A DNA stretch of 53,219 nt from Betaproteobacteria bacterium (GTDB lineage: Bacteria; Pseudomonadota; Gammaproteobacteria; Burkholderiales; SHXO01): NCBI GenBank assembly GCA_009693245.1, contig SHXO01000010.1, positions 1 through 53,219 on the forward strand, read 5' to 3'. Below the pieces are notes generated by a model, which saw only the letters and a program-made list of their open reading frames with translations, was not told the origin of the DNA and ran no database searches. The stretch's first letter is position 1. Each line of letters begins with the position of its first letter. Positions 1 to 53,219 of this stretch are shown here, in pieces. Both the position numbers and the translations under genes were made by a program.

Positions 1-69
1 ATTCCACCCTTCATACGCTTCTTCGAATCTCATCTTCCGTAACTCCTGTAGCAACTTCGTCCGGTTCAT
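1..69 (-). mobile_element. Transposase N-terminal fragment (ISNCY-like), cut by the window edge
   Basis: Reading leftwards from an ATG at 67-69 gives about 23 codons, MNRTKLLQELRKMRF then EEAYEGW, which run off the window. The RKMRFEEAY..W signature is the usual start of a family of bacterial transposases annotated as ISNCY, whose next segment is a helix-turn-helix. A G-rich ribosome-binding stretch (GGGGG) lies about seven bases upstream of the ATG. Only the first residues are visible, so family assignment rests on this motif alone and nothing can be said about whether the element is intact. Confidence 0.6.
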
Positions 70-304
70 CTCGTACCCCCTTCGGGGTAATATGACAACC
101 GGACAGATGGCGCGCTACAAAACCGGACAGATCACGAACTCGCAACACCAAAGCCAAAAATCGTTGTGCGGTCTCCATTCTCATGCTCCAATGTTCCGGG
201 CAGCGCTGGCCCGGGGACCCCAAGTGTAGCGACGCTTGGGGGCCGAACATAGGCACGATCCCGGAATTTTCACACTGAGCGCGGAATTTTCCGGGCACCT
301 TGAT
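70..304. repeat. Insertion-sequence end region with two kinds of short direct repeat
   Basis: No credible gene lies here. The 12-mer aaccggacagat occurs at 97-108 and again at 121-132, a 24-base period, just upstream of the transposase start. A second repeat, cggaatttt, occurs at 262-270 and 282-290, flanked by cccgg and ccggg. Multiple short repeats near the end are typical of transposase-binding sites. The two repeat types differ, which suggests two element ends abutting, possibly one inserted into or beside another. The boundary with chromosomal DNA must lie before the acyl-CoA dehydrogenase stop at 305. Confidence 0.45.
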
Positions 305-2098
305 TTACAGCTGGTGGGTCTCCAGCCCCAGCGTGCTAGCGGAGCCTGCAACGATAGCTCGGTGATAGGCGTGGGATTGCGGCAGATGGTGCTCGGCAAA
401 AAAGCACGCCGTGGCGATCTTGCCACGATAGAAATCGGTTTCCTGGCTGCCCGCATCCAGCTGTTGTTTGGCGATAAGCGCGGATTTAGCGAGTTGGTAG
501 CCGCCCAATACCGTACCCCAGAGCTTCAAGTATGGCACCGCCCCCGAAATGGCAGCGCGCACATCGGAACCGTAAGTCGCCAGCACCCAGTCCGTGCTGG
601 CGGCCAAAGCCGTCACACCTTCGCCCAGGGCACCGCGAATTGACGCGATGGCGGGATGATCTACCCGGCCCAGTTGCGCATCCAGGGTGCGCATTTCCGC
701 GATGAGTGTCTTCGCCGTCATGCCCTTTTCCGCCGCCACCTTCCGGCCCATGAGATCGTTGGCTTGAATGCCCGTCGTGCCCTCGTAGATGGGGGTTATG
801 CGCGCATCGCGAAAGTGCTGGGCGGCACCGGTTTCTTCGATAAAGCCCATGCCACCATGCACTTGCACGCCCAAGGAGGTCACCTCGATGGAATGCTCCG
901 TGGACCATCCTTTGACGATGGGCGTCACGAAATCCACCAGCGATTGATGCTTGAGACGTTCGTTGTGATCCGGGTGGCGGTGGGAAATGTCCAGCGAAGA
1001 CGAAGCCAGGACGGCGATGGCCCGCATCGCCTGCGTCTGCGCGCGCATGCTCATCAGCATGCGGCGCACGTCTGGATGCCGCACGATGGCCACTCGGTCT
1101 TCTCCCCGAACGGCGATATCCTTGCCTTGCACACGCTCCTTGGCGAACGCCAGCGCGCGCTGGTAGGCGCGCTCCGAAAGACCAATGCCTTCTATCCCCA
1201 CTTCCAGGCGCGCGCCGTTCATCATGGTGAACATGTATTCGAGGCCGCGATTTTCCTCGCCGAAGAGGTAACCGATCGCGCCTTCCTTGTCGCCATAGGC
1301 CAGCACTGCCGTGGGGCTCCCATGGATCCCCAGCTTGTGTTCGATCGACACGCACTTCACGTCGTTGCGCGCACCCAACCCGCCACCGGCATTGACCAGC
1401 ACCTTGGGCACGATGAACATGGAAATGCCCTTCACCCCCTCCGGTGCGTTAGGCGTGCGGGCCAGCACCAGATGAATGATGTTGTCCGTCCAATCATGTT
1501 CGCCGTAGGTGATGAAAATCTTGGTCCCGTGCAGCCGGTAGTGATCTCCGTCTGGCACCGCGCGCGTGCGCACCGCAGCTAGGTCCGAACCCGCCTGGGG
1601 TTCGGTCAGATTCATCGTCCCCATCCACTCCCCGCTCACGAGCTTGGACAGGTAAGTACGCTGCTGCTCCGGAGAGCCGTGCTTGCTGAGCGCGCTCACG
1701 CTGCCATTGGTGAGCATGGGGCCCAGGCAGAACGCCATGTTGGCACCGTTCCAGATTTCGGAAACGGCGTGGGACAGGATATGGGGCAATCCCTGCCCGC
1801 CATGAGCCGGATCTCCCGGCAACGCCGGCCAGCCACCTTCACGGTAACGGCGGTAGGCATCCTTGAAACCTGGCGGCGTGGTGACTACGCCATCGTTCCA
1901 CTTGCAGCCCACCGTATCGCCCACCCCATTGAGCGGGCTCAACACCCCGGTGGCGAACTTCCCAGCTTCCTCCAACACCGCATCGATGAGGTCGCCGTTG
2001 ACTTCCTCGCATCCGGGCAAGGAGGTGATTTGGCCAAGGCCGCACAGTTCCTTGATGACGAACTGCATGTCTCTAACGGGGGCGATGTATTCGGCCAT
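305..2098 (-). CDS. Acyl-CoA dehydrogenase, DmdC-like long form
   Basis: A 597-residue FAD-dependent acyl-CoA dehydrogenase that introduces the alpha-beta double bond in an acyl-CoA and passes electrons to ETF. It is longer than the usual 380-residue enzymes because it has the extra N- and C-terminal domains of the 3-methylmercaptopropionyl-CoA dehydrogenase (DmdC) type. Visible motifs are MNLTEPQAGSD near residue 160 (flavin and substrate contacts), HGGMGFIEE near 420 and YEGTTGIQA, which holds the likely catalytic Glu. ATG at 2098 is chosen over a TTG two codons upstream because GGAG lies seven bases before the ATG. It is the last gene of an operon behind etfA (20-base gap). The substrate is unknown; methylmercaptopropionyl-CoA is one option among short and medium chains. 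Confidence 0.9.
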   Translation of the reverse strand: MAEYIAPVRDMQFVIKELCGLGQITSLPGCEEVNGDLIDAVLEEAGKFATGVLSPLNGVGDTVGCKWNDGVVTTPPGFKDAYRRYREGGWPALPGDPAHGGQGLPHILSHAVSEIWNGANMAFCLGPMLTNGSVSALSKHGSPEQQRTYLSKLVSGEWMGTMNLTEPQAGSDLAAVRTRAVPDGDHYRLHGTKIFITYGEHDWTDNIIHLVLARTPNAPEGVKGISMFIVPKVLVNAGGGLGARNDVKCVSIEHKLGIHGSPTAVLAYGDKEGAIGYLFGEENRGLEYMFTMMNGARLEVGIEGIGLSERAYQRALAFAKERVQGKDIAVRGEDRVAIVRHPDVRRMLMSMRAQTQAMRAIAVLASSSLDISHRHPDHNERLKHQSLVDFVTPIVKGWSTEHSIEVTSLGVQVHGGMGFIEETGAAQHFRDARITPIYEGTTGIQANDLMGRKVAAEKGMTAKTLIAEMRTLDAQLGRVDHPAIASIRGALGEGVTALAASTDWVLATYGSDVRAAISGAVPYLKLWGTVLGGYQLAKSALIAKQQLDAGSQETDFYRGKIATACFFAEHHLPQSHAYHRAIVAGSASTLGLETHQL

Positions 2099-2118
2099 GC
2101 GCAATCTCCAGTAAAAGG

Positions 2119-3051
2119 TTAGGCTAGCGCGGCCGTGAGCTGGGGCACCGCCTGAAATAGATCGGCCACCAAACCATAGTCGGCGATTTGAAAGATCGGC
2201 GCCTCGGCGTCTTTGTTGATAGCCACTATCACCTTGCTGTCCTTCATCCCCGCCAGATGCTGGATGGCGCCAGAGATTCCCACCGCCACGTAAAGCTCTG
2301 GGGCCACCACTTTACCGGTCTGCCCTACCTGGTAGTCGTTGGGCACGAAGCCCGCATCCACGGCGGCCCGCGATGCGCCCACCGCCGCCCCCAGCTTGTC
2401 CGCCAGGGCTTCCAGCAGCTTGAAGTTTTCGCCATTGCCCATCCCCCGGCCACCCGAAACGATAATGCGGGCAGCGGTCAGTTCGGGACGCTCGGACTTG
2501 GTGAGTTCCTGGCTGGTGAATGCCGACAATCCGCTGTCCGCGCCCGCCGCGGTAGCTTCCAACACGGCGCTGCCACCCTCGGCCGGCGCGGCGTCGAACC
2601 CCGTCATGCGCACGCTCACGACGCGGATCGCATCGCTCGATTGCACCGTCGCCAGCGCATTCCCCGCGTAGATGGGACGCACGAATGTATCGGCGGATAC
2701 CACCGCGACGATGTCGGAAATCTGCGCCACGTCGAGCAACGCCGCCACGCGCGGCAGGAAATTCTTGCCGAAGGTCGTGGCAGGCGCCATCACATGAGTG
2801 TATTTCGGAGCCAATTTGACGACCAGGTTCGCCATGTTCTCCGCCAGGCTGTGAGCATACGGCGCGGCATCGGCCACGAGCACCTTCGCCACACCGGCGA
2901 TCTTGGCGGCCGCGCTGGCGGCACCACTACACTGGTGCCCAGCCACCAGAATATTCACCTCGCCACCCACCTTCGCGGCGGCCGCCACGGTATTCAAGGT
3001 GCTGGGTTTTATTCCAGCATTGTCGTGTTCTGCGATTACGAGCACCGCCAT
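2119..3051 (-). CDS. etfA: Electron transfer flavoprotein, alpha subunit
   Basis: A 310-residue ETF alpha subunit (FixB family), the usual length. It carries electrons from acyl-CoA dehydrogenases to ETF-ubiquinone oxidoreductase. The C-terminal FAD-binding domain is clear: [34 protein letters not shown] and [11 protein letters not shown] in the expected order from about residue 200 to 270. It starts one base after the etfB stop, so the two subunits are almost certainly co-translated, and it precedes the acyl-CoA dehydrogenase that is its likely electron donor. Confidence 0.97.
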
Positions 3052-3052
3052 G

Positions 3053-3802
3053 TCAGATCACCTTCGCTTCGTTCTTGAGTTTGCTGACGAGTTCCTCGAC
3101 GGACTTGACCAGCACGCCAGCGCCGCGCTTGGCGGGCTCTTCCACCTTCAATGTCCGCAGGCGCGGTGTCATATCCACACCCAAGTCCTCGGGTTTCACC
3201 ACATCCATCGTCTTCTTCTTGGCCTTCATGATGTTGGGCAGCGTGACATAACGCGGTTCGTTCAAGCGCAGATCGGTGGTCACGATGGCGGGGAGTTTTA
3301 TGGAAATCGTCTCCAAGCCACCGTCCACCTCTCGCGTCACTTGCGCGTTCTCGCCCGCCACCTTCACCTTGGAGGCGAAGGTGGCTTGCGACCATCCCAA
3401 TAGGGCCGCGAGCATCTGGCCCGTTTGGTTGAAGTCGTCATCGATGGCTTGCTTGCCCAGGATGATGAGTTTCGGATTCTCCTTCAGGGCTAGGGCTTTC
3501 AGCACTTTCGCCACGCCCAAGGGCTGGGTCTCCAGCGCCGTCTCCACCAGAATGGCGCGGTCCGCGCCCAGAGCAAGCGCGGTGCGCAGCGTTTCTTGGC
3601 ATTGGGCGGGGCCCACGGAAATGGCCACGATCTCGGTGGCAACGCCCGCTTCCTTCAAGCGCACCGCCTCTTCCACGGCGATTTCGTCGAAGGGATTCAT
3701 GGACATCTTCACATTGTCGGTTTCCACGCCTGAGCCATCGGCCTTGACGCGAACCTTCACGTTGTAGTCGACCACACGCTTAATGGGAACGAGGACTTTC
3801 AT
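3053..3802 (-). CDS. etfB: Electron transfer flavoprotein, beta subunit
   Basis: A 249-residue ETF beta subunit (FixA family), which binds AMP and pairs with the product of the next gene, etfA. The start [19 protein letters not shown] is typical, as are [26 protein letters not shown] and [20 protein letters not shown]. The reading frame is intact and full length. It follows the acyl-CoA synthetase gene by 54 bases and is separated from etfA by a single base, giving the order synthetase-etfB-etfA-dehydrogenase. Confidence 0.97.
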
Positions 3803-3856
3803 AACTCACGAGGGAAAGGACGAAGGGGCGAAGTTTACCGCAGCGCAGCGTACGTT

Positions 3857-5479
3857 CTACGCCTGCTTCGCCATATCGCGCAGCACGTTTTTCTGAATTT
3901 TCCCCGTGGAGGTTTTCGGCAAGGGCCCGAACACCACCGCCTTGGGCGCCTTGTAGTGCGCCAGATGCTGCCGGCAAAAAGCGATGATGTCTTGCGCGCT
4001 CGCGGCGGATTCGCTTTTCAAGGTGACGAAGGCGCAAGGCGTCTCGCCCCATTTCTCATCGGGCTTGGCCACCACGGCGGCCTCCAGCACGGCGGGGTGG
4101 CAGTAGAGCACTTCCTCCACTTCCAAGGTGGAGATATTCTCGCCGCCGGAGATGATGATGTCCTTCGAGCGGTCGCGGATCTTCAGGTAACCATCGGGAT
4201 AGACCACCGCCAAGTCTCCGGTGTGATACCAGCCTCCGGCGAAGGCTTCCTCGGTGGCTTTCGCGTTCTTCAAATAACCCTTCATGGTGATGTTACCGCG
4301 AAAGAAGATCTCACCCATGGTCTGCCCGTCTTTTGGCACCGGCAGCAAGGTCCGCGGATCGAGCACCGCCATGTCTTCCTGCAAAGCGTAGGTCACGCCT
4401 TGGCGGGAATTCTTCTCCGCGCGTGCCTCGATGTTCAGATCCTCCCACTCGGGGTGTTTCGCGCACACCGCTGCTGGGCCGTAGACCTCGGTCAGCCCGT
4501 ACACGTGAGTCAGATCGAAGCCCATGCGCTCCATGCCCTCGATCACCGGCCGCGGAGGCGCCGCACCGGCGATCATGCCGTGGACCTTGTGCTCGATACC
4601 GGCGCGCATCGCGGCGGGCGCATTGACCAGCATCGCGTGCACCACCGGCGCGCCGCAATAGTGAGTGACGCGATGCGTTCGCATGAGATCGAATATTGGC
4701 TTCGCTTCGACCTTGCGCAGACACACGTTCACGCCCGCCTGCAACGCCACGGTCCAAGGGAAACACCAGCCGTTGCAGTGGAACATGGGCAAGGTCCACA
4801 GATACACGGGGAAGTGCGGCATGGCCCACTGCACCGCATTGCTCACGGCGTTGAGATAAGCGCCACGGTGATGCAGCACCACGCCCTTGGGATTACCCGT
4901 GGTGCCCGAGGTGTAATTGAGCGCGATGGCGTTCCACTCGTCGGGCGGCAATTGCCAGGAAAATTCCGGGTCTCCAGATGCCACGAATTGCTCGTACTCC
5001 ATGGCCCCCACAGATTCACCGCCCTGGGCCAAGGGATCATCCACCTCTATCAACAAGGGCTTGGTGCGCATCCGGCTCAAGGCCTGGCTTACGACAACGG
5101 AGAATTCCCGGTCTGCGATCAACACCTTGGCCTCGCCGTGCTCCAGCATGAAAGCGATGGACGCCGCGTCCAGGCGTGTGTTCAGCGCATTCAATACCGC
5201 GCCCAGCATGGGCACCGCGAAATGCGCTTCGTACGCCGCGGGAATATTGGGCGCCATCACCGCAACCGTATCGCCTGCCCTCACGCCGTGCCTGTCCAAG
5301 GCACTGGCCAATGCACGGCAGCGGCTGTAAATCTCGCCCCAATCGCGGCGCACGCTCCCATGCACGAGGCCTAGCCGGTGCGGATAGACCGCGGCCGTTC
5401 GCCGCAAAAAAGAGAGCGGGGAGAGCGGTATATAGTTTCCCGGATTTTTATCCAGTCCGATATCGTAGGCGGATGTCAT
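3857..5479 (-). CDS. AMP-forming acyl-CoA synthetase, DmdB-like
   Basis: A 540-residue member of the ANL superfamily that activates a carboxylic acid with ATP and CoA. The phosphate-binding loop YTSGTTGNPKG, the A5 region HVYGLTEVYGP, the WYHTGDLAVV motif and the C-terminal KTSTGKIQK with its catalytic Lys are all present. The N-terminal YDIGLDKNPGNYIPLSPLSF is characteristic of the group that includes methylmercaptopropionate-CoA ligase DmdB. ATG at 5479 is chosen because homology begins there; the open frame extends 25 codons further without similarity. It leads the operon with etfBA and the DmdC-like dehydrogenase, which fits import and oxidation of one fatty-acid-like substrate. Pairing with a DmdC-like enzyme is suggestive, but both groups have broader substrates. 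Confidence 0.92.
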   Translation of the reverse strand: MTSAYDIGLDKNPGNYIPLSPLSFLRRTAAVYPHRLGLVHGSVRRDWGEIYSRCRALASALDRHGVRAGDTVAVMAPNIPAAYEAHFAVPMLGAVLNALNTRLDAASIAFMLEHGEAKVLIADREFSVVVSQALSRMRTKPLLIEVDDPLAQGGESVGAMEYEQFVASGDPEFSWQLPPDEWNAIALNYTSGTTGNPKGVVLHHRGAYLNAVSNAVQWAMPHFPVYLWTLPMFHCNGWCFPWTVALQAGVNVCLRKVEAKPIFDLMRTHRVTHYCGAPVVHAMLVNAPAAMRAGIEHKVHGMIAGAAPPRPVIEGMERMGFDLTHVYGLTEVYGPAAVCAKHPEWEDLNIEARAEKNSRQGVTYALQEDMAVLDPRTLLPVPKDGQTMGEIFFRGNITMKGYLKNAKATEEAFAGGWYHTGDLAVVYPDGYLKIRDRSKDIIISGGENISTLEVEEVLYCHPAVLEAAVVAKPDEKWGETPCAFVTLKSESAASAQDIIAFCRQHLAHYKAPKAVVFGPLPKTSTGKIQKNVLRDMAKQA

Positions 5480-5569
5480 ATTCGCGTTTGTGGGTTTTGG
5501 AGCGTCGGCTTGCTTCTTGCTGCCGGGGGCGGGCACCACGCCGGGGTGCTTCATCCCAAGATTAATTCA

Positions 5570-6739
5570 ATGCCACGCGCTAATCCATCCGTTTCCCTGT
5601 CCGCCACGCCGAGCGCCGTGGTGATCGCCATAGAAATGCCCGGATTCGCGAAGAGCCCAGTGCCCGAGCAACTTAAGGCGCGCGAAAATCTTCACCAGCG
5701 GCTCGCGCAAGCTCTTCTCCCCATCCCCCATCAGGACCGCATCGTACTCGACACAGGTAATGTGGTGGCCATCGCCTTGTTCGGCTCCGTGCGGGCCGCC
5801 ATGGCGGTGGCCTCGATGCTCCGGGCCCCATCCCGCGAGGGCAACTCCCGCTTCGCGCTCCGGATAGTGCTCACCATAGGCCCCGCGCAGGCTTTTAGCC
5901 GTGATAACGGCGAGGTTCAAGTGGCCGGCGACGCCCTGGACGTGGCGGAGCGTATTCTGGCGCTCCCTTCCGAAGAGCAAGTCTTGGCGAACCGTGCCTT
6001 CTCCAGCGCCCTGGGCGAGGAAGTACCCGGCTGCGACGCGGCATTGAAATCCCTGGGAACCTTTACCGACGACCAGGTACGCGAGCACGAACTCTTCAGC
6101 CTTGAACCGGCCCATCCAAGCTTGGCTGCGACCGGGCAGACCACACCTGGACGCGGAGAGTGGGCCTTGCCGCGAGCAGCCATGGCCGGCGCGGGGATCG
6201 CACTCCTGGCCGTCCTGGCCTTCCTAACCGTGAGGTCCCTTCAAGCGCCCCCCAGCAAGCCGGACATGGCAGCCGAGGCAAGTACAACACCCAAGCAAAC
6301 CCTGGCCGCACAGGCGGCCCACCAGCAAGAACCCGCCCTGCCTAGCCTTCCTCCCCCGCCGGCCACAGCCAAGATAGAGGATGAAGCGCCAAGCCAGGTG
6401 GTGGCGGCAGCCAACTCCCTACCGATCACGGTGGCGCCACCCGGCACGGTCGCACTACCAGGGTTAGCGGTGAACGAGATAAGCATCGAATCCGAAGAAT
6501 CGCTCCCCGAGAGCGACGGAGAGCGCGGCAATTTGGTCCTCGCCATCGCCCCGTGGGGCGAGGTACTCATCGATGGCAAGTCCGCCGGCATCAGCCCTCC
6601 GTTGAGGGAAATCAAGCTATCCCCCGGCTCCCATTACGTGGAAGTCCGCAACGGCGGCTTCGCCCCCTTGCTCAAACGTATCGACATTCAGGCCAAGGAA
6701 ACCCTAAAGATCAGGCACCGGTTTGCCGATGCACGGTGA
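5570..6739 (+). CDS. Degenerate cyclase-like, single-pass membrane protein with C-terminal PEGA domain
   Basis: A 389-residue protein of three parts. Residues 15-180 resemble the class III nucleotide cyclase fold (VVIAIEMPGF, then TGNVVAIALFGSVRAAMA), but the usual metal-binding Asp positions read Glu and Asn, so cyclase activity looks lost. A hydrophobic segment near residues 204-223 is a single membrane span, followed by a Pro/Ala-rich linker. Residues from about 325 to the end form a PEGA repeat (GEVLIDGKSAGISP, then GSHYVEVRNGGF). The stop overlaps the next start as TGATG, implying translational coupling to the lipoprotein and kinase genes. ATG 5570 is preferred; the open frame extends upstream into the divergent synthetase gene. 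Function unknown; probably a sensor or scaffold for the kinase. Confidence 0.7.
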   Translation: MPRANPSVSLSATPSAVVIAIEMPGFAKSPVPEQLKARENLHQRLAQALLPIPHQDRIVLDTGNVVAIALFGSVRAAMAVASMLRAPSREGNSRFALRIVLTIGPAQAFSRDNGEVQVAGDALDVAERILALPSEEQVLANRAFSSALGEEVPGCDAALKSLGTFTDDQVREHELFSLEPAHPSLAATGQTTPGRGEWALPRAAMAGAGIALLAVLAFLTVRSLQAPPSKPDMAAEASTTPKQTLAAQAAHQQEPALPSLPPPPATAKIEDEAPSQVVAAANSLPITVAPPGTVALPGLAVNEISIESEESLPESDGERGNLVLAIAPWGEVLIDGKSAGISPPLREIKLSPGSHYVEVRNGGFAPLLKRIDIQAKETLKIRHRFADAR

Positions 6740-7140
6740 TGCCTATGACCTTGCTCACGCAGTTGCTCGCCTATGCTCTCGCCATGGCGCTCCTAACAGG
6801 CTGCCAAAGCCCGGTGGTGCGAGACAATTCGCTGCTCTACCGTACGGGGGAAGTCCTCCTCGGGGAGGGCATTCGCCAGTTCGAGGACGCCAACTACCGC
6901 GCCGCCTCGGGCGCTATTCAGCGCGCGCTACAGTCGGGCCTGACGCGCACGTCCGAGGTAACGGCACACAAGTATCTCGCCTTCATCTACTGCATCAATG
7001 GGCGCAAGGCGCAATGCAGGGATGAATTCCTGGCAACGGTCAAGCTCGATCCCAAATTCGATTTGAAGCCCGAAGAGGCAGGACATCCCATGTGGGGACC
7101 GGTCTTCCGGGAAGTGAAGACCGATGCCAATCGCGGCTGA
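6739..7140 (+). CDS. TssQ-family (T6SS-associated) lipoprotein
   Basis: A 133-residue lipoprotein. The hydrophobic signal sequence ends in the lipobox LLTGC, so Cys near residue 23 should be lipidated. The rest is a short helical TPR-like region with the pattern HKYLAFIYCINGRKAQC, DEFLATVKLDPKFDL and EAGHPMWGPVFREVK, which I recognise from lipoproteins annotated as TssQ in type VI secretion loci. No other type VI gene is in the window. It overlaps the upstream PEGA gene by one base and the downstream kinase by 17 bases, so the three form a coupled operon. The family call is from memory of the C-terminal motif. Confidence 0.7.
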   Translation: MPMTLLTQLLAYALAMALLTGCQSPVVRDNSLLYRTGEVLLGEGIRQFEDANYRAASGAIQRALQSGLTRTSEVTAHKYLAFIYCINGRKAQCRDEFLATVKLDPKFDLKPEEAGHPMWGPVFREVKTDANRG

Positions 7141-8368
7141 GGCAAGCAGCGCCAGCCAGCAAACGATTCCCGGCGATATCCCCCGGCGCTTGGGACGTTA
7201 CGAGGTCCTCTCGGAGCTGGGCCGCGGCGCCATGGGAGTGGTCTACAAGGCTCGCGATCCCGTGCTCGACCGCATGGTCGCCATCAAGACCATCAGTCTG
7301 GAACTGCCCAAATCCGAGCGCGCGGAATACGAGGCCCGCTTTTATCAAGAAGCGCGCGCGGCGGGCCGCCTGAACCACCCCAACATCGTCACCATTTACG
7401 ACATCGGTCGTACCGAGCGGCTGGCCTACATGGCCATGGGGTTCCTCGAAGGCGAGGAATTGCGCGCCCTGCTCACGCCAGGATCTCCCCTCGCGGTAGG
7501 CAAGGCGATCGATATCGCGGTCCAGGCGGCCACCGGCCTCGCCTCCGCCCACGAGAACCGCGTCATTCATCGCGATATCAAGCCCAGCAACCTCATGGTG
7601 GTACGCGACGCGCTGGTGAAGATCATGGACTTCGGCATCGCGCGCTTGCACGAGAGCGAGGTCAAGACCATGACCGGCCTCATCATGGGTTCGCCCAAGT
7701 ACATGTCGCCCGAACAGGTAACGGGCGGGTGCCCGGACCAGCGCTCCGACGTGTTTTCGTTGGGCGTGGTGCTCTATGAAATTCTGGCGGGGACTTCGCC
7801 CTTCACGGGCGATAGCATTCACGCCATCATGTACCAGATCATCCATTTCGCACCGCCACTACCCAGCCAGATCAACCGGAAAGTGCCCGAAATGCTGGAC
7901 TTGATCGTGGCGAAGGCCCTGGCGAAGAAGCTCGATGAACGCTACGCCAACGCCACGGAAATGGCGCATGACCTAAGGCTATGCCGGGATTTGTTGCCGC
8001 ACGCGCCAGCAGAGGGAGAACGCACACAACCCAGCACTCCTTTGAACGCGAGCGTGCGCACCGGCGGCACCGTCCCCTTGAACCTCAATATCCCCGAGAA
8101 TCGGGACGATGTGGAAGAGCCCGCACCCCAGCGCAAATCCTACGGCGTATCCAAGGCCTTCGACTCCGCGGAGGCTACGCAGCGCCTAGCCGTGTTCACT
8201 GGTAAGACACCGGCGACGGCCGCCGCCAAAAAGCCCTCCTCACCGGCCATGCCGTCGCGCAACACGCTAGCCCAACCACGCCGTCGCTTGGCCAAATCAC
8301 AGTGGTTCTGGCTCGCGGCGATATTTGTCTGGGCAGGTGGCCTGCTCACGTTGTTCTTGTCGCGCTAA
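7124..8368 (+). CDS. Membrane-anchored Ser/Thr protein kinase (PknB/Stk type)
   Basis: A 414-residue eukaryotic-like kinase. In order it shows the glycine loop LGRGAMGVVYKA, the catalytic Lys in VAIKTI, the catalytic loop HRDIKPSNLMV, the DFG motif MDFGIAR, and GSPKYMSPEQ in place of APE, over residues 24-285. A low-complexity linker follows, then one membrane segment near residues 392-411 at the extreme C-terminus, so the kinase faces the cytoplasm. It lacks extracellular PASTA repeats. The start overlaps the lipoprotein gene. With the PEGA/pseudo-cyclase protein and the TssQ-like lipoprotein it looks like an envelope-sensing phosphorylation unit; in some organisms such kinases control type VI secretion, but here that is inference. 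Confidence 0.92.
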   Translation: MPIAAEASSASQQTIPGDIPRRLGRYEVLSELGRGAMGVVYKARDPVLDRMVAIKTISLELPKSERAEYEARFYQEARAAGRLNHPNIVTIYDIGRTERLAYMAMGFLEGEELRALLTPGSPLAVGKAIDIAVQAATGLASAHENRVIHRDIKPSNLMVVRDALVKIMDFGIARLHESEVKTMTGLIMGSPKYMSPEQVTGGCPDQRSDVFSLGVVLYEILAGTSPFTGDSIHAIMYQIIHFAPPLPSQINRKVPEMLDLIVAKALAKKLDERYANATEMAHDLRLCRDLLPHAPAEGERTQPSTPLNASVRTGGTVPLNLNIPENRDDVEEPAPQRKSYGVSKAFDSAEATQRLAVFTGKTPATAAAKKPSSPAMPSRNTLAQPRRRLAKSQWFWLAAIFVWAGGLLTLFLSR

Positions 8369-8375
8369 GGGCCCG

Positions 8376-9725
8376 CTACCGAAAACGCGACACGGCGTCG
8401 TCCACGCGATCCACGGCGATGATCTCGATGCCAGCCACCGATCCCTTCGGGCGGTTTGCCTTCGGCACGATGGCCTGCGTGAATCCTAGCTTCGCCGCTT
8501 CCTTCAGACGCTCCTGCCCGCGCTGCACCGGGCGCACTTCGCCCGCTAACCCGACCTCGCCGAACACCACGAGCTTTTGCGGCAACGGCTTATTCTTGAA
8601 GGAAGACACCATGGCCAGCACCACCGCGAGATCCGCCGCCGGCTCATCGATGCGCACCCCCCCCACGGCATTGACGAAGACATCCTGGTCGAAATAGGCT
8701 AGGCCTGCGTGCCGGTGCAGCACCGCCAGCAACATCGCCAAGCGGTTTTGCTCCAACCCCACCGAGAGCCGGCGCGGGTTGGGCGTGTGGGCTTCGGCTA
8801 CCAGCGCCTGGATCTCCACCAGCATCGGGCGCGTGCCTTCCTGGGTAACCAGCACACAGGAGCCCGCGACCTCGGATTCGTGATGGGACAAGAACAGCGC
8901 GGAAGGGTTGGACACGCCGCGCAATCCCTTGTCCGTCATCGCGAACACGCCCAACTCGTTGGCCGCGCCAAAACGGTTCTTGATGGCGCGGATCATCCGA
9001 AAACTCGAGTGCGTATCGCCCTCGAAGTAAAGCACCGAATCCACGATATGCTCCAGCACTCGCGGTCCCGCGATCGCGCCCTCCTTGGTCACGTGCCCCA
9101 CCAGCAGAATCGTCGTGCCCTCCGTCTTGGCGAAGCGCGTCAACTGCGCGGCGCATTCGCGCACCTGCGCCACGCTGCCTGGCGCCGATTGCAAGCCTTC
9201 CGAGTACACCGTTTGTATGGAATCGATCACCGCCACGGACGGCCGGTGGCTTTTGAGGGTGGAGATGATTCTTTCCAATTGGATCTCCGCCAGCACCGGC
9301 ATGGTGCCCGCATCCAATCCCAGCCGTTTCGAGCGCAGCGCGATCTGCGCGGCGGACTCCTCCCCGCTCACGTAGAGCACCGGCGTCACCTTCGCCAGGA
9401 GTGCCAGCGCTTGCAAGAGCAACGTGGATTTTCCAATGCCTGGATCGCCACCAATCAATGCGACGGCACCTCGCACCAAGCCACCGCCCAGCACGCGGTC
9501 CAATTCCTCGATTCCCGTGGACAAACGCGGTTCTTCCTTGGCACTCACATCTCCCAGCAATTGCACGCTGCTAGGTTGTGACAAGTGCATGAAGCGCGTG
9601 GAGGGTTTCTCCGCGAGGCCCTCGGCCAGGGAATTCCACGCCGAGCAATGCGGGCATTGACCTTGCCATTTCGCGGATTGCCCGCCGCACTCCGTGCAAA
9701 TGTATACGGTTTTGATTTTGTTCAC
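8376..9725 (-). CDS. radA: DNA repair protein RadA
   Basis: A 449-residue RadA (Sms), a RecA-like branch-migration ATPase used in recombinational repair. It has an N-terminal zinc finger (CTECGGQ, then CPHCSAW), Walker A GGDPGIGKST near residue 95, the RadA-specific KNRFG motif and a C-terminal Lon-protease-like domain. GTG at 9725 is chosen because it gives the usual ten residues before the first Cys pair; a TTG two codons upstream is also open. It lies just downstream of alr in the same direction. Confidence 0.95.
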   Translation of the reverse strand: MNKIKTVYICTECGGQSAKWQGQCPHCSAWNSLAEGLAEKPSTRFMHLSQPSSVQLLGDVSAKEEPRLSTGIEELDRVLGGGLVRGAVALIGGDPGIGKSTLLLQALALLAKVTPVLYVSGEESAAQIALRSKRLGLDAGTMPVLAEIQLERIISTLKSHRPSVAVIDSIQTVYSEGLQSAPGSVAQVRECAAQLTRFAKTEGTTILLVGHVTKEGAIAGPRVLEHIVDSVLYFEGDTHSSFRMIRAIKNRFGAANELGVFAMTDKGLRGVSNPSALFLSHHESEVAGSCVLVTQEGTRPMLVEIQALVAEAHTPNPRRLSVGLEQNRLAMLLAVLHRHAGLAYFDQDVFVNAVGGVRIDEPAADLAVVLAMVSSFKNKPLPQKLVVFGEVGLAGEVRPVQRGQERLKEAAKLGFTQAIVPKANRPKGSVAGIEIIAVDRVDDAVSRFR

Positions 9726-9737
9726 CGGCAAGGCCCG

Positions 9738-10814
9738 CTAATCCACTTCGGCAATTGGCACCCGGGGTGCGAGAGCGCAGAGCAGTTCATAGCTCACCGT
9801 TCCCGCATGGGTTGCCACTTCGTCCACCGGCAAGCCCTCTCCCCATAACACCACCTTGGATCCGACATTTGCCGCAAGCAGATAAGTCAAGTCCACCATG
9901 AGCATATCCATGGACACAAGGCCCACCGTCGAGGTGCGCCGCCCATCCACCAGCACCGGCGTGCCGCTGGGGCAATGCCTGGGATATCCATCGGCGTATC
10001 CGCAGGCCACCACACCGATTCGCATCGGACGATCCGCGCGAAACGTGGCGCCATATCCCACCGCATCGCCCGGTTCCAGGTCTTGCACGGCGATGATCTC
10101 GCTCGCCAGCGTCATCGCCGGCTTCAAGTCCAGGGCTTGCGCGCTTTGATCCGCGAAGGGTGAACTCCCGTACAGCATTATGCCGGGGCGCACCCAATCG
10201 CCATGAGCTTGCGGGTAACGCAATATCGTGGCGGAATTCGCCATGGAGCGGGCGAGTTGTACGCCCTCGCAACATCGCTCGAATACCGCAAGCTGTTCGC
10301 CGATGCCGCGCTCGTCATCCGCGCAGGCGAAATGCGTCATGAGCGTGACGCCGCTCACACTTGCGCACCGGCGCGCCCGCTCCAAGGCATCGCGCCACTC
10401 TTGTTTCGGAAAACCAAGGCGGTTCATGCCGCTGTTGAGCTTGAGCAAGATGTCGATGGGCGCCGGGAGCCGGGCGCCCTCCAACATCTCCATCTGTCCC
10501 GCGCGGTGCACCACCGCGGCCAGGCGGTAGCGGGAAAGCTCCGCCAGTTCCGTGGCGCGGAAAAAACCCTCCAGCAAAACGATGCGGTCGGCGAAACCGG
10601 CTTCGCGCAAACGCACGGCGTCGGACAAGTCAAGCATGGCGAACCCATCGGCGCCGCGCAAGGCGGCGGCCGCCCTGAGCAAGCCATGGCCGTAAGCATT
10701 GGCCTTGATCACGGCCAGCACCTTGGATTTAGCCGCGTGGCGTTTGGCCACCATGAGGTTGTGCGCCAATGCGGCGCTTGAAATACTGGCTTGTATGGGA
10801 CGCGAGGGGGCCAT
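9738..10814 (-). CDS. alr: Alanine racemase
   Basis: A 358-residue PLP-dependent alanine racemase producing D-alanine for peptidoglycan. The PLP lysine sits in [13 protein letters not shown] near residue 38. The C-terminal domain has [26 protein letters not shown] and [10 protein letters not shown], the last carrying substrate and dimer contacts. Length is normal and the frame intact. It is the first gene of the alr-radA pair and is divergent from lplT, an arrangement common in betaproteobacteria. Confidence 0.95.
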
Positions 10815-10984
10815 GGGAAAGAAATTACGCTTGGTACCGCGGTGAAGTCAAAAGTGTGCCCATGCTAACGCCATGAAGCAACGATGACACCCGGCGCATT
10901 TCGCCGTCATCGCGACATGGTATAAAACCCCGGCGGTTCGTAGGCCTTCCCCATTCTTCCTGCTTCAATCAATCCAAATTAAAC
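10815..10984. promoter_or_regulatory. Divergent intergenic region between alr and lplT
   Basis: A 170-base gap between two divergent genes must contain both promoters. The hexamer tataaa near 10921 could be a -10 element for lplT, but I see no convincing -35 at the right distance. No terminator, repeat or operator palindrome was recognised. Confidence 0.3.
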
Positions 10985-12221
10985 ATGCAGCTTGGCTTCT
11001 ACATCATTCTGGCGGCGCAGTTTTTTTCCGCCTTGGCGGATAACGCCCTTCTATTCGCGGCCATCGCCTTGCTGGCCGAGATCCACGCGCCAGATTGGCA
11101 AACGCCCGTGCTGCACATGTACTTCGTGTTCTCCTACATCGTACTGGCACCCTTCGTGGGGCCCTTCGCCGATGCCTTGCCGAAGGGGAAGGTGATGTTC
11201 ATCAGCAACGGCGTCAAGCTGGCCGGATGTCTCGCCATGCTGGCGGGGCCTGCATCCTTTGTATGCCTATGGCGTCGTGGGTATCGGGGCCGCCATGTAC
11301 TCGCCGGCCAAGTACGGAATCCTCACCGAGTACCTACCCGCCAGCAAGTTAGTGCTGGCCAATGTCTGGATGGAAGGGCTCACGGTGGCCGCCATCATCT
11401 TGGGCGCCATCGCGGGCGGCTACATGGTGACTCCCGCCTTCTCCTCCGCCCTGGGCTTCGCGCCTGGCATGTTGTGGCTGGATAGCGCACCGAAGATCGC
11501 GGTCGCCTTTATCGTCTTGCTCTATGCCGCCGCCGGCCTCATCAATATCTACATCCCTCGAGTGGCGCTCGATCACAAACTCCTGCGCAAGACCATCACC
11601 TACATCCTGCGCGATTACTGGACATGCTTCTGGCAATTGTGGCGCGACCCCCTCGACCAGATGTCGCTGGCGGTAACCATGATTTTTTGGGGCTAGGGGG
11701 CCACGCTGAGACTGATTGTGCTGAATTGGTCCGAAACCATCCTGGGCCTGGATCCGGCACGCGCCGCGCAGCTCACCGCCGTGGTCGCCGTGGGCATCGC
11801 GGCGGGCGCCGCCGTCGCGGCGAAAACAGTTCAGATCGATAAGACGGAGAAGATCTTGCCTGTAGGCGTCAGCGTGGGTATCACCGTGATGTTGATGGTA
11901 TTCGCCCGCGAGTGGTGGACGCTCGCCATCGGTCTTTTCATCATCGGCGGCATCGGAGGGTTCTTCGTCGTGCCCATGAATGCCCTGCTGCAACACCGCG
12001 GCCACCTCATCATGGGCGCGGGCCACTCCATCGCCGTGCAGAATTTCAACGACCATCTGGCCATCCTCGCCATGCAAGGCATGTACGCCGACATGCTCAA
12101 ATTGAACATACCGCTGGAAGTCATCGTGGTTTTCTTTGGCCTCATGCTGGCCGCTGTCATGCACTATCTTTGGCGAAGGCATGGGGCCAAGCCGTCCAGG
12201 CTGAGCGCCTCAGACGCCTGA
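10985..12221 (+). pseudogene. lplT: Lysophospholipid transporter LplT, interrupted by a frameshift and an amber codon
   Basis: The pieces together give about 411 residues of an MFS-type lysophospholipid flippase of the inner membrane, beginning MQLGFYIILAAQFFSALADN. The frame changes near 11250: the sequence ggggcctgcatcc fits the family (AGLHPLYAYGVVGIGAA) only if one c is removed. The second frame then stops at TAG 11694-11696 inside IFWG*GATLRLIV and continues in the same frame to a normal end. Both lesions fall inside conserved membrane segments, so the protein as written could not be functional. Either a pseudogene or two sequence errors. Confidence 0.88.
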
Positions 12222-12312
12222 GCCAAGGGCATCCGAGATTTTGGAGCGAGCCCCAGGTGCGGCACATGCTGGATGCCTGGGGAAGGAGCAGTGGCGCGCC
12301 CGCCGCTCGCAA

Positions 12313-14028
12313 TCACCCCCCGCCACGCAGCAACTTCCCAGGCAACGCCCCGGTCGCTTTGTCATTTTCAATGACGACTTGTCCCGAGACGATGGTCGCG
12401 GCATAACCCTTTGCCGTTTGCATTAGGCGGCGGCCGCCGGCGGGCAGGTCGTTCACGATGTACGGGGGAGAAAGCGAGAGATTGGCGTGGTCGATCACGT
12501 TGATGTCAGCCTTCATGCCGGGGGCGATCAAGCCGCGGTCCGTGAGGCCTATCAATTGCGCCGGCGCCCTGGTGTAGCGTTGCACGGCCAATTCTAGCGG
12601 CAGGCGTTCGCCGCGTGTTCGGTCTCGCGTCCAATGCGTCAGCAGATAGGTGGGAAAGCCGCCGTCGCAGATGGTGCCGCAATGCGCACCGCCATCGCCC
12701 AGACCCACCACGGTGTGGGGATGGCGCAGCATGGTAAAGGTGGAGTCGTAATTGAAGTCCGTGTAGTTGGCGGCGGGTGCGAACAATAGGGCTTGGCCTT
12801 CGCGTTCCAGTAGCAGGTCGTACATCAACGCCATGGGATCTTGGCCGGTGCGCGCCGCCACTCCGGCAACGCTCGCCTCGGGGGGCGGTTCATATTCCGG
12901 AGGATCGCCCAAGGGGAACACGCGATCGAGGCTGCCAAGGATATTGGCGACGAAAGCGGGAATGCGCCCGGGCAAGCTATCGAAGGGCTCGGCGAGAATG
13001 CGTTCGCGTAGCGTTGGGTCGCGCATACGCGCGACACGCTGCGCCAATGGCAAATGCGCGATTTCCACGTAGCTAGTTTTGGTCATGAAAGGATGTAGCG
13101 TCCCTTGCAGGCCCAGCACAAGTCCCACGGCGCGCGGCGCTACTTGGCCCTGTATCTGAAGTCCATCGGCTTGGGCCCGATCGATCAGCGCCAAGAGATG
13201 CCGCCATTGTTGCGGGAATTCGGCTCGCTGCACCAAGGTAAAGGAAAGCGGGCGTCCGCTCGCTTTCACGCATTCACGCAAGAGCGTGAACTCCTCGTCA
13301 ATGTTTTCAAAGTCGGAAAGAAGTTGTAGAACGCCTCGCCCGGCACGGCGCACGCCTTGCGAAATGGCCAAGAGTTCCTTGCCCGCGGCGCTGTAGTTCG
13401 GAACGTAATCGCCGCGCACGGTTTTATGCAAGATGGTTCGCGAAGTCGTGAAGCCCATGGCGCCCGCCTTGATGGCCTGCTCCGTGAGATCGGCCATGCG
13501 CTGCATGTCCTCCGCCGTGGCGGGTTCGCGCTTGGCACCGCGCTCGCCCATCACGTAGTAACGCAACGCGGCGTGGGGCAACTGCGCGCCAAGGTCCATG
13601 ATGCGCGGTTTGCCTTCCAGCGCATCGAGATACTCTGGAAAACTTTCCCAGGCCCAATCCACGCCTTCGGCGAGCACGCTACCTGGGATATCTTCCACGC
13701 CTTCCATCAACTCTATGAGAAATTCTTTCTGGCTGGCTTTCATCGGAGCGAAACCAACCCCGCAATTTCCCATGACGGCGGTGGTCACGCCATGCCAGCA
13801 ACTCGGTGTGAGCATGGGATCCCAGGTCGCCTGGCCGTCGTAATGGGTGTGTACATCGACGAAGCCCGGCGTCACCAGAAGGCCATCGGCGTTCAGCGTG
13901 CGGCGCGCGGCGCCCCCGGCTTTCCCCACCTCCACGATGCGGCCGTCCGCGATGGCGACGTCACCGGTGAAAACCGGCTTACCGGATCCGTCGGCAACGG
14001 TTCCTCCACGAATCAATATGTCGTACAT
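12313..14028 (-). CDS. Amidohydrolase family 3 protein, D-aminoacylase-like
   Basis: A 571-residue metal-dependent amidohydrolase of the N-acyl-D-amino-acid deacylase type. It opens with a small beta-sandwich (MYDILIRGGTVADGSG) and the first metal motif FVDVHTHYDGQ near residue 60, followed by GVTTAVMGNCGVGFAP, which carries the Cys ligand seen in D-aminoacylases. GDGGAHCGTICDGGF near residue 435 holds the late Asp. The C-terminal strand segment (APGMKADINVID) closes the sandwich. It may hydrolyse N-acylated D-amino acids or a related amide; substrate cannot be read from sequence. It converges on the broken lplT gene. Confidence 0.85.
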   Translation of the reverse strand: MYDILIRGGTVADGSGKPVFTGDVAIADGRIVEVGKAGGAARRTLNADGLLVTPGFVDVHTHYDGQATWDPMLTPSCWHGVTTAVMGNCGVGFAPMKASQKEFLIELMEGVEDIPGSVLAEGVDWAWESFPEYLDALEGKPRIMDLGAQLPHAALRYYVMGERGAKREPATAEDMQRMADLTEQAIKAGAMGFTTSRTILHKTVRGDYVPNYSAAGKELLAISQGVRRAGRGVLQLLSDFENIDEEFTLLRECVKASGRPLSFTLVQRAEFPQQWRHLLALIDRAQADGLQIQGQVAPRAVGLVLGLQGTLHPFMTKTSYVEIAHLPLAQRVARMRDPTLRERILAEPFDSLPGRIPAFVANILGSLDRVFPLGDPPEYEPPPEASVAGVAARTGQDPMALMYDLLLEREGQALLFAPAANYTDFNYDSTFTMLRHPHTVVGLGDGGAHCGTICDGGFPTYLLTHWTRDRTRGERLPLELAVQRYTRAPAQLIGLTDRGLIAPGMKADINVIDHANLSLSPPYIVNDLPAGGRRLMQTAKGYAATIVSGQVVIENDKATGALPGKLLRGGG

Positions 14029-14275
14029 GAGATGCGCATGAAATGTCGCTGGTGCTCACCTTATAGCACATTGGGAATCTCACGGCGGGCTGTTGAAACA
14101 CTTCTCGGAGAAATGGTCTATGATGGCTCAAGCCATTTTTATCGCTGGAACCGCAATTCGATTGGGCCGGGCACGCGAAGAAAGGTGGTTCGCGCGTGGA
14201 GACCGCGCGTCTGTGTTCGTCCGCGAGAAGGCCAGGAGCGGCGAATTCGTTGCCGGAAACTAAATGGAGGAAGAC

Positions 14276-15892
14276 ATGGCTAGTGCAACTCCCAACTTCG
14301 ATGCCGTTGTAATCGGCGCGGGATTTTCTGGCATGTACATGCTGAAATCCCTGCGCGACAAATTAGGCCTGAATGTGCGTGTTTTCTAGGCCGGCGACAC
14401 CGTTGGCGGTACCTGGTATTGGAACCGCTACCACGGCGCCCGCTGCGATTCCGATGCCTATATCTACTGCTTCACGTTCGGCAAGCAGATGCTGCAGGAG
14501 TGGGAATGGACGGAACGCTATCCCGAACAGCCCGAAATCCTGCGTTACCTGGAATATGTCGCCAAGCGCCACGATCTGAAGCGCAACATGCAGTTCGGCA
14601 CCCGCGTGACCGGTGCCGAATACGACGAGAACAACAATCTGTGGAGAGTGCACACCGACAAGGGCGACAATGTCACGGCCCGTTTCCTCATAGCGGCGGT
14701 GGGTAGCCTATCCACCACCAACATGCCGCAGTTCAAGGGACTGGAGAATTACAAGGGCAAGTGGTACCACACCAGCCGCTTTCCGCACGAGGGCGTCGAT
14801 TTCACCGGAAAACGCGTGGGCGTGGTCGGCACCGGAGCCACCGCGGCACAGGCCATCCCGGAAATCGCGCAGCAAGCCAAGCACCTCACCGTGTTTCAGC
14901 GCACAGCCAACTACTGTGTGCCAGCGCGCAACGGCAAGGTCGATCCCGAACTGGTGAAGGCTCGCAAGGCCGATTATGACGGCATCGTCAAGCGCACACG
15001 CGAGTCGTTCTTCGGCCAGGAGCATTACTTCATCCCGAAGTCGGCGCTGGAAGCCACGCCCGAGGAACGAGAACGCGAGTTCGACAAGCGCTGGGACGCG
15101 GGCGGCTTCGCCTTTTGGCTCGCCAACTACCAGGACATGTTCTTTAGCAAGGAAGCCAACGAACTATGCGCTGACTACATCCGGCGCAAAATCTTCAAGA
15201 CCGTGAAGGAAGCGGCCATCGCCAAGAAGCTCATCCCCAAGGGCCACTACTACGGCACCAAGCGCCAACCCCTGGACACGAACTATTACGAGACGTTCAA
15301 CAGGGACAACGTGCTGCTGGTCGATGCCACCATCGACGGCCCCATCGAGGAGATCACGGAGAATGGCATCCGAGCCGGGGGCAAGGAATACGAGCTTGAA
15401 ATCATCGTCTTCGCCACTGGATTCGACGCCATGACCGGTCCGCTGAAGGCGCTTAATCTCAAAGGCCGCGGTGGCCGCACGCTGGACAAGGAATGGGCGG
15501 ACGGCCCCCATAGCTACCTTGGCATCTCGGTCGCTGGTTTCCCTAATCTGTTCACCCTCACCGGCCCGCAAAGTCCGTCGGTGTTGACAAACATGCCGGT
15601 GGCGATCGAGCAGCACGTGGAGTGGGTTGCCGATTGCATCGACCACCTGAACAAGAATGAAAAGACCACCATAGAGGCCACTCCCGAGGCTCAGAACCAG
15701 TGGGTCGCGCATGTCAACGAGATCGTCAACATGACCCTGATGGTCAGCGCCAACTCGTGGTACATGAGCGCCAATATCCCCGGCAAGCCGCGCGCGTTCT
15801 TGCCGTATTTGGGACCCGAAGGGGTGGGCGGCTACCGCAAGAAGTGCGACGAAGTAGCGGCCAAGGGATATGAAGGATTCGCGCTCGCGTGA
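14276..15892 (+). pseudogene. Flavin-containing Baeyer-Villiger-type monooxygenase with amber codon 38
   Basis: A 538-codon frame for an FAD/NADPH monooxygenase of the cyclohexanone/4-hydroxyacetophenone monooxygenase group, which inserts oxygen next to a ketone. Visible are the FAD loop VIGAGFSG (residues 12-19), GGTWYWNRYHGARCD, a Baeyer-Villiger fingerprint variant YKGKWYHTSRFPH near 158-170 with Phe where Trp is usual, the NADPH loop VVGTGATAAQ near 183 and the late FATGFDAMTG. Codon 38 (14387-14389) is TAG, where the family has the acidic residue closing beta-strand 2 of the FAD fold (VRVF*AGD); one base change from GAG would explain it. ATG 14276 follows a good GGAGG. Translation would otherwise restart at 14489 without the FAD loop. 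Confidence 0.88.
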
Positions 15893-15995
15893 CTTGGGGA
15901 AGCGGGAGGAGGTGGCAAGGAGTAGGGAGGAGTAAGAACCTTAGGCCCAAGTCCCTAGTCCCGCGCAAATAGCATCCATGAACGGAGGAGACATC
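15893..15995. other. Purine-rich spacer between the monooxygenase and hydrolase genes
   Basis: A 103-base gap holding an AGG-rich run around 15898-15941. A strong ribosome-binding site (ggaggag, 15984-15990) serves the ATG at 15996. The spacing and shared direction suggest the two genes form one transcription unit. Confidence 0.4.
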
Positions 15996-17049
15996 ATGAT
16001 CGAAAACAGTTACTACTCGCAGGAAGTGCACGGCCCTTACGAGATGCACGACATCGGCGACCTGGCCCTTGAAGAAGGCGGCACCATCAGAGGCTGCAAA
16101 CTCGCGTACGCGACGTTCGGGACCCTCAATGCCGCCAAGGACAACGCCATTCTCATTCCCACTTGGTACTCAGGCACCAACAAACTCCTGGAACAGGCGT
16201 ATACCGGCAAGGGCCGCGCGCTCGATCCGGACAAATACTTTCTCATCATCGTCAACCAGATCGGCAACGGTCTCTCGACCTCGCCTCACAACACGCCGGC
16301 ACCGGGCGGCATGGGGAATTTTCCCCGCGTGCGCATCGGTGACGACGTGCGGGCGCAGCACAAGTTCATCACGGAGAAGTTCGACTTGACGAGCCTCGCG
16401 CTGGTGGTGGGCGGCTCCATGGGCGCGCAGCAGACCTACGAATGGGCCGTACGCTACCCTGACATGGTCAAGCGCGCCGCGCCCATCGCCGGCACGGCGA
16501 AGAACACGACCCATGATTTTTTATTCACCGAAACGCTGGTGGATGCGATCACCTCGGACCCCGGCTTCAATAAGGTGTTCTACAAGTCCTAGGCCGAGGT
16601 ACGCGAGGGCCTGCTGCGCCACGCCAAGATGTGGGCGGTGACGGGTTTGGAGCACGGAGTTCTTTCAGCAGAGCCGGCACAAGGCCCTGGGGTTTTCGTC
16701 CTTGGACGATTTCATCATCAACTTCATGAACGGTTATTTCAGCGTGATGGACCCCAACGATCTCCTCTGCATGGCTTGGAAATGGCAGCGCGGGGACGTC
16801 AGCCGCCACACCGGTGGCGACTTGAGAGCCGCGTTGAGCCGCATCAAAGCCAAGACCTTTGTCATGCCCATGACTTCTGATATGTTCTTCCCGCCGGCCG
16901 ATTGCCAGGCCGAGTGGCGGCTCATTCCCGATGCCGAGTTCAGGCCCATCGATACCATCGACGGCCATCTGGCGCTGTTCGGCGCCGACCAGAGCGCACT
17001 CGCTCAGATCGATAAACACCTGAAAGAGTTGCTCGCGGCAAAGGTGTAA
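15996..17049 (+). pseudogene. Alpha/beta hydrolase of the homoserine O-acetyltransferase (MetX) superfamily, interrupted twice
   Basis: About 350 residues when repaired. The fold and nucleophile elbow are clear: LVVGGSMGAQQTYEWAVRYP with Ser near residue 137, followed by the acid in TSDMFFPPADC and the His in IDGHLALFG. It resembles MetX-like hydrolases rather than true MetX. A TAG at 16590-16592 interrupts YKS*AEVREGL, and near 16645 gggttt needs one t fewer to continue as WSTEFFQQSRHKALGF. ATG 15996 is chosen over 15978 because of the GGAGGAG just before it. It follows the Baeyer-Villiger monooxygenase, so ester hydrolysis after oxygen insertion is a reasonable but unproven role. Confidence 0.82.
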
Positions 17050-17055
17050 TGGCTG

Positions 17056-17085
17056 GGGCGCCGCATAGACGCGCGGCGCCCTTTC
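17056..17085 (+). terminator. GC-rich hairpin after the MetX-like hydrolase gene
   Basis: gggcgccgc (17056-17064) pairs perfectly with gcggcgccc (17073-17081) across an eight-base loop and is followed by a short ttt. The nine-base GC stem is strong but the U-tract is short, so termination may be partial. It lies seven bases beyond the stop. Confidence 0.6.
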
Positions 17086-17192
17086 CGCGATTCGGTTTCA
17101 TGCAGGCAAGAGGTAGGTGAAACGGATTTTCGTCTCATGCTTTCCTTCGCGTTGCGTTGGACATTTTTGCCGCGAGACACCGGACAGTCTGC

Positions 17193-18176
17193 TCACCGGT
17201 GCCCGTATATCTCCTTGTTCACCACGTTCGCCATCTCAGGCTTCCCATCGAGCACGGACAATACGTTGCTTACCAGGGAAACCGCCATGCGGTCCAAGGA
17301 CTCGCGGGTTACTCCCGCCATGTGCGGCGCCAGCACCACGTTCGGTAGTTGCAGCAAGGGATTATTCGCGTCCGGAGGTTCGCGCTCCAGCACGTCGAGA
17401 CCGGCGGCTTTGATGACGCCCGTGGTGAGTGCCGTGTGCAGCGAGGGCTCGTGAATGATGCCGCCGCGCGCGGTGTTCACGATAAAGGCGCCAGGCTTCA
17501 TGCGCGCGAGTTGCGCTTCGGCGATAATGCCGTTGGTTTCCTTCGTTTTCGGGCAATTTATGGAAACGAAATCCGCCTTGGCGAGCGCGTCATCCAGGGC
17601 GGTTTCAGGATGGCATCCGGCGGCGCGAATCTTGGCGGCATCCACGTAAGGATCGTAGGCACAGACAGTCATGCCAAGGGCGAGGCACATCTTGGCCAAG
17701 CGGCTGCCGATCTTGCCGAAGCCGACGATCAACACCGTTTTCTCGAATAGATCCACCGGCAGGCCCTGCGCCATGCGCTGGTTCCAGCGATTCTCGCGGA
17801 CCATGGCATCGAAGGCCGTGCCACGCTTGGCAAGCTCCAGCATGAGGTAGAGCGATTGCTCGGCCACCGAGGGCGAGTTGGCGACGCCAGTAATCATGAG
17901 CGGCACGTGCGCCTTCGTGAGCGCGGGCACATCCACCATGTCGTAGCCGACACCATGGCGTGCAACGACCTGCACGCCGGGCCCGGCTTTGATTTCGGCC
18001 TCTCCAAAAGGAGTGAGGCTCAAGCCCACGCCCTGCGCTCCAGCCAATAGGCGGTGAAATTCCGCGGTGGCAATGTTCACATCGAAAGGAATAGCCTCGA
18101 TATCCTCGCGCGCTTGCACCACTTTCCAACCCGCTTGCGCCATCGCGGCGGGCAACAACACTTTTCTTTTGGCCAT
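17193..18176 (-). CDS. D-isomer-specific 2-hydroxyacid dehydrogenase
   Basis: A 327-residue NAD(P)-dependent dehydrogenase of the phosphoglycerate dehydrogenase/hydroxypyruvate reductase fold. The dinucleotide loop is VGFGKIGSRLAK near residue 152. The catalytic triad is present: Arg in NTARGGI, Glu in LDVLEREPP and His in APHMAGVT. It lacks the ACT domain of long SerA proteins. A strong GGGAGGAG precedes the ATG. The precise 2-hydroxyacid is not determined by sequence; it is divergent from the metallopeptidase gene and convergent with the MetX-like hydrolase. Confidence 0.9.
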   Translation of the reverse strand: MAKRKVLLPAAMAQAGWKVVQAREDIEAIPFDVNIATAEFHRLLAGAQGVGLSLTPFGEAEIKAGPGVQVVARHGVGYDMVDVPALTKAHVPLMITGVANSPSVAEQSLYLMLELAKRGTAFDAMVRENRWNQRMAQGLPVDLFEKTVLIVGFGKIGSRLAKMCLALGMTVCAYDPYVDAAKIRAAGCHPETALDDALAKADFVSINCPKTKETNGIIAEAQLARMKPGAFIVNTARGGIIHEPSLHTALTTGVIKAAGLDVLEREPPDANNPLLQLPNVVLAPHMAGVTRESLDRMAVSLVSNVLSVLDGKPEMANVVNKEIYGHR

Positions 18177-18262
18177 GACTGACTCCTCCCTTGAACTCCG
18201 ATGATTTTACATCGCTGGGCGGTGGTAATCTGCCTTGAAAGAATCAACATGGGGAGACCTCC

Positions 18263-21078
18263 GTGACACGAATCGCATTAGCGGCGATCCTTTGCGTGCT
18301 ATTCGGATTCATCCGTACGAGCCATGCCATCGGCCCCGATCCGTCGGATACATAGCGCACGGCGCACAGCACGCACTTCATCATCCACTTCGAGGAAGGG
18401 CACCGGCCCTACGCGCGGAAGGTGCTCGGCATCGCCGAGAAAGTCCATGGCCCGGTCACCACGGCGCTGGGCTGGGAGCCCTATGAGCTCACCCACATCG
18501 CGCTCATCGCCAACATCGATCTTGCCAACGGCTACGCCACTCCCCTGCCCTTCAATCGCATGGGCATCTTCCTCACGCCTCCGGATTTCAGCGGGGATTT
18601 GGTCCGGGGCGATTGGCTGGAGTCGGTGATTCATCACGAATTCACGCACATCGTTCACCTGGACAAGGGCAGCAGGGCGCCAGGGGTCTTGCGCTATATT
18701 TTCGGCCGCTTTCCTTGGCTCTATCCCAATTTATTTCAACCGCGCTGGCTGGTGGAAGGTTTGGCCACTTACTCCGAGAGCTTGCCGGAACAAGGCGTAG
18801 GCCGTTTGCGCGGCCCGCTATTCGAAGCTTGGATGCGCGACGAGCGCAAACGCGGATTCCGCAGCCTGCGCGAACTCAATGCGGACGGGCGCAATCCTCC
18901 CTTGTTCAACGCCTATCTTTACGGGGCTTACTTCTACGACTTCCTCGCGCGGCGCTACGGCAAGGAGTCGGTCCCCAAGCTAGTGGAAAGTTACAGCGGA
19001 AATTTACTGCCCTTCCGCGTGCACAGCATGCCTTTTGATGCGACCGGGAAGATGATGGATGAACTTTACGCGGAGTTTCTCCAAGACCTTACCCAGGAGA
19101 CCGATAACCGGGCAGCGCCAGTCCTCGCCCAACAGGAAGTGGCAGGAGAACCCGTGGGACCGCCCTTGCGCTAGATCTGGGCCGTGGCGGACGGCAAGGG
19201 CACGAACAGCGGCGCGCTCTACGCAATCGCCGATGACGGCATCACCGAGCCCCGCTTGCAGCGCTACGCGGCGGACGGTGGCGTTCGGACCTTGGCGCGT
19301 TCACGCATTGGCACGCGTATCGATGTACGCGGTGATGGCGTGGTGCTCGCTAGCCAGATGGAAATCTGCAATGGCCACGATGTTTACTTCGATCTGTATC
19401 GCATCGAAGCCGGTGGCGCGAATCTGGCCGGGCCAAAGCGCCTCACCCAATGCGGGCGTTACTTTCGTGCCGTCTGGGGGAGCGATGGCAGCGCCATCTT
19501 CGCGCTCAAGCATGTGCCAGGAAAGCAGCACTTGGTGCGCCTGGACGAGCGCGGAGGCAATGAGCAAGTGCTATTGCATGGCACGGACGATGTGCAATGG
19601 ACCGATCTCGCTGCCATGCCTGGCGGACAGCGCATTGCCATTACGGGTAAGCGCGAAAATAAATTCGTTTTGTACGAATTCTATTTGGCCCTTCAATCCT
19701 TGCAAGCGCGCCACGCCGGGCCTGTCATGCACTCGCCGCACTACCAAGGCGGCACACTATATTTCCTATCGGGCGGCGGGAACGTATACAACGTCTGGCG
19801 TCTCACGCCGCCAGGATTACTCGAAAGAGTAACCCACGCGCACACGGCGGTGACGGCTTTCGGCGGCGTGGATGACAGCGGGCAGCTAGCACTCGCAACG
19901 CTTTCCCAGGGCCAATTCCGCATGCACCGGCTGCGCGGTGCCAACCCCTTGGAGACATCGCAGGCGCAGGCTGAGGTGGCCTCCGCCACCCCCACGCCCC
20001 CCCCACGCTTGCCATGGAAGGCGAGACTAGCTATAGCGCTTTGTCCACCTTGGCACCCAGGTCGTGGTTTCCCCTCTTGTTCGCGGACCGCAACACCTTC
20101 GGGCTGGGTGTGACCACCTTTGGCGGCGACGCACTAGACTGGCATCGTTACACGTTGGCGCCTCTCTATGAATTCACCCAGCAAGAACCCCTCGGTCTGT
20201 TCGAGTACGTGTATCACGACCGGCATTACTTGACACTGGATCGCAGCCTGGCGGTGACCCAGTGGCGCACGCAAGATAAACGCGACAAGGCAACCGAGTA
20301 CGAGCGATCTCTGCAAGCACAATGGGTTTCGCTGGGCCGCTTCATTCGCTGGGATTACCGCATGAACGCCGGCATTGGCGCCGCCATCGAGCAAAAGGAC
20401 CGAGTCATTGTCGATGGCCCCACGCATGAGTTGGACGACGAGCGCCTCGCCGCGGGCATGCTGGAATACGAAAGCCTGTATCGCAACATCTATTCGGAAG
20501 ATCCTTCGCACGGATTGCGTGCACGCTTCCTGTACGAAACCTACCGGCCCTTCAAGAGGGGTACGCGCTTCGATGGCAATGTATCGAGAGTTGACTTGCA
20601 AGCTTACTTTCCCATCGGCAAAACCGTGCTCGCCTTGCGTGGAGTGGAGGCTCGCGCCACGGGTAGAACGGAGGATTTCGAATTGGGAGGAAGTTTCGGC
20701 GAGTTCGCCGCCGAAGCACCCAGATTGAACGAGCGCCGCTTGGCACTGCGGGGCTACGATCGCGGTATCGCGGCGCTTCGTGGACCCGGTGCGCGCCTCG
20801 GCAGCGTGGAGTTGCGTTTTCCCATCGCGGATATCGACCGCCACTTCATGGTTCCGCCCATCGGCATCAACCGGCTTTCAGCCGCGGTGTTCTACGACAT
20901 TGGCCGCGTATCGGGCAATGGCGCGGCGAACGAGTACCGGCAAGGCGTGGGCATCGAAGTGCTGGGCGAGGTCAAGCTAGGATATCTTTTCTACCTGCCG
21001 GTATGCGTGGGTGTCGCGCACGGCCTGGATGATTTGGGCGATACGCAAGCCTATCTTCGGATCGGGCGCAGTTTCTAA
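18263..21078 (+). pseudogene. Secreted gluzincin metallopeptidase / beta-propeller / beta-barrel protein, interrupted three times
   Basis: About 938 residues when joined. A signal peptide (residues 1-22, starting VTRIALAAIL) is followed by a gluzincin peptidase domain with the zinc motif HHEFTHIVH near residue 121 and the downstream WLVEGLATY Glu. Then comes a WD40/TolB-like propeller region, and from about 20010 a C-terminal part rich in alternating strands ending YLRIGRSF with a terminal Phe, as in outer-membrane barrels. TAG codons lie at 18353-18355 and 19172-19174, both in the main frame. The frame then shifts at a run of eight C (around 19997-20004): nine would restore it. The GTG start has GGGGAG upstream. 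Probably surface-located; substrate unknown. Confidence 0.75.
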
Positions 21079-22485
21079 ATGCCGTTGCATGCATTGCCTG
21101 CCGCTCGCTTAAGTGCCAGCGGCACGTGTATCGTGGATTACGCCGCCGTGATGCGCCTGGCGCTCCCGCTGTTCATCAACATCGCCATCCAGGCCATCTT
21201 GAACGTGACGGACATCTGGTTCATTGGCCGCATCTCCGTGGAGGCGACCGCGGCCATCGGTGCCATCAATTGGTTGGTCATCATCGCCATTCTGGACTTG
21301 GGCGGGCTGGGGATGGGAGTGCAATCGTTGGTGGCGCAGGCCCATGGCGCCAAGCGTTACCGGCGTGCCACGAGTCTCACCTGGAACGCATTGTGGGGAA
21401 CGCTGCTGGTGCTTCCGTTATTCTTGCTGGTGTCACAAGCATGCGGCGCGATATTGGCCCCCTTCGGTTTGCAGAAGAGTACGGTGGCCATTGCGAACCA
21501 GTTCTGGGAACCGCGGCTGCAGTGGGCAGCGGTAAGCACGGCGCTGTGGGCGGTGTCGGGATTCTTCAATGGCATCGGCCGGCCGGTGTTCACCTTGTGC
21601 ATCATGGCCGTGGTGGCCATTTCCAATGTCTTGCTCAACGCCTGGTTCATGTTTGGACTGGGGCTTGGAATCGCCGGCGTTGCCTGGGCGACCAACCTCG
21701 CCACCGAGACCGGGCTTATCGTGGGCATGGGGCTGTTCATCTCCAAGCGCTTCCAGAGCCGGTTCGCAACGCGATTGCTGTGGCGCATGCGCTGGCCCCG
21801 GCTACGCGCGGTGTGTGCTCTCGGATTTCCCATTGGCCTGTTCTTCTCCGTGGATTTGTTCGGACTGGCGTTGTTTCAACTCATGACCACCAAGGTAGGT
21901 GAGACGGACGGCGCTGCCACTCAGATCGTGATGACGCTCACCTCCATCGCCTACTGGCCAGGTATCGGCATCGCCATGGCGGGAACGACCTTGGTGGGAA
22001 CCGCCATGGGGGCGAAGCGCCCCGGCTGGGCCTTCACATTAGGCAAGAGCATAGGCATGATGACCGCGTGCTACATGGGTGCCGTCGGCTTGGTTCTGGC
22101 CCTTTTGGGCGCGTTCTTGATGTCTACCTTTGCAGGCGCGAACGATCCCCATGCACCGGAAGTCGCACGGCTGGGAATCACCTTGCTGTGGATCGCGGCG
22201 GCTTACCAGTTCTTCGACGGACTCAATCTTGGCTTCGGTGCGTGCTTGCGTGGCGCAGGTGACGTGGTAATGCCTACATTGTGGCTCGCAATGCTCTCGC
22301 TCGGCGTATTCATACCGCTGACTCACATGCTCACCTTCGCGCCGGGACAGGGCTGGGTTGCGTTTCTTCCGCAACTGGCCTACGGTGCACCAGGAGCATG
22401 GGGGGCAGCTTTTGTGTATGTGGCGCTGCTGGGTTCGGTGCTCGCCTTGCGTTGGCGGGGCAAGCGCTGGATGAGAACCAACTAA
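21079..22485 (+). CDS. MATE-family multidrug/metabolite exporter
   Basis: A 468-residue integral membrane protein with about twelve hydrophobic segments and the two-lobe pattern of MATE (NorM/DinF) cation-coupled antiporters. Family features include LPLFINIAIQAILNVTDIWFIG in the first helix region (split here: NVTDIWFIGRIS), AINWLVIIAILDLGG, and a second-lobe GIAMAGTTLVGTAMGAK. The frame is intact. It starts immediately after the stop of the upstream broken gene with no clear ribosome-binding site, so it may be translated by coupling, or start at a later ATG such as 21148. Substrate cannot be inferred. Confidence 0.88.
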   Translation: MPLHALPAARLSASGTCIVDYAAVMRLALPLFINIAIQAILNVTDIWFIGRISVEATAAIGAINWLVIIAILDLGGLGMGVQSLVAQAHGAKRYRRATSLTWNALWGTLLVLPLFLLVSQACGAILAPFGLQKSTVAIANQFWEPRLQWAAVSTALWAVSGFFNGIGRPVFTLCIMAVVAISNVLLNAWFMFGLGLGIAGVAWATNLATETGLIVGMGLFISKRFQSRFATRLLWRMRWPRLRAVCALGFPIGLFFSVDLFGLALFQLMTTKVGETDGAATQIVMTLTSIAYWPGIGIAMAGTTLVGTAMGAKRPGWAFTLGKSIGMMTACYMGAVGLVLALLGAFLMSTFAGANDPHAPEVARLGITLLWIAAAYQFFDGLNLGFGACLRGAGDVVMPTLWLAMLSLGVFIPLTHMLTFAPGQGWVAFLPQLAYGAPGAWGAAFVYVALLGSVLALRWRGKRWMRTN

Positions 22486-22498
22486 AACGAGGAATCAA

Positions 22499-23308
22499 AT
22501 GTTGAAGGAAGACGACGAAGGATTTTCCGGCAAGGTCGCCATGGTGGCCGGAGGCGGGGCAAAGGATGACGGCATCGGCAATGGCCGCGCGGCCGCGATT
22601 CTCTTGGCGAGAGCTGGCGCCAGGGTCGTCGTGGTGGACCGGGAACTTGCGCTGGCGCAGCGCACGGTGGAAATGATCGCGGCCGAAGGCGGCCAGGCCA
22701 CGGCCATCGCCGCGGATCTCACCGACGAGCGCCAGTGCCGCATCACGGTGGAGGAAGCCGTCAACCGTTTCGGCCGGCTGGATTATCTCGACAACAACGT
22801 GGGTATCGTCAGCACCAAAAACGTGGTGGATGAAAGTGCCGAGCACTGGCGGCGCGTCATGCAAGTCAACGTAGAGTGCATGTTCCTCACCGCCAAGTAC
22901 GCGATTCCCGCCATGATCGGTACGGCGGGCGGCGGCGCTATCGTGAACGTGTCCTCCATCTCCGCGTTGCGTCCTCGCGGCCTTACGGCGTATTCAGCCT
23001 CCAAAGGCGCGGTCATCGCGCTCACCCGCGCGATGGCGGTGGATCATGGGAAGGATGGCATCCGCGTGAACTGCGTGGCGCCTGGGGCGGTGTTCACACC
23101 CATGGTGTACACGTCGGGGATGAGCGCGGAGGCGCGAGAGCGGCGCCGCAAGGCCTCGCTATTGAGCGTCGAAGGGACGGGTTGGGATATCGGTCAAGCG
23201 GCGCGCTTTCTACTTTCCAACCGCGCTCGCTTCATTACCGGGCACACATTGGTGGTGGACGGTGGCACCACCTTGATGGGACCGCCACGCCACACCGACA
23301 CTCAATGA
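22499..23308 (+). CDS. Short-chain dehydrogenase/reductase
   Basis: A 269-residue SDR oxidoreductase. The N-terminal nucleotide loop is MVAGGGAKDDGIGNGRAAA, slightly expanded relative to TGxxxGxG. The structural motif reads NNVG rather than NNAG. The catalytic residues are present: Ser in VNVSSISAL and Tyr/Lys in AYSASKGA. The C-terminal VDGGTT is typical. GAGGA precedes the ATG by seven bases, and the gene follows the MATE gene by 13 bases. Substrate unknown. Confidence 0.9.
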   Translation: MLKEDDEGFSGKVAMVAGGGAKDDGIGNGRAAAILLARAGARVVVVDRELALAQRTVEMIAAEGGQATAIAADLTDERQCRITVEEAVNRFGRLDYLDNNVGIVSTKNVVDESAEHWRRVMQVNVECMFLTAKYAIPAMIGTAGGGAIVNVSSISALRPRGLTAYSASKGAVIALTRAMAVDHGKDGIRVNCVAPGAVFTPMVYTSGMSAEARERRRKASLLSVEGTGWDIGQAARFLLSNRARFITGHTLVVDGGTTLMGPPRHTDTQ

Positions 23309-23321
23309 AGGACTCCACGCC

Positions 23322-24474
23322 TTAGCGCGCCTTCGCGAGGCGTTGCGCATTGAGTACCAGCATCGCTTGCTGAAGCTGGCAGTCCTCCCGGTCTCGCTTG
23401 GGCCACTGGCTCATATCCAGCGCGACCGGCGTTACGCCTTCCAGCTTCAAGACACAGGCCGAATCCGGCATGGTGATGGTGGAATAAATCACGGCCGATA
23501 ACCCCTCGCTCTTATCCATTGAGGGCCGCGCATGGCGTGCGATGGAGACATCCGGGTTCACCCCTTGGCCGTCGACGCGGTGGCCCTTTGTGGTATAAAA
23601 ATAAGCGGTGGTGTACTTGACGGCCGTGTTGTCAGGTAAGGGAATAATGGTCTGTACCGTGCCATTGCCATAGGTTTTCGTACCCACCAACACGGCGCGG
23701 CCGTGATCTTGCAAGGCTCCGGCCAGAATTTCGGAGGCCGATGCCGAAACTCTTGTTGACCAATACGGTGATGGGCAACGTCCTGATTTGGGCAGGCAGC
23801 CCCGCGAGAAAATCTTCCTCGTCCTGGCCTAGGTAATAATCGGGATGAGCGCGCATTTCCCGCTTGGAATCCGGATCCTCGCCGTCCATCGAAACAACCA
23901 TGGCACCGGCGGGGAGAAACACCGCAGCCACGCCCACGGCCGAGCGTACCAGTCCTCCCGCATTGTCGCGTAGATCCAGAACCAAGCCTGCAAGGGGTTT
24001 CGAGCTATCCCGCGCGAGATGTTGGAGCGCCGCGATGACCATCTGGGGAATTCTTTCGTTGAAGGCATGAATGCGAATATAAGCGCGCGCGTTGGGCAGC
24101 AGGCGGTAGGTCACGCTGTCGCGATCGCTCGACCGGAAATCGCGTTGCAGATCGCGGAAGGCCGCGGCGTCGAAGTACTCCGCGTAGGCATCGCTCCCCT
24201 TGGGCAAGTTGTCCTTGACCTTGTCCACCATTTCCTCGCTCATGGCGCAAAGTTTCGGGTCCACGGTACGCAGCATCACGAGGAACTTGTGGGAGGAGGC
24301 ATTCTTCAGGTTCTCGCATTCGCTATCGAGCGCGCTAGCCGGTAAAGCGAAGGCCGCGAACAACACCGTCACCAAGCACCCATGCAGGCGCCGGGAAATG
24401 GAAATTGCGCTTGAATGAGCATTGTTCATAAGAGCATTGTGCATGGGACTTTTGTACATCGAAGTTTTGTGCAT
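23322..24474 (-). pseudogene. S41-family C-terminal processing peptidase-like protein, frameshifted at the active site
   Basis: About 383 residues when joined. The signal sequence ends near LPASALDSE. The S41 domain follows with LVLDLRDNAGGLVRSAVGVA and ITVLVNKS, after which the frame shifts near 23740: removing one t from agttt gives SASASEILAGALQDHG, the strand and helix with the nucleophilic Ser, then GTKTYGNGTVQTI. The PDZ domain usual in CtpA looks absent or very short. The proposed ATG at 24474 has GAGG upstream and begins four tandem 15-base units each with an in-frame ATG. As written the product would be truncated at its catalytic centre. Confidence 0.85.
24415..24474 (-). repeat. Four tandem 15-base units, each opening with an in-frame ATG
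   Basis: On the minus strand the first 60 bases of the S41-like gene encode MHKTS, MYKSP, MHNAL and MNNAH: four successive units of exactly five codons, each ATG-[C/T/A]AC/TAC-AA. The DNA units share atg.acaa at the same offset. Any of the four ATGs could start translation upstream of the signal peptide. Confidence 0.75.
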
Positions 24475-24812
24475 CAGGCCGCCTCTTCCCAGCGGTTCTC
24501 GCCAGGTTATTGTCAGGGATCGATAGGGCTGTTTCCGCAATTTATGTGCGTCTGGCGCGGGTTCGCATCCACTGCGCACCGATCTTACTACAGGCCTGAA
24601 TTGGCAAGGGATTAGAGGCCAGCGATGGCGGAAATGGAAGACTTGTTCACGATCGCCCCGTGCCAAGTGGCGACCGCTCATCAAGCCCCTGCTCGGATAT
24701 TGACTGCGCCAACCCAGGTTTGCAGGCAAACAAATCCACCGGCTTGTTTCTTGCCACCGTACCGGCGATGCATTCATGCGAGCGATGTCGAATGACGAAA
24801 GGACTCACGAAA
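24475..24812. other. Divergent intergenic region of 338 bases
   Basis: Open frames here lack similarity and good start signals. The region must hold promoters for the leftward S41-like gene and the rightward protease. I see no strong sigma-70 pair, terminator or clear repeat. Confidence 0.4.
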
Positions 24813-25466
24813 ATGAGTTGGGCCCTACGGGGCGCCATGGCCGCCATGACCATTTCGGCGGTGCCCCTCGCACCGGCCGCAGCGCAGGAAGTGACTATTC
24901 ACGGGCTCTCGGAGGGCATGGCCGTGGCTTCCATGGCGAAAGGCAAGCCCAAGGTATTGCGGCCCGGGGATTCCCTCGCGGAAGGAATCAAACTCGTTAA
25001 GTCCGGCCCGGCCTCCGCCACCTTCCTTGTCAATGGCGAGAAAAAAACCTTCAACATGGGCCATAACATATCGGTCGCCACCACGGGTTCGGGCGCCACT
25101 CAAGTGACCCTAACCTCCGATACGAGCGGACACTTCATTGCCGAGGGCAGCATCAATGGCGGTTCCATCCGCTTTCTCGTGGATACGGGAGCAACCACCA
25201 TCTTTCTCAGCGCTGCGGATGCGCGCCGCCTAGGGATCAACTACTTGAAAGGCCGGCCTGGATTCTCGGAGACAGCTGGCGGCACCATCCGAATATATTG
25301 GGTCAAACTCGACACGGTGAAAATCGGCGAGGTAAGCGCCTCGAACGTGGACGCGGTGGTGAGCGAACAAGAACAAATGCCCTTCGCCTTGTTAGGCATG
25401 AGCTTCCTGAACCGCATGCGGATGGACCGCGATGGCGACCGCCTTACGCTTACAAAAAGATTCTAG
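24813..25466 (+). CDS. Retropepsin-like aspartic protease, exported (TIGR02281 type)
   Basis: A 217-residue protein with a signal peptide (MSWALRGAMAAMTISAV, cleaved near APAAAQ) and a C-terminal retropepsin-like domain of about 120 residues. The active-site motif is FLVDTGATTIFLS, and LLGMSFLNRMRM is the conserved late motif of this single-domain, presumably dimeric group. Residues 27-100 form a small extra domain. ATG 24813 is chosen because AAGGA lies about nine bases upstream; an in-frame ATG at 24792 would add seven residues with two Lys. Probably periplasmic; the substrate is unknown. Confidence 0.85.
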   Translation: MSWALRGAMAAMTISAVPLAPAAAQEVTIHGLSEGMAVASMAKGKPKVLRPGDSLAEGIKLVKSGPASATFLVNGEKKTFNMGHNISVATTGSGATQVTLTSDTSGHFIAEGSINGGSIRFLVDTGATTIFLSAADARRLGINYLKGRPGFSETAGGTIRIYWVKLDTVKIGEVSASNVDAVVSEQEQMPFALLGMSFLNRMRMDRDGDRLTLTKRF

Positions 25467-25477
25467 CGGCCGCGGTC

Positions 25478-26287
25478 TTAGCGCTTGCCGTTGCGCTTGT
25501 CTCCGCGGATGAAGGCGTAGGCGGAGTGGTTGTGAATGGATTCGAAATTTTCCGACTCCACCACGTAGCTCTCGATGCGCGGATCGCCGTTCATCACCGT
25601 GGCGACATCGCGCACCATGTCTTCCACGAACTTAGGATTATCGTAGGCGCGCTCGGTCACGTACTTCTCGTCTGGGCGCTTGAGTAAGCCATAGAGTTCA
25701 CAGGAGGCTTGCTCTTCGCACATGCGCACCAAGTCTTCGATCCACACGAACCCCTTGGTCTTGGCGGTCACTGTCACGTGAGAGCGCTGGTTATGGGCGC
25801 CGTAGTCGGATATCTTCTTCGAGCACGGGCATAGGCTGGTCACCGGTACGACCACCTTCATGGTAAAGCTGTATTCGCTGTTCTCGATCTCGCCTACGAA
25901 GGTGACGTCGTAGTCCATCAAGCTATTCACGCCCGATATGGGGGCCGCTTTATTGATGAAGTACGGAAAATTCATCTCGATGTGGCCGGAATCCGCCTCC
26001 AGTTTGCGCACCATCTCGCGCAGGATGGATTCGAAGGATTCCACGGAGAGCTCGCGCTCGTGCCCGTTGAGAATTTCCACGAACCGCGACATATGCGTGC
26101 CCTTGAAATTGTGGGGCAAGTGCACGTACATATTGAACATGGCGACGGTGTGTTGGATGCCGCCGGTGCGATCGCGCACGCGAATGGGGTGGCGAATGCC
26201 TTTGATCCCCACGCGATCGATGGCCAGATGGCGAGCATCGGCGAAATTTTGTACATCGGGAATGGCGATCTCGCCAGGGTGATTCAT
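25478..26287 (-). CDS. folE2: GTP cyclohydrolase FolE2 (type IB)
   Basis: A 269-residue GTP cyclohydrolase IB, which makes dihydroneopterin triphosphate for folate. The motif [19 protein letters not shown] near residue 145 carries the catalytic Cys, and the start [14 protein letters not shown] is typical. The ATG at 26287 is used; the frame extends upstream into dxs without similarity. It follows dxs by 28 bases in the same direction, the usual betaproteobacterial order. Confidence 0.95.
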
Positions 26288-26315
26288 GGTGTGCTCCAGA
26301 TAGAGTGCGAAGCGA

Positions 26316-28157
26316 TTATATCGCCCAAGCTCGAATCGAGGCCAAGATGCCAGCGGCGTCCAGGCCGCACTCCTTGACGAGGGAGGCCTGGTCACCATGA
26401 TCGATGAAGCGGTCGGGGATGCCCAATTGCAAGACGGGAATTTTACAGCGCAGGCGTTGCAACGCCTCCAGCACCGCGCTTCCGGCACCCCCCATGATGA
26501 CGTTTTCTTCCACTGTCACCAAGAATTCATGGGACGCGGACAATTCGGCGAGCAAGCTTTCATCCAAGGGTTTCACAAACCGCATATTGACCACCGTGGC
26601 ATTGAGTGACGTACCTGCCTCCAGGGCAGCACTTAGTACGCCACCAAAGGCCAGAATGGCCAACTTTTCTCCTTGCTTGCGAACCTGGGCCTTGCCGATG
26701 GGCAAGGCGGTCATTTCCGCATGAACCGGCACTCCGGGCCCCGTTCCGCGCGGATAGCGCACGGCAGCCGGTTTGCCCAACCGATAGCCGGTGTAGAGCA
26801 TTTGGCGGCACTCGTTTTCGTCGCTCGGCGTCATGACCGTGATGTTGGGGATGCATCGTAGATAACTCAGGTCGAAAGCGCCGTGGTGCGTGGGGCCATC
26901 CGCCCCCACTAATCCGCCCCTGTCCAGGGCGAACAACACTGGCAACTCCTGTATCGCGACGTCGTGAATGAGTTGGTCATAGGCGCGCTGCAAGAACGTG
27001 GAATAGATCGCCACCACGGGCTTCGCATCCTCGCAAGCCAAGCCCGCCGCGAAGGTCACCGCATGCTGTTCGGCGATCCCCACATCGAAGTAACGCTCTG
27101 GATACTCCTTGGAAAAGCGCACCAGCCCGGATCCTTCGCGCATGGCCGGGGTGATGGCGACGAGCTTGTCATCGCGCGCGGCCATGTCGCACAGCCAATC
27201 TCCGAACACTTGAGTGTAGGCAGGTTTGGAGGCGGGCTTTGACTGAATCCCAAGTTTGAGATCGAACTTGCCGACACCGTGGTAGAGGATGGGATCGTCT
27301 TCCGCCGCCTTGTATCCCTTCCCTTTCTTGGTGACCACGTGCAGGAACCGCGGCCCGTCCAGCGCGCGCAGGTTGGAGAGCGTGGCCACCAACCCGTCCA
27401 CATCATGGCCATCGATCGGCCCGATGTAACGGAACCCAAACTCCTCGAACAATGTACTCGGTGTGACCATGCCCTTGACGTGCTCTTCCGCCCGGCGTGC
27501 GAACGCCTTGATGGGCGGCAACACGCTTAGGACACGGCCACCTGCCTTGCGCGCGGCGGTATATACCCGTCCGGTGAGCAAACGCGCGAGGTAGCTGTTG
27601 AGCGCCCCAACGTTCTCGGAGATGGACATGTCATTATCGTTCAGGATCACCAAGAGATTGGTATCCATGGCTCCGGCATTGTTCAGGGCCTCGAAGGCCA
27701 TGCCCGCGGTCATGGCACCGTCGCCAATGATGGCCACGACACCGCGCTTCTCGCCGGCGTGCCGCGCCGCGACTGCCATACCGAGCGCCGCGCTGATCGA
27801 AGTGCTCGAATGGGCGGTGCCAAAGCAATCGTATTCGCTCTCCACCCGGCGGGGAAAGCCGGCAATGCCACCGTACATACGAAGCTTTGCCATGCCCGCC
27901 GCGCGCCCCGTGAGAATCTTATGCGCGTAGGTTTGATGCCCCACATCCCAAACCAAGCGGTCGTAGGGGGTATTGAAGGCGTAATGCAATGCGACGGCCA
28001 GCTCCACAGTCCCCAGGTTGGAAGACAGATGCCCGCCGGTCTGCGACACCGATGCCAGGATGAATTGCCTCAGTTCATCGGCCACGCGCGGCAGTATCCG
28101 CCTATCGAGTTGGCGAAGGTCCACGGGCGAGTGGATGCTGTCGAGGGTGGGATACAT
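26316..28157 (-). CDS. dxs: 1-deoxy-D-xylulose-5-phosphate synthase
   Basis: A 613-residue thiamine-diphosphate enzyme joining pyruvate and glyceraldehyde-3-phosphate in the first step of the MEP isoprenoid pathway. Present are [34 protein letters not shown], the ThDP motif [18 protein letters not shown] and the transketolase-type middle domain with [20 protein letters not shown] at 28157 ([16 protein letters not shown]) matches relatives; the open frame has another ATG 17 codons upstream. It lies directly after ispA, so isoprenoid precursor and prenyl chain synthesis are co-transcribed. Confidence 0.96.
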
Positions 28158-28177
28158 GAAGGGCGTTAGTAATATTC

Positions 28178-29098
28178 TCAGTACGTGCGAGAGGCGATGA
28201 AGCGGCAAAGCTGGCGTAAACGGTCCGCCTCGGAACCGAAAACGTTTAGGCTCTCAAGCGCCTCGGCCTCCACTTCCCGGGCGCGCCGGCGGGCGTTCGC
28301 CAGTCCCATGAGCGTCACGAAGGTGGCCTTGCCTTGTTGTGCATCCTTGCCCGCGGTCTTTCCCAGCGTCGCGGAGTCTTGCTCCGCATCCAGCAAGTCG
28401 TCAACGATCTGAAATAGCAGGCCCAACGACGCGGCGAATCTATCGAGGTTCGGCCGCACGCGACTCGGACCAGCCAAGTGTTCCACACCTGCGCCACACA
28501 ACGCACTCATTCTAACCGCAGCTCCGATCAAGGCCCCGGTCTTCATGCGGTGCATGGTCTCGAGGCCACTCAAGCTTAAGGACTTGCCGGTGCTTTCCAA
28601 ATCGATCGCTTGACCGCCCGCCATGCCGGTGGAACCGCAGGCCCGCGCGAGTATGCCGACCATCTCGAGTTTTTGCTGCGCGCCGGCACCTTGGGTGGAG
28701 GCAAGGGCCGAGAAAGCGAGACTTTGCAGGCTATCGCCCACCAGGAGCGCCGTGGCTTCTCCAAACTGTACGTGGCAGGTGGGTTTGCCGCGCCGCATGG
28801 CATCGTCATCCATGCAGGGAAGATCGTCGTGCACTAGGGAATAGGCGTGAATCAACTCAACGGCCGCCCCCACGTGATCCAGGGCTTGCGGCGGGGCTTG
28901 CACGGCCTCGCCCGCGGCATAAGCCAACAAAGGCCGCACGCGTTTACCACCGCCCAGGACGGCGTAGCGCATCGCTTGGTGCAAGGTGCTTGGAAGATTT
29001 CCCGGCGCCTCCAATACACTGTCCAGCACCGCTTCGATGCGAGCCTGCCGTTCACGCATCCATTGCGCGAACTCAGGAAGCGTTGTCCGCACCGCCAA
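28178..29098 (-). CDS. ispA: Polyprenyl (farnesyl) diphosphate synthase
   Basis: A short-chain trans-prenyltransferase of about 306 residues. The first Asp-rich motif is in [18 protein letters not shown] near residue 98 and the second in [14 protein letters not shown] near 232; [10 protein letters not shown] marks the diphosphate site. The start is uncertain: a TTG at 29098 overlaps xseB by 26 bases, while an ATG at 29059 would leave a small gap. Neighbours xseB and dxs support ispA rather than a longer-chain octaprenyl enzyme. Confidence 0.93.
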
Positions 29099-29312
29099 AG
29101 TTCTGTAGCACCTCGCCCTCGAGGATTTTGACTTGCTGCTCCGCGTCCTGGAGCGCCTCCTGGCAATAGCGCAACAATTGGGCGCCGCGCTTGTAGGCCG
29201 CCAAGGAATCCTTCAGGGTGAGTTGCCCGCCTTCCATGCGGGCGACCGTGGCTTCGAGTTCAGCCAGAGCGCTCTCAAAACTCTCCGGCTGGGGTTGATT
29301 CTCATCAGGCAT
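29073..29312 (-). CDS. xseB: Exodeoxyribonuclease VII small subunit
   Basis: A 79-residue helical XseB subunit, standard size, with SFESALAELEATVARMEGG near residue 11 and LAAYKRGAQLL near 42. It stabilises the large subunit XseA, which is not in this window. It leads the xseB-ispA-dxs-folE2 group and is divergent from the Rieske oxygenase gene. Confidence 0.92.
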   Translation of the reverse strand: MPDENQPQPESFESALAELEATVARMEGGQLTLKDSLAAYKRGAQLLRYCQEALQDAEQQVKILEGEVLQNFGGADNAS

Positions 29313-29477
29313 GATTGGATGGAACTAGGACATTGGGGAACGGACCAAGAAGGCACGCAAGATAGCCGATTCACGGCATCCCGGCTAGGCCCTGTTGGCA
29401 TGTAGAATTTCAAGCCCAGGCCGAAAGGTTGGTTGGTTGTATTCCGGTACCTGGTCGGTCCCTCTTCTCCCATTGTC

Positions 29478-30593
29478 ATGACAGATCTGTCTTCCACGCT
29501 GGCGCTCACCCGCACTCCGGTGCCGCTTCCGATCAGTTGGTACTTCGATCCCGAGATCGCGCGCTTGGAGCAAAAACTCATCTTCGATGCCGGACCAGGT
29601 TACATCGGTCATGAGCATCTGGTACCCAACACGGGCGACTACTACGTCTTGGATTGGTTGCCGGGCGCTCCCGTGCTGGTACGCGGGAAGGACGGCATCA
29701 GGTTGCTGAGCAATGTATGCCGCCACAGGCAATCCCTGTTGTTGAGCGGCCACGGCAATAGGGAGAACATCGTGTGCCCGGTTCATAGATGGACTTATGA
29801 TCTGGCGGGCACGCTGCTGGGTGCCCCGCAATTTCCCAACAATCCCTGCTTGAACCTGGAAGCCACAAATCTGAGAAATTGGCGAGGACTTCTTTTTACG
29901 GGGCAGCGAGATCCAGAGAAAGACCTTGCGGGAATGAATCTCCTGGCGGACTACGATTACGCCGGTCACTTGCGAGATCGCGTGGAGATCAGCGAGTACC
30001 CCTTCAACTGGAAGACTTTCCTGGAGATTTATCTGGAGCTATACCACGTGGAGGCGGTTCATCCTGGCCTGCGACAGTTCGTTGACCCCAGCCATTGGCG
30101 CTGGGAGTTTGGCGAATGGTGGAGCTCCCAACAACTGGGGATCTACAAGAATCTTGCCCACAAGGAAACTCCAGCCTACGGCCATTACATCGACGAGTTG
30201 CTCAAGTATCGCAACGGAGAGCTGCCCAAGTACGGAACGCTCTGGTCCATGTATTACCCCAACATTTGCCTGGAGTGGTATCCCCATTGCTTGGTAATCA
30301 GCACCATTCTGCCTAGAGGGCCGGACAAATGCCTCAACGTCGTGGAGTTCTATTATCCCGAGGAAGTCGCGTTGTTCGAGCGCACGCTGGTGGAGGCCCA
30401 TCAAGCCGCGTACTTCGAAAGCGCGGCCCAGGACCAGCAGATCTGCGAACATCTGCACGAGGGGCGGCGAAAGCTCTATGCGAGCGGGCAGGAACAACAA
30501 GGCCCCTATCTCATGCCGGCCGAGGATGGGATGATTCATTTTCACGAGTTCGTGCGCGGCTATCTCGAACCCGCGCTTGGGCAAGCGAGCTAA
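29478..30593 (+). CDS. Rieske non-haem iron oxygenase, alpha-subunit type
   Basis: A 371-residue ring-hydroxylating oxygenase large-subunit homologue. The Rieske [2Fe-2S] cluster ligands are in NVCRHRQ and, 17 residues on, CPVHRW. The mononuclear iron site is in NWKTFLEIYLELYHVEAVHP with both His; a later Asp in AQDQQICE may be the third ligand. No beta subunit, ferredoxin or reductase gene is adjacent, so it must use partners encoded elsewhere. ATG 29478 is chosen over an upstream TTG, though neither has a good ribosome-binding site. A homologue beside xseB is, to my knowledge, common in betaproteobacteria; its substrate is unknown. Confidence 0.88.
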   Translation: MTDLSSTLALTRTPVPLPISWYFDPEIARLEQKLIFDAGPGYIGHEHLVPNTGDYYVLDWLPGAPVLVRGKDGIRLLSNVCRHRQSLLLSGHGNRENIVCPVHRWTYDLAGTLLGAPQFPNNPCLNLEATNLRNWRGLLFTGQRDPEKDLAGMNLLADYDYAGHLRDRVEISEYPFNWKTFLEIYLELYHVEAVHPGLRQFVDPSHWRWEFGEWWSSQQLGIYKNLAHKETPAYGHYIDELLKYRNGELPKYGTLWSMYYPNICLEWYPHCLVISTILPRGPDKCLNVVEFYYPEEVALFERTLVEAHQAAYFESAAQDQQICEHLHEGRRKLYASGQEQQGPYLMPAEDGMIHFHEFVRGYLEPALGQAS

Positions 30594-30595
30594 TC

Positions 30596-31441
30596 ATGGA
30601 ATTCACCACACTCATAGATGCCGGGGTGCTCGCCAAGCATTTGGACGATCCGCGCTTCGTGATTTTCGACTGCCGCCACGATCTCGCCAAACCAGATTGG
30701 GGTATCGAAGTCTATCTGGCCTCCCATATTCCCGGCGCTCGATTTGCGCATTTGGACAAGAACCTTTCGGGGCCAAAGACTGGCAAGAACGGGCGTCATC
30801 CCCTGCCCGATCCGCAATCCTTCGCACGCTGGCTGAGTGAGATGGGCGCCGGCAACGATAGCCAAATCATCGGCTACGACAGCACCGGCGGTACCTACGG
30901 CGCGCGCTTGTGGTGGATGGTGCGCTGGCTGGGGCAGCAACGCGTGGCGGTGCTCAATGGCGGATGGGATGCGTGGGTCAAGTCAGGTTTCCCGGTTACG
31001 CAAGACAAACACTCACCGCGCGCCACCACGTTTCACATGCGGTTGCATGAAGAAGCCAGGGTGGATGCGAATTTCATTCTGCGCAATCTCGAAAGCCAAA
31101 AGTACCGCGTGCTCGATGCTCGCGCCAATGACCGCTTCCATGGGCAGAACGAAACCATCGATCCCACCGGCGGGCACATCCCGGGCGCCACGAACCGTTT
31201 TTTCAAGGATAACCTGGATGCGCAATCGCGCTTTAAGCCCTCTGCCACGCTCAAAGCAGAATTTGAAGCCTTGCTGCATGGGCGCGCACCGTCGCAAGTC
31301 ATCCACCAATGCGGTTCTGGCGTAACGGCCTGCCACAACGCGCTTGCCATGGAGATCGCCGGATTACCGGGTTCGAAGGTCTATCCAGGGTCTTGGAGCG
31401 AGTGGATCGCCGATCCAGCGCGTCCCATCGCGACGACATAG
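30596..31441 (+). CDS. Sulfurtransferase, tandem rhodanese type
   Basis: A 281-residue two-domain rhodanese (thiosulfate or 3-mercaptopyruvate sulfurtransferase). The N-terminal domain has VIFDCRHDLAKPDWG and SHIPGARFAHLDKNL; the C-terminal domain has VLDARANDRFHG and GHIPGATN, and the catalytic Cys lies in QCGSGVTACHN near residue 240. The loop CGSGVTA resembles mercaptopyruvate-type enzymes more than CRKGVTA thiosulfate types. It starts two bases after the Rieske gene stop, so the two are co-transcribed. Confidence 0.92.
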   Translation: MEFTTLIDAGVLAKHLDDPRFVIFDCRHDLAKPDWGIEVYLASHIPGARFAHLDKNLSGPKTGKNGRHPLPDPQSFARWLSEMGAGNDSQIIGYDSTGGTYGARLWWMVRWLGQQRVAVLNGGWDAWVKSGFPVTQDKHSPRATTFHMRLHEEARVDANFILRNLESQKYRVLDARANDRFHGQNETIDPTGGHIPGATNRFFKDNLDAQSRFKPSATLKAEFEALLHGRAPSQVIHQCGSGVTACHNALAMEIAGLPGSKVYPGSWSEWIADPARPIATT

Positions 31442-31464
31442 CAACGAAGTAACCCGCCCTGACC

Positions 31465-31878
31465 ATGCCGGCCCAGACCACCTTGGCCGATCTGGTTCTC
31501 GCCGCTCATTTCATCTTTGTGCTGTTCTTGGTAGGCGGGCTGTTCGCGGTATGGCTGGGCACTCGATGGCGCTGGAGATGCGTGCGCCATTGGACGTTCC
31601 GAGTGATCCACTTGTGCGCGGCCTGGTTCGTCGCCATCGAAACGGTGCTGGGCTATGCCTGCCCGCTTACGGTGCTGGAAGATTTACTGCGTTCGGAATC
31701 CAGCGCCGGTGAAGGATTTCTTCAGCGCTGGATCAGCCGGTTGCTGTACTGGGATTTCCCAGTTTGGGTTTTCGCCGGGGCCTACCTTCTGTTTGCCATG
31801 GCGGTCACTGCAACCTATTGGTGGATACCGCCGTGGCCTAGGTCGGGATCACCTCGGGCTCAGACTCCGCCGCGGTAG
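31465..31878 (+). CDS. DUF2784 family membrane protein
   Basis: A 137-residue protein with four hydrophobic segments and the pattern LAAHFIFVLFLVGGLFAVWL, RVIHLCAAWFVAIE and GYACPLTVLED that identifies the DUF2784 family. Function of the family is not established. It follows the sulfurtransferase gene by 23 bases and its last 41 bases overlap the 3' end of convergent clpA, so its terminal residues (WIPPWPRSGSPRAQTPPR) are constrained by, or derived from, clpA antisense sequence. Confidence 0.85.
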   Translation: MPAQTTLADLVLAAHFIFVLFLVGGLFAVWLGTRWRWRCVRHWTFRVIHLCAAWFVAIETVLGYACPLTVLEDLLRSESSAGEGFLQRWISRLLYWDFPVWVFAGAYLLFAMAVTATYWWIPPWPRSGSPRAQTPPR

Positions 31879-34117
31879 CCTCGAAGGTGAGTTGCACATT
31901 GCCGTCAACGTCCACGTCGACCATGACCTTGCCACCGTTGACTAGGCGGCCAAACAACAACTCGTCGGCGAGCGCGCGCCGGATCGTGTCTTGAATCAAC
32001 CGCGCCATGGGTCTTGCGCCCATCAGAGGATCGAACCCATGTTCGGCGAGATGGGCACGCAGCGCGTCGGTAAAGTTCGCCTCCACCTTCTTCTCGTGCA
32101 GTTGTTCTTCCAATTGCATGAGGAATTTATCCACCACGCGCAAGATGATCTCGGTGGTAAGCGCCGCGAAGGAGATGATGGCATCCAAGCGGTTACGAAA
32201 CTCTGGCGTGAACATGCGCTTGATCTCGCCCATTTCATCGCCATGGCTCTTGCTTTGCGTAAAGCCCATGGATGTCTTGGTGAGTACTTCGGCACCGGCA
32301 TTGGTGGTCATGATGAGCACCACGTTGCGAAAGTCGGATTTTCTGCCGTTGTTGTCCGTCAGGGTGCCGTGATCCATCACCTGCAGAAGAATATTGAAGA
32401 TATCGGGGTGCGCCTTCTCGATCTCGTCAAGCAATAACACGCAGTAGGGATTCTTGGTGATCGCCTCGGTCATCAACCCTCCCTGCTCGAAGCCCACGTA
32501 TCCGGGAGGCGCACCGATCAAGCGCGACACCGCGTGGCGCTCCATGTATTCGGACATATCGAAACGGATGAGTTCGACACCCAAAATGTAGGCGAGCTGG
32601 CGCGCGACCTCGGTCTTGCCCACGCCCGTGGGCCCGGAGAAGAGAAAACATCCCGTGGGTTTGAGCGGATTGCCCAGGCCGCTGCGCGCCATCTTGATGG
32701 CGGAAGCCAGCGCGTCGATGGCCTTTTCCTGCCCGAACACCACGGCCTTCAGATCGCGGTCAAGGTTCTTGAGCTTACTGCGGTCATCCGAGGACACGTT
32801 ATGCGGAGGAATGCGCGCGATCTTGGCGACGACGTCCTCGATCTCGTGCTTCGTGATGATCCGCTTTTGCTTGGACTTGGGAAGAATTCGCTGCGCCGCG
32901 CCAGCCTCATCGATGACATCGATGGCCTTGTCGGGCAGATGGCGGTCGTTGATATAGCGCGCGGACAACTCGGCCGCGGTCGACAGCGCCGTGGTGGTGT
33001 AGCGAATACCATGGTGAGCCTCGAAACGGCTCTTCAGGCCTTTCAGTATCTCGACGGTCTCCTGGATGGACGGCTCGATCACGTCAATCTTCTGGAACCG
33101 TCTCGATAATGCGTGATCCTTCTCGAAGACGCCCCGGTACTCCGTGTAAGTGGTGGCGCCAATGCACTTTAACTGGCCCGTGGAAAGCGCGGGCTTCAAT
33201 AGATTGGACGCATCCAGCGTACCCCCCGAGGCGGCGCCCGCGCCGATCAAGGTGTGGATCTCGTCGATGAATAATATGGCGTTGGGATTGTCCACCAATT
33301 GCTTGAGCACCGCCTTCAAGCGCTGCTCGAAGTCCCCCCGGTATTTGGTGCCGGCCAGCAACGCACCCATGTCTAGCGAATAGACGCTGCATTTGCCCAG
33401 TATGTCCGGGACGCTCCCTTCGATGATTCTGCGTGCAAGCCCCTCCGCGATGGCTGTCTTGCCCACACCGGCCTCGCCCACTAACAGGGGATTATTCTTG
33501 CGGCGGCGGCACAACGTTTGTATCACCCGCTCCACTTCGCGCTCGCGCCCAATCAAGGGATCGATCTTTCCGGCGACGGCTTGCGCATTCAAGTTAAGCG
33601 TGTAGGTCTCGAGCGCGCCTCCGTTGGCCTGCTCTTGCTCGCCTTCCGAATCACCGTCTTGCGATTGCTGCTTGGAAGGCGTTTGTGGAACCTTGCTGAT
33701 ACCGTGGGAGATGAAATTCACCACATCCAAGCGGGTGACGCCCTTCTGATGCAGGAAGTACACGGCGTGAGAGTCTTTCTCTCCGAAAATTGCAACCAAT
33801 ACATTGGCGCCGGTGACTTCTTTCTTCCCAGAGGATTGCACATGCAGAATGGCACGCTGGATCACTCGCTGAAAACCAAGGGTGGGCTGGGTATCGACTT
33901 CATCACCCGTTACCACGGGAGTATGCTCGTTGATGAAATCGGTGAGTTGCTTGCGTAGCTCCTCAATGTTGGCGGCGCATGCGCGCAGCACTTCGGAGGC
34001 GGATGGGTTATCGAGCAGTGCCAACAGCAGATGTTCGACCGTTATGAACTCGTGGCGTTTTTGCCTCGCCTCCATAAACGCCATGTGAAGGCTGACTTCA
34101 AGTTCCTGTGCGATCAT
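31838..34117 (-). CDS. clpA: ATP-dependent Clp protease ATP-binding subunit ClpA
   Basis: A 759-residue AAA+ unfoldase that feeds substrates to ClpP. The N-terminal double Clp_N domain (MIAQELEVSLHMAFMEARQK) binds ClpS; D1 has Walker A GEAGVGKTA and D2 GPTGVGKTE, with the second Walker B LLLDEIEKAHPD. Length and frame are normal. A good GAGGA precedes the ATG, and clpS lies 60 bases upstream in the same direction. Confidence 0.97.
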   Translation of the reverse strand: MIAQELEVSLHMAFMEARQKRHEFITVEHLLLALLDNPSASEVLRACAANIEELRKQLTDFINEHTPVVTGDEVDTQPTLGFQRVIQRAILHVQSSGKKEVTGANVLVAIFGEKDSHAVYFLHQKGVTRLDVVNFISHGISKVPQTPSKQQSQDGDSEGEQEQANGGALETYTLNLNAQAVAGKIDPLIGREREVERVIQTLCRRRKNNPLLVGEAGVGKTAIAEGLARRIIEGSVPDILGKCSVYSLDMGALLAGTKYRGDFEQRLKAVLKQLVDNPNAILFIDEIHTLIGAGAASGGTLDASNLLKPALSTGQLKCIGATTYTEYRGVFEKDHALSRRFQKIDVIEPSIQETVEILKGLKSRFEAHHGIRYTTTALSTAAELSARYINDRHLPDKAIDVIDEAGAAQRILPKSKQKRIITKHEIEDVVAKIARIPPHNVSSDDRSKLKNLDRDLKAVVFGQEKAIDALASAIKMARSGLGNPLKPTGCFLFSGPTGVGKTEVARQLAYILGVELIRFDMSEYMERHAVSRLIGAPPGYVGFEQGGLMTEAITKNPYCVLLLDEIEKAHPDIFNILLQVMDHGTLTDNNGRKSDFRNVVLIMTTNAGAEVLTKTSMGFTQSKSHGDEMGEIKRMFTPEFRNRLDAIISFAALTTEIILRVVDKFLMQLEEQLHEKKVEANFTDALRAHLAEHGFDPLMGARPMARLIQDTIRRALADELLFGRLVNGGKVMVDVDVDGNVQLTFEATAAESEPEVIPT

Positions 34118-34177
34118 AGCTTCCTCTGTTTCGTTCGTGGAGACTGCGTTGGACTTACTTCACTTTCCATTTAGCCG

Positions 34178-34486
34178 CTAGGTTTCTTCCATCACACACT
34201 GCAACGGATGCTCGTGCTTACGTGAGTATCCTATCACCTGTTCCACCTTGGTCGCAGCCACGTCCTTCGGATAGACGCCACAAACGCCCATTCCTTCCCT
34301 GTGAACCCGGAGCATCACTTGCGTGGCACGCTCCCTGTTCATCAAGAAAAACTTCTGTAGTACCGCCGCCACGAAGTCCATGGGAGTGTAATCATCGTTC
34401 AGCAGCATCACCTTGAACATCGGGGGCTGCTTAACTTTACTCTTCTGGGCCTCGAGAATTGCGCCATCGCGATTTCCGGCCTTCAT
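34178..34486 (-). CDS. clpS: ClpS adaptor protein
   Basis: A 102-residue N-end-rule adaptor that docks on ClpA. The core [16 protein letters not shown] (N-degron pocket), [14 protein letters not shown] and [16 protein letters not shown] is complete. ATG at 34486 is used; an in-frame TTG four codons upstream has GAGG at close spacing and may be the real start. Forms the clpS-clpA operon and is divergent from cspA. Confidence 0.94.
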
Positions 34487-34498
34487 GGAAGCATCCAA

Positions 34499-34815
34499 CC
34501 AACCTCACTCACCTGGCAATTGCCACGCTATTTTGCGCATACCGCCAAAATTAGCAAGGGGGTAATTAATCGCGGAAAAAGCATTTCTAGTACCGCATGG
34601 CAGCGAACTAATTTCCAGAGTATTTTCCTTGACTTCCATTTGCAGTTGACCTAAAAAGGCAGCGGGCGTTTGCGTTCAAGCAGGTGCGTCCATGATGTAC
34701 CGCAACGTAACGCACGTTGAATGCGGCACGTTGGATGCGTCGTGGCGATTCGCCATCTTGAGGGACAAATCGTTGTGGGGTTCCCGGCCCGGTCATGAAA
34801 TAAGGATGGAGGAGT
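34499..34815 (+). promoter_or_regulatory. cspA promoter and long leader
   Basis: A 317-base gap between divergent clpS and cspA. A sigma-70-like promoter is visible: ttgact at 34629-34634, 17 bases, then taaaaa at 34652-34657. It would give a leader of roughly 150 bases before the ATG at 34816, similar in length to the temperature-responsive leaders of cold-shock genes. GGAGGAG sits directly before the start. The leader contains a 14-base tandem duplication at 34712-34739. Confidence 0.55.
34712..34739 (+). repeat. 14-base tandem duplication in the cspA leader
   Basis: gcacgttgaatgcg (34712-34725) is followed immediately by gcacgttggatgcg (34726-34739), one mismatch. It lies between the predicted promoter and the ribosome-binding site, so it would be transcribed. 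Confidence 0.8.
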
Positions 34816-35019
34816 ATGGCAACTGGTACGGTTAAGTGGTTCAACGATGCGAAAGGGTTTGGTTTTATCACACCAGACGACGGGGGAGAGGATGTTTTCG
34901 CGCATTTCTCCGCCATTAACATGAATGGATTTAAAACCCTCAAAGAAGGGCAGAAGGTGAGTTTCGAAGTCACTCAAGGTCCCAAGGGAAAACAAGCTTC
35001 GAACATTCAGTCGTCCTAG
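34816..35019 (+). CDS. cspA: Cold-shock protein (CspA family)
   Basis: A 67-residue single cold-shock domain, an RNA chaperone. RNP1 (KGFGFIT) and RNP2 (VFAHFS) are intact, and the start [17 protein letters not shown] is standard. The gene is monocistronic, with its own leader and a strong hairpin terminator 58 bases after the stop. Codon and motif conservation leave no doubt about family; which paralogue it is cannot be told. Confidence 0.97.
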
Positions 35020-35076
35020 CCTTCTACTACGCCAAAGATCATTCCGGCCGGGCTTCCTTGAAGCGTGACCGAAAAC

Positions 35077-35103
35077 AAAGCCCGCCGTCTGGCGGGCTTT
35101 TTG
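35077..35103. terminator. Bidirectional rho-independent terminator between cspA and icd
   Basis: aaagcccgcc (35077-35086) pairs perfectly with ggcgggcttt (35091-35100) across the loop gtct, and is followed by further t's on the plus strand. On the minus strand the stem ends in a run with several t's too. It sits between convergent cspA and icd and can serve both. Confidence 0.88.
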
Positions 35104-35132
35104 TTTCGTAGTGACGCCGAACACGGTAAAAA

Positions 35133-36374
<1,242 letters not shown>

Positions 36375-36687
36375 GGGTTTCCTGGTTATTCGAAGTTAGG
36401 GAAGAGCCGCCAGGCGCAGAGGGACGGAGTATGCCAGCTGAATAGAATCAACATTTTATCTCAGCCTGGAGCCAGTGTTTAACCCTTCTGACAGTTTATC
36501 GGCGTAACAGCCAGAGGCTTAACCTCCTCTGGGCGCGCACCGGGTACCTTGCTGGGTGCCCCCCAACGATTATATGTTGCAACGCCACATCCGACCGATA
36601 TACTTAGGCTCGATTTCGGCTACATCATTATTTTCTTGCCTGCCTTGAACCTCTGTTCGGGGTACAACCTTCACGAGGGAGCGGGTT
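36375..36687. promoter_or_regulatory. Divergent icd-aceA control region
   Basis: No gene is seen. An inverted repeat ccagagg (36511-36517) and cctctgg (36526-36532) with an eight-base spacer is a candidate operator or a small hairpin. A second weaker dyad, gggtacc and gggtgcc, follows within 30 bases. No regulator binding site can be named from sequence. Confidence 0.35.
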
Positions 36688-37947
36688 ATGAGTAGAGATC
36701 AAGAAGGACTGGTCGGAAAATCCCCGTTGGCAGGGCGTACGCCGGGGATATAGCGCGGAGGATGTCTACCGGCTTCGCGGCACCCTGCAAATCGAGCATA
36801 CCCTGGCCAAACGCGGGAGCGAAAAACTGTGGCGTTTGCTGAAGGAACATCCATACATCAATTCCCTGGGCGCCATGACTGGCAACCAGGCGATGCAGCA
36901 GGTCAAGGCAGGGTTGAAGGCCATCTATCTCTCGGGGTGGCAGGTGGCGGCCGATGCCAACGACGCCTACCAAATGTACCCGGACCAATCCCTCTATCCC
37001 GTGTCCAGCGTCCCTTCGGTGGTGCGCAAGATCAACAATACCTTTATCCGCGCCGACCAGATTCACCATTCCGAAGGCAAAGACACCATCGACTGGTTCG
37101 CGCCCATCGTGGCGGATGCCGAAGCGGGCTTCGGAGGCGTGCTCAACGCCCATGAATTGATGAAGCACATGATCGAGGCTGGCGCCGCCGGCGTGCACTT
37201 CGAAGACCAACTGGCCGCGGCCAAGAAATGCGGGCACATGGGGGGAAGGTTCTCGTACCCTCTCAGGAAGCCGTGCAGAAATTGATTGCCGCCCGACTTG
37301 CCGCCGACATCATGGGCGTCCCCACCGTTTTGTTCGCCCGTACGGATGCTGAAGCGGCCAATCTGGTGACGTCCGACGTGGACGAAAACGACAAACCCTT
37401 CCTCACAGGCGAGCGTACAGCCGAAGGCTTTTACCACTCCAAGAACGGGTTGGGCCAAGCGATCTCGCGCGGCTTGGCCTACGCGCCCTATGCCGATCTG
37501 ATCTGGTGCGAAACCGGCAAGCCCGATCTGGAATTCGCCAAGAAATTCGCGGACGCCATTCACGCGGTGTTCCCCGGAAAGATGCTGGCCTACAACTGCT
37601 CGCCCTCCTTCAACTGGAAGAAGAATCTGGACGACGCCACCATCGCCAAGTTTCAGCGCGAGTTAGGCGCCATGGGCTATAAGTTCCAGTTCATTACCCT
37701 TGCCGGCTTCCATGCGCTGAACTATTCCATGTTCGAACTCGCGCGCGGCTATGCGAGCGAGAACATGACTGCCTATGTTCGCCTTCAGCAGGCCGAATTC
37801 GCCGCGGAATCCGTGGGCTACACGGCCACCAAGCATCAACGCGAAGTCGGCACCGGCTACTTCGACGAAGTCACACAGGTTTGCCAAGGCGGCCAATCCT
37901 CCGTGACCGCGCTTACTGGATCCACCGAAGAAGAGCAGTTCGTCTAG
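36688..37947 (+). pseudogene. aceA: Isocitrate lyase, frame disrupted near the start and after the signature motif
   Basis: The glyoxylate-shunt enzyme cleaving isocitrate to succinate and glyoxylate. ATG 36688 gives MSRDQE as in relatives, but the conserved continuation [20 protein letters not shown] lies in another frame with an upstream stop and no start codon, so bases are missing or extra near 36705. The frame then runs well ([25 protein letters not shown]) until a six-G run near 37240; seven would continue as [15 protein letters not shown]. The remainder is well conserved to STEEEQFV. The active-site Cys motif KKCGH is intact just before the shift. Such a conserved enzyme with an intact aceB next door makes sequence error worth excluding first. 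Confidence 0.9.
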
Positions 37948-37964
37948 GTCTTACCACTTCGTCT

Positions 37965-37998
37965 AAACCGCGCTTTCGAGAGAAAGCGCGGTTTTTTT
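37965..37998 (+). terminator. Rho-independent terminator after aceA
   Basis: aaaccgcgctttc (37965-37977) pairs perfectly with gaaagcgcggttt (37982-37994) over the loop gaga, followed by tttt. It lies 18 bases after the aceA stop and separates it from aceB, so aceB may need its own promoter or read-through. Confidence 0.92.
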
Positions 37999-38045
37999 CG
38001 TGCCATAATCCGCCGCCTTTGGCAGACCCAACCAGGAGAAAATCC

Positions 38046-39665
38046 GTGAGCGCACCTCTGTCTCACCCGCCAGGCGTCCAAGTCCTCGGCACCATCACCC
38101 CCGAGTACGCACATATCGTCACGCCGGAAGCGCTCGCTTTCTTGGCCAGACTTCACCGTAATTTCGACAAGCGCCGGCTCGGGCTTCTCGCCCGCCGCGT
38201 TGCCCGCCAAGCCGAAATCGACGCCGGAGAGTTGCCCGATTTTCTGCCTGAGACCGCGGACATTCGCGCCGCGCAGTGGAGCGTGGCTCCCGTTCCAAAG
38301 GATTTGCAAGACCGCCGTGTGGAAATTACAGGCCCCACTGATCGCAAGATGGTGATCAACGCGCTCAATTGCGGCGCCAACATGTTCATGGCGGATTTCG
38401 AGGACTCCAGCACTCCCACCTGGGACAACCAGGTGCAGGGCCAGATCAACATGCGCGACGCCATCGCGGGCACCATCGGCTTCACCAACTCCGAGGGAAA
38501 GCACTACAAACTCAACGACAAGGTTGCCACCCTGCTCGTACGCCCGCGCGGATGGCATCTCCCAGAGAAACACGTCCTCGTGGACGGAGAACCCATGTCA
38601 GGTTCTCTTTTCGATTTTGGCTTGTATTTTTTCCACAACGCCAAGACACGAGCCGCCAAGGGCTCGGGTATTTATCTATATCTACCCAAGATGGAATCCC
38701 ATCTTGAAGCACGCCTGTGGAACGACGTCTTCGTGTCTTCGCAGAAGGAGGTGGGCGTGCCACAAGGCACCGTGAAAGCCACTGTCTTGATCGAGACCAT
38801 TCTGGCCACCTTCGAGATGGATGAAATCCTCTACGAATTGCGCGAACATTCCGCCGGCCTCAACTGCGGCCGCTGGGATTACATCTTCAGCTGCATCAAG
38901 AAACTCAAGAATCATCCAGATTTTGTTTTGGCCGACCGCGGGCAGGTCACCATGACCAGCCCCTTCATGCGCGCGTATTCGCTGCTGCTCATCAAGACCT
39001 GCCACCGCCGCAACGCTTTTGCCATGGGCGGCATGGCAGCGCAGATTCCCATCAAGAACGATCCGGCCGCCAACGATGCTGCCATCGCCAAGGTGCGTGC
39101 CGATAAAGAGCGGGAGGCCAATGATGGCCACGACGGCACCTGGGTAGCGCATCCAGGCTTAGTCGCTGTCGCGAAGGAGGCTTTCGACGCCGTGATGAAG
39201 ACGCCCAATCAGATCCACCGCAAGCGTGATGACGTGGCTAGCACCGCCAAGGATCTGCTCGATTTTCAGCCCAAGGCGCCCATCACCGAACAGGGACTGC
39301 GCACCAACATCAACATCGGCATCCAATACATGGGCGCCTGGCTAGCCGGCACGGGCTGCGTTCCCATCTTCAATCTAATGGAAGACGCCGCCACGGCGGA
39401 AATCTCGCGCGCCCAGATCTGGCACTGGATTCGTAGTCCGAAGGGCGTTCTCGACGACGGCCGCAAAGTCACCAAGGATCTGTTCAAATCCCTGGTGCCG
39501 CAAGAGCTGCGGCGCGTGCGGGAAATCCTTGGCGACAAACAGTATGCCGCCGGAAAGTACGAAGTAGGCGCGCAGATGTTCGACGAACTCACGTGCAAGG
39601 ACGAGTTCGTCGAGTTCCTCACCTTACCCGCCTACGACTACGTTACGGAGCACGAGCACCGGTAG
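38046..39665 (+). CDS. aceB: Malate synthase A
   Basis: A 539-residue malate synthase (A isoform, about the size of the E. coli enzyme), condensing glyoxylate and acetyl-CoA. Conserved stretches are FMADFEDSSTPTWDNQ, RPRGWHLPEKHV, the active-site VLIETILATFEMDEILYELR and GRWDYIFSCIKK. A GTG start at 38046 is chosen: AGGAG lies about eight bases upstream and relatives begin here; the open frame extends back into aceA. Reading frame intact, unlike aceA. Confidence 0.95.
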   Translation: MSAPLSHPPGVQVLGTITPEYAHIVTPEALAFLARLHRNFDKRRLGLLARRVARQAEIDAGELPDFLPETADIRAAQWSVAPVPKDLQDRRVEITGPTDRKMVINALNCGANMFMADFEDSSTPTWDNQVQGQINMRDAIAGTIGFTNSEGKHYKLNDKVATLLVRPRGWHLPEKHVLVDGEPMSGSLFDFGLYFFHNAKTRAAKGSGIYLYLPKMESHLEARLWNDVFVSSQKEVGVPQGTVKATVLIETILATFEMDEILYELREHSAGLNCGRWDYIFSCIKKLKNHPDFVLADRGQVTMTSPFMRAYSLLLIKTCHRRNAFAMGGMAAQIPIKNDPAANDAAIAKVRADKEREANDGHDGTWVAHPGLVAVAKEAFDAVMKTPNQIHRKRDDVASTAKDLLDFQPKAPITEQGLRTNINIGIQYMGAWLAGTGCVPIFNLMEDAATAEISRAQIWHWIRSPKGVLDDGRKVTKDLFKSLVPQELRRVREILGDKQYAAGKYEVGAQMFDELTCKDEFVEFLTLPAYDYVTEHEHR

Positions 39666-39678
39666 GGGATGCGGCGCG

Positions 39679-42204
39679 TCAAGGCGCGTTGCTCAATTCG
39701 ATGCTCAGATCCCGCAAGTGACTAAGCGTGTCGGAATCCGTGGTGCGCTCGATGGCCTTCTCCAATTTCGCGCGTAGATGCGAAAGGCCCGAGCGCAACG
39801 CCGCACGGTACTCGCTGGGTCGTACCTTTGCTTGCCTGTATTGCTGCGCCACTTCGGCTAGCGCGGAAGTCACGTTGCGGCTTAGCATGCGCCCGCGCAT
39901 GATTTCGCTATCCAGCAAGCGGTGCTTGATGTCGCGCTCGATCCCATCGGATTCGCTGGCCGGATCGCTCACGTTACCCACGGATACCAGCAAGCGCGTG
40001 ACGTAGTTGCGCTGCAAATCGCGCCGGAATAACTCCACCGTGGGGTTTTTGGCGTCAATCTCCTGGAACAAGACGTTGTTGAGATCCTTCAGCATGTCGG
40101 TTCCGCTGTAACCCTTGCCGCCGTTGGCCTGCTTGGCCTCTGCCATGCGCTGGATCACGGCGGGGCGCAGCAACCGGGATAAGAGCTGCACGTTCGATCC
40201 TTGCAAGGGATCGGAGTGTCCTTGCGCAAAAATGCGGCGTCTCACTTCGGGGTCCATGAGCTTTCGAGGCACGGTAAAAGCCCGGTCGATGAGGAATTTG
40301 ACCGCCACCTTCTGCCGCTCCGCCGGTACTGGCGTGTAGGGTGCATCGCCCCGCCCCGCCAGGGAGCGCACTTCCTCCACGCCGTCCACGATCTTCGCCA
40401 CCGCGCCCAACTCCCGGAAACGCTGGTTGACCAAGGCGTGATATTGCTCCGCCAGCTTGGTGTAATCCGATCCCAGGGACGACGTGGCCGGCAGCAAGTA
40501 GGGCATCACCCTGTCTATGTTGCGCAAACCCAGATCCGCCGCCTCGATGGGGTCGCCCCCGATCACGTTTTCGTTCACCGTCGGATCCAAGGCGGCGCTG
40601 GAATCCTCTCCGCCGAAGCGCAACATGGGATCCTTGATTTGTTTGGCCGCCATTTCGTCCAGCACCGGCCACTCGCCGTCGCAAGTCATCTCGTTACCGA
40701 AGTCTCGGTAACCCCACTCGATGGCGAAGTAATCGTAGGGACCGAACTTGGGCATCAGGCCCGCGTCGTCCCCCGGCTGCGCCACGTAGTTGAAGCGTGC
40801 ATAGTCCATGATGGACGCCGAGGTGCCCCACTTCTTGGTCCATTCCGGATCACGCAATTGCGCCACGCTATAGGCGGAGTGAGCCTTGAAGTTATGCCGC
40901 AACCCGAGGGCATGGCCCACCTCATGGGCAACGATGTAAGCGAGCAACTACCCCATGAGATCATCGGGCAGCGGCAGTTTGCGCGCGCGCGGATCGAGTG
41001 GCGACACTTGGGTGAAGTACCAAGTCTCCGCCAGTTTCAACACGTTATGCCAAAAGATGGCATGGGATGAAATCACCTCGCCGCTACGCGGATCCACCAC
41101 CGCCGGCCCCATGGCGTTTTGCCGGCCACTGGGCGTCCAGCGAATCACGGAATAGAGCACGTCCTCCGGGTCCCAATCAGGGTTCTCTTTCTCGGAGGGC
41201 GCGTCGTAAGCTTGGATGGACTTGAGAAATCCCGCCTTCTCGAACAGCGGTTGCCAGGATTACACACCCTTCTTGATATAGGGCCGCCATTTATCGGGCA
41301 CCTCATGGCTGATGTAGAACACGATGGGTTTCACCGGCGGCGATAGCTCCGCTTCGGGCAATAGCTTCTCCAAGCGGTAACGGGCGATGTATGCCCGGCG
41401 CACCTTTCCGTGCTCGTTGGTGCCGTAGTCATCGAAGGATTCGGCGAAGTAACCCACGCGCGGATCGGCATAGCGGCCTTTCATCGGCTCCTCGGGAAGC
41501 AGCAACATGCTGGTATGAAACACGAACCCTAGGGTGGTCGGAATGGGGTCCTCGCCCTCGGGCGTCGGCTTGTTCAATTCCTTGGGATCAGGCACCCAAG
41601 TTTGATAGAAGCGCACCTCGACATTCTTCGGAAACGCCTTCACGGTCTCGATATAAGAGCGCTTCTGGTCGATACCGTTCATGCGTAAGTGCTGCTTGAA
41701 CTCGCGCCCGAATCCGTCCGGAACATCGGTAGCGAACAAGCCCGTCACATCTATGATGGGAGCACCATCGTCCCCTTCCGACACCGCCTCGAAAGCCTTG
41801 ATCACGGTACGAAGCGAAGCCTGCTCCACCCCGAGCTGCAAATTCGCCATGTTGGGTGCCCACATCTCGTAACGCACGTTTTCCAGGTAGACTTTATTGC
41901 CTCGCCTTACCCAGCGCACCACACGGCTGTCGACCACCGATCCCGGCGCCACGAAATCGCTTCCCGTGGAAAGGGCCGCGAATTCGGTGTTGATCAACAT
42001 GTCCTTGTTCAGCTTGTCGAGCGGTATTTCGAAGAGGACGTGATCGCAGGCGATGTGGGCATTGAACAGGCCCTTGATGGTACGCACCGTCTGTGGCATG
42101 TTCGGGCGGCAGGGTGCGACCTCGGCCGCCTTCATCGCCCAAGCCGTGGACGACAAGCCCAAGAACAGTAACGTTGCCCAGTGAATGAGTCCTACACGCT
42201 TCAT
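39679..42204 (-). pseudogene. Large exported zinc metalloprotease (DUF5117/DUF4953-like), two in-frame stops
   Basis: An 841-codon frame. A signal peptide (MKRVGLIHWATLLFLGLSS, cleaved near AWA) is followed by a long N-terminal beta-rich region and a metzincin-like zinc site, IVAHEVGHALGLRHNFKAH near residue 424, with SIMDYARFNY downstream as the expected Met-turn region. TAA at 41260-41262 interrupts KKGV*SWQPLFEKAG and TAG at 40948-40950 interrupts DDLMG*LLAYIVAHEVGH, nine codons before the zinc motif. Flanking frames continue in phase, so each is a single-codon lesion. AGGAG five bases before the ATG supports the start. Role unknown; family members are usually secreted or periplasmic. Confidence 0.85.
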
Positions 42205-42455
42205 AACCACTCCTGTATCTTTTCGTGCGGCAAAATCCCGGCTGCAACCGCCGCCGGGAAACCCGTTCGTCCAACAATACGGCTAAATGGGTTCGGTGGA
42301 TTCGAGGGTCTAGATATCATTTCGCTTAATCTACATCTGATTTTAGTCGTTCGGGACATCCCTCACACGGCGCGATTAGAATCTGCCGTGCAAGTAAATC
42401 ATTATTCTCTAGCTTTGGCCACTCAATGCCCAAACCGTTTGGATAACCCTCACCC
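42205..42455. other. Divergent gap between the metalloprotease and nudJ
   Basis: 251 bases without a credible gene. AT content rises around 42320-42420, where promoters are most likely, but I cannot assign boxes with confidence. Confidence 0.3.
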
Positions 42456-42905
42456 ATGATCTGGAAACCTCACGTCACCGTGGCAGCCGTCGTCGAGCAG
42501 CGGGGAAAATTTCTCCTGGTAGAGGAGGAAACCGAGGATGGAGTTCGCGTCAACCAGCCCGCCGTCCATTGGGAACCTTATGAGAGCCTGACCGAGGGCG
42601 CCGTGCGCGAAGCGTTGGATGAAACCGGGCGCCACTTCGCCCCCACCCACCTACTAGGGGTTTACAACTGGAGCCGTCCCGCGGGAGACACCACCTATCT
42701 TCGCTTTGCCTTCGTAGGCACAGTTAGCGAACCTGTTCCCGGCCATAAACTTGACGAGGACATCCTGCGAACTATCTGGATGGCGCCCGAGGACATCGCC
42801 CGCGACGCCGCGCGCCATCGCAGCCCGTTGGTGCTTCGCTGCGTGCAAGACTATCTCGCGGGCATTCGCCATCCGCTCAACCTTCTCACTCATCACTCCT
42901 TATGA
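42456..42905 (+). CDS. nudJ: Nudix hydrolase, NudJ-like, with an altered Nudix box
   Basis: A 149-residue Nudix-fold protein. [19 protein letters not shown] and the late [17 protein letters not shown] match NudJ, the phosphatase acting on nucleoside and thiamine pyrophosphates, and NudJ commonly precedes mnmA. The catalytic box is unusual: [20 protein letters not shown] replaces the expected AGHLEPGES, losing both glycines, and the REALDETG segment has Asp for one metal-binding Glu. Activity may be reduced. Its stop overlaps the mnmA ATG (ATGA). Confidence 0.85.
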
Positions 42906-44005
42906 CCGGCCTCCTTGGCCCCATGCCCGCCGCCATCCACGCTAACGCGAAACGCGTCGTGGTGGGGATGTCGGGCGGCGTCGATTCGTCGGTGGCGGCC
43001 TGGCTGCTAAAGGAGCAAGGCTTCGAGGTGACTGGACTCTTCATGAAGAACTGGGAAGACGACGACACGGACGAGTTCTGCACCGCGCGGGAAGATCTGA
43101 TCGACGCCGTGTCCGTGGCGGACCGAATCGGCGTCGAGATCGAGGCGGTCAACTTCTCCGTGGAGTACAAGGAACGCGTATTCAGCAATTTTCTCGCGGA
43201 ATACCAAGCCGGCCGCACACCCAACCCGGACGTGTTGTGCAACTCCGAGATCAAGTTCAAGGCCTTCCTGGATCACGCCATCGGCATGGGCGCCGGTCGC
43301 ATCGCCACCGGCCACTACGCTCGCGTACGCGAGCGCGATGGGGCCTTCGAGTTGTTGCGCGGCCTCGATACCTCCAAGGACCAAAGCTATTTTCTCCACC
43401 GCTTGAACCAAGCACAACTGTCGCGCACCTTGTTTCCGGTGGGGGAACTGAAGAAAAGCGAAGTGCGCGAGATCGCCCGGCGCATCGGACTAGCCAATCA
43501 CGCCAAGCGCGACAGCACGGGCATATGCTTCATCGGCGAGCGCCCTTTCCGGGAATTTCTCATGCGCTACCTCGCACCCAAGCCGGGGCCCATGCAAACG
43601 CCCGAGGGAAAAACCGTCGGAGAGCATCAAGGCCTGATGTATTACACCATAGGCCAGCGGCAGGGCTTGGGGATTGGCGGTGCGGGAGAACCCTGGTACG
43701 TAATCGATAAGGACATGCCGCACAATCGCCTTATCGTCGCCCAAGGCCACGATCACTGTGCCTTGTACCGCACCCGCCTATTTGCCGGCAAACCGAGTTG
43801 GATCTCGGGCTTTGCCCCCGATGGATCTCGCGCGTACGGAGGCAAGACACGGTACCGGCAAACCGATGCGCCTTGCCGGTTCATGGAAGCCTCAGCGGAT
43901 AGTTTTTCCCTGGCGTTCGACGCGCCTCAGTGGGCTATCACGCCGGGCCAATCCGCGGTGTTGTACGACGCGGACGTGTGCCTAGGAGGCGGAATCATCA
44001 GTTGA
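42902..44005 (+). CDS. mnmA: tRNA-specific 2-thiouridylase
   Basis: A 367-residue enzyme adding sulfur to U34 of tRNAs for Lys, Glu and Gln. The PP-loop [14 protein letters not shown] is near residue 22, the first catalytic Cys in [13 protein letters not shown] near 110 and the second in [13 protein letters not shown] near 207. Translationally coupled to nudJ. It converges on gltX with a one-base gap, which leaves no room for a terminator between them. Confidence 0.96.
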
Positions 44006-44006
44006 T

Positions 44007-45404
44007 TCAGGGCAGCCCTTCGATCTCGCCTTGCAAGCGTTTCAGCACCTCGTCGCGGCCCATCAATTCCAAGGTCGCATCGATGGAAGGCGTTTGAGTG
44101 GTACCCGTTAACATCACGCGCAAGGGCATCGCCACCTTCGGCATCTTCACGCCATGGGCCTCCACCACCGCCTTGATCGCCGGCGCAATGGACTGCTTGT
44201 CCCATGAAATGGCGGCCAAGCGGGCTTGCAGGTCTGTCATCACGGCTCGCAATCCCAGCCAATAGTGCTGGGCCTTGAGTTCCGCGGAAGCGGAGATGGG
44301 ACGATAAAAGTACACCGCCGCATCACCCAGTTCCACGAGAGTACTTGCGCGCTCCTTAAGTAACGCCATCACCTTGGGCAATGCCGGGCCACGGGAGGTA
44401 TCGCACCCCGCCCGCTGAACGAATTTCTCGGCCATCCGCGCCAAGCGCTCGTTGTCCGCGCTCTTCATCCATTGCGCATTGACCCAGCTTAGCTTCTCCG
44501 GATTGAACTGCGCGGCCGAACGGCTTACGTGCTCCATATCGAACCAGTCCACCAATTGGTCCATGGAAAAAATTTCCTCGTTGCCGTGAGACCAGCCCAG
44601 GCGCGCAAGGTAGTTGAGCAATCCCTCGGGCAGATAACCCTCCTCCTCGTATTGCATCACGCTCACGGCACCGTGGCGCTTCGATAGCCGCTCGCCATCG
44701 GCACCGAGAATCATGGGAATGTGCGCAAAGAACGGTAGCTGCGCACCCAGGGCGCGAAAAATATTCACTTGGCGCACCGTGTTGTTCACGTGATCGTCAC
44801 CGCGAATCACGTGGGTGATGTTCATATCCAGATCGTCCACCACCACGCCAAAATTGTAGGTGGGCACCCCGTCGGTACGCATGATAACCAGGTCGTCCAG
44901 CTCCGCGTTGTGCACGCTGATAGGCCCCTTCACCATATCGCCGAAGGCGGCCTCCCCGCTATCGGGATTGCGAAACCGAATCACCGGTTCCACTCCAGCA
45001 GGCGGCGTCTGGCCGCGTGCATTCTCCGGCCGCCAGCGTCCGTCGTAGCGCGGTTTTTCGCCTCGCGCGCGCTGCTGCTCGCGCATGGTGTCCAACTCTT
45101 CACGGCTAGCGTAGCAACGGTAGGCGTGGCCTCGGTTGATCAAATCCTCCGCGGCCTTCGCGTAGCGGTCCAACCGCTGCATCTGGTAGAAGGGGCCCTC
45201 GTCATAGCCGAGCTTTAGCCATCGCATGGCATCGAGGATGGCCTGCGTGGAATCCCCGGTGGAACGCTCCCGGTCCGTATCTTCGATACGCAGAATGAAC
45301 TTGCCTCCATGCTTGCGCGCGTAGGCCCACGAAAACAATGCCGTGCGGGCACCGCCGATATGCAAGTACCCCGTGGGGCTAGGAGCGAATCTGGTACGAA
45401 CCAT
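44007..45404 (-). CDS. gltX: Glutamyl-tRNA synthetase
   Basis: A 465-residue class I synthetase. The HIGH motif is in [20 protein letters not shown] (residues 7-26) and the KMSKS equivalent in [10 protein letters not shown] near 241. Length is standard and the frame intact. It is divergent from the tRNA-Val gene and has no obvious operon partner. Confidence 0.96.
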
Positions 45405-45480
45405 GGAGCGAGGAAACCTTGGGGGAGGCCATTGTATGACACCAGCCCTTGCGCGCGCGCATGGACGCCGCCGCTTCCTC

Positions 45481-45486
45481 TATAAT
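45481..45486 (+). promoter_or_regulatory. Consensus -10 element of the tRNA-Val gene
   Basis: A perfect tataat lies 19 bases before the mature tRNA start and is followed by a GC-rich discriminator (tcgccgcc), as in growth-rate-controlled stable-RNA promoters. No good -35 is seen at 16-18 bases. Confidence 0.6.
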
Positions 45487-45505
45487 TCGCCGCCTTAATT
45501 GGCCG

Positions 45506-45580
45506 GGGCGGTTAGCTCAGGGGTAGAGCACTGTCTTCACACGGCAGGGGTCGCAGGTTCGAAGCCTGCACCGCCCACCA
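45506..45580 (+). tRNA. tRNA-Val (anticodon CAC)
   Basis: A 75-base cloverleaf with encoded CCA. Acceptor gggcggt pairs with accgccc; D stem gctc/gagc; anticodon stem ctgtc/ggcag with loop ttcacac, giving anticodon CAC for GUG codons; T arm gcagg-ttcgaag-cctgc. Variable loop is five bases. No second tRNA follows. Confidence 0.95.
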
Positions 45581-45621
45581 ACTCCGCGGGCCACCAGCAG
45601 GTGCTGCGGACAATCCTCGGC

Positions 45622-46488
45622 TTAGTACCTCCCACGAAACCCATCCTGCCCGCGCAAGTAAGCGCGATTGGTCTGTGCGGTGTTGCGGTTGACCAAAGGC
45701 CGACCGTACAGAGGATGCCGCAGGCTGCGCACTTCATGCTCCACGCGAAACAGCGGTTCGTTAGTATCTAGATCCACGATGTCGGCGAAGCGCCATTCGT
45801 GAGCATCCGTCTCTAGCGTGATGAGCTTGCGGTCGAGGAGCTTGCGATAGGGGCCGGAGAAATCGCTGATGTAGATTTGCATGTGATGGCCGTCGTAGGG
45901 GGGGATGGGGGCCCCGGTCTCGCGAAAGTAGATGCGCTGGCCATCCCCGGCGTTGATGGCGGCGGCAGGCACACCATCGCGGCGAACCGCTTCGCCCTCC
46001 GCGCCGATGATTTCCCGGTAGAAGCGCACGATCTTGTCGGCGGTTGAGACCGGCACACCGAATTCGATGTAGGGCATGCCGAGTTCCATGTCCCCGAATT
46101 CCGCGGCGGGCGCATGGCAGCGAAAGCGGTTTCCCCACGGACAAGTGACCTCCACGTGCTCGCCACGATCTACAAAGCTGAAGCTTGTGCCCGACAGTGC
46201 GGCTTTCGCTTTTTCCAGCCGATTTGCGAGTTCCGCCAGATCCGGCACCACCAAACCGATCGTGCCGCGTACACGTTGCGGCACACCGGTAGGCAGGTGC
46301 ATCTGGTTGCGCCCGATGTTGATCCACATGTTGTCCATCTCCACCATCATGTAGGGGTCGCGCGTGAGCCCGAGGCCCGATACATAGAACACCGTGGCCA
46401 GATTTTGGTCCGGCAGCGTCACGTTCACATGTTCGAGCTTGACGATGTTGCCAACGTCTTCGGTGGTGCGGTCATAGGTGGAATGCAT
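45622..46488 (-). CDS. Two-domain VOC superfamily protein (glyoxalase/extradiol dioxygenase fold)
   Basis: A 288-residue protein with two vicinal-oxygen-chelate modules: KLEHVNVTLPDQNLATVFYV at the N-terminus and MPYIEFGVPVSTADKIVRFY from about residue 150. In the second module the metal-ligand positions read Glu (YIEF), His (GHHMQIYIS) and Glu (LFRVEHEV), not the His-His-Glu of classical extradiol dioxygenases, so the reaction may differ. ATG 46488 has GAGG eight bases upstream; an in-frame GTG at 46530 is the alternative. Last gene of a three-gene leftward group ending beside tRNA-Val. Confidence 0.78.
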   Translation of the reverse strand: MHSTYDRTTEDVGNIVKLEHVNVTLPDQNLATVFYVSGLGLTRDPYMMVEMDNMWINIGRNQMHLPTGVPQRVRGTIGLVVPDLAELANRLEKAKAALSGTSFSFVDRGEHVEVTCPWGNRFRCHAPAAEFGDMELGMPYIEFGVPVSTADKIVRFYREIIGAEGEAVRRDGVPAAAINAGDGQRIYFRETGAPIPPYDGHHMQIYISDFSGPYRKLLDRKLITLETDAHEWRFADIVDLDTNEPLFRVEHEVRSLRHPLYGRPLVNRNTAQTNRAYLRGQDGFRGRY

Positions 46489-46532
46489 GGATTGGCCCTC
46501 GAATGCATACTGCTCGGTTGAAAGATTCACTC

Positions 46533-48416
46533 TTAATGAAGACGAATTTCATTTCGCGCCCGCTCCAAGTAACGATCGGCGTCTTCTTGCAGCAACAGTC
46601 TTTCTCGCACCAACGCCGCAGATGCCGCTTGCACTTTGGCAATGTAGTCATCTCGGTTGGCATAGCGTTCGGCAATGGAGAGCCGGGGATCGCCCGTGGC
46701 CTCGCGCGCGGCCTTGTTGGGCGCGAAGGCGAGATAGCTCCCATCGCGGTCCGCGAGTTCGCCTTCTGGGTATGGAGCCTTGTATGCGTTCCATCCGGTA
46801 TAGGTGGCAAGCGGCACGGCGATGTCCGGCAGGCGAATACCGGCTACCTCGTTACCATCTGAGTCAACCTTGCACACCAGCACGCGATAGGTTTGGCGCG
46901 AAGACGTTGGATTCACCCAATCGCCGGGCGGTGCAATGGTGTTGGTGATGGTCATGACTGCGGCGTTGGGAATAGCGGGAAATCCTGTTCGGTCCGCGGG
47001 CACCAGCGTCCCCTCTCGCAGTGTGGGCGTACGGCTCGCCGGTGGCGCGCGGCCTGAAACGACCCATTCGCCGAGCGCCGCCAGAAGTGCGCGGATGGCT
47101 GGCATCGGATTGTGCGGGTTGCGCGGATTGGCGTTGGGACCAGGATCCATCGTGGCGCCAGCCCGGCCCGCATGCTGGGTGCCAGCGATCATATAAAGGC
47201 GTGCATTGTCTGGCAATTCGGCGTCGCGAGTGCCGAGCGGATCGGTGTGCAGCAACGACGCTCCCTTCTGCCAGTATTCCGTCGAGGTGTTGGTTTCGAT
47301 CAGCTTTGGATCCGATCCGTCGCCGCGAAACAGCGATCCTTTCATGCCGGTGAGCGGATCGGTCATGGCCGCCGTGGAAAACGGAAAAGCGTTTTCCGGA
47401 AAATCATGATCCTCGTGCTGGGTGTTGGTGCGCGCCGGTTGGCCAAAGGGTGTGTTGAAGAACAGGCGCCCTACTCCGCCGATGTGCGCCAGCACGCCGT
47501 CGAACACCCGGCGGCCTTTCTCATCTCGATTGAAACCCTGGTAGATGTGATCGCGCAAATAGCGCGCGGATTGCGAAATGCCGGCTGCCAGCACGTGCGT
47601 GACCGGCCGGCCCGTAATCTTTTCCGCGAAACTGTCGTAACGCAACCAACTCACGACATCCCGTGTGGCGGCAAAGCCCAGCCCCAGCACTTTCGGGTTC
47701 TTCGCCCGGTAGTGGAACACGTACAGCACGCCAGCGCGCGGCTTCGATCCTTCCGGAAGAAGCTTGATGGACCGGTTATCGGCAAAACCCCATTGTCCCA
47801 CCGGTATCTCCATGGGCCGGTCCGCCGCCCGCTCGCGCCACGTTAGACGCGCCTGAGTCTGGTCAAGGCTGGCGGCCTCATAGGAAAGTTTGAAGCTCTC
47901 CAACAGTCCCATGCGGGTACCAGACACGAATTCGTCACGTATCTCGCCCACGATGGGATTGCCTTTATCGGTGGCCTCCGGCGCCCGCATCGCGAGGCCG
48001 CTATTGGCGCGAGGCGCATCCGGATCCCAACCGGACCACACGAGGGTGTAGCCCATGCGCAGAGGGAAACCGTTGCCCAAGTCCGCCACCGTTCGCGGAT
48101 CGTTTACGCCCTGAGGCCCATCGGCGATGTTGCCGAACAACATTTTGCGGCCGCGATTATTCACCTCGTAGAGGATGCGTCCATTGCCGCGCGCGGGGTC
48201 CTTGGGACGCAGTATGTAAACGCCGGTGCTGTACTCCACGAACCCGCGCACATTGCGTGGCGCCTTGTCGAGGTTGGCGATTCCCCGGTTGGCCGGGTCA
48301 TGCGGATCAACCTCGCCCCTCGCGGTACCGGTCACGCGCTCGTAAGCACCGGTGGAACCGAACTCGGTCCCTTCCGCCAGCAGGTCCACGCTATCGATGT
48401 CCAGTGCAACCAGCAC
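46533..48416 (-). CDS. Alpha/beta hydrolase domain protein (PF20091 type)
   Basis: A 627-residue protein of the large alpha/beta-hydrolase-domain family. The nucleophile elbow is AAGISQSARYLRDHIYQGF near residue 280, the SQSARYLR pattern being the family hallmark; the His is probably in IAGTQHAGRAG. N-terminal RVTGTARGEVDP and ILYEVNNRGRK are typical. The start is GTG at 48416, three bases after the stop of the upstream hydroxylase-like gene, implying tight co-translation. No signal peptide is seen, although some relatives are exported. Substrate unknown. Confidence 0.85.
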   Translation of the reverse strand: MLVALDIDSVDLLAEGTEFGSTGAYERVTGTARGEVDPHDPANRGIANLDKAPRNVRGFVEYSTGVYILRPKDPARGNGRILYEVNNRGRKMLFGNIADGPQGVNDPRTVADLGNGFPLRMGYTLVWSGWDPDAPRANSGLAMRAPEATDKGNPIVGEIRDEFVSGTRMGLLESFKLSYEAASLDQTQARLTWRERAADRPMEIPVGQWGFADNRSIKLLPEGSKPRAGVLYVFHYRAKNPKVLGLGFAATRDVVSWLRYDSFAEKITGRPVTHVLAAGISQSARYLRDHIYQGFNRDEKGRRVFDGVLAHIGGVGRLFFNTPFGQPARTNTQHEDHDFPENAFPFSTAAMTDPLTGMKGSLFRGDGSDPKLIETNTSTEYWQKGASLLHTDPLGTRDAELPDNARLYMIAGTQHAGRAGATMDPGPNANPRNPHNPMPAIRALLAALGEWVVSGRAPPASRTPTLREGTLVPADRTGFPAIPNAAVMTITNTIAPPGDWVNPTSSRQTYRVLVCKVDSDGNEVAGIRLPDIAVPLATYTGWNAYKAPYPEGELADRDGSYLAFAPNKAAREATGDPRLSIAERYANRDDYIAKVQAASAALVRERLLLQEDADRYLERARNEIRLH

Positions 48417-48419
48417 GGC

Positions 48420-49613
48420 TCAAACGAAAGTGAGGTCAGCCTCGGCGCCCAACATCCACGCACCGACCGTTTCGAAGTGGCCCATTCTTCCTTGCAGATG
48501 CTGGGTCACCGTGTGAATGTCGCGAAACCGGCGCTCCAGCGGATGGCTTGCAAACACCGCCGGTGTACCGATGGTGTTGTAGGCGAAATCCACCGCCTCG
48601 CGCGCTTGGTGAATGGCATGGGTGGAGGCCATGCGAATGAGAATGCGTTGCTCCACCGTGAGTTTCGCGCCTGGCTGGCAAACCTGATTCCAAGTGTCCG
48701 AGACCGTTTGATGCAAGAATGCCCTTGCCGAGCGCAGACCGGCCTCGGCCCGCGCGAAATTCGTTTGTACAGCCGCATTGTCGCGCAACGGTATCTTGAG
48801 GCCACGCTGCACTTTCTCGCGGGCAAGATCGGTGAACACCGCCAGCGATGCGCGCGCGATCCCCATCCCCACGCTGGCAAAACCCATCTCGTAGAACTGT
48901 AGCGCCGCCAAACGGTACACGGGGCCCGGCTCCCGGCATTCCTTTTCATGGTTGCGCGTCATGGAATGATCGGCGCTAACGAAATGATCGTTGAGCGCGA
49001 ATTGGTCGCTCGCCGTACCACGTAGGCCCACGGTATCCCAGATGTCGGTCAGCACGGGCTCGTTCGCGGGAACCAGCAGCGTGCGCTCCACCTGCAAGCC
49101 GTCCGCATCCATCAACGGCGCGCCATCGGCGCGCCAGACCGGGCCATGGGCCCCTAGCCAGGTGGCGTGGCGCGCGCCGCTGGCGAAGGCCCACACGCCC
49201 GTGATCCGGTATCCGCCTTCCACTTCTCGCACCTTGGCCTTGGGGCCGGGACCCCAGGCGAGGACCGCACGCGGATCGCCGAATATCTTGGCGGCAACCG
49301 GCGGATCGAGATAGGCCGCCGCCATGGCGCATCCGCCGCCTTGGCTTAAACACCAAGCAGTGCTCGCATCGCCCCGCGCAATGGTCTCGACGACTTGCAT
49401 GAAGGTCATGGGATCAACTTCGAGTCCGCCCACGCTGCGTGGAAGCAGCAAACGAAATAATTGCGCTTCGTGGAGCTTATCGAGCCACGCCGTGGGCAAT
49501 CTGCGAAGACGCTCGATCTCGCCCGAGAGCGCCTCGGCTTGCGGCCGAAGCGCTTCGGCGCGAGCAAGGATTTCTCGATCGCCGGTGAGCGCCACCGGCA
49601 ACGGGTTAGACAT
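48420..49613 (-). CDS. Acyl-CoA dehydrogenase-fold flavin monooxygenase (HsaA/HpaB-C2-like)
   Basis: A 397-residue protein with the acyl-CoA dehydrogenase fold but the sequence style of group D flavin monooxygenases: LRRLPTAWLDKLHEAQLFRL, PRSVGGLEVDP, WCLSQGGGCAMAA, GPGPKAKVREVEGGYRITG and SGARHATW. Such enzymes hydroxylate phenols or other substrates with reduced flavin from a separate reductase; none is adjacent. The catalytic Glu of true acyl-CoA dehydrogenases is not evident. ATG 49613 is chosen where homology starts; the open frame runs 131 codons further without similarity. First gene of the group with the hydrolase and VOC protein. Confidence 0.82.
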   Translation of the reverse strand: MSNPLPVALTGDREILARAEALRPQAEALSGEIERLRRLPTAWLDKLHEAQLFRLLLPRSVGGLEVDPMTFMQVVETIARGDASTAWCLSQGGGCAMAAAYLDPPVAAKIFGDPRAVLAWGPGPKAKVREVEGGYRITGVWAFASGARHATWLGAHGPVWRADGAPLMDADGLQVERTLLVPANEPVLTDIWDTVGLRGTASDQFALNDHFVSADHSMTRNHEKECREPGPVYRLAALQFYEMGFASVGMGIARASLAVFTDLAREKVQRGLKIPLRDNAAVQTNFARAEAGLRSARAFLHQTVSDTWNQVCQPGAKLTVEQRILIRMASTHAIHQAREAVDFAYNTIGTPAVFASHPLERRFRDIHTVTQHLQGRMGHFETVGAWMLGAEADLTFV

Positions 49614-49895
49614 ATCCACGACTCTCTCCCTAAGCCGGCATAGCCAGAGCCAAAAAGAATGCGCTCGCTTCGGCAAAGTACATGCTACGAACAAGTGGTG
49701 AGCCCCTTGTTGATCCCCCAAAACCAGTGCGCCGTTTGCACTTTCTTCCCCAGTTCCGCCATCATTGAAGCCGTAAGTGACTAAGAGGAAGCCGCCATAT
49801 CGCCGCCTGCTCCTAATTCGTTTGTCCAATAGTACCCGCTTGAGGAATCTGCTTGATCGAGGGGATAAACTAACGCCACCATACATGGAGCCATC

Positions 49896-50783
49896 ATGAA
49901 GCGGCCCATCCATTTTTTCAGCGAAGGCGTTCGGCTCGCGGGCGATGTATATCTCCCGCGGGATTTGCGTCCGGGAGAAAAACGCGCAGGCATCGTGCTG
50001 TGCCATGGCTATACGGGCGTCAAGGACCTCTACCTGCCAGGCAATGCACAGCGCCTGAACGAGGCGGGATATGTCGTACTAACCTTCGATTACAAGGGCT
50101 GGGGCGAGAGCGAAGGCCCGCGCAGCCGCCTGGCTCCTTACAGCCGCGTTTACGACGTACAAGCGGCGCTGTCGTTCCTGTGCACACTGCCGGAGGTAGA
50201 TCCAGCGCGCCTTGGAATTTACGGCACCAGCTATGGCGGTGCCACGGTCGTCTGGGTGGGCGCCACCGACCCGCGCGTGAAATGCATCGTTAGCGTCGCC
50301 GGCGTGGGCCATGGCGAGCGCTGGATGCGCAGCGTGCGGCGGCCCGACGAGTGGTTCGATCTACTGGAACGCTCGGCACTAGACCGCACCCAACGCGCGC
50401 TCACGGGCACGTCAGAGTTCGTGGAGCGCGCGGAAATTTTATTGCCAGACCGGCAATCGGCCGAACTCGCCGCCGCCGCGCGCCGCGACAATCCAGCCGC
50501 GGTCAACAGCATTCCTCTGGAGTATGCCGACGACACATTGAGCTTCAACCCGGAATGGATCGTGGACAAGATCGCGCCCCGCCCCATATTGTTTATCGCC
50601 ACGGACAACGACCGCCTCGTGCCACCGGAGGAATCATTACATCTGTACCAACGCGCCGGAGAGCCGAAGAAGCTGGTCGTCTTGAAGGGCTATGGCCATT
50701 ACGAGGTTTACCTGGAGCCCGCCTTCAGCGAAGTGATGCGCGCCACGCTCGATTGGTACCAGGAACATCTGCCCGCGCGCTAA
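49896..50783 (+). CDS. Alpha/beta hydrolase
   Basis: A 295-residue alpha/beta hydrolase of the dienelactone-hydrolase/peptidase S9-like group. The oxyanion region is LCHGYTGVKD, the nucleophile is in GIYGTSYGGATVVW near residue 112, the acid in ATDNDRLVPPEE and the His in KGYGHYEVY near 267. Intact and full length. It is divergent from the flavin monooxygenase operon across 282 bases and converges on the metallophosphatase. Confidence 0.9.
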   Translation: MKRPIHFFSEGVRLAGDVYLPRDLRPGEKRAGIVLCHGYTGVKDLYLPGNAQRLNEAGYVVLTFDYKGWGESEGPRSRLAPYSRVYDVQAALSFLCTLPEVDPARLGIYGTSYGGATVVWVGATDPRVKCIVSVAGVGHGERWMRSVRRPDEWFDLLERSALDRTQRALTGTSEFVERAEILLPDRQSAELAAAARRDNPAAVNSIPLEYADDTLSFNPEWIVDKIAPRPILFIATDNDRLVPPEESLHLYQRAGEPKKLVVLKGYGHYEVYLEPAFSEVMRATLDWYQEHLPAR

Positions 50784-50801
50784 TCGCCGCATGGCGGCCG
50801 C

Positions 50802-51713
50802 TCAATGGCACACGGCTTTTCCTTGATCGAGGACATTACCATCGTTCACTGCCATGAACGCCCATTCGTACTCTCCCGCCCGCAAAGCCAACCTCATAAC
50901 ACCAAAGGAACCGCCGACTTTTGCCTCGCTATGGGGATGCGGGTAGAGATAGGGGCCAAGCATTGCGCCACCGGTCCCGGCGACGAATTGCCGGATGCCA
51001 TGCGCCGCATCGAGCTGGCCTTCTTTGTTAAGTGGCGCGAGACGCTCGTAATCGTGATCATGACCGCTGAGCGCGACATCCGCTACCGCATCGTGGAGGA
51101 TACTCCAAAGATTTCTCAGCTTGTTGTTGTTACCGTGCCAGCCATAGGTAAATCGAGGGTGATGAAAAAAGGCAAGGACACACTTGGCACGATGCGTGGC
51201 CAAGTCCGCCTTGAGCCAGATCTCCTGAGTCTTGCCTAACGGTGCGTTGACGATGTTGCTATTAAGCGCAACGAGGTGCCAGCTACCAAGGTCGAAACTG
51301 TAAAAACCAGATCCTGCCGGTCCCGCGCGCTCGCCCCAATAGTCGTAATACGGTTTCGCTCAGTTCGTGTTGTATTCGTGATTTCCCGGCACGGGACGCG
51401 TGCGTTGTTTGAACCTGCCCCAGGTGGGCTCGTAGCAGCGCTGGAATTCCACGGCGCGGCCGTTGGGATAAACCAGGTCACCCAGCACCAACACCGTTCC
51501 TGGGATGGATTCAACAAGTTTCGCCGTCGCTTCAGCCGGCGTTCCCACGAAACTTCCGGAACCACACTCGCCGATATCTCCGGCGGCAATGACGATTTCT
51601 ACCTCCTGAGATACCGGCTTCGCGCCTAGTGCACTGTGCCACGGTTGCGCGGCCACCAGTCCGAGCACCACCACCGACAATGCAGTTCGGGTTGTTGTCC
51701 AATTTCTTATCAT
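50802..51713 (-). pseudogene. Exported metallophosphatase, one in-frame TGA
   Basis: A 303-codon calcineurin-like phosphoesterase. A signal peptide (MIRNWTTTRTALSVVVLG, cleaved near SALGA) is followed by the metal motifs AAGDIGECG, VLGDLVYPNG, PGNHEYNT, FFHHPRF and SGHDHDYERL, all in order. TGA at 51360-51362 falls directly after NHEYNTN and before AKPYYDYWGE; relatives often have Gly there, and GGA to TGA would be one change. The frame continues in phase. The start ATG overlaps TGA of an upstream out-of-frame remnant as ATGA. Confidence 0.85.
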
Positions 51714-51719
51714 GTGAAT

Positions 51720-52251
51720 TTCGCTTTGTTACCGGACAATAGCTTGAGGAAATCTTCCACTGCTGAAGGATCATCCTTGATGCGGTCCGCCATCGTTCGT
51801 ACTTTTCCATCACGATGGCCGCCATTGTCTCATCGCTTCGCAAGGCAAGCGTCATGACTGGCGGCCTGATTCTTAACCCGCCAGCGCCCGCGCAGCCCAC
51901 AGTGGGACGGAGCGGCATCGTTGGCGCAGAAGCCGCCGGGAGATTGGGCGATGTTGTATGCATGACGGGCGCGACCTGTGAGAAATGCGGGCTGGTGGGC
52001 TTCCAGTCCGCTATCTGGCCAGCGGTATGAATACCCGGCGTGCGGGAGTAACCCACTCCCTGCTCTGAGATCTGCGATGCCTCGGTCACGATGAGCCCCG
52101 CCGAAGCGCGCTGCGCGTAGTAGAGCGCGTTCAATTCCCCAGGGACGTTTCCCGCCCCTGCACGATTACTGGTCATGGGGGCCATGGCGATCCGGTTGGC
52201 GCAATGAATTGCCCCCAAGGCGAGTGGAGCGAACAAGAGATGGGGGTTCAT
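51720..52251 (-). pseudogene. Old Yellow Enzyme (NADH:flavin oxidoreductase) remnant
   Basis: The first 85 or so codons are clearly an OYE-type FMN oxidoreductase: LLFAPLALGAIHCANRIAMA, PMTSNRAG, YYAQRASAGLIVTEASQIS and GYSRTPGIHTAGQIADWK. The next 65 codons match only loosely (NLPAASAPT, RSDETMAAIV) and the rest of the barrel is missing; a full enzyme has about 360 residues. Near the end another frame gives MADRIKDDPSAVEDFLKLL and stops at TGA overlapping the phosphatase start, as if the 3' end of an unrelated gene had been joined on by deletion. Confidence 0.75.
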
Positions 52252-52338
52252 GAACTGTCCCGTGACATATTCGGCGTATAGGAATTGTAGGGTCTAGGGC
52301 GTGTAGCATTTGGCTCTTCCCAAATGCCGAGAACTTCC

Positions 52339-52857
52339 ATGACCGCATCCATGAATCCCGAAACATTGCGTGCCCTGCAAGCGCCCCTTAAAGAGCGCTA
52401 CAAGACGGCACCCGAGTCGGCCCAGATCACGCTCAAGGCCCATGGCCGCCTTGGGGAAGGTATTACCTGTAACGTCGAGACAGGCCGCGCCCTCGCGAAA
52501 GCGGGGCTGCACCCCGCCACCGGTGGTGACGGTTTGTCGCTATGCTCCGGCGACATGCTGCTCGAAGCGTTGGTGGCCTGCGCTGGCGTGACGCTAAGCG
52601 CGGTATCGGCGGCGCTGGGTATCGATGTACGCGACGGAGAAGTCATTGCCGAAGGCGACCTCGATTTTCGAGGCACGCTCGGTGTCGCGAAGGACGCCCC
52701 CGTGGGCTTCCGCGACATCCGCCTAAAATTCAAACTCAAGACGAGCGCCACCCCCGACCAGATCGATACGCTATTACGCTTGACGGAGCGCTATTGCGTC
52801 GTTTTTCAAACGCTCAACCATAAGCCTGGACTAGCGATTTCCAGGGAAATTAACTAA
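52339..52857 (+). CDS. OsmC/Ohr-family protein
   Basis: A 172-residue OsmC-like protein. The two redox Cys are present in LVACAGVTLSAV near residue 83 and ERYCVVFQTL near 154, so it may be a thiol peroxidase. Typical GGDGLSLCSGDMLLEALVAC precedes the first. Several ATGs are possible (52324, 52339, 52351); none has a strong ribosome-binding site. Divergent from the OYE remnant. Confidence 0.85.
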   Translation: MTASMNPETLRALQAPLKERYKTAPESAQITLKAHGRLGEGITCNVETGRALAKAGLHPATGGDGLSLCSGDMLLEALVACAGVTLSAVSAALGIDVRDGEVIAEGDLDFRGTLGVAKDAPVGFRDIRLKFKLKTSATPDQIDTLLRLTERYCVVFQTLNHKPGLAISREIN

Positions 52858-53163
52858 GCACTCGAAGATAGATGAGGTCTTCGCCGGCTCCTTCAGATGG
52901 TATTTCCGCACGAAACGATGTCACCGCTCGATCACGCGGCATTGCCAAGACGCCCCCGAACATGCTAATGACGGTAACACCCGATTACCAAGAGTATTTA
53001 CCGCCTTCCGTATCGGCCTTGGAAGATCCGCAAACGGATATTCCTTGCATTGCGAAGGACAGGAGTCTTCTAAAGGGCACCTCTAATAATTCAGCATTCT
53101 AGAGTAGTGTGTATGGAATCGATGTGATAAAAAGCCTCGAAGCGCAAAGTGATCCCGAGGCCG
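52858..53163. other. Non-coding stretch near the right edge, possible insertion-sequence end
   Basis: About 306 bases with no recognisable gene; a 76-codon open frame at 52872 has no familiar motif. The segment gcacctctaataattcagc around 53078-53096 looks like the terminal sequence of an insertion element, ahead of the small open frame at 53164. Confidence 0.35.
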
Positions 53164-53219
53164 ATGAAGAAAGACAAACGCAGGAAGCAACCCAAACCCA
53201 AGCAGCCTGGATTCTTCGA
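53164..53219 (+). mobile_element. Possible transposase start (IS5-like), cut by the window edge
   Basis: An ATG with GAGG six bases upstream opens MKKDKRRKQPKPKQPGFF and runs off the window. A Lys-rich start followed by PGFFD is common at the N-terminus of IS5-family transposases. Only 18 codons are visible, so this is tentative; an unrelated small basic protein is possible. Confidence 0.35.

What the first reader, a model, noticed from the sequence alone, without database searches (positions are those of the whole stretch)
10985..51713. About 14 in-frame stops and one-base shifts concentrated in dispensable genes
Eight recognisable genes (lplT, BVMO, MetX-like hydrolase, gluzincin/barrel, S41 peptidase, aceA, large metalloprotease, metallophosphatase) carry single-codon stops or single-base shifts, while roughly 13 kb of likely essential genes (dxs, ispA, folE2, clpA, icd, gltX, mnmA, alr) carry none. 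If errors were random I would expect several in the essential set. Several stops are one G-to-T change from the residue expected (GAG to TAG, GAA to TAA, GGA to TGA). That favours real decay with a mutational bias over random sequencing error, but two shifts are in homopolymers, where errors are common.
Basis: partly seen in the sequence, partly recalled or inferred. Interest (0 to 1): 0.65.

Follow-up and report, generated by a model that had tools for sequence, protein, structure and literature searches.

The report
Broken accessory genes in bacterial contig
Eight genes on this bacterial contig really are interrupted by stop codons or reading-frame shifts that intact relatives lack, most likely because this bacterium is losing genes it no longer needs; this is an ordinary process, and only the raw sequencing reads could finally rule out errors.

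Summary
Frame-aware alignment to intact homologues confirms 14 lesions (8 in-frame stops, 6 shifts) in 8 genes: lplT, a BVMO, a MetX-like hydrolase, a gluzincin/barrel protein, an S41 peptidase, aceA, a DUF5117/DUF4953 metalloprotease and a metallophosphatase. Twelve genes I called core (14.0 kb) carry none: P=0.009 by lesion, 0.04 by gene, a post hoc split. Only 2 of 26 runs of six or more identical bases coincide with a shift; a C8 in radA does not. The mix of stops and shifts is unlike a published error catalogue. Real pseudogenisation is most likely. lplT, a positional orthologue beside alr, has excess amino-acid change. aceA, BVMO, metalloprotease and metallophosphatase show none, so those losses are recent or, less likely, errors; MetX and the gluzincin are equivocal and S41 is untested. 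A G-to-T mutational bias is not established. Genome-wide reduction is not shown: other contigs hold some broken genes (glk, mscL, an acyl-CoA synthetase), but my scan there was near its false-positive background. Ordinary gene decay; notable mainly because the only aceA found in the genome is broken beside an intact malate synthase.

The parts
10985..12221 (+). lplT (lysophospholipid transporter) pseudogene: shift 11243-11246 and TAG 11694-11696
   Evidence: 6 of 6 homologues agree on both lesions; 24 of 25 genomes searched, own included, match; excess amino-acid change; alr lies beside lplT in 5 of 7 homologue loci, G002 included
14264..15892 (+). Baeyer-Villiger/FMO-type monooxygenase pseudogene: TAG 14387-14389 at a Glu shared by 6 of 6 homologues
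   Evidence: open 85%-identical homologue in G019 followed by the MetX-like gene
15978..17049 (+). MetX-like alpha/beta-hydrolase pseudogene: TAG 16590-16592 and shift 16638-16647
18284..21078 (+). gluzincin/barrel protein pseudogene: TAG 18353-18355, TAG 19172-19174, shift 19973-20015 beside a C8 run
   Evidence: homologues in 41 other of 369 class genomes, most listed open frames ~900-1000 aa; alignments to 7
23322..24375 (-). S41 peptidase pseudogene: shift 23738-23748 just before the SASASEI stretch; PDZ stretch missing
   Evidence: both halves hit Peptidase_S41; alignment to one G002 homologue
36688..37947 (+). aceA (isocitrate lyase) pseudogene: shift just after the start codon (~36692) and shift ~37240 in a G6 run
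   Evidence: both halves hit ICL; sequence read
39679..42210 (-). DUF5117/DUF4953 metalloprotease pseudogene: TAA 41260-41262 and TAG 40948-40950
50802..51713 (-). metallophosphatase-like pseudogene: TGA 51360-51362
   Evidence: 7 of 7 homologues span it
51532..52251 (-). remnant of a flavin oxidoreductase (profile positions 2-84 of 342 only)
24660..36374 (.). intact block: aspartyl protease, folE2, dxs, ispA, xseB, Rieske protein, rhodanese, DUF2784, clpA, icd; seven of these ten are syntenic with G002
38046..39665 (+). aceB (malate synthase), intact next to the broken aceA
42456..45404 (.). intact nudix, mnmA and gltX

Best explanation
These are real pseudogenes, probably of mixed age. One genome of a betaproteobacterium-like lineage is losing mostly accessory functions through single nonsense mutations and small indels, partly by slippage in G/C runs, while genes under strong selection are purged of such changes. 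lplT has been broken long enough to collect extra amino-acid changes; aceA, BVMO, the metalloprotease and the metallophosphatase have not and were lost recently. Shown: the lesions and the intact homologues. Inferred: that the lesions are fixed in the organism and inactivate the products.
For: 14 lesions against homologues. 5 of 8 broken genes carry two or more lesions; 14 random lesions would hit 11.6 genes on average, P(8 or fewer)=0.008, or 0.042 if confined to non-core genes. None in 12 core genes, P=0.009 by lesion, 0.040 by gene. Of 26 runs of six or more identical bases in the window, two sit at shifts; those in radA (C8), dxs, clpA, icd and gltX do not. lplT: 31 of 226 otherwise invariant columns changed versus 1-10 of 196-205 in each of 6 homologues; 40 versus 13 and 38 versus 12 lineage-specific changes against G001 and G002, P=0.0003 with four outgroups; it is a positional orthologue (alr beside it in 5 of 7 loci) and monophyly with G001 and G002 is not rejected (AU P=0.37), with branch 0.71 versus 0.35 and 0.45 under that constraint. 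8 stops to 6 shifts fits natural pseudogenes (131 of 346 single-lesion Salmonella pseudogenes are premature stops; PMC2916853, section read) better than an error catalogue in which most corrections were shifts or large deletions and hit rpoB, rpoC, rplC, thrS and dnaG (PMC2330054, first part of one section). BVMO and MetX, open neighbours in G019 at 85% identity, are both broken here.
Against: No reads were available. aceA, BVMO, metalloprotease and metallophosphatase show no excess change, and MetX only with 1 of 6 outgroup choices (P=0.027). The gluzincin's long branch is not clean evidence, since it is the outermost sequence in its tree and L275 may not be a valid outgroup. Genome-wide excess is not shown: homologue scan 6 of 100 genes on other contigs versus 12 of 202 in isolates and 8 of 198 in G002, and two of the six are false calls on inspection. 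A synteny split gives Fisher P=0.41.
Confidence: 0.77

Rival explanations
1. Consensus or assembly errors: substitution and indel miscalls in a fragmented assembly created the stops and shifts.
For: 130 contigs point to a draft assembly; two of six shifts lie in runs of six or more; most tested broken genes show normal constraint.
Against: Nonsense changes are 3.2% of substitutions in these genes, so 8 stops by error would imply about 250 miscalled bases over all genes (my arithmetic), yet no core gene is hit; long homopolymers in core genes are in frame; completeness 97.02%; lplT has excess changes while BVMO, 2 kb away, has none.
Confidence: 0.12
2. Strain mixture: the assembly shows minority pseudogene alleles from a population where intact alleles dominate.
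For: Lesions without relaxed constraint are what short-lived polymorphisms look like; [quoted passage not shown]
Against: Two or three lesions per gene in 5 of 8 genes. Contamination of 0.03% does not measure strain mixture.
Confidence: 0.07
3. Functional recoding: stops are read through (amber suppression) or frames recovered by slippage, so the genes still work.
For: 6 of 8 stops are TAG; BVMO, metalloprotease and metallophosphatase show no relaxed constraint; readthrough of in-frame stops has been argued for many bacterial genes (PMC7918605, abstract and section 2.1).
Against: TAG is expected for 51-53% of random nonsense changes (6 of 8 has P=0.145 at 0.5) and TAG ends 91 of 245 intact predicted genes. 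The residues at the stops differ (Glu, Trp, Ala, variable). Six shifts need another mechanism. In the rows listed the only internal stop is a TAG in this genome's own metalloprotease paralogue; G002's BVMO is in two pieces. My alignments used stop-free frames by design, so they do not test conservation of the stops.
Confidence: 0.04

Closest known systems
Young bacterial pseudogenes (Salmonella, PMC2916853; abstract and one section seen)
   Same: Single nonsense codons and short indels inactivate otherwise recognisable genes; stops and indels both common
   Different: 346 of 378 Salmonella pseudogenes have one inactivating mutation; here 5 of 8 have two or more, and no conspecific strain was available to date them
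Sequence errors in a finished genome (Vibrio fischeri, PMC2330054; abstract and first part of one section seen)
   Same: Split ORFs that relatives carry whole
   Different: There most corrections were shifts or large deletions and hit essential genes; here 8 of 14 are stops and core genes are spared
In-frame stops with possible readthrough (PMC7918605; abstract and section 2.1 seen)
   Same: In-frame stops in genes under purifying selection
   Different: There the stops studied are shared by orthologues; here no shared stop was seen, and shifts come with them

Membership tests
bacterial pseudogene (gene decay) | frame disrupted relative to intact homologues | tested here: met
   14 lesions in 8 genes; S41 rests on one homologue
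bacterial pseudogene (gene decay) | disruption absent from close relatives | tested here: met
   aceA and lplT open in G001 and G002; metalloprotease open in G001, no match in G002 and G003; the other five could be compared only with more distant homologues
bacterial pseudogene (gene decay) | relaxed constraint after inactivation | tested here: inconclusive
   met for lplT; gluzincin and MetX equivocal; not seen for aceA, BVMO, metalloprotease, metallophosphatase; S41 not tested
bacterial pseudogene (gene decay) | no functional product | not testable with these tools
   no expression data
consensus/assembly error | lesions independent of gene importance | tested here: inconclusive
   0 of 14 lesions in 12 core genes, P=0.009 by lesion, 0.040 by gene, but the split is post hoc; synteny split P=0.41
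consensus/assembly error | homopolymers generally misread | tested here: not met
   2 of 26 runs of six or more in the window sit at a shift
consensus/assembly error | reads disagree with the consensus | not testable with these tools
   no reads
amber readthrough/recoding | TAG no longer a general terminator | tested here: not met
   TAG ends 91 of 245 intact predicted genes in the sample
amber readthrough/recoding | full-length product made | not testable with these tools
   no protein data

The most novel reading that the evidence does not exclude
The stops are tolerated rather than dead: six of eight are amber, several of these genes show no relaxed constraint, and inefficient amber readthrough in this lineage keeps low levels of full-length BVMO, metalloprotease and hydrolase, so they are throttled genes rather than pseudogenes.
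Probability: 0.04. Interest if true: 0.6.

Novelty: new member of a known kind. Interest (0 to 1): 0.22.

Why it matters
It gives a checked list of broken genes in a lineage for which no named near relative was found, and a warning for metabolic inference: annotation by domain hits alone would credit this genome with a glyoxylate shunt, although its only detected isocitrate lyase is broken twice. It also shows how lesion clustering, homopolymer controls and lineage-specific substitution counts can help to separate decay from error without reads, and where they cannot.

Tried and rejected
A frame-shift gene-finding HMM trained on the genome found 4 of the 6 window shifts and made 15 shift calls in the other 366 kb sampled. 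At least two of the 15 are ordinary gene overlaps by Pfam (M20/GGDEF, CoA-binding/GST), so it gives no genome-wide rate. By that measure the window exceeds the rest only weakly (P=0.031 if 8 of the 15 are real, 0.177 if all are).

A homologue-based lesion scan had a high background (isolates 12 of 202 genes, G002 8 of 198), and its window figure (5 of 15 broken) is biased because I had fetched homologues of the broken genes on purpose; without those loci it is 0 of 10 for the window and 6 of 100 elsewhere. Looser versions were dropped because low-identity and antisense alignments made false lesions. Of the six elsewhere, glk and mscL are supported by split Pfam hits; two on C8 are neighbouring branched-chain amino-acid transporter genes, not broken; two stay unclear.

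dN/dS by Nei-Gojobori is near saturation for the pairs at hand and was not used as a test. Terminal branch lengths were not used alone, because lplT and the gluzincin are outermost in midpoint-rooted trees; for lplT I checked position and topology, for the gluzincin I could not. Plasmid searches gave homologues of the BVMO (368 records, best 57%) and the metallophosphatase (11 records) and none of the gluzincin. The one genome-contig scan gave dxs relatives, best 73% (a Nitrosomonas MAG); the window's own record may be left out there.

Full report
What the window is. The window is contig C10 (53,219 bp) of a 3.00 Mb draft genome in 130 contigs, completeness 97.02%, contamination 0.03%. Its dxs is nearest to betaproteobacteria among the loci returned (best 73%). 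Three same-genus genomes, G001-G003, were shown. Eleven window genes between 24.7 and 44.0 kb are syntenic, inverted, with G002:C2:234.5-251.1 kb.

Lesions. I aligned each damaged gene to intact homologues with a script that allows frame shifts. All 14 lesions are there: 8 stops and 6 shifts in 8 genes (codons re-read; coordinates in the parts table). Open frames in other genomes are longer: 84 of 150 order genomes, this one included, match the aceA piece, and among the others with E below 1e-80 the open frames are 335 aa or more apart from one of 173, against 263 here; the metalloproteases of the other genomes listed have open frames of 849-1007 aa, against 422 here; most gluzincin frames listed are 900-1000 aa. 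Weakest support: S41 (one homologue at 41%) and the shift next to the aceA start (3 of 6 homologues). Two further damaged features are the missing PDZ stretch of the S41 gene and a flavin-oxidoreductase remnant.

Chance and error. In a table of 40 genes and 48.8 kb of coding sequence, 14 random lesions would hit 11.6 genes on average; 8 or fewer has P=0.008, and no lesion in the 12 genes that I called core (14.0 kb: etfA, etfB, radA, alr, folE2, dxs, ispA, xseB, clpA, icd, mnmA, gltX) has P=0.009, or 0.040 counted by gene. I chose that list after seeing the data, and several members are not strictly essential. Splitting instead by synteny with G002 (11 backbone genes, 1 broken; 29 others, 7 broken) gives P=0.41. 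Homopolymers: of 26 runs of six or more, 24 lie in listed genes and two lie at shifts; C8 in radA, G7 in the glyoxalase-like gene and C6 runs in dxs, clpA and icd lie in open frames. Published sequencing errors in V. fischeri were mostly shifts and large deletions and hit rpoB, rpoC, rplC, thrS and dnaG, unlike this set.

Age of the losses. Constraint was tested on seven read-through genes; S41 was not tested. lplT has 31 changes at 226 otherwise invariant columns (its 6 homologues: 1-10 of 196-205) and about three times the lineage-specific changes of G001 or G002 (P=0.0003 with four outgroups, 0.013-0.031 with one). This assumes inheritance with the genus: alr lies beside lplT in 5 of 7 homologue loci, G002 included, though not within the fetched flank of G001, and monophyly with G001 and G002 is not rejected (AU P=0.37), although the best tree does not show it. 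The gluzincin has the longest branch (1.86 against at most 0.87) and more lineage-specific changes in 4 of 5 comparisons at P<0.05, but it is the outermost sequence of its tree and its homologues come from outside the order, so this may be phylogeny rather than decay. aceA, BVMO, metalloprotease and metallophosphatase show no excess in any comparison; the metalloprotease has fewer changes than G001's (76 versus 110, P=0.015). MetX reaches P=0.027 with one of six outgroup choices. So one gene looks decayed for some time, two are equivocal, and four were lost recently or, less likely, are miscalled.

Which genes. aceA and lplT are open in G001 and G002, so their loss is specific to this genome among those three. 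The gluzincin piece has no match in the 24 other order genomes searched, but matches genomes of other orders. BVMO and MetX lie side by side in G019, of another family, at 85% identity and open, so here a two-gene cassette is broken in both members. Five other BVMO-family matches in this genome have open frames. The metalloprotease has a paralogue on C3 with a TAG and a 320-aa frame. One aceA match was found in this genome, the broken one, while malate synthase next door is intact.

The rest of the genome. Broken genes exist elsewhere: glk (two Pfam halves in different frames), mscL and an acyl-CoA synthetase (each split by a stop). One of the 14 AMP-binding rows listed for this genome (of 19 matches) has an internal stop, and none of its 10 GTP_EFTU rows does. 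But the scan of other contigs was near its false-positive background, so I do not claim genome-wide reduction. Nor is the genus otherwise clean: a BVMO of G002 is broken too.

Mutational bias. In 4 of 8 stops the homologues' residue is one step from the stop: BVMO Glu (6 of 6), metalloprotease Glu (4 of 5), metalloprotease Asp or Glu (2 and 3 of 5), gluzincin Trp (6 of 6). Three fit G-to-T and one G-to-A; expected G-to-T share 15-25%, P=0.013-0.052. The lplT stop (Ala in 5 of 6 homologues) is two changes away, and the other three are variable. Suggestive at most.

Papers. Searches. For PMC2916853 I saw the abstract and one section; for PMC7918605 the abstract and section 2.1; for PMC2330054 the abstract and the first part of one section.

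Verdict. Ordinary pseudogenes, probably of mixed age, confidence 0.77; the remainder is split between error, strain mixture and readthrough, as scored in the rivals.

Noticed in passing
window 49627-49797 (upstream of the acyl-CoA dehydrogenase ending at 48420): Intergenic repeat with units of ~95 bp, often two adjacent; 21 DNA matches in the own genome, the window's own included, and copies in L099, L101, L108, L109 and L110; no Rfam match there. Function unknown.
   Followed up: partly
L207:3667-5041 (G002:C2:103667-105041): A BVMO of the genus-mate G002 is also broken: matched pieces in frames of 171 and 241 aa, with a TGA at a Trp position and a shift.
   Followed up: partly
L094 ~18023: Glucokinase gene split by a frame shift on contig C1; both halves match PF02685.
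   Followed up: partly
L101:9403-9867 and L101:10508-12235: mscL and an acyl-CoA synthetase, each split by one in-frame stop, within 3 kb on contig C8.
   Followed up: partly
L110 ~9414: Caspase-domain gene with a possible frame shift next to a G8 run.
   Followed up: no
L103:12707-13561: Protein with a C-terminal PEP-CTERM motif.
   Followed up: no
window 51532-52251: Flavin oxidoreductase remnant overlapping the start of the broken metallophosphatase.
   Followed up: partly
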